A stretch of 49,005 nucleotides of DNA from an uncultured Dokdonia sp. (GTDB taxonomy: Bacteria > Bacteroidota > Bacteroidia > Flavobacteriales > Flavobacteriaceae), in NCBI GenBank assembly GCA_938002835.1, contig CALKZS010000037.1:1-49005 (forward strand), in the 5' to 3' direction. The notes below the pieces were generated by a model. It ran no database searches, was not told the DNA's origin, and saw only the letters and a list, made by a program, of their open reading frames with translations. The position numbers were made by a program, and so were the translations under genes. The first letter of the stretch is position 1, and each line of letters starts with the position of its first letter. Below, piece after piece: positions 1-49,005 of the stretch.

Positions 1-129
1 GGCACAGAACCCAAAATAAAATTTTACATAAGTGTACACGAACAATTACCATCGCTTTCAGCATATGACACAATAGCAGCAAAACTAGAAGATCGTATTG
101 CTGGCATACAAAGTGATCTTAGTGTGTAA
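1..129 (+). CDS. Phosphoglucomutase/phosphomannomutase, C-terminal fragment
   Basis: The window opens inside a gene. The frame beginning at base 1 reads GTEPKIKFYISV and ends at a TAA at 127-129. GTEPK followed by KFYIS is the phosphate-binding loop (usually RPSGTEPK) of domain 4 in alpha-D-phosphohexomutases, so only the last 42 residues are present. The family interconverts hexose 1- and 6-phosphates in the cytoplasm for envelope sugar and storage metabolism. It runs in the same direction as the exporter gene that starts 49 bases later and could be cotranscribed with it. I cannot separate phosphoglucomutase from phosphomannomutase from this tail. Confidence 0.8.
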   Translation, partial: GTEPKIKFYISVHEQLPSLSAYDTIAAKLEDRIAGIQSDLSV

Positions 130-178
130 GTAAAACATTTACCTAACAGACATACAGCTTGTAGAAGGCTATATTTAT

Positions 179-2002
179 ATGGAATATTTTAAAAAGGTTA
201 TAAAGTTTGCAATCCCTTATAAACGTTTTGGGTTTTTAAGTGTTATCTGTAATATTTTCTATGCACTCTTTAGCACTCTTTCTTTTCTTGCCCTTATTCC
301 AGTTATTGAAATATTATTTGACAAAACGCAAAGGATTACAGAAGCTCCTGTTTGGAATGGATGGATGGATGCAAAAGATTACATCTCAAACTACTTCTAT
401 TATAATGTAAGTGAGCGTGTTGCACAAGATGAAATAGGTGCTCTTATATATATATGTATTATTGTTATTGTATTGTTTTTCTTTAAAAACCTATTTGGAT
501 ATCTAGCAAACTTCTTTCTTACCTTCTTACGAAATGGTATTATGAAAGACTTAAGAGATGCGATTTATGATAAATTATTAGAACTTCCTATTTCTTATTT
601 TTCTGAAAAACGAAAAGGAGATACCATCTCTAGAATCACAGCAGATGTAAATGAGGTAGAACGTTCATTTTTATCTGTTTTAGAACTTATAGTACGAGAA
701 CCTCTAACAATTTTATTTACAATCATAGCAATGATTGTTTTAAGTGTAAAACTCACACTTTTTGTATTTGTCTTTTTACCCATTGCTGGATTCTTAATTT
801 CTAGAATAGGAAAAACTTTAAAACGAAAATCTAAACTTGCCCAAGAAGAGAATGGACATTTCTTATCTATTGTAGAAGAAACATTATCTAATTTGAAAAT
901 TATTAAAGGTTTTAACGCAGAAAATAGATTAAGAGATAAATTTCAAAATTCTACTTCTCGTCTAAGGAAAATTTTAAATAGTCTCATTAACAGACAAAAA
1001 CTAGCTTCCCCAACAAGTGAGTTTTTAGGAGTTTTTGTTATTGTTGTAATTCTATGGTTTGGTGGGCAAATGGTTCTTGTAGAAGGAACTTTAAGCGCTG
1101 CAACTTTTATTGCTTTCTTAGGATTATCATACCAGATACTCACACCTGCAAAACAAATAAGCAAAGCCTCCTATAGTCTTAAAAAAGGAGACGCCGCAGC
1201 AGCTAGAATTCTTGAAGTGATTGAAACAGAAAGTACTATACAAGATATTCCTAATGCTACCGAAAAAACAAGTTTTAATACTAACATAGAGGTAAAGAAT
1301 GTTACCTTTAGCTATGAGAAAGATATTGTTCTTAATAATTTCTCTCTTAATGTTCCTAAAGGACAAACCATAGCTCTTGTGGGACAATCTGGTTCTGGCA
1401 AAAGTACGATTGCAAATCTTGTTACTCGTTTTTATGATGTAAATAAAGGAGGTATCTCTATAGATGGAATAGACATACGAAAGATTACCAAAAAATCGTT
1501 ACGCAATTTAATGGGACTAGTTACTCAAGATGCCATCCTATTTAATGACACGGTGCGCAATAATATTAATTTAAGTAATGAAAATGCTTCTGACGAAGCT
1601 ATTATAGAAGCACTTAAAATTGCAAATGCCTGGGAATTTGTAAAAGATTTACCAGAAGGACTGGATACAAATATAGGAGATAGTGGCAATAAACTAAGCG
1701 GGGGACAAAAACAACGTTTATCTATCGCTAGGGCTGTTCTTAAGAATCCACCTATAATGATTCTAGATGAAGCTACCTCTGCTCTTGATACCGAAAGTGA
1801 AAGACTAGTTCAAAAAGCATTAGAAAATATGATGAAAAATCGTACTTCTATTGTGATTGCCCACAGGCTATCTACTATTCAAAATGCAGATCTTATTGTT
1901 GTAATGCAAAAGGGTGAAATCGTAGAGCAAGGAAAGCATCAAGAATTATTAGACAAAAAAACAGTGTATCATAAACTGGTAGAAATGCAATCTTTTGAAT
2001 AA
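179..2002 (+). CDS. MsbA-like ABC exporter (fused TM domain and ATPase)
   Basis: A 607-residue half-transporter. The exporter-type membrane domain fills about residues 15-330, with hydrophobic helices near 17-45, 88-112, 170-210 and 283-320. The ATPase domain fills about 365-600. Walker A GQSGSGKST is at 402-410, the signature LSGGQ at 506-510, and Walker B IMILDE at 526-531, followed by ATSALD and the switch histidine in IAHRLST. All catalytic motifs are intact. Family members work as homodimers in the inner membrane and flip lipids such as lipid A precursors or export hydrophobic compounds. The lack of neighbouring lipid A genes means the substrate is not known, and a multidrug exporter is an alternative. 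An AGAAGG stretch lies upstream of the ATG. Confidence 0.92.
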   Translation: MEYFKKVIKFAIPYKRFGFLSVICNIFYALFSTLSFLALIPVIEILFDKTQRITEAPVWNGWMDAKDYISNYFYYNVSERVAQDEIGALIYICIIVIVLFFFKNLFGYLANFFLTFLRNGIMKDLRDAIYDKLLELPISYFSEKRKGDTISRITADVNEVERSFLSVLELIVREPLTILFTIIAMIVLSVKLTLFVFVFLPIAGFLISRIGKTLKRKSKLAQEENGHFLSIVEETLSNLKIIKGFNAENRLRDKFQNSTSRLRKILNSLINRQKLASPTSEFLGVFVIVVILWFGGQMVLVEGTLSAATFIAFLGLSYQILTPAKQISKASYSLKKGDAAAARILEVIETESTIQDIPNATEKTSFNTNIEVKNVTFSYEKDIVLNNFSLNVPKGQTIALVGQSGSGKSTIANLVTRFYDVNKGGISIDGIDIRKITKKSLRNLMGLVTQDAILFNDTVRNNINLSNENASDEAIIEALKIANAWEFVKDLPEGLDTNIGDSGNKLSGGQKQRLSIARAVLKNPPIMILDEATSALDTESERLVQKALENMMKNRTSIVIAHRLSTIQNADLIVVMQKGEIVEQGKHQELLDKKTVYHKLVEMQSFE

Positions 2003-2013
2003 TAAGTTTAAAG

Positions 2014-2034
2014 AAAGATTAATTATCTTTTATG
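2014..2034. terminator. Weak bidirectional hairpin between convergent genes
   Basis: The arms AAAGAT (2014-2019) and ATCTTT (2025-2030) enclose a 5-base loop, with A-rich sequence on the left and T-rich sequence on the right. It overlaps the stop codon of the minus-strand gene and follows the exporter stop by 11 bases. The stem is short, so this is a tentative call. Confidence 0.3.
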
Positions 2035-2729
2035 ATAATTACTGTAGCAGTAACACCTGTTGCTAGATTCCAGATATTTGAAGAAATCTCATTTTCTTGA
2101 TCGTCGTACATAATAAATTGTGCAGTATTAGGACCTGACTCACCTTGGTTAAGCGCTGTGATTTCTATTTTATTAAATCCTTTTTTTAGATCCATATAAA
2201 ATCCTCTAAATTCACCTGCTAGCCAGACATTAGGATTTACAACTACATCATTTATACTCACACTTACTCGATCGCCATCTACAGCTTGATGATCCCTATA
2301 CACAAAGTTTACAAAAGCAGAACCACTATTAAATTGTCCTAAATTTTGATCTTTATAGTACTCATCCTTAAGTTTTGCTTCTTTTCCAGGTGTTTTAACA
2401 CTCTTGTTTAATTTCTTTTCAAGAGCAGAGTAGTCTTTATCTATAAAATCATTTCCTTCCACAAATTGAACTGTACGTTTCTCTTTTGCTGCAAAGGGAT
2501 CAGATAAATTAATTTCATTCTTTATAAATAAAGATCCAGCGTTTACTCTATTATCTTTCTTGTTATAGTCAAATAAAGAAATATTACTCTCTTTAGGTAT
2601 TTTGTTAGTATTCGGTCCATCTATCTTTATAGATGCACTACGTTGATCTACTTGTGCTGTACATAAATTTATAGCACCCAAAAGAAAGAGTACAACAAAT
2701 AATGTTTGTATGGAAGTTTTTTTATTCAC
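2019..2729 (-). CDS. Secreted protein of unknown function
   Basis: 236 residues with a clear Sec signal peptide (KK at residues 3-4, hydrophobic core FVVLFLLGAINL, cleavage after about CTAQ, residue 26). The first half of the mature part is charged and low in structure, with many Lys and Asp. The second half (about 130-236) alternates hydrophobic and polar residues as in a beta-sandwich, including segments such as GSAFVNFVYRDHQ and IEITALNQGESGPNTAQF. I do not recognise a named family. It is probably periplasmic or at the surface. The start codon is GTG at 2729, chosen because it gives a complete signal peptide. The gene converges on the ABC exporter, with 16 bases between the stops. Confidence 0.75.
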   Translation of the reverse strand: MNKKTSIQTLFVVLFLLGAINLCTAQVDQRSASIKIDGPNTNKIPKESNISLFDYNKKDNRVNAGSLFIKNEINLSDPFAAKEKRTVQFVEGNDFIDKDYSALEKKLNKSVKTPGKEAKLKDEYYKDQNLGQFNSGSAFVNFVYRDHQAVDGDRVSVSINDVVVNPNVWLAGEFRGFYMDLKKGFNKIEITALNQGESGPNTAQFIMYDDQENEISSNIWNLATGVTATVIIIKDN

Positions 2730-2812
2730 ACTTAATAAGATCTTAAAACAATAATAATAGTCTTCAAAACAAATTAATACTTACAAAAATGATACCGCAA
2801 AATTGTTTTTTT

Positions 2813-2826
2813 GCTTTCGCGAAAGC
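2813..2826. repeat. 14-bp interspersed palindrome, copy 1
   Basis: Exact GCTTTCGCGAAAGC, in the divergent intergenic region between the secreted protein and the VWA lipoprotein. The left flank is TT and the right flank is GAA. Confidence 0.95.
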
Positions 2827-2967
2827 GAATTACCATTAAAACCTACTCTAATATATTAATTTTTTTTAGTTTGACATCAATACTAGAAAAAGGTTTGACA
2901 AATCATTTAAAAGAAAATAAACATATAATTAATACGTTACATATGACCTACAGTAAAATTATATTTT

Positions 2968-4023
2968 ATGAAAGTATATGCGATTTTAATAATTTCAATA
3001 ATAACATTTACTACAATCTCTTGTAGCTCAAGAGATGATGATGGAGGAAGTATTTCTGGAATAGAATGTCTTAATTTAGGATCTCAAGAACTAGATGTTA
3101 CAATACAAGAATCTTTTACAACTTTACCTTCAAAAGTCTCGGTGTTTTTTAAAGTAAACGACAGTGATGGAAATGGAGTCCCTGGACTAACTCCTTCAAA
3201 TTTTACCATTTTTGAACAAGGTCGTAATGACGATTGTTTTAGTGAAATTTCTGCATCAGAAGCTTCTGGTGTTATTTCTTCTAATGCTCAAATATTTTCA
3301 AACAATACAATTCTAGTTTTAGATTTAAGTAATAGTGTATTGAGCACAAGTTTAGAAGAACTTAAACAAGCATCTAGCAGTTTTATTTCTAATGTAATGC
3401 CAGCAATTCCATCAGAGTCATTTAAAATGGGGATTTACTGGTTTAATGGAGAAGATGTTTTACACGAATTACAAGGTTTTACCACAAGTGCTTCAGTATT
3501 GCAAGAAGCAATTGAAAGCATAGATTCTGATATAAGTAACGATCCTTCTACAGATTTATATGGCGCTGTTATAAAAGCAACAGAAATAGCAGAGGATATA
3601 TTAGTTACTTTAGAAGATCAAGATCTATTTGCCGCTGCTTCAATTGTCTTATTTACAGACGGTAGAGATCAAGCTGCTCGTTATACAGAAAGTCAAGCAC
3701 TTAATGCAGTATCTGGAGCAGATCAAGACATTAGTTTTTTTACTATTGGTTTAGGGTCTGAAATAGATGAAGATATACTAGAAGAAATAGGAGAAACAGG
3801 AAGTGCTTTTGCTACAGAGGCTCAAGAACTAGAGACTGTTTTTAATAATATCTCAAATGATGTAGCTGGACAAGCAAATAGTTTTTATTTATTTGAGTAT
3901 TGTAGTCCTAAACGTGACGGAAGTGGCTCTAGTGAATTAATTATACAGGTTATAGATGGAGAACGTGACGGTGTCGTAAATACCAGTTTTGATGCCACTG
4001 GATTTACTGGAGGTTGTGAATAA
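2968..4023 (+). CDS. VWA-domain lipoprotein
   Basis: 351 residues. A lipoprotein signal ends in TISC with the lipidated Cys at residue 19, followed by SSRDDDGG, an acid-rich stretch like the surface-export signal of Bacteroidota lipoproteins. A von Willebrand factor A domain spans about residues 112-300. The metal-ion-dependent adhesion site is visible: DLSNS (D119, S121, S123), a Thr in STDLYGA, and an Asp in FTDGRD. All MIDAS residues seem intact, so it should bind a divalent metal and a protein ligand. About 70 residues before the VWA domain form a probable beta domain, and a Cys-containing tail follows. The partner is unknown, and no complex genes lie next to it. The ATG at 2968 is the only start that gives the lipobox. 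Confidence 0.85.
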   Translation: MKVYAILIISIITFTTISCSSRDDDGGSISGIECLNLGSQELDVTIQESFTTLPSKVSVFFKVNDSDGNGVPGLTPSNFTIFEQGRNDDCFSEISASEASGVISSNAQIFSNNTILVLDLSNSVLSTSLEELKQASSSFISNVMPAIPSESFKMGIYWFNGEDVLHELQGFTTSASVLQEAIESIDSDISNDPSTDLYGAVIKATEIAEDILVTLEDQDLFAAASIVLFTDGRDQAARYTESQALNAVSGADQDISFFTIGLGSEIDEDILEEIGETGSAFATEAQELETVFNNISNDVAGQANSFYLFEYCSPKRDGSGSSELIIQVIDGERDGVVNTSFDATGFTGGCE

Positions 4024-4139
4024 TGAACAATTTTTATTTTTTTCTGTATTTAAACGTCAAAATTATTTGCTTTATAGACTTTTTATAATTTTAACTAAAC
4101 TATTTTTTAATTTAAATTACTTAGATTATTTTTATAGAA

Positions 4140-4577
4140 ATGTTAGTGAGTGATTCAAGTATTGAATATCCATTAGAGGATATATATATATTAAAAATAG
4201 GTACCTTCTATCTATTTAAAGACTTTCTTATATCAGAATTTAATGAAGGTGTGACTGTAGATTGGGAATCTGTACAAGAAATATTGCATATTGCAGAGTC
4301 TTATTACGGAACAAACGCTAGCATTGCTTATATTTCCAATAGAGTTCATAACTACTCACTTGTGCCTCAAGACTGGTTAAAATTTTTTAAAGCTAGAAAG
4401 TCTATAAATGTAATGGCAGTAGTCTCATATAATTCTCGAGAAAGATCTAATATCCTTTTAGAAAAAATGTTTTTTAAAAATAAAATTAAAAAATTCTATA
4501 ACCTTAATGAAGCAGTAGAATGGGCCGTTTCTTGTCAAAGAAAAAAAAAACCAATAAAAAATAAATCTATTGCTTAA
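4140..4577 (+). CDS. STAS/SpoIIAA-like small protein
   Basis: 145 residues, no signal peptide and no membrane segment, so probably cytoplasmic. The pattern (IGTFYLFKDFLISEFNEG near the start, then VDWE, then IAYISNR, then a long helix and a final EAVEWA) matches a family of Flavobacteriia proteins described as STAS or SEC14-like. Those folds act as regulators or bind ligands. The phospho-acceptor Ser of true anti-sigma antagonists is not obvious here, so I give no specific role. The last 15 residues are Lys-rich. It converges on the rRNA methyltransferase gene, leaving only 9 bases between the stops. Confidence 0.6.
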   Translation: MLVSDSSIEYPLEDIYILKIGTFYLFKDFLISEFNEGVTVDWESVQEILHIAESYYGTNASIAYISNRVHNYSLVPQDWLKFFKARKSINVMAVVSYNSRERSNILLEKMFFKNKIKKFYNLNEAVEWAVSCQRKKKPIKNKSIA

Positions 4578-4586
4578 TTGCTTTGA

Positions 4587-5798
4587 TTATGCGTCTAATC
4601 TATAATAACCACATTTAAGATATGCACCTTCTGAAAATACTACTGGATGGTCTATGTCGTGATATGTTTTATCTTCAATTTTAAACGAACGTCCTACTTT
4701 AACAATTTGTTTTTCTGAAATAGTAAAGAAATCTTGGGCAGACACACGAGAAGAACAAGAAGCTAAAATAAGTAAGCCATTTCTCGCTGTAAGTCTAGCT
4801 CCTAACATTGCTAAGCGTGCATAACTATTTTTTGCGGTAACTACCTCATTTGCACTTTTTGCAAAGCTTGGAGGATCAATCACTACAATATCAAAAAATC
4901 TCTCTTGATCTATTAGATTATTAAGTCCTTCAAAAGCATCAATAGCCATTGTTTTATGAATTCCACTATGTGCATTTAGTTTTCCATTTTCTAAAGCAAT
5001 AGATAGTGCTTGAGAACTAATGTCTAGACTTGTTACTTCTTGAGCACCTCCTGCAAGTGCGTGTACAGAAAATCCTCCTGCATAACTAAAAACATCTAAT
5101 ACCTTTTTATTTCTAGAAAGCTTTCCTACTCTTCTTCTATTATCTCTATGGTCTAAAAAATATCCTGTTTTATGACCATAAATAACATTAGCCGAAAAAT
5201 GTACTCCGTGTTCTTTAAAAAAAACAACTTCATCTTTAAGTGTACCGTGTATAACATTACCATCTTTAAGAAAGTCTATTCCATATTTTTCAACATTCCT
5301 ACTCAATCGCATAACCATAGTATTTGTTTTTGAAACAACTATGAGCTGTTCTAATATATCTTTTAAATATGGTAACCAGATAGTACTATATAATTTTACT
5401 ACAATAACACTATCATATACATCTGCTATAAAACCTGGAAAACCATCATTTTCTCCATAAATAAGACGATAGCTATTTGTATTTGTCTGTAACAAAGGAA
5501 TCCTAATAGTATATGCCTTTTCAATTTTTTCTTTAAAAAAAGATGCATCAATCAGAGTTGGTTCATTAGCTATTATCTTTATCCTTATGGGAGAAGCTGG
5601 ATCATAAAGTCCTATAGCAAATACTTTATCTGATCTATTATCAAATAAAATAGCAAGATCTCCTGGTTTTCCTTCTTTACTGATTTTAACTATACTTTTT
5701 TCAAAAACCCAAGGATGACCCTTCTTTACAAGTTTTTCTGCTCTTACTGTAAGTTTTACAGCAAGACGTTGTGTATGTATTTTGGGTAATGATATCAT
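4587..5798 (-). CDS. rlmI: Class I rRNA (cytosine-C5) methyltransferase, RlmI family
   Basis: About 403 residues. An N-terminal PUA RNA-binding domain (HPWVFEKSI near its start) is followed by a Rossmann methyltransferase domain. The SAM-binding motif VFSYAGGFSVHA lies near residue 235 and motif IV DPPSFAK near 305, with a final LASCSS segment. This architecture is that of RlmI, which makes m5C1962 in 23S rRNA using SAM. The open frame runs on to 5843, but the extra 15 residues are a hydrophobic stretch not expected in the family, and MISLPKIHTQRLAVKL looks like the native N-terminus. I therefore place the start at 5798. It is divergent from the VanX-like gene. Target specificity within the family is inferred. 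Confidence 0.85.
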   Translation of the reverse strand: MISLPKIHTQRLAVKLTVRAEKLVKKGHPWVFEKSIVKISKEGKPGDLAILFDNRSDKVFAIGLYDPASPIRIKIIANEPTLIDASFFKEKIEKAYTIRIPLLQTNTNSYRLIYGENDGFPGFIADVYDSVIVVKLYSTIWLPYLKDILEQLIVVSKTNTMVMRLSRNVEKYGIDFLKDGNVIHGTLKDEVVFFKEHGVHFSANVIYGHKTGYFLDHRDNRRRVGKLSRNKKVLDVFSYAGGFSVHALAGGAQEVTSLDISSQALSIALENGKLNAHSGIHKTMAIDAFEGLNNLIDQERFFDIVVIDPPSFAKSANEVVTAKNSYARLAMLGARLTARNGLLILASCSSRVSAQDFFTISEKQIVKVGRSFKIEDKTYHDIDHPVVFSEGAYLKCGYYRLDA

Positions 5799-5870
5799 AT
5801 AAAAACTATAAAATAAAATTTGTAAAAGCAAAGATGAGAACATAAGACAAATAAATCGTAATTTTCGGTT

Positions 5871-6491
5871 ATGAAAAAACGAGTACCCTTTTTTATAATA
5901 GGTCTTATCATTTTTATATCCTCATTTCAAAGTGATAAGAAGTCTCCATTAATAAATATAGATCAATTTGATTCTGTATTTACATATGATGTAAGATATG
6001 CTACAGAAAACAACTTTTTAAAGCAACAAGTATATGATTGTGAGCAATGCTTACTAATACCTGAAGTAGCAAAAGCACTTGTAAATGCAAATAATGAGTT
6101 CTGTGAGTTAGGTTTTATGATAAAGCTATTTGATTGTTACCGCCCGGTTTCAGTTCAGAAAAAAATGTGGGAAATATACCCAAACCCAAGTTATGTAGGA
6201 AATCCATACAAAAGCGGAAGTATTCATAACCGTGGTGCCGCTATAGATATGACTATTGTAAGACTTGATAGTACAGAATTAGATATGGGAAGTGATTATG
6301 ACCATTTTGGTAAAGAAGCCCATATTGATCATCCTCATAATGACACTATAGTAAAAAACAGACAACAACTATGGGGTATTATGAAAAAACACGGCTTTTC
6401 TCCTATTCGTACAGAATGGTGGCATTTTAATTATGATGCAAAAAACTACGGATTAAAAGTATGGGATATTCCTTTTGATTGTAAAGAATAA
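5871..6491 (+). CDS. VanX-type D-Ala-D-Ala dipeptidase (peptidase M15D)
   Basis: 206 residues with an N-terminal hydrophobic segment (FFIIGLIIFISSF) that acts as a signal or anchor. The zinc site is intact: SIHNRGAAID gives His119 and Asp126, and EWWHF gives Glu182 and His185. The Arg of the CYRPVS motif is also present. Enzymes of this family hydrolyse the free dipeptide D-Ala-D-Ala; VanX does so in vancomycin resistance and DdpX in recycling of wall peptides. There are no vanH/vanA/vanS genes around it, and the signal places it in the periplasm. Peptidoglycan dipeptide scavenging is therefore more likely than glycopeptide resistance, which would be unexpected in a Gram-negative cell anyway. 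Confidence 0.88.
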   Translation: MKKRVPFFIIGLIIFISSFQSDKKSPLINIDQFDSVFTYDVRYATENNFLKQQVYDCEQCLLIPEVAKALVNANNEFCELGFMIKLFDCYRPVSVQKKMWEIYPNPSYVGNPYKSGSIHNRGAAIDMTIVRLDSTELDMGSDYDHFGKEAHIDHPHNDTIVKNRQQLWGIMKKHGFSPIRTEWWHFNYDAKNYGLKVWDIPFDCKE

Positions 6492-7003
6492 TTATAGTAA
6501 GAATTAATTCATATAAACTTCATCATAATCTACAAAAAATTCATATTCTAATTTAAGATTAGATAATCAATTTTTTTAAATCAATGCTAGTCAAAATCTC
6601 TAATAAATATGGCTAGTATTATCCTTATTGTCCCTTTTTTAACTACATACTAAAATCAAGATTTTAGATGCTCATCACTTAGTATACGTCTTGATTATTC
6701 AAGAAACGTTATAAAAAAATTAAGTTAACTTACTCTAAGACAAAATCATAGTACTTGATATTTATATCGTCCCAAATGCTTTTTATTTTTATTAACTCTT
6801 TTTTTAATAAAATCATTTGCAATTTCAAATCATTAATTATTAGCAAGACAAACACTTATTAATGACAAACTTTTGGGTGTTAAATCAACGATTTGGCAAA
6901 AAATTATATTTCACAGCGATAATTTCATAAATCTAAAATAATAGGGGCAAATACCCTTGTAGGTCAAATCTCACAAATGTAGTTTTGCTACATTAAATTA
7001 ACA
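6492..7003. other. Long AT-rich intergenic region upstream of the OmpA gene
   Basis: This stretch of 512 bases has no convincing gene; the longest start-to-stop frame I noticed is about 22 codons. An 8-base inverted pair (AATCAAGA near 6653 and TCTTGATT near 6692) is too weak to call. The last 50 bases hold a probable promoter for the OmpA gene. The rest could hold regulatory sites for that abundant outer-membrane protein, but I see no specific one. Confidence 0.6.
6958..6988 (+). promoter_or_regulatory. Bacteroidota-type promoter for the OmpA gene
   Basis: TTG at 6958-6960, a 20-base spacer and TAGTTTTG at 6981-6988 fit the flavobacterial sigma-A pattern TTG-N17-23-TAnnTTTG. The start codon lies 15 bases downstream of the second element, giving a very short leader. 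Confidence 0.55.
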
Positions 7004-8302
7004 ATGATAAACACAATGAAAAAAATTTCTTTTTTTTTAATACTAGTTATCGCTATGCAAAGTATTGCGATAGCTCAAGAAAATACTGATACTGATCTAC
7101 CTGAATATAACAAGTGGTCATTAGAATTTTCTGCTGGAGTAAACAAGCCTACAAGGCCGTTTAATACTAGTTATTATACAAAAACTCCTTCTTTTTACAC
7201 ATTAGATTTAGGATTAAGACACAATTTTACAGAGTTATTAGGTGCTAAACTGGATGTAAGCATTAATCGTTTCCAAAATGCAGAAAATAGCCTTCCTTTT
7301 GAAACTACATTATATAGAACTTCATTACAGGGAGTTGTAAATGCTGGATCCTTATTAGGGCTTCGTGATTGGTCTAATAGACTCAATTTTCTAGTTCACG
7401 GAGGTATGGGAGTTTCCGTTCTTACATCTAAAGAACCTGTAGATAGAGACTTTTCTAATGGTGATAATATGTTAAACTTTATTGTAGGTATAACACCTCA
7501 ACTTAGATTAACAAATCGTATAGCCTTAACTGGAGATCTTTCAGCTATTGGACACGTTAGACAACATCTTTCTTTTGACGGACTAAATAGAAATGACCTA
7601 AGAGGCTTTGATGGTTTTTATGTAACAGCAAGTATAGGAGCTAATATTTATCTAGGTAGAGGTAAAAAACACGCCGATTGGTATGATGCCGAAAATGCTC
7701 GTTTAGATGATTTAGATGGTAGATTAACTAAGATTGAAACAGATCTTATAGATACTGATCAGGATGGTGTGCCAGATTACTTAGATCGTGAGCCTAACAC
7801 AATTTCAGGAGTAGCTGTTAATACAAAAGGAATTGCTGTAGATCAAAATAAAAATGGTATTCCAGATGAGTTAGAATCTACTCTAGATACTCGTTATGCA
7901 AAATTATCTGACATCCCTACTAAAACTGAACCTGTTATAATTTCTGGTGATGAAATGATTAAAAAACTTATAGAAGATGGTTATGTAAATGTATACTTCA
8001 AGTTTAATAGTACTACCCCAGAAACATATAGTCTTGAGTCTATAAATTATCTCATAAAATATATGACTGAAAACAGCGGCGCTTCTGCACAATTAATTGG
8101 ATATGCAGATGAAATCGGTAATGCTTCAAACAATCAGGTTCTTTCTGAAAAAAGAGCTCAAAAAGTTAAAGATATTATGGTAGCAGCTGGTATTTCTGGA
8201 AACCGCCTTTCTACAACTGGAAATGGAGAAGATGCATCTGTAGATAAGTCGTCTGCTCCTGCTCGTCAGCTTGTACGCAGAGTTACTTTTAAGCTTAACT
8301 AA
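7004..8302 (+). CDS. OmpA-family outer membrane protein
   Basis: 432 residues. A signal peptide (MKKISFFLILVIAMQSIAIAQ, from the second Met at 7016) precedes a beta-barrel-like domain at about 30-220. A calcium-binding thrombospondin type 3-like linker follows near 250-290, with DTDQDGVPDYLD and QNKNGIPDEL. The last 110 residues are an OmpA C-terminal peptidoglycan-binding domain, with FKFNS, GYADEIG and SEKRAQKVKDIM. The protein should tether the outer membrane to the wall. Its own promoter upstream and terminator downstream indicate a single-gene unit. Either ATG (7004 or 7016) is possible, and 7016 gives the more typical signal peptide. Confidence 0.92.
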   Translation: MINTMKKISFFLILVIAMQSIAIAQENTDTDLPEYNKWSLEFSAGVNKPTRPFNTSYYTKTPSFYTLDLGLRHNFTELLGAKLDVSINRFQNAENSLPFETTLYRTSLQGVVNAGSLLGLRDWSNRLNFLVHGGMGVSVLTSKEPVDRDFSNGDNMLNFIVGITPQLRLTNRIALTGDLSAIGHVRQHLSFDGLNRNDLRGFDGFYVTASIGANIYLGRGKKHADWYDAENARLDDLDGRLTKIETDLIDTDQDGVPDYLDREPNTISGVAVNTKGIAVDQNKNGIPDELESTLDTRYAKLSDIPTKTEPVIISGDEMIKKLIEDGYVNVYFKFNSTTPETYSLESINYLIKYMTENSGASAQLIGYADEIGNASNNQVLSEKRAQKVKDIMVAAGISGNRLSTTGNGEDASVDKSSAPARQLVRRVTFKLN

Positions 8303-8327
8303 GCTTTCTATATATGTCAAATATTAT

Positions 8328-8358
8328 AAGGTCTCTAGTTCTCTAGAGGCCTTATTTT
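8328..8358 (+). terminator. Rho-independent terminator after the OmpA gene
   Basis: The arms AAGGTCTCTAG (8328-8338) and CTAGAGGCCTT (8343-8353) pair over 11 bases with one G-U pair around a TTCT loop. ATTTT follows. Confidence 0.8.
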
Positions 8359-8389
8359 CGTTTATAACCTTTTGATAAGTATGGTTTAC

Positions 8390-8403
8390 GCTTTCGCGAA
8401 AGT
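8390..8403. repeat. 14-bp interspersed palindrome, copy 2 (one mismatch)
   Basis: GCTTTCGCGAAAGT. The last base differs from the consensus. It lies just after the OmpA terminator and 36 bases before the next ATG. The left flank is AC. Confidence 0.9.
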
Positions 8404-8439
8404 GTCAAAACATTCCTTAACTTTAGTAAAAATATCATT

Positions 8440-8856
8440 ATGAATGATAGACCTAATGACATCAAGCGCATACGCCCAGAAATTCCAAAGGCAAAGATTA
8501 ATGATGAGATGAGTTTAGAAGAATTTTTTCAAAACACAACACTCAGACCTATTGTAAAGCTTCAAAATCCATTGCTAATTGTTGTTTTTAGAAACTACAT
8601 TACAAAGCGTAAAAATGTATTTTATAATCTAACGATAGACAAAAAACAACACTATATTGAAAATGCTTTACAAAAAGATATGAATTTTTCTAACAGTATT
8701 AAAGGTATGGTAATAGGTCAATTTACGGTAGAAGAATATGAAACCTATAGCACTCATACATCTGCTTTAAACAAACGTATTATAAATCTTATTAAAGAAC
8801 GCCTTGTTAGTCAAATACAGCTATTTGAACAGCCACCTAGCCTAAAAGCAAGTTAA
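8440..8856 (+). CDS. Conserved flavobacterial protein of unknown function
   Basis: 138 residues, soluble, no signal peptide, mostly helical by composition. Features include EEFFQNTTLRPIVKLQ at about 27-42, a basic FRNYITKRKNVFY segment, FTVEEYETYSTH, and a C-terminal helix rich in Ile, Lys and Arg ending in KERLVSQIQLFE. I recognise the pattern as a small family common in Flavobacteriaceae, often left hypothetical. No catalytic motif is visible. A near-consensus promoter element (TAACTTTA) sits about 25 bases upstream of the ATG. The stop is followed after 4 bases by a 52-codon membrane protein gene, so the two form a probable operon. Confidence 0.7.
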   Translation: MNDRPNDIKRIRPEIPKAKINDEMSLEEFFQNTTLRPIVKLQNPLLIVVFRNYITKRKNVFYNLTIDKKQHYIENALQKDMNFSNSIKGMVIGQFTVEEYETYSTHTSALNKRIINLIKERLVSQIQLFEQPPSLKAS

Positions 8857-8860
8857 AAAT

Positions 8861-9019
8861 ATGCAGTTGCCTACTGAGATTCCCAAAAGTCAAAACAACA
8901 CACCTATAGACCCATCTTCTCCTATTGAGTTACTCGTTTTTATAGCGTTGCCTATTTTATTAATTATAGTATACTTTATAGCTAGAAAACGTAAAAAACA
9001 AAATAACTCACAAGAATAA
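8861..9019 (+). CDS. Small single-pass membrane protein (52 aa)
   Basis: A 52-codon frame from the ATG at 8861 to the TAA at 9017-9019. The N-terminal 21 residues are polar and Pro-rich. One strong transmembrane helix (LLVFIALPILLIIVYFIA, about 24-41) follows, then a basic RKRKKQ stop-transfer tail, predicting an outside-in topology with the tail in the cytoplasm. It starts 4 bases after the preceding stop, which supports translation as the second gene of an operon. It faces the DUF2461 gene with a 13-base gap. Similar tiny proteins are found across Flavobacteriaceae as far as I recall; the function is unknown. Confidence 0.65.
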   Translation: MQLPTEIPKSQNNTPIDPSSPIELLVFIALPILLIIVYFIARKRKKQNNSQE

Positions 9020-9032
9020 TTGAGCTATATGA

Positions 9033-9713
9033 TTATTTTAATAATGACTCTCCATTTAAGTCTGTAGTAAGTACATCACTCATATAATCAAAATAAGGTC
9101 TTAGGAGCTTAAAGCTTTTTGCTACTACATCTCCAAAATCATCTCGCATCACTTCCTCATCTGTAAACGTTTTCTTAACGATAAAAGTCTTAAGACGTAT
9201 AAGGTCTATATTAGGATCGTTTTTATCAAACCCTTTAGGTGCTGTTTTTACTGCATTACTTTGATCAAAAATATTTCCATACACTTTCTGAAATGCCTTA
9301 TCATTTAAGATCTCTTGAATCTCACTAGCATCCATTTGAAATTCTGTTCGTATACGTTTTAAGTCTGCAGGTTCTGGATTAAAAAAACCTCCTGCTATAA
9401 GAGAATTACCAGACTCAATACGTAAATAATATCCGCCTCGTCTGTGCGCTCCTCCTCTTATAAAACTTACAGAACGATGTATGTTATAAGGAGTCTTATC
9501 CTTACTAAAACGAACATCTCTATTTATTCTAAACAGCTTGACTTTCTCAATCTCATCATCTTCATTGAGTTTATTTTCTATATAAGCATAGAGTTCTTTT
9601 AAAGCGCTTTCACTAGATAGATATGTTTTTTTATGATCTGTCATCCAGTCTCTATGGTTATTTTCTTTTAAATTATTTAGAAAATCTAATGTTGTTTTTA
9701 ATACAGCTGGCAT
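9033..9713 (-). CDS. DUF2461 (TIGR02453) family protein
   Basis: 226 residues, cytoplasmic. The family signature is clear: LDFLNNLKENNHRDWMTDHKK at the N-terminus, then KLFRINRDVRFSKDKTPYN at about 55-75, GGYYLRIESGNSLIAGGFF near 95-115, and a C-terminal helical segment with KSFKLLRPYFDYM. The family is widespread in bacteria, and its biochemical role is not established. Length fits the usual 210-230 residues. The ATG at 9713 gives the expected N-terminus. It is convergent with the small membrane protein gene and has no obvious operon partner. Confidence 0.85.
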   Translation of the reverse strand: MPAVLKTTLDFLNNLKENNHRDWMTDHKKTYLSSESALKELYAYIENKLNEDDEIEKVKLFRINRDVRFSKDKTPYNIHRSVSFIRGGAHRRGGYYLRIESGNSLIAGGFFNPEPADLKRIRTEFQMDASEIQEILNDKAFQKVYGNIFDQSNAVKTAPKGFDKNDPNIDLIRLKTFIVKKTFTDEEVMRDDFGDVVAKSFKLLRPYFDYMSDVLTTDLNGESLLK

Positions 9714-9870
9714 AATGAGTAAAAGTTTAAATACTAAAGTAATAAATCTATCTATGTCTTAACACATAGTTTTTAATACAATATATAGTCTAAGACGAAA
9801 ACTGTTTCAATATATTAATAAGCAACATACTAAAAGGCACGATGATGTAATTTAATAATATCTCTCTTAA

Positions 9871-10659
9871 CTACTTTTTAAGTTTTACATCGTGCAATAG
9901 TAATCCGCTAGCTTGAGCGATTCGAGTAAGTTTGATCTCTTGACTTGCATCTAGTGTTTTCTTAAGATAATCTAATGTGAGATTACCTTGTCCTAAGTCA
10001 AAAAGTATTCCCATCATTAATCGTATTTGGTAACGTTTAAAACCTTTCCCATTTACACGAAAAACAAAACTCTTTTCCGGAAAAAAATTTGCCGTATACA
10101 ATGTATTAGGTACAATCTCAGAAGAGGTAATGTGACCTATTGTTTGTGTCGCTGGATTAGGTTTATATGCATATGATCTAAAATCGTGTTCTCCTTCAAA
10201 AAGTCTTGCAGCTTCCTGCATTAACGCTATATCAAGATCTCCTGCAATATTTACCATATATGGAGCTGCAAAAGGGTGATTTTTATCTCCGTAAGAAAAA
10301 AGATATATGTATTCTTTACTCACCGGTGCATCCATCACATTAAATGTTTTATCTACTTCAGTAATTTCTAAACACCGTATATCTTGTGGAAGATTTGTAT
10401 TGAGTAATTCTAAAAAGCCATTTTCAGGAAGCTTCTCATCATTTAAAAATAGTTCTACATAAGCTGCATTTGCACTCACTTTTGCATCTGTACGTCCAGA
10501 TGCTAAGAGTTTAAAATTTTTACGTCCTAGCACATATGCAAACGTACGTTCCATCATACGTTCTATAGTCAACACATCAGGTTGCTTTTGCCAACCGTGG
10601 TATCTAAAACCCAGGTATTGAATCTTGAGTAAATAATAATATCGCTTTTCAAACATCAT
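9871..10659 (-). CDS. TruA-like tRNA pseudouridine synthase (divergent paralogue)
   Basis: 262 residues with a TruA fold: KIQYLGFRYHGWQKQP at the N-terminus, the catalytic Asp58 in SGRTDAKVSA, HDFRSYAYKP near the middle, and GKGFKRYQIRLMMG in the C-terminal half. Classical TruA has AGRTDAGVHA around the catalytic Asp; here the Gly is Lys60 and the His is Ser62. This fits a second TruA-like group carried by Flavobacteriia beside canonical TruA. The catalytic Asp and the RxxVR-like motif (QIRLMMG) are kept, so activity is likely, but the target may not be positions 38-40 of tRNA. The start is MM at 10659/10656. Confidence 0.85.
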   Translation of the reverse strand: MMFEKRYYYLLKIQYLGFRYHGWQKQPDVLTIERMMERTFAYVLGRKNFKLLASGRTDAKVSANAAYVELFLNDEKLPENGFLELLNTNLPQDIRCLEITEVDKTFNVMDAPVSKEYIYLFSYGDKNHPFAAPYMVNIAGDLDIALMQEAARLFEGEHDFRSYAYKPNPATQTIGHITSSEIVPNTLYTANFFPEKSFVFRVNGKGFKRYQIRLMMGILFDLGQGNLTLDYLKKTLDASQEIKLTRIAQASGLLLHDVKLKK

Positions 10660-10749
10660 TCAAAAGTAATTCTGATAAAGGACTTCTTAATTCATATTTC
10701 AAAAAAAGTTATATTTTTTTAGTATAATTAACTAAAAAACCATTATCAT

Positions 10750-11184
10750 ATGACTACTTCACAAAAACCTGGAACATTATTCTGGATTATTGCCATTGTC
10801 TTATTTCTTTGGAATATTATGGGCGTGAGTTCTTTTATAATTGACACTTTTTTTACAGAAATGGTTGCAGGCTCTTACACAGAAACTCAAATGGAAGTTA
10901 TTCATAATACCCCAATGTGGTCCAAGGCACTATATGGCATCGCAACTATAAGTGGCTTGCTAGCGGCTTTCTTTCTTCTCACCCGCAAATTAATCGCTGT
11001 GAGAATATACCTCATCTCATTATTAGTTGTATTTATTCATACCGGATTTCAAATTACTATAATGAATAGTATGGAAGTCTTTGGAGTAGGACAAGGACTC
11101 ATCTTTCCACTCATCGTTGCTGTGATTGCTGTTTTTGAATACTGGTGGAGTAAATATTGCGCTTCAAAAAAATGGCTTAAATAG
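10750..11184 (+). CDS. Four-helix integral membrane protein
   Basis: 144 residues with four predicted membrane helices: FWIIAIVLFLWNIMGVSSFI (about 11-30), LYGIATISGLLAAFFLLT (about 61-78), IYLISLLVVFIHTGFQI (about 86-103) and LIFPLIVAVIAVFEYWW (about 117-133). The protein is very short between helices 2 and 4 and has a basic tail. I recognise no functional motif. The DUF1853 gene follows after 8 bases in the same direction, so they are probably cotranscribed; a functional link is not known. Confidence 0.75.
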   Translation: MTTSQKPGTLFWIIAIVLFLWNIMGVSSFIIDTFFTEMVAGSYTETQMEVIHNTPMWSKALYGIATISGLLAAFFLLTRKLIAVRIYLISLLVVFIHTGFQITIMNSMEVFGVGQGLIFPLIVAVIAVFEYWWSKYCASKKWLK

Positions 11185-11192
11185 TCATATAT

Positions 11193-12005
11193 ATGAGGCA
11201 CATTACAGGTTTTATACATACTGCTGCATTATGGAAAAACAAACAATTTGACCTGCAACAGTTTGAAATGCCTTCATTTGCGATAGAAAAATTTACACCA
11301 CAACCTATCCCCACAAATCTAAGGTTAGGACATCAAATCGAATATATTTTTAAACAACTTTTAGATCATTCTGAAAACTACAATGTATTAGCACATAACA
11401 TTCAGGTAAAAAAAGGAAAAGATACTATAGGAGAATTAGATTTTATTATAGAAGGTATACGCTTTCGCGAAAGCGTAAAAAAGCTATTACACATTGAACT
11501 TTCTTATAAATTTTATATCATAGATCCCAGCATATCAGAACCCATACATCGATTAATGGGACCAAACAGAAAAGATATGTTTTTTACTAAGATGGAGAAA
11601 ACGAGGGAGAAACAACTTCCATTAATCTATAGTAAAGAAGGTCAGGAAGCATTACAATCAATTGACATTAGTACAGAAAACATAGAACAACAAGTGGTCT
11701 TTTGTGCGCAATTATTTATTCCTTATAAACAAAAAACACCCAATATAAGACCATTAAACACCGAATGTATTGTAGGCTTTTGGATCACTTTTGATGCATT
11801 TTCTACAAATGATTTTCAAGATCACACCTACTATATTCCTCAAAAATATGAATGGTTACATACACCTCATCAAATGGCAACATATAGGTCTCTTTATGAA
11901 ACGTTATTAGATATTAATATGAGTCATCTTAATCAAAGATCTCCTATGGTATGGATTAAAAAGTCTGACACTTTATTTGAAAAGTGCTTTGTTGTTTGGT
12001 GGTAA
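11193..12005 (+). CDS. DUF1853 family protein with a nuclease-like core, palindrome inside
   Basis: 270 residues. The DUF1853 pattern is visible: LRLGHQIEYIFKQLL at about 44-58, GELDFIIEG at 80-88, HIELSYKFYI at 100-109, then LMGPNRKD. E50, D83, E102 and K106 are placed as in PD-(D/E)XK nuclease folds, so a restriction-like core is plausible, though no substrate is known for the family. The 14-bp palindrome (11461-11474) lies in frame here. It encodes RFRES (R90-S94), in the loop joining the two strands that carry the acidic and Lys residues, as if the loop had been enlarged by insertion. Probable operon with the upstream membrane protein gene. Confidence 0.75.
   Translation: MRHITGFIHTAALWKNKQFDLQQFEMPSFAIEKFTPQPIPTNLRLGHQIEYIFKQLLDHSENYNVLAHNIQVKKGKDTIGELDFIIEGIRFRESVKKLLHIELSYKFYIIDPSISEPIHRLMGPNRKDMFFTKMEKTREKQLPLIYSKEGQEALQSIDISTENIEQQVVFCAQLFIPYKQKTPNIRPLNTECIVGFWITFDAFSTNDFQDHTYYIPQKYEWLHTPHQMATYRSLYETLLDINMSHLNQRSPMVWIKKSDTLFEKCFVVWW
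11461..11474. repeat. 14-bp interspersed palindrome, copy 3 (inside DUF1853 gene)
   Basis: Exact core within ACGCTTTCGCGAAAGCGT (11459-11476). It is read as RFRES in the coding frame. Confidence 0.95.
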
Positions 12006-12026
12006 TAGTTATAAATAGCTGTTATA

Positions 12027-12626
12027 CTAGATATGACGAGAAATTAATGTTTTTTCTACATCACGTAAATGAAAGCCTTTTGCTTGTAATAATATCATTG
12101 TGTGAAAAAGAAGATCTGCACTTTCATTTAAAAACAAGTGATCGTTATCATCTTTTGCTTCAATAACAACTTCTACTGCTTCTTCTCCTACTTTTTGAGC
12201 TACTTTATTAATACCTTTTCTAAAAAGTGATGCTATGTAAGAGTCTTCACTTTCTTTATTATTATAGCGATCTTCTATAATTTCTTCTAGTTTTGATAAG
12301 AATCCAAAGTTAGTTCTATTGCGCTCTCCCCAGCAAGTATCTGTTCCCGTGTGACACACAGGTCCTTGAGGTGTCACTTGCACAAGGAGTGCATCGCTAT
12401 CGCAGTCGCTTTTAATACTTTCTAGATGCAAATAGTTATTAGATTCTTCACCTTTAGTCCAAAGGCGTTGCTTTGATCTACTATAAAATGTAACCTTTTT
12501 TGAAGAGATTGTTTGTTCGTAGGCATCTAAATTCATAAAGCCCAACATTAATACATTTTTAGTACGACAATCTTGTATTATCGCTGGCACAAGTCCATCT
12601 ACATATTTATCAAAATCTATTTCCAT
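12027..12626 (-). CDS. hisIE: HisIE: phosphoribosyl-AMP cyclohydrolase / phosphoribosyl-ATP pyrophosphatase
   Basis: 199 residues in two domains. HisI fills about 1-105, with VLMLGFMN, TFYSRSKQRLWTKGE, SIKSDCDSDALL and HTGTDTC, which hold the zinc and metal ligands. HisE fills about 112-199, with LEEIIEDR and KVGEEAVEVVIEAK plus SADLLFH, the MazG-like metal site. The protein does steps 2 and 3 of histidine synthesis: pyrophosphate removal from PR-ATP, then opening of the purine ring. Length and domain order are normal. hisF lies 71 bases upstream, so the two form an operon. The convergent DUF1853 gene ends 21 bases beyond its stop. Confidence 0.95.
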   Translation of the reverse strand: MEIDFDKYVDGLVPAIIQDCRTKNVLMLGFMNLDAYEQTISSKKVTFYSRSKQRLWTKGEESNNYLHLESIKSDCDSDALLVQVTPQGPVCHTGTDTCWGERNRTNFGFLSKLEEIIEDRYNNKESEDSYIASLFRKGINKVAQKVGEEAVEVVIEAKDDNDHLFLNESADLLFHTMILLQAKGFHLRDVEKTLISRHI

Positions 12627-12697
12627 TATTATATATTTCTAGCGAGAATGTATACTTATCAATATAATTATACCGTTCTTTATCCTTAAAACTTATT

Positions 12698-13453
12698 TTA
12701 TAATCTAACAGCGATACCTTGTGTTGCGAGCATTGCTTTTAATTCTGGAATCTTTATTTCTTTAAAATGAAAAACACTCGCAGCAAGAGCAGCATCTGCT
12801 TCCCCATCTATAAAAGCATCTGCAAAGTGTTGCATATTTCCTGCGCCTCCACTTGCAATAATTGGGATAGTGAGCTCTGTAGATAATCGTGCTAATGCCT
12901 CATTTGCAAATCCATCTTTAGTTCCATCATTATCCATAGATGTAAAGAGTATTTCTCCCGCACCACGAGACTCTACTTCTCTTGCCCAATCAAAAAGATT
13001 ACGTTCTGTAGGTACTTTTCCTCCCACCAAATGAACAATCCACTCATTATCTATATATTTAGCATCAATCGCCACAACGACACACTGCGATCCAAACTTT
13101 GCTACTAACTCATTAATGAGCTCCGGCCTTTTTACAGCACTTGAGTTTATTGAGACTTTATCTGCTCCATTTTGAAGCAGTATATTTACATCTTCTACAG
13201 AAGAAATACCACCTCCTACTGTAAATGGTATATTTACTTGTGAAGCAACTCTTAATACAAGATCTGCGAGTGTCTTACGTCGTTCTTCTGTTGCAGAAAT
13301 ATCTAAAAAAACAAGCTCATCTGCTCCTGTTTGAGAATATATTTTTGCAAGCTCTACAGGATCTCCAGCGTCTCTTAAGTTTACAAAATTAGTTCCTTTT
13401 ACAGTGCGACCATTTTTAATATCTAAACAAGGAATAATACGTTTTGTGATCAA
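12698..13453 (-). CDS. hisF: HisF: imidazole glycerol phosphate synthase, cyclase subunit
   Basis: 251 residues from a TTG start at 13453. The start is fixed by the family: it places the two catalytic Asp residues at 11 (PCLDIKNG) and 130 (VVAIDAK), exactly the usual positions. The frame is open further up to another TTG at 13492, but this adds 13 residues the family lacks. The (beta-alpha)8 motifs GGGI, SINSSA and ASGGAG are present. HisF combines PRFAR with ammonia from HisH to give IGP and AICAR. hisH is not adjacent in this window, and the gene upstream is divergent and unrelated, so hisF-hisIE stand apart from the other his genes. Confidence 0.93.
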
Positions 13454-13642
13454 GAATTTCTCAATTTTAATAATACTTATTACAAAACGCAAAAATATGG
13501 AAAAGCCATCTCACTATATAGCTAAAACAACTCATTTATTATAACATCTTAAAAATGATACTAATTCATCAAACTATTATTAAATATGTGTTAAATCACA
13601 AAAAGTTGTAACTTAGTGCTTCTTCAAAAAAAAAAATATTCA

Positions 13643-14062
13643 ATGAATGTACGTCCTTTCCATCTTGCCATCCCAGTAGATAATCTAGAAAAAGCAAGAG
13701 CTTTTTATAGAGATATTTTACAATTAGAAGAAGGTCGAAGTAGCGATCACTGGGTCGATTTTAATTTTTTTGGACATCAACTCGTCATACATTATAAAGA
13801 AAAATCACAAAGTGATACAACTGTACATAATGAGGTAGATGGAAAAGCAGTACCTGTACCACATTTTGGAGTTATTTTAGAATGGGAAGATTTTCAAGTG
13901 TTTGCTCAAAAAATCTCACCTCACGTTAGTTTTGTAATCGAGCCATACATTCGTTTTGAAGGTCTTGTAGGAGAACAAACTACAATGTTTTTTTATGATC
14001 CTTGCGGTAATGCTTTAGAGTTTAAGGCATTCAAAAATGACAGTCAGATCTTTGCAAATTAA
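13643..14062 (+). CDS. VOC/glyoxalase-fold protein
   Basis: About 139 residues from the ATG at 13643, beginning MNVRPFHLAIPVDNLEKARAFY. The open frame begins at a GTG at 13616, but the nine residues before the ATG are Lys-rich, unlike the family, and MNVRPFHLAIPV is the normal beta-strand start. Vicinal-oxygen-chelate metal ligands are likely His (HLAIPV), His in HQLVIH, and Glu in the final NALEFKAF. The family covers lyases, dioxygenases and resistance proteins; this branch, with WVDFNFFGHQLVIH, is often annotated only as glyoxalase. No substrate can be given. It is divergent from hisF. Confidence 0.8.
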   Translation: MNVRPFHLAIPVDNLEKARAFYRDILQLEEGRSSDHWVDFNFFGHQLVIHYKEKSQSDTTVHNEVDGKAVPVPHFGVILEWEDFQVFAQKISPHVSFVIEPYIRFEGLVGEQTTMFFYDPCGNALEFKAFKNDSQIFAN

Positions 14063-14102
14063 TTTTCAATCATTTTATTATGAAAATGGGTGGTTAAAAT
14101 AC

Positions 14103-14116
14103 GCTTTCGCGAAAGC
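14103..14116. repeat. 14-bp interspersed palindrome, copy 4
   Basis: Exact core, left flank AC, right flank GAA. It lies between the VOC and polyphosphate glucokinase genes. Confidence 0.95.
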
Positions 14117-14212
14117 GAAAAACTACAAACGATCAATAAAAAATGAATATACTATTAACACAAATTCTATAAAATAACTATCTTCACAACTACTAAATAA
14201 TTAATTAACCCA

Positions 14213-14953
14213 ATGCACATATTAGGCATAGATGTAGGAGGGACCGGAATTAAAGGCGCTCCCATAAACACTGAGACGCAAGAATTTTTAGAAGATCGTT
14301 TTAGAGTCCCAACCCCAAAACCAGCAAAACCAAAAGATGTTGTAGCTTCTATTAAGGAAATTATAGCTCATTTTAACTGGACAGGCCCTGTAGGAATTGG
14401 GTTTCCTACAGTTGTTAAAAACGGGAAAGCGATGGCATATAGTAATATGCATAAAAGCTGGAAAGGTGTGCAAATAGATAATCTTATTACAAAAGAGACA
14501 GGCTTAGACTGTACCGTTATAAATGATGCCGACGCTGCTGGCCTAGCCGAAGTTTATTATGGTGCTGGAAAAGACATAAAAGGTCTCATTGCAGTAATAA
14601 CTATAGGAACTGGTATAGGTTCTGGTCTTTTTTATAACGGTAAATTAATTCCAAATTTTGAGTTAGGACATATACGTTACAAAAAAAAGCCTATCGAAAA
14701 ATATGCCGCAAACTCTGTTAGAAAAGAAGAAGAACTCACTTATGAAAAGTGGGCAAAGCGTTTTAATATATTTCTCAAGAATGTTGAGTTAATGTGTACA
14801 CCAGATCAATATATTATAGGTGGAGGCATTAGTAAACATATGGAAGAATTTGAAGGGTATCTTACTACAAAGATCCCTATCATTCCTGCTCAACTCAAAA
14901 ATCACGCAGGCATTTTAGGAGCTGCACTTGGTTATATAGATAAAAACTCTTAA
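14213..14953 (+). CDS. ppgK: Polyphosphate glucokinase (ROK family)
   Basis: 246 residues. The N-terminal phosphate loop ILGIDVGGTGIKGAP, GIGFPT at about 62-67, VINDADAAGL with the catalytic Asp near 104, ITIGTGIGSGLF, and FELGHI are all in place, followed by a C-terminal IIGGGIS. The short length and the KSWKGVQI segment fit polyphosphate--glucose phosphotransferases, which make glucose 6-phosphate from inorganic polyphosphate (some also use ATP). Typical ROK zinc-binding Cys residues are absent, as expected for this subgroup. It stands alone, with the 14-bp palindrome about 100 bases upstream. A plain ROK glucokinase is the alternative. Confidence 0.85.
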   Translation: MHILGIDVGGTGIKGAPINTETQEFLEDRFRVPTPKPAKPKDVVASIKEIIAHFNWTGPVGIGFPTVVKNGKAMAYSNMHKSWKGVQIDNLITKETGLDCTVINDADAAGLAEVYYGAGKDIKGLIAVITIGTGIGSGLFYNGKLIPNFELGHIRYKKKPIEKYAANSVRKEEELTYEKWAKRFNIFLKNVELMCTPDQYIIGGGISKHMEEFEGYLTTKIPIIPAQLKNHAGILGAALGYIDKNS

Positions 14954-15031
14954 CATAATTTAGCAAATTTTGATGCATATAAGGCAACTTCTTTCTCTAT
15001 TTTTAGGCTCCATAAACTTAAAAAAGAAAGA

Positions 15032-17551
15032 ATGCGTTTTCTACTACTCTGTTTTATCTTATTTTCAAGTACAATTCTATCTCTAGCACAAACTGGAAAG
15101 GTAGATATGAATTACTATTTACCACAAGATGTATCATATGATAAAAGTATTCCCACTCCAGAAAGTGTTATAGGGTATACACCTGGAGAGTGGCACGTGA
15201 GCCACGACAAACTATCTGAATATATGCGCGCGCTTGCAGCTGCTAGTGATCGCATTGCTATAGAGAATAGAGGTACTACTTTTGAAGGAAGACCTATACT
15301 CCTTCTCACTATTACTTCTCCTGAAAATCACAAGCGTATAGATCAAATACAAGCAGAACATCTAAAAATAGTAGAAAGTGGTAGTACTTCTCTCAATACA
15401 GATCAAATGCCCATTGTTGTCTATCAAGGGCTTTCTATACACGGTAACGAACCTTCTGGTGCAAATGCTGGTCTTATTGCAGCCTATTATCTAGCTGCTG
15501 CACGAGGTCAAAAAATAGATGCACTCCTTAAAAATACTGTCATTCTATTTGATCCTTCTCTTAATCCAGATGGACTACAACGCTTTGCTTACTGGGCAAA
15601 TACTAATAAAAGCATACATATAAATCCAGATCCTCAAGATCGTGAATATAGCGAAGTATGGCCTGGTGGCCGTACAAATCATTATTGGTTTGATATGAAC
15701 CGTGACTGGCTACCTGTACAGTTACCAGAATCTCGTGCTCGCATTGAGACTTTTCATAAATGGTATCCTAATATCTTAACAGATCATCACGAGATGGGAA
15801 GTAATAGCACTTTCTTTTTCCAGCCAGGCATACAATCTCGTACTCATCCCCTCACGCCTACGCTAAATCAACAGCTCACTAAAGAAATAGGCAATTATCA
15901 CGCCACAGCCTTAGATAACATAGGAAGCTTTTATTATACCGAAGAAAATTTTGATGATTTTTACTATGGAAAAGGGTCTACTTTTCCTGATATTAATGGT
16001 GGTATAGGAATTTTATTTGAACAAGGAAGTAGTCGTGGTCACGCACAAGAGACAGATAATGGATTGCTAGAATTTAAATTTACGATACGTAACCAGTTTA
16101 TAGCAATACTCTCTACTCTTGAAGCGGCGCAAGGAATGAAATCTAAACTATTAAATTACCAACGCGACTTTTTTAATAACGCTAGAAGCGAAAACCAAAA
16201 TGGAGCCTATGCATTTGGTAGCACAAAAGATAATGGAAAATCTTACCATCTCGCCGAAGTATTAAAGCGTCACAAAATTGCAGTTCATCCAGTAGTAGAA
16301 GATTTTACTTCAAACGGAAAAACATTTAAAAAAGGGATGAGCTACATTGTCCCTAAAAACCAGAGACAAGGAAGACTTATAAAAGCAATGTTTGAAAAAC
16401 GTACTACTTTTACAGATAGTCTGTTTTATGATATTAGTGCTTGGTCGTTTCCGCTTTCATTTGGAGTAGACTATACAGAAAATGCAAGTCTAGCAAAAGC
16501 AGGAGAAGCAATTGCAGATCTACAAATGAAAGCTACACCTAAAGTTGCAAATAGTAATTATGCATATGTAATGGAGTGGCACGATTATTATACACCTAAA
16601 GCACTTAATACCATTTTAAATAAAGGATTACGAGCAAAAGTTGGAATGCAACCTTTTACTGTAGAAGGAATCACTTATGATTATGGTACTATAATGATCC
16701 CTGTACAAAATCAAAAACTAGATCAAGAGGAGCTTGCTTCATTTATAAACGAAGTAGCTAGTGATGCGCACCTAACCATAAAAGCAGTAAGTACAGGACT
16801 TACTGAAGGTATAGACTTAGGTAGTAATCAATTTAGACCTCTAGAACCAGCAAAGGTTGCTATGATCGTAGGAGAAGGGATTAATCCTTATGATGCTGGA
16901 GAGATCTGGCATCTATTTGACACACGTTACCAGATGCGCATTACAAAACTAGACACCAAAAATCTTGAGCGAGCAGACTTATCAAATTATACAGATATTA
17001 TACTACCTAATTTTCGTGGTACTGCTATCAATACATCTACCACTCAAAAGCTAAAAACGTGGACACGCAATGGCGGTACACTTATAGGGTATCGAAATGT
17101 TGCAAACTGGTTTAAAACTAATAAAATGCTCAATATAGAGCTTGTAAAAACTGATAACCCTGCAAAAAATGTAAGCTTTGAAGAACGTCGAGATTTTAAT
17201 GGTGCACAAATAATAGGAGGTGCTATTTTTGAAGCAACACAAGATAGGTCACATCCCATAAATTTTGGATATGAAGATGATAAGGTGTCGCTATTTAGAA
17301 ACACAACTATTTTTATAAAAGCAGATTCTACTAGCTTTAAAAACCCTATACAGTATACTGAAAATCCACTACAAGCTGGATACATCTCTAAAATTAATCT
17401 TGAAGCTATCTCAAAAACAAGACCTTTTGTACATCAAAGTAACGGTCGTGGTGAGGTGATCTTATTTACAGATAATACTAATTTTAGAGCCTTCTGGTAT
17501 GGCACTAATAAGTTATTAATGAATGCTATTTTCTTCGGAAAAGAGATGTAG
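15032..17551 (+). CDS. Secreted M14 zinc carboxypeptidase with C-terminal GATase-like domain
   Basis: 839 residues with a signal peptide (LLLCFILFSSTILSLAQ). The M14 domain covers about 40-380. The zinc motif HGNE gives His137 and Glu140; the third ligand is His252 or His253 in TDHHEMGSNST. NPDGLQRF and NRDWLP are substrate-site segments. Residues 600-839 resemble a class I glutamine-amidotransferase-like flavodoxin fold (VAMIVGEGINPYDAG, IILPNFRGT, GRGEVILF) as seen in large M14 proteins of Bacteroidota. It should trim peptides or peptidoglycan fragments outside the inner membrane. No T9SS tail is seen, so it is probably periplasmic. Confidence 0.88.
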   Translation: MRFLLLCFILFSSTILSLAQTGKVDMNYYLPQDVSYDKSIPTPESVIGYTPGEWHVSHDKLSEYMRALAAASDRIAIENRGTTFEGRPILLLTITSPENHKRIDQIQAEHLKIVESGSTSLNTDQMPIVVYQGLSIHGNEPSGANAGLIAAYYLAAARGQKIDALLKNTVILFDPSLNPDGLQRFAYWANTNKSIHINPDPQDREYSEVWPGGRTNHYWFDMNRDWLPVQLPESRARIETFHKWYPNILTDHHEMGSNSTFFFQPGIQSRTHPLTPTLNQQLTKEIGNYHATALDNIGSFYYTEENFDDFYYGKGSTFPDINGGIGILFEQGSSRGHAQETDNGLLEFKFTIRNQFIAILSTLEAAQGMKSKLLNYQRDFFNNARSENQNGAYAFGSTKDNGKSYHLAEVLKRHKIAVHPVVEDFTSNGKTFKKGMSYIVPKNQRQGRLIKAMFEKRTTFTDSLFYDISAWSFPLSFGVDYTENASLAKAGEAIADLQMKATPKVANSNYAYVMEWHDYYTPKALNTILNKGLRAKVGMQPFTVEGITYDYGTIMIPVQNQKLDQEELASFINEVASDAHLTIKAVSTGLTEGIDLGSNQFRPLEPAKVAMIVGEGINPYDAGEIWHLFDTRYQMRITKLDTKNLERADLSNYTDIILPNFRGTAINTSTTQKLKTWTRNGGTLIGYRNVANWFKTNKMLNIELVKTDNPAKNVSFEERRDFNGAQIIGGAIFEATQDRSHPINFGYEDDKVSLFRNTTIFIKADSTSFKNPIQYTENPLQAGYISKINLEAISKTRPFVHQSNGRGEVILFTDNTNFRAFWYGTNKLLMNAIFFGKEM

Positions 17552-17650
17552 TAATCCTGTATTATACGATTTTAAAAAAAAAAATTGCACTTATTACTTG
17601 AATCTAAATTATCTCAGACAAGGTTTAAATTACGCCCTCATAAACTATAC

Positions 17651-18220
17651 TTACTTAAGACTATTCCAAAAGTCTATAAATTCAGAACTAACTTCTGAAG
17701 GAAGCTCTTTAAATTTTTCGTCAAAATGGGTAGTAGTAAAATTATCTGTAGCATCTCTCCACATCCTATATTCTTCATTTTTATACACAACTAGTCCTGA
17801 GACTTTTTTTAAAGGACTTTCCATCCCACTTTCTTGCTCTTTAATGATATAAATAAATTCTGCATTTCCATCTTTGTCAATGTCTTTATACATCATTCTA
17901 TTAGGGTCAAAAGAAAGGCTCAAATTTGTAGAGTGTGTAAATTTAGCCGTAAATGTTTTAATGTATTTTTTTTTATTCTTTTTTGTAAATTTATCTATAT
18001 AGAGTACATCGCCTTCTGCGCCACGTTTGTTTTTAGAAACTACTATATAATTTTCAGTAAGTTTATCATTTAATCCTATCGCAAATAATTTTCTATCACT
18101 TGAAAAATTCAACTCCTTCTTAGTTAGGTTTGAGCTAAACTGATCTCTGACTGTAGTTACCTGTGCTTTTAAATGACTAAAATTTAAAATTATAATTGAG
18201 ATATAAAGTATTTTTTTCAT
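17651..18220 (-). CDS. Secreted protein of unknown function
   Basis: 189 residues from the ATG at 18220, beginning MKKILYISIIILNFSHLKAQ, a Sec signal peptide. The open frame starts two codons earlier at a TTG, which I do not use. The mature part has DIDKDGNAEFIYI at about residues 115-127, an Asp-rich calcium-loop motif like those of FG-GAP/VCBS repeats but present only once. Many Lys residues and a final WNSLK complete it. I do not recognise a family with certainty. It is followed upstream in the same direction by a small lipoprotein gene (44 bases between), so the two may be cotranscribed. Composition is more AT-rich than the neighbouring M14 gene. Confidence 0.65.
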   Translation of the reverse strand: MKKILYISIIILNFSHLKAQVTTVRDQFSSNLTKKELNFSSDRKLFAIGLNDKLTENYIVVSKNKRGAEGDVLYIDKFTKKNKKKYIKTFTAKFTHSTNLSLSFDPNRMMYKDIDKDGNAEFIYIIKEQESGMESPLKKVSGLVVYKNEEYRMWRDATDNFTTTHFDEKFKELPSEVSSEFIDFWNSLK

Positions 18221-18264
18221 AGTCAATATATGATGCTTTTCTAATAGACAATATAATCTACATA

Positions 18265-18696
18265 TTACAAAATTATTTTTGTTTTTAAGATTATAATTCT
18301 ATCCTGTTTTTTTAAAAATATTGTATCATTTCTTACAATATTTTCTGAGTAGTCAACAAGTCTTTTTTTGTTCTCGCTAAACATACTATCTACATTAAAT
18401 GATCTGTATAATTTAGGGTCATTTTTTAAATCTTCAAGAGAGTAATCTAAGGCTCCATTAGCTCTATTCCAAGATAAATTAACTAACCTTCCATCCTCAA
18501 AAGATGAATTTGTTACAATAGTAACCCTACCATATGGACTATCAATAAATCCAAAAGGATTGTATTTATATCCAGCATCAACAATATTACCTTCAATAAT
18601 AAACTCCATTTCATTATTATTTTGAGAACAGCATAATGTAATAAGGCAAAAAATACTAGTAACAATTAATCCTTTTAATTTTATTAAGTATTGCAT
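18265..18696 (-). CDS. Small lipoprotein of unknown function
   Basis: 143 residues. The signal is LKGLIVTSIFCLITLCCS; the lipobox Cys is one of the two adjacent Cys at about 22-23. The mature part is about 120 residues, beginning QNNNEMEFIIEGNIVDAG, probably a beta-rich fold. No motif is recognised. Its neighbours are another secreted protein downstream and a CPBP protease operon upstream, all on the minus strand. It lacks the acid-rich surface-export stretch directly after the Cys, so it probably stays on the periplasmic side. It could be restricted to close relatives. Confidence 0.6.
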   Translation of the reverse strand: MQYLIKLKGLIVTSIFCLITLCCSQNNNEMEFIIEGNIVDAGYKYNPFGFIDSPYGRVTIVTNSSFEDGRLVNLSWNRANGALDYSLEDLKNDPKLYRSFNVDSMFSENKKRLVDYSENIVRNDTIFLKKQDRIIILKTKIIL

Positions 18697-18764
18697 TTTT
18701 TGATTTTTTCTCTAAAAAAAGCACTTATGTAATAGATTTGTAAATCTAAATTTTATTGCTTTAC

Positions 18765-19406
18765 TTAACAAGCCTCCATCCCAGGAAAAGCAAGCATCTC
18801 TCCCATTCCTACAGTAAAAAGCCAGTTGCCATATAATGCGTGTTCTATAGATACTAAAATGGTAGATTTATTTTTTTGATATGTCCACGCAAAGAGTAGT
18901 CCTCCTATGAATGTAAGTACAAGTACTAGTGCATTTTTCAAAAAGAGATGTGCAAGACAAAAGACAATAGCATTTACAAAAATGAGTAATCGTTTATCCT
19001 TAAATATATCATTATAACGCACAAAGAAAAATGTTCTATATATTACTTCCTGCGGCCACACAGATATAAAAGTATATACTCCCAAAATGATAAACCATAG
19101 TTTCATATTACTTCGCGGGACACAAAACAATGAAGATCTATCTAAAAAATAAACAAAAAGACTTGTCACAATAGCGATAACAAGTAGTTTTATAAAAGTC
19201 TCTTTAAAAAACAAAGTCCATTGCAATGATGTACTAGGCAACCATTTTATTTTTTCTTTTCGTATCAAAACATACACTAGATATATAAAACCTATTGCTA
19301 TAGAAGAGAGCTTCATTATAGGATTATAAGGTATTGTGAGACTTACTGGTAATACTATAAATAGCAATAAAAACTCAACTAAGAGATAACGAGATTGGTT
19401 TTTCAT
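18765..19406 (-). CDS. CPBP-family intramembrane metalloprotease
   Basis: 213 residues, about six membrane helices. The three CPBP (CAAX/Abi) motifs are present: WPQEVIYRTFFF near residue 114-125, VFCLAHLF, and EHALYGNW near the C-terminus. In motif 1 the usual EExxxR reads QEVIYR, so the first Glu is a Gln. The second Glu, the Arg and both His residues remain, so activity is plausible. Bacterial members serve in immunity to bacteriocins, membrane-protein processing, or unknown roles. The start overlaps the stop of the Lrp-family gene by 4 bases (ATGA), indicating translational coupling. Confidence 0.85.
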   Translation of the reverse strand: MKNQSRYLLVEFLLLFIVLPVSLTIPYNPIMKLSSIAIGFIYLVYVLIRKEKIKWLPSTSLQWTLFFKETFIKLLVIAIVTSLFVYFLDRSSLFCVPRSNMKLWFIILGVYTFISVWPQEVIYRTFFFVRYNDIFKDKRLLIFVNAIVFCLAHLFLKNALVLVLTFIGGLLFAWTYQKNKSTILVSIEHALYGNWLFTVGMGEMLAFPGMEAC

Positions 19407-19861
19407 AATGATACTGCTGTAGTATTTTTAACTTCATTAATAGTAAATGAGCTTTGCGTACTTCCTATATATTGTAATGCTGTTAATTTGCTTACCATAA
19501 AGTTTCTAAAATGCTCCATATCTTTCACTAGCACTTTAAGTAAATAGTCATAATCACCACTTACGTGAAAACACTCTAACACTTCATCTAGCGCTGTTAC
19601 TTCTTTTTCAAAAGAAGTAATTGCATCTGTTCCGTGATGTGATAATTTTACGTGACAGAATACCTGAAACCCTAGTTCTATCTGTTTTTTATCAAGTATT
19701 GTAATGTATTGAGCAATCACTCCAGAACGTTCCATTTTTTTAATGCGCTCATAAATAGCTGTTACAGAAAGGTTAAGAGATAATGATAACTCTTTATTTG
19801 TAACTTTTGCATCACGCTGTAAATGCATCAAGATTTCCTTGTCTAATTTATCCAGTTTCAT
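19403..19861 (-). CDS. Lrp/AsnC family transcription regulator
   Basis: 152 residues. An N-terminal winged helix (LDKLDKEILMHLQRDAKV to RIKKMERSGVI, about 3-50) is followed by a RAM ligand-binding domain (about 65-145) with VLECFHVSGDYDYLLKV, where amino acids usually bind. Full length and intact. These proteins form octamers that bend DNA and respond to amino acids. Its stop overlaps the CPBP protease start, so the protease is the first candidate target or partner. An 11-bp inverted repeat lies 68 bases upstream and could be its own operator. Confidence 0.92.
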   Translation of the reverse strand: MKLDKLDKEILMHLQRDAKVTNKELSLSLNLSVTAIYERIKKMERSGVIAQYITILDKKQIELGFQVFCHVKLSHHGTDAITSFEKEVTALDEVLECFHVSGDYDYLLKVLVKDMEHFRNFMVSKLTALQYIGSTQSSFTINEVKNTTAVSL

Positions 19862-19897
19862 AAAAGAAAAATAATCTGTTTGAAAATATATATTTTT

Positions 19898-19911
19898 GCT
19901 TTCACGAAAGC
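19898..19911. repeat. 14-bp interspersed palindrome, copy 5 (one mismatch)
   Basis: GCTTTCACGAAAGC. The central CpG-containing half differs by one base. It lies 37 bases upstream of the Lrp-family start codon. Confidence 0.85.
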
Positions 19912-19928
19912 ATAATCTAAGTAATAAT

Positions 19929-19957
19929 TTAAATATAGAAAAAAAATCTATATTTAA
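19929..19957. promoter_or_regulatory. Perfect 11-bp inverted repeat upstream of the Lrp-family gene
   Basis: TTAAATATAGA (19929-19939) and TCTATATTTAA (19947-19957) flank a run of seven A. It may be an operator for the regulator or a hairpin. It also lies 25 bases from the edge of the IS scar, so an IS-related origin is possible. Confidence 0.4.
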
Positions 19958-19984
19958 TTTTATATATTGATTAATAATCTGGTG

Positions 19985-20005
19985 GATTCAAGTCATAAAT
20001 GCAAC
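19985..20005 (-). repeat. IS30-type terminal repeat, outer copy
   Basis: GATTCAAGTCATAAATGCAAC on the plus strand. It overlaps the last codons of the IS30 transposase, as is normal for the right end of IS30 elements. It matches 20727-20747 at 19 of 21 positions. Confidence 0.6.
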
Positions 20006-20746
20006 AACTCCGTTGTTGTTGATTGCGTTAACAAATACTTCATTAGGCGTTAAGTAATTATACCTCTTTCTAGGTCTATTGTTTAGTATTTTTTCGACTT
20101 TTTTGACTTGATTTTCTTGAATTAGATCAAAGTTAGTTTTTTTGGGGAAATATTGTCTGACTAATCCATTCAAATTTTCATTAGCTCCTCTTTGCCAGCT
20201 ATGATAGGGTTTGGCGAAGAAGAAATCAATATTAAGTTCTTTAGCAATTTCTTTATGATTAGCAAATTCTTTTCCATTATCGCTTGTTATGGTGTGTATA
20301 AAGGGAGTCCATTCTTCCAATAATTCAATCGCATTTTGTTCTACAACTTTAGATTCTTTACTTTCTATGTACTTCATTTTTAGCATTCCTGTTGCTCTAT
20401 CATTTATAGTTAAGAGTGCTCCTTTGTGATTTGCCCCGATTACGAGATCTATTTCCAAGTCACCAAAACGTTCTTTTTTCTCAACTATATTAGGTCTTTG
20501 AGTAATATCTATTCTACCTACTATTTGACCTCTTGTATTGTTTAAATTACTTCGGTTTTTGTACTTCTTCCCCTTTGTTCTTAGATGTTTATAGAGTAAG
20601 CCTCCATTCTTTTTATCTTTCCAGACAAACTGATATATCCATTCAACTGAGACACAAGGCTTACCTAATCTATTAGCATAGCCAACAATTTGTTCTGGAC
20701 TATAATCTTGTTCCAAATAATGCTTAGATTCAAGTAATAAACGCAA
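19988..20746 (-). pseudogene. IS30-family transposase, N-terminally truncated
   Basis: 252 codons of a transposase that is normally about 310-330 residues. The DDE catalytic core is intact (FGDLEIDLVIG, TSDNGKEF, GANENLNG), and the C-terminus (VVAFMT) is native. The N-terminal helix-turn-helix that binds the terminal repeats is missing, so this copy should be inactive. Transposase homology begins near KHYLEQDYSPEQIVG. The seven codons before it come from an IS30-end-like repeat (20727-20747), so the TTG at 20746 is not a native start. It abuts a truncated IS256-family gene in head-to-head orientation. Confidence 0.85.
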
Positions 20747-20747
20747 C
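20727..20747 (+). repeat. IS30-type terminal repeat, inner copy at the junction
   Basis: GATTCAAGTAATAAACGCAAC, followed by AGTTTGTT. It resembles, from memory, the E. coli IS30 end (GATTCAA...AACGCAACAG). It sits exactly where transposase homology stops and about 20 bases before IS256 homology begins. Confidence 0.5.
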
Positions 20748-20750
20748 AGT

Positions 20751-21218
20751 TTGTTGTTTGAATTTAAGTTAGTATATAGAACAGTGAGTAAAGAAGTGGC
20801 TTTAGATAACCTGTTTGAATTACAAGTAAAGTGGGCCGAGAAATACCCAGTGGTAATTGATAGTTGGGAGTGTAATGGGGAGGAATTATCTCAATATTTT
20901 GATTTTGGTCCTCAAATTAGAAAAATGATTTACACCACTAATGCCGTAGAGGGATTTCATAGGCAAATAAGAAAAGTAACTAAAACAAAGGGCTCTTTTA
21001 CTAATGATATGGCATTGATTAAATTAGACTACTTAGCTACTAAAAATATCGAGAAAAAATGGACTACTCCTCTTCAAAATTGGGGCTTGATTATACAACA
21101 ATTATATATTAAATTTAGAGATCGAGTAACAATCGATTTAGCAACAAATCCCCCAAATAAGATCTGGGAGCTAGTTCCCAGATCTTATTTGGGGATTGAA
21201 TACTTAGACAAGGCTTAA
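20751..21218 (+). pseudogene. IS256-family transposase, C-terminal fragment
   Basis: About 130 codons of homology to the C-terminal third of IS256 transposases (normally about 390-410 residues). The landmarks are VKWAEKYPVVIDSWE, the typical MIYTTNAVEGFHRQIRKVT, GSFTNDMALIKL and WGLIIQQLYIKFRDRV. The N-terminal domain and the first catalytic Asp residues are gone, so it cannot act. Homology starts around VYRTVSKE (about 20766). After RDRVTIDLATN the frame reads through a long inverted repeat (21148-21196) and ends at 21218, so its last 20 or so residues are probably not native. Its neighbour is the truncated IS30 gene. Confidence 0.85.
21148..21196. repeat. Long near-perfect inverted repeat at the IS256 fragment end
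   Basis: The left arm (21148-21169) ends AAATAAGATCTGGGA and the right arm (21176-21196) begins TCCCAGATCTTATTT. The arms pair over 21 bases with one bulged C around the loop GCTAGT. No T-run follows, so it is a poor intrinsic terminator. Confidence 0.85.
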
Positions 21219-21595
21219 TTTACACTCCCAAACAGTTTATCTAAAGTTCCCAATAGTAAACCCTTTGATAACTCTTGCTGTACTAAAAAACCATTCCTAC
21301 TTAATTTTTCATAAAATTAGAGCTGTATAAGAATTGAAATAACACATTATCTTAAAAATCAAAACATTATAATTTATATCAATTTTTTAAGTCTAGTGAC
21401 ATATCATATAGTAAATAAATAATCACGAGGCAGAACCTAGATTAATTCTAATGATAAAAAAGATAACAGTAAAAGCACCTACTAATTAATATACTTATAA
21501 TACTATATAAAAACACAGAAGATCAAAAAATTATGAGCCTTATACAAACAAAAAAGCTTTAAGTATACGCTTTCGCGAAAGCGTACCTACAACTA
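21219..21595. other. Intergenic region between the IS scar and the nuclease gene
   Basis: This AT-rich stretch of 377 bases has no supportable gene. The first part (TTTACACTCCC...) may be leftover IS256 end sequence. It contains one copy of the 14-bp palindrome at 21569. No promoter is needed on the plus side, because the next gene is on the minus strand and ends here. Confidence 0.6.
21569..21582. repeat. 14-bp interspersed palindrome, copy 6
   Basis: Exact core within TACGCTTTCGCGAAAGCGTA. It lies 14 bases downstream of the stop codon of the minus-strand nuclease gene. Confidence 0.95.
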
Positions 21596-23548
21596 TTACT
21601 TAACCAATAACTTCTGTACTTCTCTTCCAGTCACTCCTGTAACTTCTACAAGATATAAGCCTGATGCCAAATTGTGGGGGATAGAAGTTGTGTTACTAAA
21701 TTCCTGTTTGTACACCTTTTGACCTGTACTGTTATAAATCACAAGTTGTCCAGATGCTGTTGTATTTAATACAAATTGTCCAGATGCTGGATTTGGGTAT
21801 ATACTAAATAGGTTTTTTGTAACACCATCTACACTTAATGGATTTGCCCAAGTGTCTCCTACACTATTTCCCCATATAAACTCTACAAGATCTGGCATAT
21901 CAATAAATGGATTTCTATTAAATTGCCAATTGTATACTACATTATTACGATTCATCTCAAAATCATCTGGTGGGTCATTACGATGCCATTCTAATAATAC
22001 ATCTAGATCTCCTAGTTCTCCTATTACTCCATTATCAGGATTACCGCTCACTACTTCAAGACCATTATATCTTATGGTTAAAAATAAAACACTACGAGCT
22101 ACATCTCCATAAAAACTCCCTTGTGTGCCATCTGGGCCACTGTATTCTCCATAATTTTGATTACCTCGAGAGCTATTTTCTGGTCCATCTGCCGCGCGTA
22201 ATGCGTGTGCATCACTATATGCGTGACGTGTATTATTTGCATCTGTAGGTCCAAAAACATCTATTCCATCTGCAATTTCATCTTCTTCTATAGCATCAAA
22301 ACCACCTCTTGAACTAGGATAAGTGTGCTCTCTGTTCCAAAGACCTACATTACTTCCTCCTGCACTTTGAAAATCGAGTTTAGCCCTTTCTTGTTCTGTA
22401 TATAAAAGCCAAACTTGATTACTGTTAAGTGGGCTTTGATCTGCTTCTTTTAGTATATCTATAACATCTGCATAAGTTTGCCATCTTACAACTTCTGGAT
22501 TTGCTATTATATCCTGTAGCGTCTGGGTTAATTCGTCTCCTGCCAAGCCATCAATAGACGTATAATAATCTTCTGGCTGCGTGCTTTCTACTAGACCAAA
22601 TGTAGGTTCTAAAGGTGTTCCCCAAGTTGCTGTGGTAAAATCATTATCTATAATACGTATGCTAAGATTATCATTTGCTCGCTTAAAACCAGCTGGCATT
22701 TCACCAAAAGTAATTTGCAATACTTCATCTCCTTCATCATCTTGATCATCTTCTATTTGTATTGTTATGCTTGCTGTAGAAGTTCCAGTAGCAAAGGTCA
22801 CTTCTGTATCTCCAGAAAAATCATCTGTAGTAAAATTATCATTTATTAATGTAAAGGTAAATGTCACTTCTTCTGCAACCGCTTCTGTCGTTGTAAAGTC
22901 TATTGTTATTTCTTCACCTTCATCATATTGATCTTGACTCACTGTATATCCTACAAGAATAAATGTTGTTCCAGAACCATCATTAAGTTCTCCTGGTGTA
23001 GGTAATGTTACATCATATTCTCCAGCATTATTCAGTTGTATAGAATTTATCGTTGTCGCTCCATTACTTCCTTCATTAATTTGCTCAGTTTCTCCTAGTA
23101 ATGTAAGAAGTGCTATATCATCACTGTCATTAGTATCATATACCAATGCATCTATCAAGTTTGTAGTTGTTGGTTGAGTTTCATCTGGCCAGTCTGATGC
23201 ATTACCCTCATATATAGCAACAGCATCTGCTCCGTTTTGAATAGTACTATCAAATAGAATATAGTCTGGAACGGGAGATACATCGTTACTCCCAATAAGA
23301 ACCACGCCATTAACATCTGATATTAAACCATCTAGATCTAATGCAAAATAACTACTATCATTACCTGCATCAGAACCATTAAAAAGCACTAATACATAAC
23401 CATCTAAAGACGTTTCAGGAGTTGTGAGCAATTCTATAATTTCTAGTTGATCTGTACTTGGAGTATCTGAGTCTAATTCATTAATAACAACTTGACTTTG
23501 AGATGCGATACTAAAAAGAATAAAAAATATTGTGTGAAGATGCTTCAT
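21596..23548 (-). CDS. Secreted endonuclease I with T9SS sorting tail
   Basis: 650 residues from the ATG at 23548, which gives the signal peptide MKHLHTIFFILFSIASQ; the frame extends 16 residues further up but that ruins the signal. Residues about 20-180 resemble a lamin-tail/Ig-like domain (VVINELDSDTPSTDQLEIIEL). About 195-290 is a Calx-beta-like acidic domain (DDQDDEGDEVLQI). Endonuclease I follows at about 300-570, with the core NREHTYPSS and NNTRHAYSDAHALRAAD. The last 75 residues form a type IX sorting domain (IYPNPASGQFV...GLYLVEV). It probably digests extracellular DNA for phosphate and nucleoside uptake, or as biofilm remodelling. Confidence 0.9.
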   Translation of the reverse strand: MKHLHTIFFILFSIASQSQVVINELDSDTPSTDQLEIIELLTTPETSLDGYVLVLFNGSDAGNDSSYFALDLDGLISDVNGVVLIGSNDVSPVPDYILFDSTIQNGADAVAIYEGNASDWPDETQPTTTNLIDALVYDTNDSDDIALLTLLGETEQINEGSNGATTINSIQLNNAGEYDVTLPTPGELNDGSGTTFILVGYTVSQDQYDEGEEITIDFTTTEAVAEEVTFTFTLINDNFTTDDFSGDTEVTFATGTSTASITIQIEDDQDDEGDEVLQITFGEMPAGFKRANDNLSIRIIDNDFTTATWGTPLEPTFGLVESTQPEDYYTSIDGLAGDELTQTLQDIIANPEVVRWQTYADVIDILKEADQSPLNSNQVWLLYTEQERAKLDFQSAGGSNVGLWNREHTYPSSRGGFDAIEEDEIADGIDVFGPTDANNTRHAYSDAHALRAADGPENSSRGNQNYGEYSGPDGTQGSFYGDVARSVLFLTIRYNGLEVVSGNPDNGVIGELGDLDVLLEWHRNDPPDDFEMNRNNVVYNWQFNRNPFIDMPDLVEFIWGNSVGDTWANPLSVDGVTKNLFSIYPNPASGQFVLNTTASGQLVIYNSTGQKVYKQEFSNTTSIPHNLASGLYLVEVTGVTGREVQKLLVK

Positions 23549-23671
23549 ATTAATATATATAAGAGTAAAAATAATGCATATTCTAATCCTAGTCACTTAT
23601 AAAGTGTAAAGATTATGATATAAAAATGTTTTGAACATTGTTCCCAAGTTACTCATTTAGAAATTGTATTT

Positions 23672-23685
23672 GCTTTCGCGAAAAC
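23672..23685. repeat. 14-bp interspersed palindrome, copy 7 (one mismatch)
   Basis: GCTTTCGCGAAAAC, between the nuclease and phosphatase-barrel genes. The left flank is TT and the right flank is GTA. Confidence 0.9.
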
Positions 23686-23723
23686 GTAACACAAACATTC
23701 ATACTTTTTATAAAGAACTATGA

Positions 23724-26700
23724 TTACAACCGTACTCCAAATCTAAAATCTATACGCATACCATCTTCTCCTGCAAAAGCACCTACTTGACCAGACACCG
23801 TTTCTACCATATTGATCCATAAACCTCCCCCAAAATCATTGTGCCATTTCTTGCTATTTTCTCCATCTACCCATACTCTACCTAGATCTATCCCTCCAAA
23901 AACCCCCATTTGAATAGGAAGAATTGCTGTGCGAAATCTGTTAAAACTATACCTTAGATCGGCACTTCCTGCAAATGCAGATTCTCCCGTAAATCTATCA
24001 AAACGATATCCTCTTAAACCTGTGCGAGCACCAAGTGTGGCGGCTTGATAAAACTCAAAATCATCACCTATATTAATATGGGCTTGAACGAGTGTTTTAA
24101 GCACCCATTTTCTATTTCTGGAAAGTGCATTATAAAATCCTAGTTTAGGTTGTACATACCCATACATTCTACTCCCATTATTTAGATTTCTTTTTGCACC
24201 TATTATTGTTTGAAATTCCATACCACGAGTAGGGTTTGCAGGATTATCTGCATTTACAAAACGATAATTTGCTTCTACTCCAAGAAAGGGTTGACTATCA
24301 AAAACAGCGGTGTCTTCATCAAATATTTCTATAAAACGTCCTTCTGTGCGCTCTACTTCTACAACTTCAAAACTTGCACTAAATGAAAGCGTTCCTCCAA
24401 ATGCTTTATCATTAGAAAGACCTAATGAAGCTGCAATATTACTATGACGCACTCTATTGAAATCTTTACTTAAGTTATCTTCGTCATTAATAGTTTCGTT
24501 TCCTAAGCCAAAGAAGTTTCTAGCAAAACTCCCATTCGTAAACCTAGCACCCGAAATGAGGCCCCATTTATTTATAACATTTGTAAAAATTCCATCATAA
24601 TTGAGGTCAAATCCTTCTGTAGCAAAATAATACCCTCCTTTAAAGGTATGCCTGCTGGTAAAAGGATCGTTTTTAAATCCTTTGGTAGTATAGATATCTG
24701 TTATCCCTATAAGTAAACCATCATCTGGATTAGAGCCTATTGCCGGAATTACAACATTTTGAGTATCTTTCTTTTTTAACGGATCGTAGGTATTTAATGA
24801 ATAGTCATTTGTTCTTACAATAATAGCCTTATCCTTCTCTACAATAGTATTCTTTTTAGTTTTATGCTCAAACACCTTTACTTTACGACCATTTTCTATA
24901 GTATAGCTATCTTTTTCTTGACCTCCTATTAATTTAATTCTTATGGGGTTTTTACCGGTTCCACTTACGTGAAAAGTGTCTTTGTCGTCTAAACCGTATA
25001 ACCAAAGGTCCTTAGTTGCATTACTTTGCAATCGACGTGTGATATAAGGTTTTTTTACTTCTCCATTTTTAATTCTACTTACAGTTACTAAGGTTTCATT
25101 ATCTTCTCTTTTGATTTCAAAATGATCATCTTTATCTGTTCCAGTAATCACTACTAGTTTATTCAAGTAGCTTGCATATTGGTTTGCAATAGAAACAATA
25201 TGACCTCTGCGTTTTTTTAAATTTTCTTTAATCTCTTCAACACCTATATGTTGTACTTCTTTAGGAATATTTTTAAATGCAGCCTCTATAACATCATCAC
25301 TCAAATGATCTTGAATATATTGTGCCTGTTGTTTCCATATTTCTTGTCCAGAATTTTTAATTAATGCCCTATCCATTTTTATACCTGCCTCATTAATCCA
25401 CTTGATATTTTTTAAATCTCCGTCATAATTTTGAAATTGTTTTACTGCTGGAATAAGTGTTTTCAGTAGTCCTAAAAAAGCACCATCAAATTTTGAAAAC
25501 ACTTGATCTCGATCTCTAGGAATAGGTTTATAGGTTTTCTTTCCATCTTTATCAAAACGCGCCCATCGCCATTGGTCTGCGTGTCTATCCCAATCTCCTA
25601 GTAACATATCAAAAATACGTGCTCTTATGTATGCAGGCTCATCTACTTCATATTTCTCATCTTTACGGAGGTTTTTATATAAATCGGCTGTACTATCTAT
25701 ACCATCAGGATTTCCAAAAGAGGATACATCTAAAAAACCATTATCTGGACGCTCTTCAATAAAATAAAGTTCGTCTCCATAGTTTTCATTGTACTTTCCT
25801 AAGACATTGTGTTTAGGGATGTATATTAATTTTGGATTGGTATGCAATACCCCAACAGCGTTAGATAGTACAGGAATTGCAAGTGATGCAAAGGGATGAC
25901 CTGAGGTATAAAAATCTAAAATAACATCTTCTGTAAATGTTTCTCTAAATTCATCTTCGACAAATTTATCTTTAAAAGCAACACTTTGTAAAAACTGAAC
26001 GGCACTTTTACGAACAGCTCGCAAATTAAAATTACGGTTTTTTGTGTCTTGCAATCGTAAAGATCTTGTCTGATGGCCTCCTCCTCTTCTGTCTACACTG
26101 AACCCTCCCATTAATGTATCTATAGTAGCAACATTTGCTGTTATTGGAGTACCATATACCTCACGATAATGATCTCCCCAAAAAGAACGATATACTCCGG
26201 ATGTATGGATAGTTTCTGGAGGGTACACTGTTGCTTTTACCGTAGAGGGAAATGAACTAGAAAAAGTATCTAATACTATTTCTTTCTTAGCTTTAAAAAC
26301 CTCCTTGGCATATAACAATGTAGGTTCTCCACGATTTGCTGCATAAAATTTAATAGAAGAAGAACCGTCATCAAATATATCTAGAATTGCAAAACCTTGT
26401 CCTCCATATGAAAATAGTCCATCTGCCCCAAGACTTGCTGCAGAGCTCTTTGCGCCAGCACCACTTACAATTTGCTTGAGACCATTATTTTCTATGTATT
26501 GTAAACTATGCTCGTGTCCAGAGGCAAAAACTATTTTATCTGTGTTTTTGGCTAGTGTAGATAAACGCTTCATCAACTTGTTATACTTATTATGATATCT
26601 ATCTTGAGGTGATACCCCTCCTTGCGATCTCACTTGTGCGACGAGAGAGGCAACTCCAGGAAGCGGTATTTTTTTTTGTATGGGGTATAAGTGTTTATCT

Positions 26701-27428
26701 AGACTGTATTTTCCTCCGTGTACACCATTTGTATACATAGGATGATGCATTGCTACAACAATAGTTTTCTCATTATTTTTTTTAAACTCATTTTCTATAG
26801 CTATAAAAAATGCCGCTCGTGTTTTTATTTCACACTTATCATTTATAGAGGGATGCGCATCCCAATCTTCTAAGTACCACTGTGTATCAAGCAGCATTAA
26901 CTCAATATCATCATTTACAGATATCATCTCAATAGGACACCCGTTTTCTGGCTGAAAGACATTATTACCTAGGGTTTTCTCAATATAATCTTCTTGTCTT
27001 TTTACACCTTGTACTCCTCCTGAATACCAATCGTGATTGCCAGGGATAAAAAGTTTATTTCCTTTAAAATTTTCTACTGCTGTGATTTGAATATCTAGTC
27101 TACGCTCTGCCTCTGCTCTTTCTTTATCATTTTTCTTGGGGAGCCCTGCATCATAAATATTATCTCCTAAAAATATAACATAATCTCCCTCTGTTTGCGA
27201 TGTATCTATTACCTTTTTAAAAGCTTCTAATGCGTAAGTACTACCGCCATCACTATCTCCACCTGCATCACCTATAAGATAAAAGGAGGTTTTTATAGAT
27301 TTTTGAGATAATGATATTGTATCGTTTCCTTGTTGTGCTTTACCATTACTATATTGTGGTGTATACGTTGCACAACCATATAACATTATACTGAGTAAAA
27401 TATAAAGAAAACAGTAATTATTATTCAT
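23724..27428 (-). CDS. Giant lipoprotein: metallophosphoesterase, kinase-like middle, outer-membrane barrel
   Basis: 1234 residues. A lipoprotein signal (LLSIMLYGCA, Cys19) is followed by a calcineurin-like phosphoesterase at about 48-355, with all metal motifs: LIGDAGGD, FLGDNIYDAG, IPGNHDW, AMHHPMYTNG, ASGHEHSL. The middle (about 430-800) holds LRLQDTKNRNFNLRAVRK near 450-470, LYFIEERPD near 555, LLGDWDRHADQWRW near 608-622 and PIPRDRDQVF. This order resembles N-lobe strand, hinge, catalytic loop and metal site of atypical (HipA/Fam20-like) kinases; that reading is mine. About 890-1234 is a BamA/Omp85-like barrel (HTFKGGYYF, FGLGNET, GLRGYRFDRFTGES, FRFGVRL). Similar phosphatase-barrel proteins exist in Bacteroidota. 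Substrate unknown. Confidence 0.82.
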   Translation of the reverse strand: MNNNYCFLYILLSIMLYGCATYTPQYSNGKAQQGNDTISLSQKSIKTSFYLIGDAGGDSDGGSTYALEAFKKVIDTSQTEGDYVIFLGDNIYDAGLPKKNDKERAEAERRLDIQITAVENFKGNKLFIPGNHDWYSGGVQGVKRQEDYIEKTLGNNVFQPENGCPIEMISVNDDIELMLLDTQWYLEDWDAHPSINDKCEIKTRAAFFIAIENEFKKNNEKTIVVAMHHPMYTNGVHGGKYSLDKHLYPIQKKIPLPGVASLVAQVRSQGGVSPQDRYHNKYNKLMKRLSTLAKNTDKIVFASGHEHSLQYIENNGLKQIVSGAGAKSSAASLGADGLFSYGGQGFAILDIFDDGSSSIKFYAANRGEPTLLYAKEVFKAKKEIVLDTFSSSFPSTVKATVYPPETIHTSGVYRSFWGDHYREVYGTPITANVATIDTLMGGFSVDRRGGGHQTRSLRLQDTKNRNFNLRAVRKSAVQFLQSVAFKDKFVEDEFRETFTEDVILDFYTSGHPFASLAIPVLSNAVGVLHTNPKLIYIPKHNVLGKYNENYGDELYFIEERPDNGFLDVSSFGNPDGIDSTADLYKNLRKDEKYEVDEPAYIRARIFDMLLGDWDRHADQWRWARFDKDGKKTYKPIPRDRDQVFSKFDGAFLGLLKTLIPAVKQFQNYDGDLKNIKWINEAGIKMDRALIKNSGQEIWKQQAQYIQDHLSDDVIEAAFKNIPKEVQHIGVEEIKENLKKRRGHIVSIANQYASYLNKLVVITGTDKDDHFEIKREDNETLVTVSRIKNGEVKKPYITRRLQSNATKDLWLYGLDDKDTFHVSGTGKNPIRIKLIGGQEKDSYTIENGRKVKVFEHKTKKNTIVEKDKAIIVRTNDYSLNTYDPLKKKDTQNVVIPAIGSNPDDGLLIGITDIYTTKGFKNDPFTSRHTFKGGYYFATEGFDLNYDGIFTNVINKWGLISGARFTNGSFARNFFGLGNETINDEDNLSKDFNRVRHSNIAASLGLSNDKAFGGTLSFSASFEVVEVERTEGRFIEIFDEDTAVFDSQPFLGVEANYRFVNADNPANPTRGMEFQTIIGAKRNLNNGSRMYGYVQPKLGFYNALSRNRKWVLKTLVQAHINIGDDFEFYQAATLGARTGLRGYRFDRFTGESAFAGSADLRYSFNRFRTAILPIQMGVFGGIDLGRVWVDGENSKKWHNDFGGGLWINMVETVSGQVGAFAGEDGMRIDFRFGVRL

Positions 27429-27463
27429 CTGTAATTTTTTGATGTATTTTTAAATTCTAATCT

Positions 27464-28657
27464 ATGTCATTATTTATGCTTTCACTTTTAGAAAAAACAG
27501 AAGAGTTTGTATCTCACCTATTTAAAAAAGAGCTACCTAATAGTTGCGTTTATCATAACTATGTTCACACAAAAAGAGTTCTTAAAAGTACTCAAGAAAT
27601 AATTGATAACAGTAAATTAATTCTTAAAGATGATGAAAAGTTATCATTACAACTCGCTGCTCTTTTGCACGATACCGGCTACATAAATGGTGCTGAAAAT
27701 CACGAAAAAGAAAGTGTGAAAATAGCTACGGATTTTCTTACCCAAAATGAAGTTCCTTCTGAGATAATAAAAAGTGTCTCTCAAATTATCTTAGCCACAA
27801 ATCTTAATGCAAAACCTACGACTATTTTAGAAGAAATATTACGTGATGCAGATGCTTCACATTTTGCTAAAGAATATTTTCTTGAAGCTAGTGAATACTT
27901 GCGTCAAGAATTAAAAATAACTGGAAAAAAGGAGTATTCTCAAAATGAGTGGTTAAGAGAAAACATTGAGATGTTCACTACAACCCACTCCTACTATACA
28001 GACTATGCAAAAGAACACTGGAGTCCTAAAAAAGAAAAAAACTTAAAAGAACTTATTGACACGCGTAAAAAGAATAAAAAAATGCGCAAAAAAGAAAAAA
28101 TTAAAGCAAAACTAAAAGATGATAGTCCAGAAAAAGGTATACAATCTATGTATCGTATTGCTTTACGTAATCATATAAAACTTAGTGATATCGCAGATAC
28201 TAAAGCAAATATCTTATTATCTGTAAACGCTATTGTTATCTCGCTTGCTTTATCTAATTTAATTCCAAAATTAGATAACCCCTCTAATGGATATCTTATT
28301 TATCCTACCGTAATATTTATACTTTTTAGCATTATATCTATGGTACTCTCTATTATTGCTACACGACCTAATGTCACACGTGGAGAGTTTACTAGAGAAG
28401 ATGTAAAGAACAAGAATGTAAACTTATTATTCTTTGGTAATTTTCATAAAATGAAACTTCAAGATTTTGAATGGGCCATTAGTGAGATGCTTCAGGATAA
28501 AGAATATATTTATTCTGCTCTTACAAAAGATCTTTACTTTTTAGGACAGGTACTCGATAGGAAATATAAACTTCTAAGAATCACCTATAATGTTTTTATG
28601 GCAGGCATTATTATTTCTGTTATTGCTTTTGCGGTATTTTTTAAATTTCAGGAATAA
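27464..28657 (+). CDS. HD phosphohydrolase fused to a PycTM-type membrane effector domain
   Basis: 397 residues. The N-terminal HD domain (about 10-190) has YHNYVHT (His31, His35), LLHDTGY (His69, Asp70) and LRDADASHF with the last Asp, so the metal site looks complete. A very basic linker (KKNKKMRKKEKIKAK) follows. Residues about 224-397 match the PycTM family (formerly DUF5706): MYRIALRNHIKLSDIADTKANILLSVNA, then helices near 245-265, 275-300 and 375-394. Stand-alone PycTM proteins are cyclic-UMP/CMP-triggered membrane effectors in Pycsar phage defence. Here there is no cyclase next door, and HD-PycTM fusions are widespread chromosomal genes, so a housekeeping nucleotide-signalling role is as likely as defence. 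Confidence 0.85.
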   Translation: MSLFMLSLLEKTEEFVSHLFKKELPNSCVYHNYVHTKRVLKSTQEIIDNSKLILKDDEKLSLQLAALLHDTGYINGAENHEKESVKIATDFLTQNEVPSEIIKSVSQIILATNLNAKPTTILEEILRDADASHFAKEYFLEASEYLRQELKITGKKEYSQNEWLRENIEMFTTTHSYYTDYAKEHWSPKKEKNLKELIDTRKKNKKMRKKEKIKAKLKDDSPEKGIQSMYRIALRNHIKLSDIADTKANILLSVNAIVISLALSNLIPKLDNPSNGYLIYPTVIFILFSIISMVLSIIATRPNVTRGEFTREDVKNKNVNLLFFGNFHKMKLQDFEWAISEMLQDKEYIYSALTKDLYFLGQVLDRKYKLLRITYNVFMAGIIISVIAFAVFFKFQE

Positions 28658-28664
28658 AAAGTTG

Positions 28665-31058
28665 TTAAGAAGCGACCTCTTCTAATAAATCGTCATAGGT
28701 ATAATATTCTTTTATAGGTGTTTTTGTTTCTTCTAATGCATATAGAATATTCACTCTAATGGCCTTAAGACCAGATACTGCTTGTAAATCTTCTAGTTCT
28801 AAAATCTCTACTTGATCACCTAAGTGTTTTTTGGTTTGTAAAAAACGTATGTAGTTTAAATACTCTTCTTCATCTTCCTTTTGAGAATATACTATAGTAA
28901 GCTTTCCTGGTTGAGTAACACGTTCTTGAGTTCCCCTAACAAATGCTTTATCTACCCGTTTTTTGACGACCTCATATCTGGCATTATATGTCCCATCTAC
29001 ATCAAAACGTTTTTCATCCATTCGGTAACGTACAGATAGTGGGTTATTAAAAACAAGAATCATAGAGGCAACTTCAATGGGGTTTTCTAGCTTTCGCGAA
29101 AGCGTAAAATGTACATTTTCCATCTCACACATTAGTTGTAATTGCCAGAGTCTTAAATTATAAAGGTAGATTTTATTGAAACTATCATCTTTTGTGATGG
29201 ATTCTCCCATATATATATTATGCTCTACTCCATCTGTTTTAAAGAGTTCAAAATAATGAGGATATATTTTCTGTGCTTCTTTTTGTTTTTTCTTAAGCAC
29301 TGAAGACATACGTTTATTAATTAGTGTCACCGTTTCATCATACACTTTACGATGCTTATAGACTAATCCCAAGTTATCTTCTATTTGACTTCTGTATGCA
29401 ACCACAAGTTTATTTAGTGTATCGCTCTTTTCTAATAAATGGGTAAATAATGGTTGTATGTTAACTCTTAAAAAAGCAAGTATTTTTTGTTCACTATCTA
29501 CCTCTAAAACGGTTGAGATATTACTATGAAATGTATTGAGTTGATATATCAGCTGATCATATACAGGCAATTGCTCTGTACGATTTGCTTCTTTTACTAT
29601 CGCAGTAGCGTTACATAACTGTAATAATATGTCTTGTTGTGTTGTTTTATTACGAGCCTCTGAAGAACCTTTAATATCTACCTGTCCAAAAAGAGGATAT
29701 ACATTTTTAAACACGACATCTCTAAACTGAGCATTAGGATCATTATTTAATTGTGATTTTATAAATCGCTTTGCTTCTTGCTCAAACTTCCAGTATACAC
29801 TTTTATGTATAGAAGTACATTCGTTCTGTATAACGAGGTCTATCTCATTCTCTTGTTGTTCTTTATTGCGAAGTACTGCATCAACTAGATAGGGCATTAT
29901 ATCATCTAATTTATTTGCATTAATACTATTGAGCGCTCCTCTTTGATGTGATGTGAGTTCCATTATTCCTAAGAGCTTTCCTTGACTTCTAATAGGAGCT
30001 AAAACCACACTTTGCACACCTTGATCATTAAGGTTTTGATACATCTTAACTTCTGGATATGCTCGATGTACTTTTGCCACATCTGAAATTGCAAAGTACT
30101 TCCCAGTATTAAATACAGCATCATAAGAACCTCGACAAAGTACTGTATTACAAGAAGATTCTACATCTCCATATAATATATAACTACTTATATTAGAGAT
30201 AGGGACAAGCTCAAAAGTATTTTCTTCAGGATTATAATTAGAAAAACCTATGTACAAATTAGGTAAGTTAAAGATTGCCTGAAAAATCTTTTGAAACTCA
30301 CTGGTAAAGTCTATATTTTCTTGTTCATAACGCAATAATCCAGACTTAAAATTTGATAGAGATACATCTGTAGTAGCATCATATAAGTTTGCCAATACAA
30401 AACCTTTAAAAACATAACTCTCTGGCGGGAATTTTTCTTTCCATAACGAGATATTATCAAAGTTATCTAACAACACATCTACATCTTCTTGGGTAATTTG
30501 AGGTGCATTGTCTTTTTTTTCTACTGTAATATAGTCGCCGTTATAAAGCATTCTATAATACCTTAAAACACCTGCGCTATCAGGTATTTCATAAAAAAAT
30601 GGACGCCTAAAATCTATTTCAAATTTATAAAACTGCCTTAATACAAGACTACATCCCATTATATAATAATGGTCTTCATCAAAGTTTTTTATTTCTAAAA
30701 TAAAATCTTTCCCAGCATCGGATATAATAGCATCATAACGAGCGCTTGATTTAATCACATATTCTTGAAATGGCATAGATACTACCTTAATTTCGTTGTG
30801 CTGTAAGGCAATTGGAAAAAGGTTTGACAGTATATCGTCTATAACTTCTTTATATTTATGAAGATCTGATTTGATATTGATTCCAGTGATTAAATCTGGA
30901 TGATCTTCTAATAGCTTAATAACTTCTAGTGCACGATCTTTTATATGTCCTGTAGCAGTTTTAGAAAGGGCTCTGTAGTGTGCTCCTATTTTATCTAAAC
31001 TAAATGTTAGCTCTAGGGGAGATTCTTGATCTTTAAAATATGTATTTATAACCTTCAT
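28665..31058 (-). CDS. Large GAF-domain protein, role unknown
   Basis: 797 residues, no signal peptide. A GAF domain covers about 250-400 (NLYIGFSNYNPEENTFELV, FAISDVAKVHRAYPEV, GVQSVVLAPIRSQGKLLGIMEL). About 400 helical residues follow, and the N-terminal 240 form a separate unknown region. I recognise it as a conserved Flavobacteriia protein without assigned function. It has no output domain such as histidine kinase or cyclase, so it may be a ligand-sensing scaffold. The 14-bp palindrome lies in its coding region at 29090-29103, read as TLSRK(L) at residues 652-657. Its stop is 7 bases from the stop of the HD-PycTM gene, which it faces. Confidence 0.75.
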   Translation of the reverse strand: MKVINTYFKDQESPLELTFSLDKIGAHYRALSKTATGHIKDRALEVIKLLEDHPDLITGINIKSDLHKYKEVIDDILSNLFPIALQHNEIKVVSMPFQEYVIKSSARYDAIISDAGKDFILEIKNFDEDHYYIMGCSLVLRQFYKFEIDFRRPFFYEIPDSAGVLRYYRMLYNGDYITVEKKDNAPQITQEDVDVLLDNFDNISLWKEKFPPESYVFKGFVLANLYDATTDVSLSNFKSGLLRYEQENIDFTSEFQKIFQAIFNLPNLYIGFSNYNPEENTFELVPISNISSYILYGDVESSCNTVLCRGSYDAVFNTGKYFAISDVAKVHRAYPEVKMYQNLNDQGVQSVVLAPIRSQGKLLGIMELTSHQRGALNSINANKLDDIMPYLVDAVLRNKEQQENEIDLVIQNECTSIHKSVYWKFEQEAKRFIKSQLNNDPNAQFRDVVFKNVYPLFGQVDIKGSSEARNKTTQQDILLQLCNATAIVKEANRTEQLPVYDQLIYQLNTFHSNISTVLEVDSEQKILAFLRVNIQPLFTHLLEKSDTLNKLVVAYRSQIEDNLGLVYKHRKVYDETVTLINKRMSSVLKKKQKEAQKIYPHYFELFKTDGVEHNIYMGESITKDDSFNKIYLYNLRLWQLQLMCEMENVHFTLSRKLENPIEVASMILVFNNPLSVRYRMDEKRFDVDGTYNARYEVVKKRVDKAFVRGTQERVTQPGKLTIVYSQKEDEEEYLNYIRFLQTKKHLGDQVEILELEDLQAVSGLKAIRVNILYALEETKTPIKEYYTYDDLLEEVAS
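29090..29103. repeat. 14-bp interspersed palindrome, copy 8 (inside GAF gene)
   Basis: Exact core, left flank TA, right flank GT. It is read in a different frame from copies 3 and 12, giving LSRK. Confidence 0.95.
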
Positions 31059-31107
31059 AATATTATGACAAAAATCGCTATACTTTCTTTATTATACTTG
31101 TTAATCG

Positions 31108-31115
31108 TATTTTTG
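31108..31115 (+). promoter_or_regulatory. Promoter -7 element of the TlpA-like gene
   Basis: TATTTTTG fits TAnnTTTG and lies 20 bases before the ATG at 31136. It overlaps the upstream GTG at 31115, which argues that this GTG is not the start. No clear TTG was found at the expected distance. Confidence 0.45.
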
Positions 31116-31135
31116 TGATTCAAATAACATTTGAT

Positions 31136-32275
31136 ATGAAATATATTATACTTTTCTTAACAATATCACTATTATATTCTTGTGCAGAGACTACTTCTTC
31201 TTCATCAATTACAGGACTCGCTTCTGGTGTAACAGATGGAACTAAAATTTATTTAGATGAATTAGGGGCTAATAATAAAAGAACACCTATAGATACTGCT
31301 ATTGTTACTAAAGAAACATTTTCTTTAGACAATGCCTTAGCTAAAGATAAAAATTTATTAGTGCTCACACTAGAAGGAAATAGAACACCACTTATTTTAA
31401 TAAATGATAACTCTAAAGTAGACATCACTTTATATAAAGATAGTATATCTTCTTCATTAGTAAAAGGAAGTAGAGATAATGAACTTTTTAATGAGTACCG
31501 TCATAACGCTACAGCTCTTGCAAAAAAGAGAAATGAACTTATAAGAGATATGCAACAAGCTCAAAGAGAAACTGACGGAATAATGGTCACTCAATTACAA
31601 GGTGAGATTGGTTCCTTAGATAAAACATCTATTGATAGTAAGAAAGATATTATAAAAAACAATCCAGATTTAATTGTTTCTGTGATGGCACTTTCTGATT
31701 TAGTAAATGCAAAAACCATCACTTTAGAAGAAACAGAAGATTATTTTAATACATTATCTCTCGATATCCAAAAATCGACTGTAGGTACTTCTGTAAATCA
31801 ATACATCGCTCAATCAAAATCACAACGTATTGCAAGTAAACTAGCAGATGTAGGAAATAAAGCTCCAGAATTTACTTCAAAAACACCAGAAGGAAAAGAC
31901 CTAGCGCTTTCTGATGTTTTAGGCAAATATACGATTGTAGATTTTTGGGCATCTTGGTGTGGTCCTTGCCGTAGAGAAAATCCTAATGTTGTAAATGTAT
32001 ACAATGAATATCACGACAAAGGTCTTAATATTATTAGTGTATCTCTAGATAAACCAGGTCAAGAAGCTCGTTGGAAAAGAGCAATCGTTCAAGATAAAAT
32101 GGACTGGTATCACGTTTCTAATCTTCAATTTTGGCAAGACCCAATACCTAAAAAATACGGTGTTAGAGCAATACCTGCTACCTTTTTATTAGATGAAAAT
32201 GGCGTGATTATCGCAAAAAACTTAAGAGGCCCAGCTTTGGGAGCAAAAATAAAAGAGCTGCTAGGAAAAAGTTAG
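31136..32275 (+). CDS. TlpA-like thiol-disulfide lipoprotein with DUF4369-like N-terminus
   Basis: 379 residues from the ATG at 31136 (MKYIILFLTISLLYSCAE, lipobox Cys at residue 16). An N-terminal beta domain (about 25-120, GTKIYLDELGANNKRTPIDTA) resembles DUF4369. A helical linker follows, then a thioredoxin domain at about 240-375 with WASWCGPCRREN, the redox Cys at 275 and 278. The cis-Pro is in VRAIPATFLLD. It probably reduces disulfides in the periplasm, for example for cytochrome c maturation or to renew oxidised lipoproteins. The gene is alone between a promoter element and a strong terminator, and is divergent from the GAF gene. Confidence 0.9.
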   Translation: MKYIILFLTISLLYSCAETTSSSSITGLASGVTDGTKIYLDELGANNKRTPIDTAIVTKETFSLDNALAKDKNLLVLTLEGNRTPLILINDNSKVDITLYKDSISSSLVKGSRDNELFNEYRHNATALAKKRNELIRDMQQAQRETDGIMVTQLQGEIGSLDKTSIDSKKDIIKNNPDLIVSVMALSDLVNAKTITLEETEDYFNTLSLDIQKSTVGTSVNQYIAQSKSQRIASKLADVGNKAPEFTSKTPEGKDLALSDVLGKYTIVDFWASWCGPCRRENPNVVNVYNEYHDKGLNIISVSLDKPGQEARWKRAIVQDKMDWYHVSNLQFWQDPIPKKYGVRAIPATFLLDENGVIIAKNLRGPALGAKIKELLGKS

Positions 32276-32301
32276 GATAGAAAAGAACATTGAATACTAT
32301 A

Positions 32302-32333
32302 AAAAAACACCAGTTATGATCTGGTGTTTTTTT
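32302..32333 (+). terminator. Rho-independent terminator after the TlpA-like gene
   Basis: AAAAAACACCAG (32302-32313), loop TTATGAT, and CTGGTGTTTTTT (32321-32332). A perfect 12-bp stem with a T-run. Confidence 0.9.
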
Positions 32334-32344
32334 ATTTTTAGCAT

Positions 32345-33400
32345 ATGTTTCTTACAATTTGTGTTTTATTTATCATTTTTCCGCTATTGCCTTTGTTGCC
32401 TTCTGCACATTGGTCAATTAGGTTTTTTGATTTTGTAAGAGTACAAACATCTGTAGTGCAATTGCTGTTAATTAGTACAAGCTTTATAGTATGGGATGTG
32501 TTTTCCTACCAACACATTAGTGTAATAGTGTTACTTACAGTAGTAGTAGCATATCAACTATGGCTCATTTTACCCTATACTCCTTTATTTCCTGAGCATA
32601 CACCTATACAGCAATTTCACAAGCAACAACTTAGTATTATTACAGCAAATGTGTTACAAACTAATCAAGCCTTTAACACTTTTACAGATCTTATAAAAAA
32701 AGAGTCTCCAGATATTTTTATCACTATGGAATCTAACGAGGCTTGGGATCAATCTATCTCAAAAGCGTTTCCAGAATACACCCATACCGTAAAAGCGAGT
32801 TTAGATAATTTTTATGGAATGCACCTTTATTCTAAAATTCGTCTTGAAACTGGTGTTGTAAAATATCTTGTAGAAAAAGATATTCCATCCATACATTGTG
32901 AGATCCAATATGCTTCGCAACGATTTAATCTCATTGCTATACATCCTGCACCACCAAGTCCCACAGAAAATGAAACCTCAAAAGAACGTGATGCAGAGCT
33001 TATGCTTGTGGGGAAAATATGTAGAGCTTCTGTAGAGGCTACGATTGTTTGCGGAGATTTAAATGATGTTGTATGGTCTAAAACAACAAGGTTATTTTCT
33101 AAAATGACAGGATATAAAAACCCGCGTATGGGAAGAGGGTTGTTTTCTTCCTTTCACACAAAATATTGGTTACTCCGTTTCCCTTTAGATCATCTCTTTT
33201 ATTCAAAAGATCTATATGTCTCTGAAATAAAACGTCTTGCTCGTTTTGGATCTGACCACTTTGCGATGTATTATAAAGTTGCATTTCCGCTCATTGATGT
33301 AGATCTATCTCATCCTGAAATTACAGACGAAGAGAGAGAGGAAATTAAAGAAATTATAGAAGAAGGATATGCTTCTGCAAAAGAGACACAACAAGAATAG
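32345..33400 (+). CDS. Membrane-anchored endonuclease/exonuclease/phosphatase (EEP) family protein
   Basis: 351 residues. Three hydrophobic helices (about 2-18, 37-50 and 57-76) anchor an EEP domain at about 95-330. Its motifs are SIITANVLQTN, TMESNEAW (catalytic Glu), AIHPAPPSP, CGDLNDVVWS and the final GSDHFAMYY with the catalytic His. The family hydrolyses phosphodiesters or phosphate esters in nucleic acids or lipids; membrane location makes a lipid or periplasmic substrate likely. The C-terminal tail is acidic (EITDEEREEIKEIIEEG). It starts 11 bases after the TlpA terminator and faces the aminotransferase gene across a shared terminator. Confidence 0.85.
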   Translation: MFLTICVLFIIFPLLPLLPSAHWSIRFFDFVRVQTSVVQLLLISTSFIVWDVFSYQHISVIVLLTVVVAYQLWLILPYTPLFPEHTPIQQFHKQQLSIITANVLQTNQAFNTFTDLIKKESPDIFITMESNEAWDQSISKAFPEYTHTVKASLDNFYGMHLYSKIRLETGVVKYLVEKDIPSIHCEIQYASQRFNLIAIHPAPPSPTENETSKERDAELMLVGKICRASVEATIVCGDLNDVVWSKTTRLFSKMTGYKNPRMGRGLFSSFHTKYWLLRFPLDHLFYSKDLYVSEIKRLARFGSDHFAMYYKVAFPLIDVDLSHPEITDEEREEIKEIIEEGYASAKETQQE

Positions 33401-33420
33401 TAAAGTTTTTTTGTTAGTAC

Positions 33421-33434
33421 GCTTTCGCGAAAGC
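33421..33434. repeat. 14-bp interspersed palindrome, copy 9
   Basis: Exact core within TACGCTTTCGCGAAAGCGTA, between convergent genes, just before their terminator. Confidence 0.95.
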
Positions 33435-33456
33435 GTATCTAAACCCATTAAAAACA

Positions 33457-33490
33457 AAAACAGCCTACCATATATAAGGTAAGCTGTTTT
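33457..33490. terminator. Bidirectional terminator between convergent genes
   Basis: AAAACAGCCTACC (33457-33469) and GGTAAGCTGTTTT (33478-33490) pair with one mismatch. There are A-runs on the left and T-runs on the right, so it works for both strands. Confidence 0.8.
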
Positions 33491-33514
33491 TACTATTTTT
33501 AATAATAACAGTTG

Positions 33515-34771
33515 TTATTCAAACTGTGCAGCTACTGCAGCAGATAATCTTTTATAAGTTCCATTATCAAGTCTATCACGAATCGCCTCAAAAGCCGCTA
33601 AGGTTTCTTCTACATCTGTCAGTGTGTGAGAAGCCGTAGGAATCATTCTTAGAAGAATTAATCCTTTAGGAATTACCGGATACACCACAATAGAGCAGAA
33701 AACCCCGTGATTTTCACGTAGATCTTTTACCAAAGCCATCGCTTCTGGCACACTTCCCTTAAGATATACAGGGGTTACGCAAGATTGCGTTGTCCCAATA
33801 TCAAAACCTCTTTCTTTAAGTCCTCCTTGTAAGGCATTTACGTTTTTCCATAGTTTTTCTCGCAATTCTGGCATTGAGCGTAACATATCTAGTCTTTTTA
33901 ATGCTCCTACTACTAACTGCATTTGCAATGACTTTGCAAACATTTGAGAACGTAAGTTATATTTTAAGTAATCTATGATTTCTTGATCGCCTGCAATAAA
34001 TGCTCCTGTAGATGCCATAGACTTTGCAAACGTGGCAAAATATACATCTATTTGATCTTGTACACCTTGTTCTTCTCCTGCTCCTGCTCCTGTTGCTCCT
34101 AATGTTCCAAAACCGTGTGCATCATCTACTAATAAGCGGAAGTTATATTTTTCCTTTAAAGCAACTATTTCTTTAAGTTTTCCTTGCTCTCCTCGCATTC
34201 CAAAAACACCTTCAGATATTACAAGAATACCTCCTCCAGTTTGCTCTGCCATTTTTGTAGCACGCTCAAGGTTTTTTTCGATACTTTCCATATCGTTATG
34301 CTTATAGGTAAATCGTTTACCCATATGCAAACGTACTCCATCTATAATACACGCGTGTGTATCTACATCATATACAATAATATCATCTTTTCCTACTAGT
34401 GCATCTATGGTAGACATTATACCTTGATACCCAAAATTAAGTAGATATGCAGCTTCTTTTTGTACAAAAGCAGCGCACTCATTTTGTAGCTGTTCGTGCA
34501 ATTCTGTATGACCAGACATCATACGAGCACCCATAGGATATGCAGAACCATAGTTGGCAGCAGCTTGTGCATCTACTTCACGTATTTCTGATCTATTTGC
34601 TAATCCTAAATAATCATTTACACTCCAAGTAATTACTTCTTTTCCTTGAAAACGCATTCTATTAGAAATAGGTCCTTCTAGTTTTGGGAACACAAAGTAT
34701 CCTTCGGCAACAGACGCCCATTTTCCTAACGGTCCTTTATCTTTATATATCTTATCAAATAAATCTTTCAT
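33515..34771 (-). CDS. Alpha-oxoamine synthase: probable cysteate-fatty acyltransferase (capnine synthesis)
   Basis: 418 residues from the ATG at 34771 (MKDLFDKIYKDKGPLGKW); the frame is open 11 residues further, but these lie over the promoter. Fold-type I PLP enzyme of the KBL/AONS/SPT group: NDYLGLA, DTHACIIDG, ISEGVFGMRG, DDAHGFGTLG, and the PLP lysine K250 in FAKSMAS. In Flavobacterium johnsoniae an enzyme of this type condenses acyl-thioester with cysteate to start capnine (sulfonolipid) synthesis, needed for good gliding. The adjacent cysteine-synthase-like gene fits supply of cysteate. Serine palmitoyltransferase or glycine acetyltransferase activity is the alternative. Confidence 0.75.
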   Translation of the reverse strand: MKDLFDKIYKDKGPLGKWASVAEGYFVFPKLEGPISNRMRFQGKEVITWSVNDYLGLANRSEIREVDAQAAANYGSAYPMGARMMSGHTELHEQLQNECAAFVQKEAAYLLNFGYQGIMSTIDALVGKDDIIVYDVDTHACIIDGVRLHMGKRFTYKHNDMESIEKNLERATKMAEQTGGGILVISEGVFGMRGEQGKLKEIVALKEKYNFRLLVDDAHGFGTLGATGAGAGEEQGVQDQIDVYFATFAKSMASTGAFIAGDQEIIDYLKYNLRSQMFAKSLQMQLVVGALKRLDMLRSMPELREKLWKNVNALQGGLKERGFDIGTTQSCVTPVYLKGSVPEAMALVKDLRENHGVFCSIVVYPVIPKGLILLRMIPTASHTLTDVEETLAAFEAIRDRLDNGTYKRLSAAVAAQFE

Positions 34772-34793
34772 ATACTTGTTTTGAAAACAGGGG

Positions 34794-34801
34794 CAAAAGT
34801 A
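34794..34801 (-). promoter_or_regulatory. Promoter -7 element of the alpha-oxoamine synthase gene
   Basis: On the minus strand TACTTTTG fits TAnnTTTG and lies about 22 bases before the ATG. No TTG lies at the ideal spacing. Confidence 0.5.
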
Positions 34802-34881
34802 CAAAAATTAAAAAATTTAAATGCATCAATATATTTAGATAATGCGTTTGTTTTTGACCTGTTTTTCTGATAACATCAAAA

Positions 34882-34907
34882 AAAACTCCTGTTTTTACAG
34901 GAGTTTT
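34882..34907 (-). terminator. Rho-independent terminator after the cysteine-synthase-like gene
   Basis: AAAACTCCTG (34882-34891), loop TTTTTA, and CAGGAGTTTT (34898-34907). On the minus strand a T-run follows the stem. It separates this gene from the acyltransferase gene downstream. Confidence 0.85.
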
Positions 34908-34930
34908 CAATATACATAATTTTTTTAAAG

Positions 34931-35971
34931 CTATTTAATATATTCTATTGTTGTCACTGCTTCTTCATTTTGACTATCAAAAAAGCCTTGATCTCTCATC
35001 CATACATCTGAGTATACTTTACTCATATAACGGCTACCGTGATCAGGAAATATAATAACAACATTACTATTATGATCAAACTCTCCTTTTGCAGCTAGTT
35101 GTTTTAAACCTTGTATTGCTGCTCCACTTGTATATCCTACAAAGAGCCCTTCTTTAGTGACAATTTCTCTTGCTGTGTGGGCACTTTCTTCATCTGAAAC
35201 CTTTTCAAAAATATCTATAGCATCAAAGTCTGTGGCCGTAGGTATTAAATTTTTACCTAAACCTTCTATTCGGTAAGGATAAATCTCAGCCTGATCAAAC
35301 TCACGTGTTTGATGATATTTTTGAAGAACAGATCCATATGCATCTATTCCTATTACTTTGATGTCTTTATTTTGTTCTTTTAAATATCGCGATGTTCCTG
35401 AAATAGTTCCTCCAGTGCCACTACAAGCTATCAGGTGTGTTATTTTACCTTCTGTTTGTTCCCATATTTCAGGACCCGTACTTAAATAATGAGCGTCCAT
35501 ATTGAGCTCATTAAAATACTGATTGATGTATACAGAACCCTTCATCTCTTCGTGTAACCTTTTTGCAACACTATAATATGATCTTGGATCGTCTGCACTT
35601 ACGTGAGCAGGGCAAACATATACTTTTGCACCCATAGCTTTAAGAGCATCGATCTTATCTTGAGAAGATTTTGAACTCACTGCAAGAATACACTCATATC
35701 CTTTTATGATACTTACCATTGCAATACTAAAGCCTGTATTACCTGAAGTAGTCTCAATAATAGTATCTCCTGGTTTAAGAATACCACTACGTTCTGCTTC
35801 TTCTATAATGTGTAATGCAATACGATCTTTTGAAGAGTGTCCGGGATTAAAAGCTTCTACTTTTGCATAAAAGTTACCTTTAAAACCTTGAGTAATCTTG
35901 TGTAACTTGATAAGAGGGGTGTTACCTACTAATTGTAACACATTATCATAGACGTTTAGATCTCTATTCAT
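34931..35971 (-). CDS. Cysteine-synthase-like PLP enzyme (possible cysteate synthase)
   Basis: 346 residues, fold-type II PLP enzyme. The PLP Lys48 sits in [13 protein letters not shown], the substrate loop is TTSGNTG (74-80), and the phosphate loop is ACSGTGGT. Cysteine synthases and cystathionine beta-synthases usually have NPGGSVKDR; here it is NPGHSSKDR, with His-Ser in place of Gly-Gly/Ser, next to the active site. No regulatory CBS domain is present. It lies directly upstream of the putative cysteate acyltransferase on the same strand. I infer a role in making cysteate (sulfite replacing sulfide as nucleophile), but ordinary cysteine or cystathionine synthesis cannot be excluded. Confidence 0.8.
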
Positions 35972-36106
35972 ATAATTAGGTTAGGTTGTATGCAAGTTTC
36001 TGGTTAAAACATTAGCAAACAATTAAACAAAAATACTATAATTATTTAAAATGAGGTATTACTGTATGACTTCAATTTTATAAAGTTATAAGCAATAAAA
36101 GTTTTT

Positions 36107-38239
36107 TTATTCCCTTACCCCCTCTAAATCAAGTATAAAAGCATATTGTTGCGCTATTTCTTTTAATGCTTCAAAACGACCAGATGCTCCACCGTGACCA
36201 GCTTCCATATTACAATGAAATAAAATTGTGTTTTCTCCAGTGTTAGTAGCTCTCATTTTTGCTACCCATTTTGCTGGTTCCCAATATTGTACTTGACTGT
36301 CGTGATATCCTGTGGTAACAAATGTATTAGGATATGCTTTTTCAAAAGCATTATCATAAGGACTATAACTTTTCATATACTCATAGTACTTTTTTTCATT
36401 AGGATTTCCCCACTCATCATACTCTCCTGTTGTAAGAGGTATCGTGTCATCTAACATTGTAGTTACAACATCTACAAAAGGAACTGCGGCAATCACACCA
36501 TTATATGTTTCTGGAGACATATTGATAATAGCTCCCATTAATAAGCCCCCAGCAGAACCTCCATATGCATATAAATGATCTGCAGAGGTATAATTTTGAT
36601 CGATAAGATGTTTTGAAACATCTATAAAGTCTGTAAATGTATTCTTCTTTTTAAGTAATTTTCCATCTTCATACCACTGTCTTCCTAGATATTCTCCTCC
36701 TCTAACGTGAGCAATAGCATATATAAAACCTCTATCTAATAAACTCAATCGAATACTTGAAAAAGAAGGATCTGTTGTACTACCATAACTTCCATAAGCA
36801 TACTGAAATAGCGGTGCATTACCATCTTTTTTAGTATCCTTATGATACACAATAGAAACAGGTATCTTAGTTCCATCTTGAGCTGTTGCCCATATACGCT
36901 CCATCATATAGTTATCCTTATTAAACTTACCTCCTAAAACTTCCTGCTCTTTAAGTATTGTTTTCTCTTTAGATACCATATCAAAATCGATGACAGAACT
37001 AGGGGTATTAAGTGCATTATATGCATATCTTAATATCTTAGTATCAAACTCTATATTAGTTGTTGTGTATGCATCATATGTCTCATTATCAAATGGCAAA
37101 TAATAACTTGCAGTTCCATCCCAACGTTTTATATGAATTTTATTTAACCCATTAGAACGTTCACTTACCACTAGAAAATCTTTAAAAATATCTACATCTT
37201 CTAATAATACATCTTCCCGATGTGCAATTACTTCTTCCCAATGCTCCATAGAAGTAGTTTCTTCTGAAGTTTTCATCAGTTTAAAGTTAATTGCTTTATC
37301 CTTATTAGTCTGGATATAAAAAGCATCTTCATAATGTGCAATATTATATTCTAAACCTCTAACACGTTCTTGAAAAACTTTAAATTCACTAGTTCCTTTT
37401 TCTGCAGGTGCAATTCTATATTCACTAGTAAGTGTACTACTAGAACCTATAACTATGTATTTTTTTGACTTAGACTTGTATACAAAAGAATAAAAAGTTT
37501 CATCATCTTCTTGAAAGATAAGTTCGTCTGTTGCAGGATCTGTACCTAGAATATGCTTATATATCTGATAAGAACGTAATGTCTCCTGATCATTACGAGT
37601 GTAATAAACTGTTTTATTATCATTTGCCCAGACTGCCCCTCCTGTAGTATTTTCGATTTTTTCTGGATATAATTGTCCTGTGACAAGATTTTTAAACTGT
37701 ATGGTATATTGCCTTCTACTTACCGTATCAATACCAAAGACAGCTATCTCATTATTTTCTGACACAGCATAACCAGCTTGACTAAAATAAGAATGTCCTT
37801 TTGCCATCTCATTGTTATCAAAAACAACAATCTCCTCACTATCTAAGGTATCTTTTTTACGACAATAAAAAGGATAATTTTTACCTGTCTCAAAACGTCT
37901 ATAATACCAATATCCATTGCTCTTATATGGAACAGAAGCATCATCTTCCTTTATGCGGCCTTTCATTTCTTCAAAAAGAGATTTTTGAAAATCTTTTGTA
38001 GGCGCTGTTATTTTATCATAATAATCGTTTTCTCTTTCCAGATAATCTATTACCTCGGGATGGTCTCTTTCATTCATCCAGAAATAATCGTCTACACGTA
38101 TATCGCCGTGCTTTTCAAGATTTTTAGGTTTTTTATCTGCGACAGGAGCTTTAATTTCTTTAGTCAAGGTTTTTGTGTTTTTTTGATTACAACTTATTGT
38201 GATTATTGCACTAGCGCAAAAGAGTATTAAATATTTCAT
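36107..38239 (-). CDS. Prolyl oligopeptidase-family serine peptidase (oligopeptidase B-like), lipoprotein
   Basis: 710 residues. A lipoprotein signal (LFCASAIITISCNQ) is followed by an N-terminal cap and a seven-bladed propeller at about 35-430 (GDIRVDDYFWMNERD at the start), then an alpha/beta hydrolase domain. The triad is visible: Ser562 in GGSAGG, Asp in YHDSQVQYWE, and His in EAGHGGASGR. DEWGNP and the region FVDVVTTMLDD are typical of oligopeptidase B, which cuts after basic residues. Lipidation places it in the envelope. It is divergent from the ybaB gene, with 63 bases between the starts. Confidence 0.92.
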   Translation of the reverse strand: MKYLILFCASAIITISCNQKNTKTLTKEIKAPVADKKPKNLEKHGDIRVDDYFWMNERDHPEVIDYLERENDYYDKITAPTKDFQKSLFEEMKGRIKEDDASVPYKSNGYWYYRRFETGKNYPFYCRKKDTLDSEEIVVFDNNEMAKGHSYFSQAGYAVSENNEIAVFGIDTVSRRQYTIQFKNLVTGQLYPEKIENTTGGAVWANDNKTVYYTRNDQETLRSYQIYKHILGTDPATDELIFQEDDETFYSFVYKSKSKKYIVIGSSSTLTSEYRIAPAEKGTSEFKVFQERVRGLEYNIAHYEDAFYIQTNKDKAINFKLMKTSEETTSMEHWEEVIAHREDVLLEDVDIFKDFLVVSERSNGLNKIHIKRWDGTASYYLPFDNETYDAYTTTNIEFDTKILRYAYNALNTPSSVIDFDMVSKEKTILKEQEVLGGKFNKDNYMMERIWATAQDGTKIPVSIVYHKDTKKDGNAPLFQYAYGSYGSTTDPSFSSIRLSLLDRGFIYAIAHVRGGEYLGRQWYEDGKLLKKKNTFTDFIDVSKHLIDQNYTSADHLYAYGGSAGGLLMGAIINMSPETYNGVIAAVPFVDVVTTMLDDTIPLTTGEYDEWGNPNEKKYYEYMKSYSPYDNAFEKAYPNTFVTTGYHDSQVQYWEPAKWVAKMRATNTGENTILFHCNMEAGHGGASGRFEALKEIAQQYAFILDLEGVRE

Positions 38240-38250
38240 AAGTTAAAATT

Positions 38251-38277
38251 TTGCGAACTGTGAATTTAATAAATTTG
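38251..38277 (+). promoter_or_regulatory. Bacteroidota-type promoter for the YbaB gene
   Basis: TTG at 38251-38253, a 16-base gap and TAAATTTG at 38270-38277; the ATG is 25 bases further on. The spacing is slightly short. Confidence 0.5.
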
Positions 38278-38302
38278 CATTACAAATTTTAAAAATGACA
38301 CT

Positions 38303-38620
38303 ATGTTTGGAGATATGATGGGTTTAATGGGTAAGTTACAAGAAGCCAAAGCCGAAGAAACTAAAGAACGTTTAAAAACAGTTCTTGTAGATGAAAAATC
38401 ATCTGATGGATTACTTACTATCATTGCGACAGCGAGCGGTCGTATAAAAGAAATAACTATTGACCCTACTTTACTAGAAGATCAAGAACAGTTAGAAGAC
38501 TATCTTATACTAACACTTAATAAAGCATTAGATAAAGCTCAAAATATACACGATACAGAAATGACTGCTGTTGCAAAAGATGGAATGCCAGATATACCAG
38601 GTATGGATATGTTTAAATAA
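38303..38620 (+). CDS. YbaB/EbfC nucleoid-associated protein
   Basis: 105 residues. [24 protein letters not shown] is the N-terminal helix, followed by the beta strands [27 protein letters not shown] and a C-terminal helix ([14 protein letters not shown]). Size and Met/Gly-rich ends fit the YbaB fold, a homodimeric DNA-binding protein with tweezer shape. YbaB usually pairs with dnaX and recR, but neither is here. This is a shorter flavobacterial version standing alone, with its own promoter and a terminator after it. It could help organise the nucleoid or act in recombination. Confidence 0.85.
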
Positions 38621-38657
38621 TGGAGTTTATAGTTTTTTCGTAAGCATAACTAAAAAT

Positions 38658-38687
38658 AAAAAGCGCTCTCTAACGAAAGCGCTTTTT
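38658..38687. terminator. Bidirectional terminator between ybaB and the OmpA-like gene
   Basis: AAAAAGCGCT (38658-38667) and AGCGCTTTTT (38678-38687) around a 10-base loop. A perfect 10-bp stem. Confidence 0.85.
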
Positions 38688-38718
38688 GTATTTAGTAAGA
38701 TGGTTAGTCTATAGTATA

Positions 38719-39825
38719 CTAGTTGTTTATTAAACGGAACTCAGTACGACGGTTTGCTGCGTGCTGACGCTCTGTACAAGAAACTCCATCTGCACAACGG
38801 TTTTTAAGTCTACGCTCACCAAAACCATTTGCAACAAGAAGACTACTATTTACTCCTTTAGAAATAAGGTAGTTTGCTACTGCAGTTGCTCTTCTTTCTG
38901 AAAGGCTCTGATTATTAGAAGCGCCACCTTTAGAATCTGTGTGAGATGCGATCTCTAGTTTTACACCTGGGTTTTGAGCAAGTAGTGGTAATAAACGAGA
39001 ATCAATAATTCCTTTTGCAGCAGAAGTAAGTGTTGCAGATCCAGAATTCCAATTAATAGGAAGTGCTTGATACTCTACTAAAGCACACTCAACTTCTCTC
39101 CAAGTAGTAAGACCTCCTTTTTGCTTAAGAACTTCTTTAGAAACAGAATCAAAAGTTGCAGCAACAGTTTCTTGTGTAGTTGTTGCATCTTTAACTAATA
39201 CAGTCTTTGTAATAGTAGCATACTCAGCTGGAACTTCTTCTTCTACTACACGAGCAGGTTGATCAATTACTCTCTTAGTATACGTACTATTAGAAGAACT
39301 TCCTGGAGTAGTTTGAACAGTTGCATCTGAAGCTAATACTTTTTTAGAAACTGTAGTATATTCAGCTGGATATCCTTTATAACACCAGTAACGACAATCG
39401 TCAGGGTTAGAAGAAGCACAATCTGGTGCTGGAGCTCCTAACTCCCACTGTGCATATGCAGATTTAATCTCAATAGTCTCTGTATCATTAGAGAATGAAG
39501 CAGGAATAATCTTAAGAGAAGATCCTGTTGTACTTTTCACGTAAGAAACAGTTTCTGTTTTAAACGTAGCTGGGATTACACGTAATTTTTTAGATGCTTC
39601 TTTTACAAGAACACGCTCTGTTACCGTATCATACTGTGCTGGCACTTTCTTAAGTACTTTGTATGCAGGTGTCTTTTGTATTTGTACTGTTTGAGTTTCA
39701 TAAATGTCTGGCGTGGTACAGCGTACATAACATTTACCTGGCTCAGGATTTGCTGGTAAGTCTTGCGCTTGCACAGAAGCAACACCTAATCCAAAGATTG
39801 AGCAGAGTAATAAAATTTTCTTCAT
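38719..39825 (-). CDS. OmpA-family protein with novel beta-repeat N-terminal region
   Basis: 368 residues. Signal peptide MKKILLLCSIFGLGVASVQAQ. Residues about 50-245 carry about six degenerate repeats of a PAxYxTVxxxVLVKDA type (for example VPAQYDTVTERVLVKEA, YPAEYTTVSKKVLASDA, VPAEYATITKTVLVKDA). A Cys-rich insert (CASSNPDDCRYWCYKG) sits in the middle and CYVRC near the start. The OmpA C-terminal domain covers about 255-368, with PINWNSGSATL, IASHTDSKGG and SERRATAVANYL, so it binds peptidoglycan. No barrel is present, so it may be a periplasmic or outer-membrane-associated wall anchor. The repeat unit is not one I can name. Confidence 0.88.
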   Translation of the reverse strand: MKKILLLCSIFGLGVASVQAQDLPANPEPGKCYVRCTTPDIYETQTVQIQKTPAYKVLKKVPAQYDTVTERVLVKEASKKLRVIPATFKTETVSYVKSTTGSSLKIIPASFSNDTETIEIKSAYAQWELGAPAPDCASSNPDDCRYWCYKGYPAEYTTVSKKVLASDATVQTTPGSSSNSTYTKRVIDQPARVVEEEVPAEYATITKTVLVKDATTTQETVAATFDSVSKEVLKQKGGLTTWREVECALVEYQALPINWNSGSATLTSAAKGIIDSRLLPLLAQNPGVKLEIASHTDSKGGASNNQSLSERRATAVANYLISKGVNSSLLVANGFGERRLKNRCADGVSCTERQHAANRRTEFRLINN

Positions 39826-39886
39826 AATAAATGGTTGTTAAATAGTTAAAACGTTAAAACGTTTGTTAATTTATCTTTTAAAGTTA

Positions 39887-39894
39887 CAAAAATA
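39887..39894 (-). promoter_or_regulatory. Possible -7 element of the OmpA-like gene
   Basis: On the minus strand TATTTTTG fits TAnnTTTG, about 61 bases before the ATG. The -33 TTG is not obvious. Confidence 0.35.
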
Positions 39895-40023
39895 ACAACA
39901 TTTTAGTCTTCTAAATTTAACTTTTCTTTAGGTTTTAAAGTATTCGATAAAAGACGCTCCTGCATCGATTAAAACCACTTTTTTAATGTATTTAAATTAA
40001 TACTTGCAAAAATCTATTTTTTT

Positions 40024-41061
40024 TTAAAGTTTAAATATAGTCTTTAACTTCACTAAATAGTCACAAAAACGCGAGTGAGCCTCTTTTGTATAATCTAAAT
40101 GTGTCACTATTCTCAATTTTCCTTGTCCCATATCACTAAGAAAAATTTTATTTTTTTCAAGTGTTTTAATAAAAACACTCTGATTTACATCTTGATGCAA
40201 GTTAAAAATTAAAATATTTGTATCAACAGGTTCTACTGTAGATACATAATCACAATTTTTTAATATCTCTCCTAATTCTTGAGCTCTTTTATGGTCTTCT
40301 TCCATTCTATCTATATGATGGTCTAATGCATATAAGCCAGCTGCGGCCATATATCCCATTTGCCTCATACCGCCTCCTAGCACTTTACGAATGCGCATTG
40401 CCTTATCCATATATGCCTTTTTTCCTATTAGTACAGACCCCATAGGAGCTCCAAGTCCTTTTGAAAGACATACGGATATGGTATCAAATAAGCTTCCATA
40501 ATCACCTGCTTTGGTCCCCGTAGCAACAAGAGCATTCCATAACCGAGCGCCATCAAGGTGTAATCCTAAATCATTTTTATCACAAACTTGTTTTATCTTC
40601 TTTATTTCTTCAAGATCATAACAAGCACCACCTCCTTTATTAGTGGTATTTTCCAAACAAACCAATGAAGTAAGCGGACTATGATAAAAATCTGGAGGAT
40701 TAATTGCCTCTACTACTTGAGAAGCTGTAATCATTCCTCTATTTCCTTTTATGAGTTTACAAGAAACACCACTATTAAAAGAAACTCCGCCTCCTTCATA
40801 ATTAAACACGTGAGCATATTGATCTGTTATGAGCTGCTCTCCTGGTTGAGTATGCATTTTTATAGCTGCTTGATTTGCCATACTACCCGTAGGAAAATAT
40901 AAAGCACTATCCATATTAAACATTCTAGCAAGCTTAGATTCTAAAGCGTTTACAGTTGGGTCTTCTTTATACACATCGTCTCCAACTTTGGCTTTCATCA
41001 TATATTCTAGCATTGCTGGTGTAGGCTTTGTTAATGTATCAGAACGAACATCAATTTTCAT
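40024..41061 (-). CDS. ltaE: Low-specificity L-threonine aldolase
   Basis: 345 residues, fold-type I PLP enzyme. MKIDVRSDTLTKPTPAMLE at the start, VGDDVYKEDPTVNALE, FPTGSMANQAAIK, LHLDGARLWNA (D170 and R173) and the PLP Lys201 in VCLSKGLGAPMGS are all family signatures. It cleaves L-threonine or allo-threonine to glycine and acetaldehyde in the cytoplasm. Length is typical. It has no obvious operon partner: upstream lies a 14-bp palindrome copy and then a metalloprotease gene on the same strand. The beta-hydroxyaspartate or phenylserine aldolases of the same fold are less likely. Confidence 0.92.
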   Translation of the reverse strand: MKIDVRSDTLTKPTPAMLEYMMKAKVGDDVYKEDPTVNALESKLARMFNMDSALYFPTGSMANQAAIKMHTQPGEQLITDQYAHVFNYEGGGVSFNSGVSCKLIKGNRGMITASQVVEAINPPDFYHSPLTSLVCLENTTNKGGGACYDLEEIKKIKQVCDKNDLGLHLDGARLWNALVATGTKAGDYGSLFDTISVCLSKGLGAPMGSVLIGKKAYMDKAMRIRKVLGGGMRQMGYMAAAGLYALDHHIDRMEEDHKRAQELGEILKNCDYVSTVEPVDTNILIFNLHQDVNQSVFIKTLEKNKIFLSDMGQGKLRIVTHLDYTKEAHSRFCDYLVKLKTIFKL

Positions 41062-41117
41062 ATATTAAGTCTAATTTTAAAACTATTAATATTTCTTTAA
41101 GTATTGTAAGTGATTAC

Positions 41118-41131
41118 GCTTTCGCGAAAGC
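41118..41131. repeat. 14-bp interspersed palindrome, copy 10
   Basis: Exact core within ACGCTTTCGCGAAAGCGT. It lies 4 bases after the stop codon of the metalloprotease gene on the minus strand. Confidence 0.95.
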
Positions 41132-41135
41132 GTGT

Positions 41136-43526
41136 TTAGTAACAACCTATTGGAGATCCATCTGGAATTTTAGGAGATGGAAGCGCTTCATACTTTTCTG
41201 GATTTTTAGAAAACTGATCTATCATTGTTACCATATAAGAAGCATTAGGATCTTCTATATTTTTCAATAGTTGTAAACGTATTTTTTTAAGTTCCATTTG
41301 GACTATTGCTTTTGTTTGCGGAATAGCCTTTTTACTTACGGCAAGATTCATTAAATGTTTTAATACATTATAATTAACACTCATTTGAACTTGTGCATAA
41401 TAACTATCCTTCTCTTTTGAGAATAGTGTCAGTTTTGATAATTGTGACAAAACATCGGAAAGCCCTAATTGATTTTGATCGACTGCTTTTTGTTGTATTA
41501 ATCTATTTGCACGTTCGGGGTGTAATAATAATGACAACGTCATATCACTTGCTGTAGATACAGCTCCGAAAGCATCAAAAGCAACTCCTGCGTTACTTTT
41601 AAAACTTTCTCTACTACGATTATATCCGTGTGCTCTTGGAGGAAAAAGAGCTAATTTATCTTGGGGAATTGCTAGCTCTTGTGCACTAACTGTTTTTAAA
41701 ACAGAAGTAAGTGCTTTTTGTTGTTCCTTTTTGCTCACTGTCTTTACTATAGTATTACGACCTCCTTTAACCGCATAATTATACTCTAATCCCCCAATAG
41801 TTTTTATAGCAGCTTCGGTTTGGTATCTATGGTAAAAATAAAGAGGTACAAAAACGTCTTCTAATACTGAGTATGGCTCATTAGAACGTATATTATCCTT
41901 AGAAAAATTTGAAATAGCTCCTGCTCTCAATATAAGCATATTGTCTAGCTCTGTAGCTGCGTTACTTCCATTATCCCAAAGATGTGCTTTAAAGTGTGCT
42001 CCTCCTTGCGGTCTCGCATCTCTATCTGTAATATATTGTAGACCGTCTTCTTGAGCTTTTATGAGAATATTAGTAAGAAAACTATCTTCTTTTTGGTTTG
42101 TAGGCACCACCCCATAACTATATTGTACAGTCACTTTATCCCAATCACCTATTCCAGTTGCATATGCATTAGAAAAATCTACTTCATTATTTTTCCAAGT
42201 TAATGTAGGATGAGGATAATCCATTACACTCGCTCTATTAATTGTACTAGCTGCAAAATTATGAGCAAATCCAAGTGTGTGCCCCACTTCGTGGGCACTT
42301 AACTGTCGTATTCTTGCAAGTGCCATATCAAGCATAGGTTCATAATTATCATCACGCTCTTTAAAAGGCTGGTTCATTAATGCTTGTGCTATTAAAAAAT
42401 CTTGACGTATACGTAAACTTCCTAAACTCACGTGACCTTTTATAATCTCTCCGGTTCTAGGGTCTGTCACACTAGCTCCATAACTCCACCCTCTTGTACT
42501 ACGATGCACCCATTGTATAACATTATACCTTACATCCATAGGGTCTGCATCTTTAGGAAGCATCTTTACTTGAAATGCATTTTTAAAACCTGCTGTTTCA
42601 AATGCTTGATTCCACCAGCTAGCTCCTTCTAATAAAGCAGATCGTACTGGTTCTGGTGTTCCTGGGTCTAAATAATAAATAATAGGTGCTACAGCTTCAC
42701 TCATTGCTGCTTCAGGGTTCTTTTTCTCAAGACGATGTTTATTTGCAAATCTTTTTACAATAGGCTCTTGAACAGGAGTCGCATAATCAAGATATGTGGT
42801 TGAAATATTACCTGCTCTTGGATCAAACACTCGAGGTTTATAATTTGAATCTGGCAATTGTACAAATGAATAATGCTGTATTACTGAGATCGTATTTACA
42901 TCTGGAGCTACAGTTCTTAAGTTTCGGCCAGAAGGAGTTCCTTTATATGTTAATAATGCTTCAAACTCGGTATTTTTAGGAAAAGACTTTGTGCGTTGCA
43001 TTTGTATAGCACTTCGTGACTTATCTATTTTGTACGTACCTTCTTTAGAACTTTTGAGTCTAGTTGAGATTCTGTGCATATCTTCTAATAAGAAAGAAGT
43101 GATATCTATTAAATAACTATCCTTTTTTTGCTCTACTATGGGAAATCCATAAAGTACCGAAATCGCAAAAGCTTCTTCTATTGATTTTTTTTCTAACTCA
43201 TTATCTGTATTTGCTCGATAACGCAAATTAGGTTGTATTAATAAAAGTTTATTACCTGCTTTTTGAAATTTTACAATGGCTGTACTTCCTAACTGTCCTC
43301 TATCTATCCCGATATCATTACTCCCTAAACCTGTTCTAAGAGAATGTACAAAAAGAAACTCTTCATCTAGTGTTGTGACCTCTATATATATTTTATCATT
43401 TTTTTCATCATAGTGCGTATTGAAAAATCCTTTTTGAGTATCTATATTTTCTTTTGAAGAAAGAAATTGAGCAAATGTAGTACTCGTGACAAGAAGTACA
43501 ATCACAAATAAATAATAATGTTTCAT
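41136..43526 (-). CDS. Secreted zinc metalloprotease (HExxHxxGxxH; DUF5117/DUF4953 type)
   Basis: 796 residues. Signal peptide LFVIVLLVTSTTFAQ. N-terminal DUF5117-like region about 25-190 (GFFNTHYDEKNDKIYIEV), then the catalytic domain with HEVGHTLGFAH (His412, His416, His422, Glu413) and a Met-turn SVMDYP. Residues 500-796 form the helical C-terminal domain with an absolutely terminal GSPIGCY, whose Cys may be a ligand or disulfide partner. The family of about 800 residues is common in Bacteroidota and is thought to be envelope proteases; substrates are not known. Two zinc proteases stand side by side here. Confidence 0.9.
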   Translation of the reverse strand: MKHYYLFVIVLLVTSTTFAQFLSSKENIDTQKGFFNTHYDEKNDKIYIEVTTLDEEFLFVHSLRTGLGSNDIGIDRGQLGSTAIVKFQKAGNKLLLIQPNLRYRANTDNELEKKSIEEAFAISVLYGFPIVEQKKDSYLIDITSFLLEDMHRISTRLKSSKEGTYKIDKSRSAIQMQRTKSFPKNTEFEALLTYKGTPSGRNLRTVAPDVNTISVIQHYSFVQLPDSNYKPRVFDPRAGNISTTYLDYATPVQEPIVKRFANKHRLEKKNPEAAMSEAVAPIIYYLDPGTPEPVRSALLEGASWWNQAFETAGFKNAFQVKMLPKDADPMDVRYNVIQWVHRSTRGWSYGASVTDPRTGEIIKGHVSLGSLRIRQDFLIAQALMNQPFKERDDNYEPMLDMALARIRQLSAHEVGHTLGFAHNFAASTINRASVMDYPHPTLTWKNNEVDFSNAYATGIGDWDKVTVQYSYGVVPTNQKEDSFLTNILIKAQEDGLQYITDRDARPQGGAHFKAHLWDNGSNAATELDNMLILRAGAISNFSKDNIRSNEPYSVLEDVFVPLYFYHRYQTEAAIKTIGGLEYNYAVKGGRNTIVKTVSKKEQQKALTSVLKTVSAQELAIPQDKLALFPPRAHGYNRSRESFKSNAGVAFDAFGAVSTASDMTLSLLLHPERANRLIQQKAVDQNQLGLSDVLSQLSKLTLFSKEKDSYYAQVQMSVNYNVLKHLMNLAVSKKAIPQTKAIVQMELKKIRLQLLKNIEDPNASYMVTMIDQFSKNPEKYEALPSPKIPDGSPIGCY

Positions 43527-43620
43527 AGCGCCTTTTGTTAAGGCTGTCTAAGATACAGATTAAGAAGAATGAGTACAATGTTTTTTAGTATACAAAATCA
43601 AAATATTTTATCTGTTTATT

Positions 43621-43634
43621 GCTTTCGCGAAAGC
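43621..43634. repeat. 14-bp interspersed palindrome, copy 11
   Basis: Exact core, left flank TT, right flank GTA. It lies immediately downstream of the M57 gene terminator on the minus strand. Confidence 0.95.
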
Positions 43635-43635
43635 G

Positions 43636-43669
43636 TATAAAAAAACACCTCGCCATATGACGAGGTGTT
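43636..43669 (-). terminator. Rho-independent terminator after the M57 protease gene
   Basis: AACACCTCG (43644-43652), loop of 8, and CGAGGTGTT (43661-43669). On the minus strand a T-run follows. Confidence 0.85.
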
Positions 43670-43697
43670 CTATAGAAAATAATTAAAATCTAAATTC

Positions 43698-44603
43698 TTA
43701 GTACATAGCATTTAATGCAGTAATGTCAGCAGAAGAAAATTCTCCATCCACACCTGAACTAAAACAAGCTTGCATTACAGAATCTAAGTCTCTTATTGGA
43801 GTTCCTGGTAATTGAATTGCTCCAATTCCAGCAGTTCCTTCATTTGAATTTTGTCCACAACTAGCACGATCATAATAATCTGAGTGACGGAAACCTATAG
43901 AGTGACCTATCTCGTGAGTGATTACGTGCTCATTCAAGTTATTGTTAGCCGTTGTACCTGCTGTTGGAAGATTGTAAATCTGTACAAACTTGTTAGGAAG
44001 TCCATTAGATGGGAAACCAGCTACTCCTCCTGATGCTGAATTGTTTGCAGAGTTATCATAAACTACCATATCGGCAGCATTAAAGTTTGTACCAAACGTT
44101 AAGTTAAAACGTAAATTAGAACCCGTAAGTCTGTTGTAATTATTTACTGCCCACTGTAATCCTGTTTGACCAGCAGCAGAAAGAGCAAAACCACTACCTG
44201 TATATCCTAAGATATCAATAGTTTGATTTGCACTTGATACAAGATTAGTTGTTCTAAATTGACGTGTCTGTCCATCAAGTTGATCAAGTTGAACTAGCTC
44301 ATCAAGTTGCTTTTCTGTAATAACAAGGTCATCCCCTATATAAATACGCTCCTCTATAGAACCATCAGGAAGGTGAAAATCTCCTTTTGTTACTGTACCT
44401 GCATCTAATGCTAATTGACCATAGATTTTATCTAATGTAGTTTGATCTGTAACTAGTGCACGTCCTGTAGCCCCAACTACATTATCTACAACAAGTTCTG
44501 CTTGATCATTTTCGATTGCATCTGCTGATTCTTTTTCACAAGATGTAAAACTAATTGCTGTTAGTGCTAATGCTAGCGCCCCAAATTTCATTTGTTTTTT
44601 CAT
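43698..44603 (-). CDS. M57 (HEIGH-type) zinc metalloprotease, lipoprotein
   Basis: 301 residues. Lipoprotein signal with ALALTAISFTSCEKE (Cys at about 22), then an acidic propeptide-like part (about 25-125) containing LDKIYGQLALDAG. The protease domain follows with THEIGHSIGFRHSD (His230, His234, His240), LDSVMQACF as Met-turn and a final FSSADITALNAMY. This fits peptidase family M57 (dual-action HEIGH metallopeptidase). It is probably a surface or periplasmic protease. Runs of Asn, Ser and Gly in the catalytic part suggest an extracellular location. Confidence 0.9.
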   Translation of the reverse strand: MKKQMKFGALALALTAISFTSCEKESADAIENDQAELVVDNVVGATGRALVTDQTTLDKIYGQLALDAGTVTKGDFHLPDGSIEERIYIGDDLVITEKQLDELVQLDQLDGQTRQFRTTNLVSSANQTIDILGYTGSGFALSAAGQTGLQWAVNNYNRLTGSNLRFNLTFGTNFNAADMVVYDNSANNSASGGVAGFPSNGLPNKFVQIYNLPTAGTTANNNLNEHVITHEIGHSIGFRHSDYYDRASCGQNSNEGTAGIGAIQLPGTPIRDLDSVMQACFSSGVDGEFSSADITALNAMY

Positions 44604-44900
44604 TGTTAATAATTGTTTAAAGGTTAATGTTATTGAAAGTATCGAAATTAAATATTATTAACACACTAAATGGCAATAATTGATCACTATAACGTTTTCG
44701 TGTTTATTTTTGTCAAATCATTAACGAATATTAAGATTAATTAACAATCAAATAAAAACGTAATTAAAATCAAATGAGATTTTAAGAAATCCCCTAAAAC
44801 ACTGAGTGTAATAAACTGTAACTGACTGAAAATAATTAACCTAGGTTCATTATTTTTGATTTCAAAAAGCAAATTTTAGATTTTGACAATGAATATTAAG

Positions 44901-44920
44901 AAAAATGAAATTTCATTTTT
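44901..44920. promoter_or_regulatory. Perfect 20-bp palindrome AAAAATGAAATTTCATTTTT
   Basis: Each half AAAAATGAAA is the exact complement of TTTCATTTTT. It may be a regulator site for either divergent gene. AT-rich palindromes occur by chance more often than GC-rich ones, so the call is cautious. Confidence 0.4.
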
Positions 44921-45164
44921 AGTAAATACTCAATGAAAAATTGATTTTACTGAATATATGATACACTTCACTTACGGTTTATGAAGATAACTTCTTTTTA
45001 CAAGTAATTTACTATATATATTATGATATAATGTAGTAAAAAATATGCTTACTTCTTTAACAAAAAAATATATGCTTCGTTTAGAAACTGAGTAATTAAA
45101 GAATATTTAACCTTCTTACCTCATTTTTTTACTCATAATAGAGATGAATTCCATAAAAGTCTAT

Positions 45165-45172
45165 TAATTTTG
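45165..45172 (+). promoter_or_regulatory. Promoter -7 element of lysA
   Basis: TAATTTTG fits TAnnTTTG and lies 19 bases before the lysA ATG. No TTG lies at the ideal distance upstream. Confidence 0.45.
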
Positions 45173-45191
45173 TTAGCTTAAATATATTATA

Positions 45192-46406
45192 ATGACAAAC
45201 AAAGATCTTTTAAAAGTAGTACAAGAGCACGGAAGCCCTGTGTATGTATATGATGCTGATATCATTACAAGACAATATAAACGTCTTACAGATGCTTTTA
45301 AGAAGGTCAAACAGTTACGTCTTAACTATGCGGTAAAAGCTCTTAACAATATATCTATACTCCAACACTTACACAGCTTAGGTTCTGGAATAGATACTGT
45401 CTCTGTTCAAGAAGTAAAACTTGGTATGCTTGCTGGTTTTACCCCAGATCGTATAATTTTTACTCCCAACGGAGTTTCTTTAGAAGAAATAGAACAGGTA
45501 GCTGCTATGGGTGTACAAATTAATATTGACAATTTATCAATATTAGAACAGTTTGGGACAAAACACCCTGATGTACCTGTATGCATTCGTATTAATCCTC
45601 ACGTTATGGCTGGAGGAAATGCAAATATATCTGTAGGTCACATTGATAGCAAGTTTGGGATAAGTATTCATCAACTTCCTCACGTATTACGCATTGTTGA
45701 AAATACTGGGATGAATATAAACGGTATTCATATGCACACAGGAAGTGACATCTTAGATATTGACGTATTTATATATGCAACAGAAATTTTATTTGAAACA
45801 GCAAAAAAGTTTGACAACTTAAGTTTTATAGATTTTGGTAGTGGTTTCAAGGTACCTTATAAAGAAGGAGATATTGAGACTAATATTGAAGAAATGGGAG
45901 AAAAGCTTTCAAAACGATTTACAGCTTTTCAAAAAGAATATGGAAAACCTCTCACGCTAGCTTTTGAGCCTGGTAAGTTTTTAGTTAGTGAGTCTGGCAA
46001 ATTTCTTGTAAATGTAAATGTGGTAAAACAAACCACATCTACCGTCTTTGCTCAAGTAGATAGTGGCTTTAACCATCTTATAAGACCGATGCTATATAAC
46101 AGCCAGCACGAAATACATAATATTAGTAACCCTAACGGTAAAGAACGTTTTTATAGTGTTGTAGGATATATCTGTGAGACAGATACATTTGCAACTAACA
46201 GGCGTATAAGTGAAATCGTAGAAGGAGACATCCTTGCTTTTAGTAATGCTGGAGCATATTGTTTTACAATGGCTAGTAACTATAATAGCAGATACCGCCC
46301 TGCTGAGGTGCTTTGGAAAGATGGAAAAGCACATCTCATTCGTAAACGTGAAACTTTTGATGATCTTATTGCAAATCAAATACCACTAGAAGCCTTAAAC
46401 GTATAA
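45192..46406 (+). CDS. lysA: Diaminopimelate decarboxylase
   Basis: 404 residues, fold-type III PLP enzyme (alanine-racemase-like barrel plus beta domain). The PLP lysine is K49 in NYAVKALNN. GSGIDTVSVQE, HMHTGSDI, FIDFGSGF, FEPGKFLV and CETDTFATNR with the DapDC active-site Cys are in place, and the ending RKRETFDDL is typical. It turns meso-diaminopimelate into L-lysine, the last step of lysine synthesis. Transcription ends at a clear terminator right after the stop. It is the only lysine gene in the window. Confidence 0.95.
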   Translation: MTNKDLLKVVQEHGSPVYVYDADIITRQYKRLTDAFKKVKQLRLNYAVKALNNISILQHLHSLGSGIDTVSVQEVKLGMLAGFTPDRIIFTPNGVSLEEIEQVAAMGVQINIDNLSILEQFGTKHPDVPVCIRINPHVMAGGNANISVGHIDSKFGISIHQLPHVLRIVENTGMNINGIHMHTGSDILDIDVFIYATEILFETAKKFDNLSFIDFGSGFKVPYKEGDIETNIEEMGEKLSKRFTAFQKEYGKPLTLAFEPGKFLVSESGKFLVNVNVVKQTTSTVFAQVDSGFNHLIRPMLYNSQHEIHNISNPNGKERFYSVVGYICETDTFATNRRISEIVEGDILAFSNAGAYCFTMASNYNSRYRPAEVLWKDGKAHLIRKRETFDDLIANQIPLEALNV

Positions 46407-46414
46407 CACAATAG

Positions 46415-46443
46415 AAAAGACTGAGATGCACTCGGTCTTTTTT
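46415..46443 (+). terminator. Rho-independent terminator after lysA
   Basis: AAAAGACTGAG (46415-46425), loop ATGCA, and CTCGGTCTTTT (from 46431). 11 bp with one G-U pair, then a T-run to 46443. Confidence 0.9.
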
Positions 46444-46465
46444 AGTTTATATATTTTTAACCTCA

Positions 46466-47581
46466 ATGAAACACATTTACATTATTTTTTTAATACTTCT
46501 TATTGGTTGTGAAAATCCAATAGAAAAGGTAGTTAATACCGATAATGATATTATAAAACCTGTTATAGATAGTATCAACAAGTATGAAGTACAAATAATG
46601 TATACACAAGTAGATACGTCAGAAAGTGGAGAAATCATATTAAAAGATTATACATATAATGTAGATAAAAATGCATATTTCTATCCTGCAAGTACTATAA
46701 AACTTCCTATTGCTATTCTTGCAGCAGAATATATTGAAAAACAAGAAAACATCTCACTAGACACTCCATATGTAATAGAAGGAGATTCTAAAAAACATAC
46801 TATAGCAAATGATATTGAGCAAATATTTACAGTCAGTGACAATAATGCTTTTAATAGATTGTATGAACTTTTAGGGCGAGATTATGTAAATACACGCTTT
46901 CGCGAAAGCGATCTAACTCCCACAAGACTGGCACATAGATTATCTCAAAGAGGGGCAACAAGTGAGACACTCAAATCATTAACATTTTTTCCTGGTTATA
47001 CAGCAGATTTACAGGCAATACAAAAAAAAGAAGACTCCCCAATACAATCATTAAAGATTAACAAAGTACACAAAGGAAAAGGATATATTTATGAAGAAGC
47101 TCTAGTTAAAAAACCAATGGATTTTAGTAAGAAAAACTATTTTCCATTAGAAAAACAACACGAGATGATGCAACGTCTTATATATCCCGAAACTTTTGAT
47201 AACAAAGATCACTTTACAATTTCTAATACGACTAGAGAAAGAATACTCAAAATGATGCAAACCTTACCTAAAGATGCTGGTTATGACAATTATTATTATG
47301 ATAGCTATGTAAAATTCTTTATGTATGGAGATTCTAAAAAACCCATTCCTAAGCATATGAAAATTTATAATAAAGTAGGATATGCTTATGGAACTCTTAC
47401 TGAAACTGCCTTTATAGAAGACACAAAGAATGATATTAAATTTTTCTTATCTGCTACCATTCTTGTAAATAAAAATGAGATTTTTAATGATAATGTCTAT
47501 GAGTATGATAATATAGGTATACCTTTCTTATCTGAACTAGGAAGAGAATTTTATAAACTAGAGATAAGTCGTAAGAAATAG
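46466..47581 (+). CDS. Serine hydrolase of the class A beta-lactamase/PBP fold, lipoprotein
   Basis: 371 residues. Lipoprotein signal (FLILLIGCEN, Cys15). The three active-site motifs of penicilloyl-serine enzymes can be read: PASTIKLP with Ser76 and Lys79, SDN at 124-126 (FTVSDNNAFN), and KVGYAYG as the KTG-like motif. It belongs to the broad serine hydrolase family; lactamase activity is not established, and an envelope peptidase role is as likely. The class A Omega-loop Glu is not identifiable. A copy of the 14-bp palindrome lies inside it, read as RFRES (144-148). Confidence 0.82.
   Translation: MKHIYIIFLILLIGCENPIEKVVNTDNDIIKPVIDSINKYEVQIMYTQVDTSESGEIILKDYTYNVDKNAYFYPASTIKLPIAILAAEYIEKQENISLDTPYVIEGDSKKHTIANDIEQIFTVSDNNAFNRLYELLGRDYVNTRFRESDLTPTRLAHRLSQRGATSETLKSLTFFPGYTADLQAIQKKEDSPIQSLKINKVHKGKGYIYEEALVKKPMDFSKKNYFPLEKQHEMMQRLIYPETFDNKDHFTISNTTRERILKMMQTLPKDAGYDNYYYDSYVKFFMYGDSKKPIPKHMKIYNKVGYAYGTLTETAFIEDTKNDIKFFLSATILVNKNEIFNDNVYEYDNIGIPFLSELGREFYKLEISRKK
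46896..46909. repeat. 14-bp interspersed palindrome, copy 12 (inside serine hydrolase gene)
   Basis: Exact core, left flank AC, right flank GAT. It is read as RFRES, the same frame as copy 3. Confidence 0.95.
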
Positions 47582-47627
47582 ACTTTATTAATTATCTATT
47601 TTTTAATAACCAACAATCCCTTTTTCT

Positions 47628-48191
47628 GTGAGCTTAAGAGAACTTAATAAACGAACTACAGTATGTGAATTATGTACAAACGAGTATGACCTATTGCCAT
47701 ATATTGTAGTTCCAAGAGAAGATGATATTTTAGCTTGTGCTACTTGTATATCACAAATAGAAGCTCCTGAAAAAATAGATATAAATCACTGGCGATGTCT
47801 TAATGACAGTATGTGGAGTACAGAGCCTGCTGTACAAGTTATAGCCTGGCGTATGCTTCATAGATTAAAAAATGAAGGATGGTCCCAAGACTTACTAGAT
47901 ATGATGTATATTGAAGAAGACACACTAGAATGGGCAAAAGCTACAGGAGAACATCTAGAAGAAGATGAAAATACAATCATACATAAAGACTCAAATGGCA
48001 CACGTCTCGCTCACGGTGATAGTGTAGTACTTATAAAAGATCTTGATGTAAAAGGAGCAAATTTTACGGCAAAACGAGGGGAATTTATGCGCAATATCTC
48101 TCTTGTACACGATAATGCAGAGCATATCGAAGGACGTATACAAGGACAACAAGTAGTTATTGTCACAAAGTGGGTAAAAAAGAGTAATTAA
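47628..48191 (+). CDS. PhnA-domain zinc-ribbon protein
   Basis: 187 residues from a GTG at 47628; there is no nearby ATG, and the N-terminus SLRELNKRTTVCELC fits homologues that begin MSLE..L..R....CELC. The zinc ribbon has CELC (13-16) and CATC further on. The C-terminal PhnA domain (about 118-187) has DSNGTRLAHGDSVVLIKDLDVKG and FTAKRGEFMRNI, ending IVTKWVKKS. The name comes from an E. coli gene near phosphonate genes, but a phosphonate role is not supported for such proteins; the function is unknown. It lies 46 bases after the serine hydrolase gene, with no terminator between, so cotranscription is possible. Confidence 0.88.
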   Translation: MSLRELNKRTTVCELCTNEYDLLPYIVVPREDDILACATCISQIEAPEKIDINHWRCLNDSMWSTEPAVQVIAWRMLHRLKNEGWSQDLLDMMYIEEDTLEWAKATGEHLEEDENTIIHKDSNGTRLAHGDSVVLIKDLDVKGANFTAKRGEFMRNISLVHDNAEHIEGRIQGQQVVIVTKWVKKSN

Positions 48192-48470
48192 TCTCTGATA
48201 TTATTTTTCATATCTAGCCCTTCTTAGTTTAAAAAAAACAACAAATATTTATCGCTTTTTACAATTTTATTTTTTGACTATACACTGCAATAAATACTTA
48301 ATATTAAATAATTAATCGTTGTAAGTGTGTTATAATTATTTGGTAATTAATAGTTTGTTCTTTTTCCGTTTTAAGCCTTTTTTTTCCTTTTTAGCATCTT
48401 TTATAAGTTTTTAAGTAATTATAAGTAGTTTATTTGCAGTAAGTAATAAAGTAAACAATCTTAAATTATA

Positions 48471-49005
48471 ATGAAAATGAAAAAAATTATTTTACCATTA
48501 GTAGCACTTCTTGCAATGGCAGTAAGTTGTAGCTCAGACGATGATTCAACAGATGATAATACTGGAGGTGGCGAAGTAGAAGGTGTTTTACGCATTCTTA
48601 GTGTAGATGCAGAAAATGATTTAGTAACCTTAACAAACCTTGGAGAAGGAACTATTGATATAGGAGATTATTTTCTATGTTTAGGCCCTGGAACATATCG
48701 TCAAATATCTGGGCAAACAACAGAAGATACTAACCTTGAGTTAAACGAAACAATTACAGTATCATATGATGTAAATCCAGATGCAGATGGTTTAAGTATA
48801 TTTTCTACAAACACATTTGAGTCTTCAGATCCTGAGATTTTATTAGATTTTGTACAGTGGGGAGCAGGAGGCCAGCCTAGAGTAGATCAGGCAGTAACAG
48901 CAGGTAGATGGGATGATGCAAATAACTTTGTAGAAGGAGTAAATATTTTTACATATAATGGAGGAGTTGCAGATGTAGGATCGACTTTTTGGACAGGAGA
49001 AGAAG
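48471..49005 (+). CDS. Lamin-tail-like lipoprotein, cut by the window end
   Basis: At least 178 codons; the frame from the ATG at 48471 stays open to the window edge. The signal ends in MAVSC with Cys20, followed by SSDDDSTDDN, an acid-rich stretch of the kind that directs Bacteroidota lipoproteins to the cell surface. The mature start has VLRILSVDAENDLVTLTNLGEGTIDIGDYFLCLG, which matches the lamin-tail (LTD) type fold of Ig-like domains. Later TFWTGEE is at the edge. The 279 bases before it hold no other gene. A second ATG at 48477 is also possible as start. Confidence 0.8.
   Translation, partial: MKMKKIILPLVALLAMAVSCSSDDDSTDDNTGGGEVEGVLRILSVDAENDLVTLTNLGEGTIDIGDYFLCLGPGTYRQISGQTTEDTNLELNETITVSYDVNPDADGLSIFSTNTFESSDPEILLDFVQWGAGGQPRVDQAVTAGRWDDANNFVEGVNIFTYNGGVADVGSTFWTGEE

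Follow-up and report, generated by a model that had tools for sequence, protein, structure and literature searches.

The window analysed here, a stretch of 49,005 nucleotides from an uncultured Dokdonia sp., carries the 14-bp palindrome GCTTTCGCGAAAGC in nine exact and three one-mismatch copies. The first exact copy (2813..2826) lies in the divergent gap between the open reading frames (ORFs) 2019..2729(-) and 2968..4023(+). It is followed by a copy with a mismatch in the last base (8390..8403, in the gap from 7004..8302(+) to 8440..8856(+)), by an exact copy in the 18-bp form within the ORF 11193..12005(+) (11461..11474), and by an exact copy in the co-directional gap 14062/14213 (14103..14116). 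A copy with a changed inner base (19898..19911) is located between the ORF 19403..19861(-) and a transposase remnant (19988..20746(-)). The next exact copy, again in the 18-bp form (21569..21582), occupies a convergent gap just past the stop of 21596..23596(-), and the co-directional gap 23596/23724 holds a copy that deviates in the second base from the end (23672..23685). Further exact copies were detected within the ORF 28665..31058(-) (29090..29103) and, in the 18-bp form, in the convergent gap 33400/33515 (33421..33434); the corresponding gap is longer in L037, where it contains two exact sites, and in L038, where one exact and one one-mismatch site are present. A zinc-protease-like ORF (41136..43526(-)) is flanked by two exact copies. 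The one just downstream (41118..41131, 18-bp form) is common to L037 and L038 and has decayed in L036, and the one upstream (43621..43634) adjoins, by eye, a terminator-like hairpin. The last exact copy (46896..46909) lies within the ORF 46466..47581(+). By eye, terminator-like hairpins precede some of the sites, and a TATCTTAG box is located downstream of one conserved site.

All 12 positions given by the sequence-only reading of this DNA were reproduced, and no further match to GCTTTCGCGAAAGC occurred in the window even when up to two mismatches were allowed; dinucleotide shuffles of the window contained 0.07 matches on average. Its assignment of the copies to genes and to divergent, convergent and co-directional gaps likewise agrees with simple ORF calling, by which the exact copies at 11461, 29090 and 46896 are intragenic and the other six of the nine lie in gaps of these types. 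The extreme rarity expected by chance stood as well, with other figures: the GC content of the window is 32.5% instead of about 35%, and its base composition predicts 0.000035 exact 14-mers instead of a number of the order of 0.0001. Extension to an 18-bp palindrome, which had been called frequent, holds without a mismatch for four of the 12 copies (11459, 21567, 33419 and 41116).

The density in the window is typical of the genome (9 per 49 kb and 610 per 3098 kb, respectively). A genome-wide count, proposed earlier as a check, revealed 610 exact copies in the 3.1-Mb genome to which the window belongs (93% complete) and none of the reversed control. Copy numbers of 369 to 905 were obtained in all 18 Dokdonia genomes searched, i.e. 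this genome and 17 others. Three Nonlabens genomes contained 578, 664 and 609 copies, and one single-contig genome (G222) of a third genus, g206, contained 408; none of 391 other Flavobacteriaceae genomes exceeded 19. The density of exact sites amounts to about one per 3.6 to 7.8 kb. In the best sampled genome, the complete, single-contig relative G016 with 899 sites, 129 exact copies were counted in 400 kb, compared to none in three order-4 Markov replicates; the counts close to Markov expectation that had been named as a refutation were thus not observed. Near-copies are rare, with exact to one-mismatch ratios of 899:72 in G016, 610:99 in the own genome and 408:128 in G222. A description of the motif was not found in searches of open-access papers. 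When the four most over-represented palindromes per length were surveyed in six groups of named loci of other genera, three 10-mers reached three occurrences each, whereas no 12- or 14-mer did so.

In the G016 sample, 65 of the 129 sites lie inside ORFs, and the gaps contain 13 sites in 8.0 kb (divergent), 10 in 3.3 kb (convergent) and 37 in 19.3 kb (co-directional). A terminator or promoter element was rejected because of this distribution, and the earlier view that no single operon operator explains the palindrome was correct. The spacing of the sites in G016 is more even than expected by chance. Only 6 of 109 neighbours are less than 1 kb apart (34.6 expected in the position control; 0/2000 simulations as low), and this deficit persisted under a strict control with at most one site per gene or gap (22.1 expected; 0/1000 simulations as low). 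Counts across 20 stretches of 20 kb were under-dispersed (index 0.30, P 0.0015). The effect is weaker in the own genome, where 4 of 37 intervals fell below 2 kb under the strict control (11.3 expected; 3/1000 runs) and the deficit of pairs closer than 1 kb was not significant; in G222, with 26 intervals, even spacing was not significant under the strict control. Even spacing is thus firmly established in one genome. Plotting the sites against origin and terminus, as had also been proposed, gave no density gradient in 20 samples of G016.

The sequence around the core is conserved, too. Symmetric flanks of about 25 bp on each side consist of TTAC beside the core, followed by a G/T-rich and C-poor stretch on both strands. 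These preferences are position-specific and alike between intergenic arms (220) and genic ones (214); G222 possesses the same core and almost none of the long flank signature. The flanks show no site-by-site complementarity and no 10.5-bp helical periodicity, and position-specific preferences in arms that do not pair speak for protein contact and against a hairpin. An RNA or DNA hairpin was also rejected because genes and divergent gaps both contain sites. Outside full sites, the bare half-site GCTTTCG shows no enrichment (27 per 400 kb, compared to 58 in motif-free related genera), which indicates that the two halves are favoured in combination, as would suit a dimer on double-stranded DNA. 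The longer half-words CGCTTTCG (17 vs. 7.5) and CGCTTTCGC (13 vs. 0) are slightly and somewhat in excess outside full sites, respectively, and one-sided near-copies may be the source. The inner TCGCGA shows no excess (38 per 400 kb; 58 in relatives). The mismatch falls in the outer two half-site positions in 13 of 22 one-mismatch copies and in the inner three in 9.

Alignments of close and distant relatives showed that sites arise and decay through point mutation, and no insertion footprint of the palindrome was visible in the alignments seen. At one closely studied site, in addA, selection acts on the DNA rather than on the protein: the site is intact in 5/5 Dokdonia species, in which the AddA proteins are 47–66% identical, and it encodes SRFRES, a peptide present in none of nine other AddA rows. 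The earlier proposal of selection was right: the palindrome must be maintained by it.

Islands in the genera g92 and g67 carry the palindrome with the same flanks, and the motif is otherwise absent there. Metal-transport genes were found in motif-bearing islands of other genera, in which the flanks are present as well. The occurrence of motif and flanks in such islands suggests transfer from motif-rich hosts, and the motif may be usable as a stamp of origin for transferred DNA. The g92 and g67 islands are richer in one-mismatch copies (exact to one-mismatch 49:22, compared to 223:22 in pooled Dokdonia loci). As an argument for decay this is soft, because other islands (L116–L131) exhibit a ratio of 39:6, close to Dokdonia, G222 itself has one of 408:128, and the copies in islands are in part inherited from common ancestors. 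Sites in islands reach a chromosome-like density (16 in 78 kb in G108). Two Nonlabens phages of 35.7 kb each carry no site; among the 80 matches listed of at least 120, most viral contigs have one copy and a few AT-rich ones two or three.

We tentatively favour the explanation that a sequence-specific DNA-binding protein, confined to Dokdonia, g206 and Nonlabens, binds the palindrome at roughly even intervals throughout the genome and functions on the scale of the chromosome; this could well be correct. A symmetric dimer or higher oligomer of the putative protein would read the palindrome, and the sites would most likely serve as anchors or boundaries in organising the nucleoid or maintaining the chromosome. 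Such a role would explain why about one exact site per 3.6 to 7.8 kb is needed, why neighbours closer than about 1 kb are avoided in the best sampled genome, and why genes and gaps of any type tolerate sites. Among the candidates named earlier, a putative chromosome-organisation site fits best; the even spacing in G016 speaks for it and the lack of a gradient between origin and terminus against it. The cognate protein was not found. ParB, the one family tested for the reading of binding sites, showed nothing special: one chromosomal-type ParB is present in 21/21 genomes, and a second, longer match (602–616 aa) occurs in one motif-rich (G010) and two motif-poor genomes (G176 and G049). An extra ParB common to motif-rich genomes is thus not supported by the search of 21 genomes. 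The ORFs beside neighbours less than 1 kb apart revealed, by eye, no candidate for an autoregulated regulator.

It is possible, with somewhat less confidence, that the sites belong to an undescribed landmark system, in which a lineage-restricted dimeric protein would bind an effective palindrome of about 60 bp roughly every 4–8 kb, with few neighbours within 1 kb, and would partition the chromosome into loops or segments of set length. If this is true, the sharing of the site between Nonlabens and Dokdonia with its neighbouring genus would point to the horizontal transfer of one organising protein or to its repeated adoption in separate lineages. Hundreds of preserved sites imply that this sequence is read by a process at the scale of the chromosome in these bacteria, and identification of the protein would make nucleoid organisation, DNA exchange or self-recognition directly testable in Bacteroidota.

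A DNA uptake signal, by which palindrome-bearing DNA would be imported preferentially and recombination of the imports would spread and repair the sites, is an unlikely explanation. The motif resembles uptake sequences in being lineage-specific, in occurring hundreds of times within and between genes, in changing by point mutation, in its even spacing and in its degenerate T-rich flanks, and the two site-free Nonlabens phages fit as well. To our knowledge, known uptake signals are not palindromic. The classical form, one of the earlier candidates, is weakened by the distribution of the type II/IV pilus and secretion ATPase family PF00437, which was above the cut-off in 4/10 motif-rich and 1/11 other genomes, and not in the single-contig genomes G016 (899 sites) and G222 (408 sites). 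Furthermore, G016 has 12 exact copies for each one-mismatch copy, unlike an Actinobacillus uptake sequence, for which counts of 438 exact and 947 one-mismatch copies are given (PMC1939737), although chance matches weigh more for that 10-letter word.

Improbable, to a slightly greater degree, is a bidirectional Chi-like signal, at which AddAB would switch from either side and RecA would be loaded on the G/T-rich 5' flank. Known Chi sites are 5–8 nt long and asymmetric. In E. coli, Chi sits in GT-rich islands that RecA prefers, and the G/T-rich and C-poor 5' flank on both strands of the palindrome matches this setting. The AddB nuclease family PF12705 was above the cut-off in 20/20 genomes searched, and the two phages again lack the site. 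On the AddB tree the motif label has to change three times, and the motif-rich rows form one group in 0/200 bootstrap trees; hence an AddAB acquired in common by transfer is not supported, although the well supported branches alone are compatible with one origin. The bare half-site should be enriched for a reader of one strand, which is not the case. The density of sites is comparable to that of Chi, with 1008 copies in E. coli (PMC1939737).

We consider it doubtful that the palindrome is a self-marker, i.e. that a defence or DNA-quality system tolerates only DNA carrying the site at intervals. The contrast between the chromosome-like density in islands, as in G108, and the site-free phages points in this direction, and even spacing would follow if the loss of a nearby duplicate were costless. 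On the other hand, two giant genes in G016 leave 33 kb with one site between them, both site-free phages were isolated on their host, and the AT-rich viral contigs with two or three copies, among the matches listed, do not conform to this idea.

A highly iterated palindrome like HIP1, held by methylation and methylation-dependent repair, is very improbable. Known methyltransferases read far shorter stretches than the conserved 14–18 bp plus flanks. The C5 methyltransferase family PF00145, to which this argument is restricted, is absent in 6/10 motif-rich genomes, including G222 and the own genome (93% complete), and TCGCGA, the inner part, shows no enrichment apart from full sites; the earlier suggestion of a methylation target of this kind is therefore disfavoured. 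The extreme excess of a GC-rich palindrome in a few genera (610 copies in the own genome, 369–905 in 17 other Dokdonia) recalls HIP1 and alternate HIPs, which are described as similarly excessive in certain lineages (PMC4390886). HIP in Synechocystis is also sharp, with 5648 exact and 1830 one-mismatch copies reported (PMC1939737), and the position of 13/22 mismatches in the outer two half-site positions is in line with this model, whereas that of 9/22 in the inner three is not.

A mobile short element of the REP/RAYT or MITE type copying itself into new places is hardly credible: very high copy number, presence in islands and a Y1/RAYT-type transposase (PF01797) in 5/10 motif-rich genomes (own, G011 and three Nonlabens) would suit it, whereas PF01797 is absent in G016 and G222, both single-contig, and in G003, G010 and G013, the alignments show substitutions and no insertions, genes contain half of the copies, and the copy in addA is common to 5/5 species. 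The sequence-only reading was right to doubt a REP element; the self-propagating palindrome that it listed is not supported by the alignments seen.

Among known systems, REP/BIME elements with RAYT are likewise palindromic, present in high copy number and enriched between genes; the Dokdonia motif differs in changing by substitution, in lying half in genes and in the absence of RAYT from two single-contig motif-rich genomes. HIP1 and alternate HIPs, as presented in PMC4390886, share the short GC-rich palindrome, the large genome-wide excess and the limitation to certain lineages; HIP1 has 8 bp, whereas the Dokdonia motif has 14–18 bp with flanks of about 25 bp, shows no excess of its inner core apart from full sites, lacks a C5 methyltransferase common to all motif-rich genomes and has few neighbours within 1 kb in G016. 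The USS and DUS of Pasteurellaceae and Neisseriaceae resemble it in hundreds of lineage-specific copies, point-mutation dynamics and degenerate flanks. In contrast to them, the motif is palindromic, has fewer one-mismatch forms than the one example compared, and occurs in two single-contig genomes with the pilus ATPase below the cut-off. With Chi it has in common about one site per several kb and, as in E. coli, a G/T-rich 5' flank, but it is a long palindrome and not a short one-way word, its half-site is not enriched, and no transferred AddAB is apparent. The parS, Noc and MatP sites are alike in being palindromic dimer sites read chromosome-wide. MatP and Noc sites show a density gradient towards origin or terminus, whereas the palindrome has no visible bias of this kind in the 20 samples of G016; compared to all three, it lacks an extra common ParB, has a different half-site register and is present in hundreds of sites instead of tens.

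All twelve copies of the palindrome (nine exact, three with one mismatch) which the sequence-only reading had placed in the window were recovered at their positions, and the genome-wide count which it had called for yielded 610 exact copies in the own genome of the window (3.1 Mb, 196 contigs); the reversed control word had no copy in these 3.1 Mb. The GC content of the window was 32.5%, lower than the previous estimate of about 35%. Base composition predicts 0.000035 copies of the exact 14-mer in the window, and dinucleotide-keeping shuffles gave a mean of 0.07 matches at up to two mismatches. The window also holds two adjoining transposase remnants (19988-21218): an ORF whose rve integrase core scores below the Pfam cut-off, and a Mutator-family transposase of which the C-terminal quarter is left.

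In all 17 other genomes of the same genus, 369–905 exact copies were found, and the exact palindrome was absent from all 21 genomes of other genera searched alongside. Among 397 Flavobacteriaceae genomes, six were motif-rich. Two were Dokdonia, the own genome among them, three belonged to the genus g26 (578, 664 and 609 exact copies) and one to the genus g206 (408). The remaining 391 contained either no copy (317 genomes) or 1–19 copies (74 genomes), and a 15-letter form reached at most 4 copies (one strand) in any of 345 further genomes of the class. The nearest named relatives of the zinc-protease-like gene at 41136..43526(-) were Dokdonia loci (69–75% identity, including one MAG labelled Cytophagaceae), and of four further genomes of the genus in the protease tree, three carried a protease identical to named Dokdonia loci. 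In this tree, g26 clustered with named Nonlabens (support 100) and g206 stood beside Dokdonia (support 90, unstarred). Its well supported branches required the motif label to change at least twice and, since the tree rests on one gene, two origins, transfer or loss are each possible. The AddB nuclease family was present in all 20 genomes searched; the AddB tree needed three label changes for the motif-rich rows, which formed a single group in 0 of 200 bootstrap trees, and its well supported branches alone were compatible with one origin. A second PDDEXK match lay near addB in most other genomes and on another contig in the Nonlabens genome G425; it was not found in the Nonlabens genomes G273 and G042.

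The distribution along the chromosome was analyzed in the single-contig Dokdonia genome G016. In 400 kb sampled, 129 sites were divided into 65 within ORFs, 60 between ORFs and 4 at stretch ends; the ORFs, from a simple longest-first caller, covered 91% of the sequence, and site density was about tenfold higher between genes across all three gap types. Copies in divergent, convergent and co-directional gaps and inside genes, as previously described for the window, occur here as well. The reading frame A-F-A-K-A was used by 34 of the 65 genic sites. At two loci (L018, near 19483, and L146, near 9846), the palindrome encodes AFAKAQ at the expected signal-peptide end, as judged by eye, in the starts of two predicted exported proteins, a neat codon accommodation.

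The sites of G016 were spaced evenly. Twenty 20-kb stretches contained 3–9 sites each (under-dispersed, index 0.30, P 0.0015), and the dispersion index of the first 380 kb was 0.55. Only 6 of 109 neighbour distances were below 1 kb. A control matched for genic and intergenic site counts gave 34.6, and a strict control allowing at most one site per gene or gap gave 22.1; a value as low as that observed was reached in none of their 2000 and 1000 runs, respectively. When the strict control was applied to the own genome, there was no effect at 1 kb, but 4 of 37 distances were below 2 kb where 11.3 were expected (3 of 1000 runs); under this control, 26 intervals of g206 showed no effect. Among the 377 kb listed for G016, the two widest gaps coincide with giant ORFs (4431 and 5060 codons). 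These ORFs (L149-L150, G016:C1 285001-325000) both lack the exact palindrome, and ORFs of identical lengths (318 and 653 aa) follow each of them. Because of the even spacing and the indifference to gene context, a chromosome-scale role, exerted via a putative binding protein, fits these sequence data best.

In the flanks, TTAC is preferred on the 5' side adjoining the core. Further out, to about 25 bp, the 5' flanks of both strands are C-poor (0–14%) and T-rich, with G enriched to about 18 bp; the bias fades by about 30 bp. Intergenic arms (220) and genic arms (214) were alike in this signature, which was similar in the own genome and at six Nonlabens sites and almost gone in g206 beyond 3–8 bp. 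In genic and intergenic sites alike, T was preferred at offsets 4, 7, 10 and 13, i.e. about every three bases. Pairing between the left and right flanks of individual sites did not exceed chance. We infer that the pattern may reflect double-stranded DNA contacts of a putative symmetric protein complex, which is supported by the joint requirement of the two halves, by the symmetry of the flanks and by the absence of pairing.

Near-copies were few: pooled Dokdonia loci held 223 exact, 22 one-mismatch and 37 two-mismatch copies. At least 15 of these 37 combined one full half and the core TTTCGCGAAA with a missing outer GC in the opposite half; 5 showed the symmetric form GCTTTTGCAAAAGC. Outside full sites, the bare half-site GCTTTCG was not in excess (27 per 400 kb vs 58 in motif-free genera, represented by 12 loci), whereas the longer half-words CGCTTTCG (17 vs 7.5) and CGCTTTCGC (13 vs 0) were; one-sided near-copies could be the source.

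Individual sites are gained and lost. Between the close Dokdonia loci L037 and L038, two sites differ by single substitutions, and at one of them a neighbouring T tract also differs in length. Upstream of the protease gene, ten Dokdonia rows showed five exact, one one-mismatch and four missing sites in scrambled surroundings. At its 3' end, three rows have the site in codons and lack the gap site 180 bp away, three have only the gap site, one a decayed gap site and three neither. In addA, a 15-bp site was intact in all five Dokdonia at an AddA identity of 47–66%; it encodes SRFRES, a peptide present in none of nine other AddA rows, eight of them from motif-poor genomes. Selection at this site acts on the DNA.

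In some low-count genomes, copies were clustered. In G108, a single 78-kb stretch accounts for all 16 copies; it carries metal-transport genes of the RND and P-type ATPase kinds and has a serine recombinase near its end. In G083 and G318, 16 of 17 and 18 of 19 copies, respectively, lie on two contigs each, and the nine of G176 are scattered over six. Related stretches are present in other low-count genomes, and the G108 island (L391-L395) and L116-L131 form a family of island-like stretches with palindrome and flanks in several Flavobacteriaceae genera. A copy pair exactly 933 bp apart recurs in seven genomes, which represent six genera (G108, G110, G119, G133, G192, G246, G318), and island copies retain the flank signature (C 8–9%). 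Islands of the genera g92 and g67 held 49 exact and 22 one-mismatch copies (vs 223 and 22 in Dokdonia, Fisher P 2e-5) and G108 alone 16 and 9 (P 6e-4), P values which are too small because copies are partly shared by descent. The islands were likely exported from a motif-rich lineage, their sites decaying where nothing keeps them; this is no more than likely given the kinship of copies and the ratio in L116-L131 (39 exact, 6 one-mismatch), which is close to Dokdonia. Two Nonlabens phages (35.7 kb each) had no copy at up to two mismatches, where chromosomal density would predict about 6 per phage; a few AT-rich viral contigs among the matches listed had two or three.

Of the candidate machinery, C5 methyltransferase (PF00145) was absent from six of ten motif-rich genomes (G000, the own genome; G003, G010, G013, G222, G273). 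The Y1/RAYT transposase (PF01797) was absent from five of ten (G016, G222, G003, G010, G013); the other five, namely the own genome, G011 and the three Nonlabens, carried it. Chromosomal-type ParB was found in all 21 genomes, with nothing peculiar in the helix-turn-helix of motif-rich genomes by eye; the parS consensus word GTTTCACGTGAAAC was not found in the loci examined, including those around parB. The pilus/secretion ATPase PF00437 exceeded the cut-off only in G000, G010, G013, G273 and motif-poor G049; full T2SSE-type ATPases (L361-L365) were limited to 5 of the 21 Flavobacteriaceae genomes, with a patchy occurrence in both Dokdonia and Nonlabens.

Beside the chromosome-scale role, a DNA uptake signal, a Chi-like signal or a self-marker are possible functions. 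Searches of the open-access literature showed no report of the palindrome, papers holding the 10-mer core being judged by title and abstract opening. According to counts in PMC1939737, an Actinobacillus uptake sequence has 438 exact vs 947 one-mismatch copies, E. coli Chi 1008 vs 8855 (3579 expected by chance) and a HIP word in Synechocystis 5648 vs 1830. As these words are shorter than the palindrome, they provide a rough comparison for its sharpness, with 899 exact vs 72 one-mismatch copies in G016, 610 vs 99 in the own genome and, less sharply, 408 vs 128 in g206.
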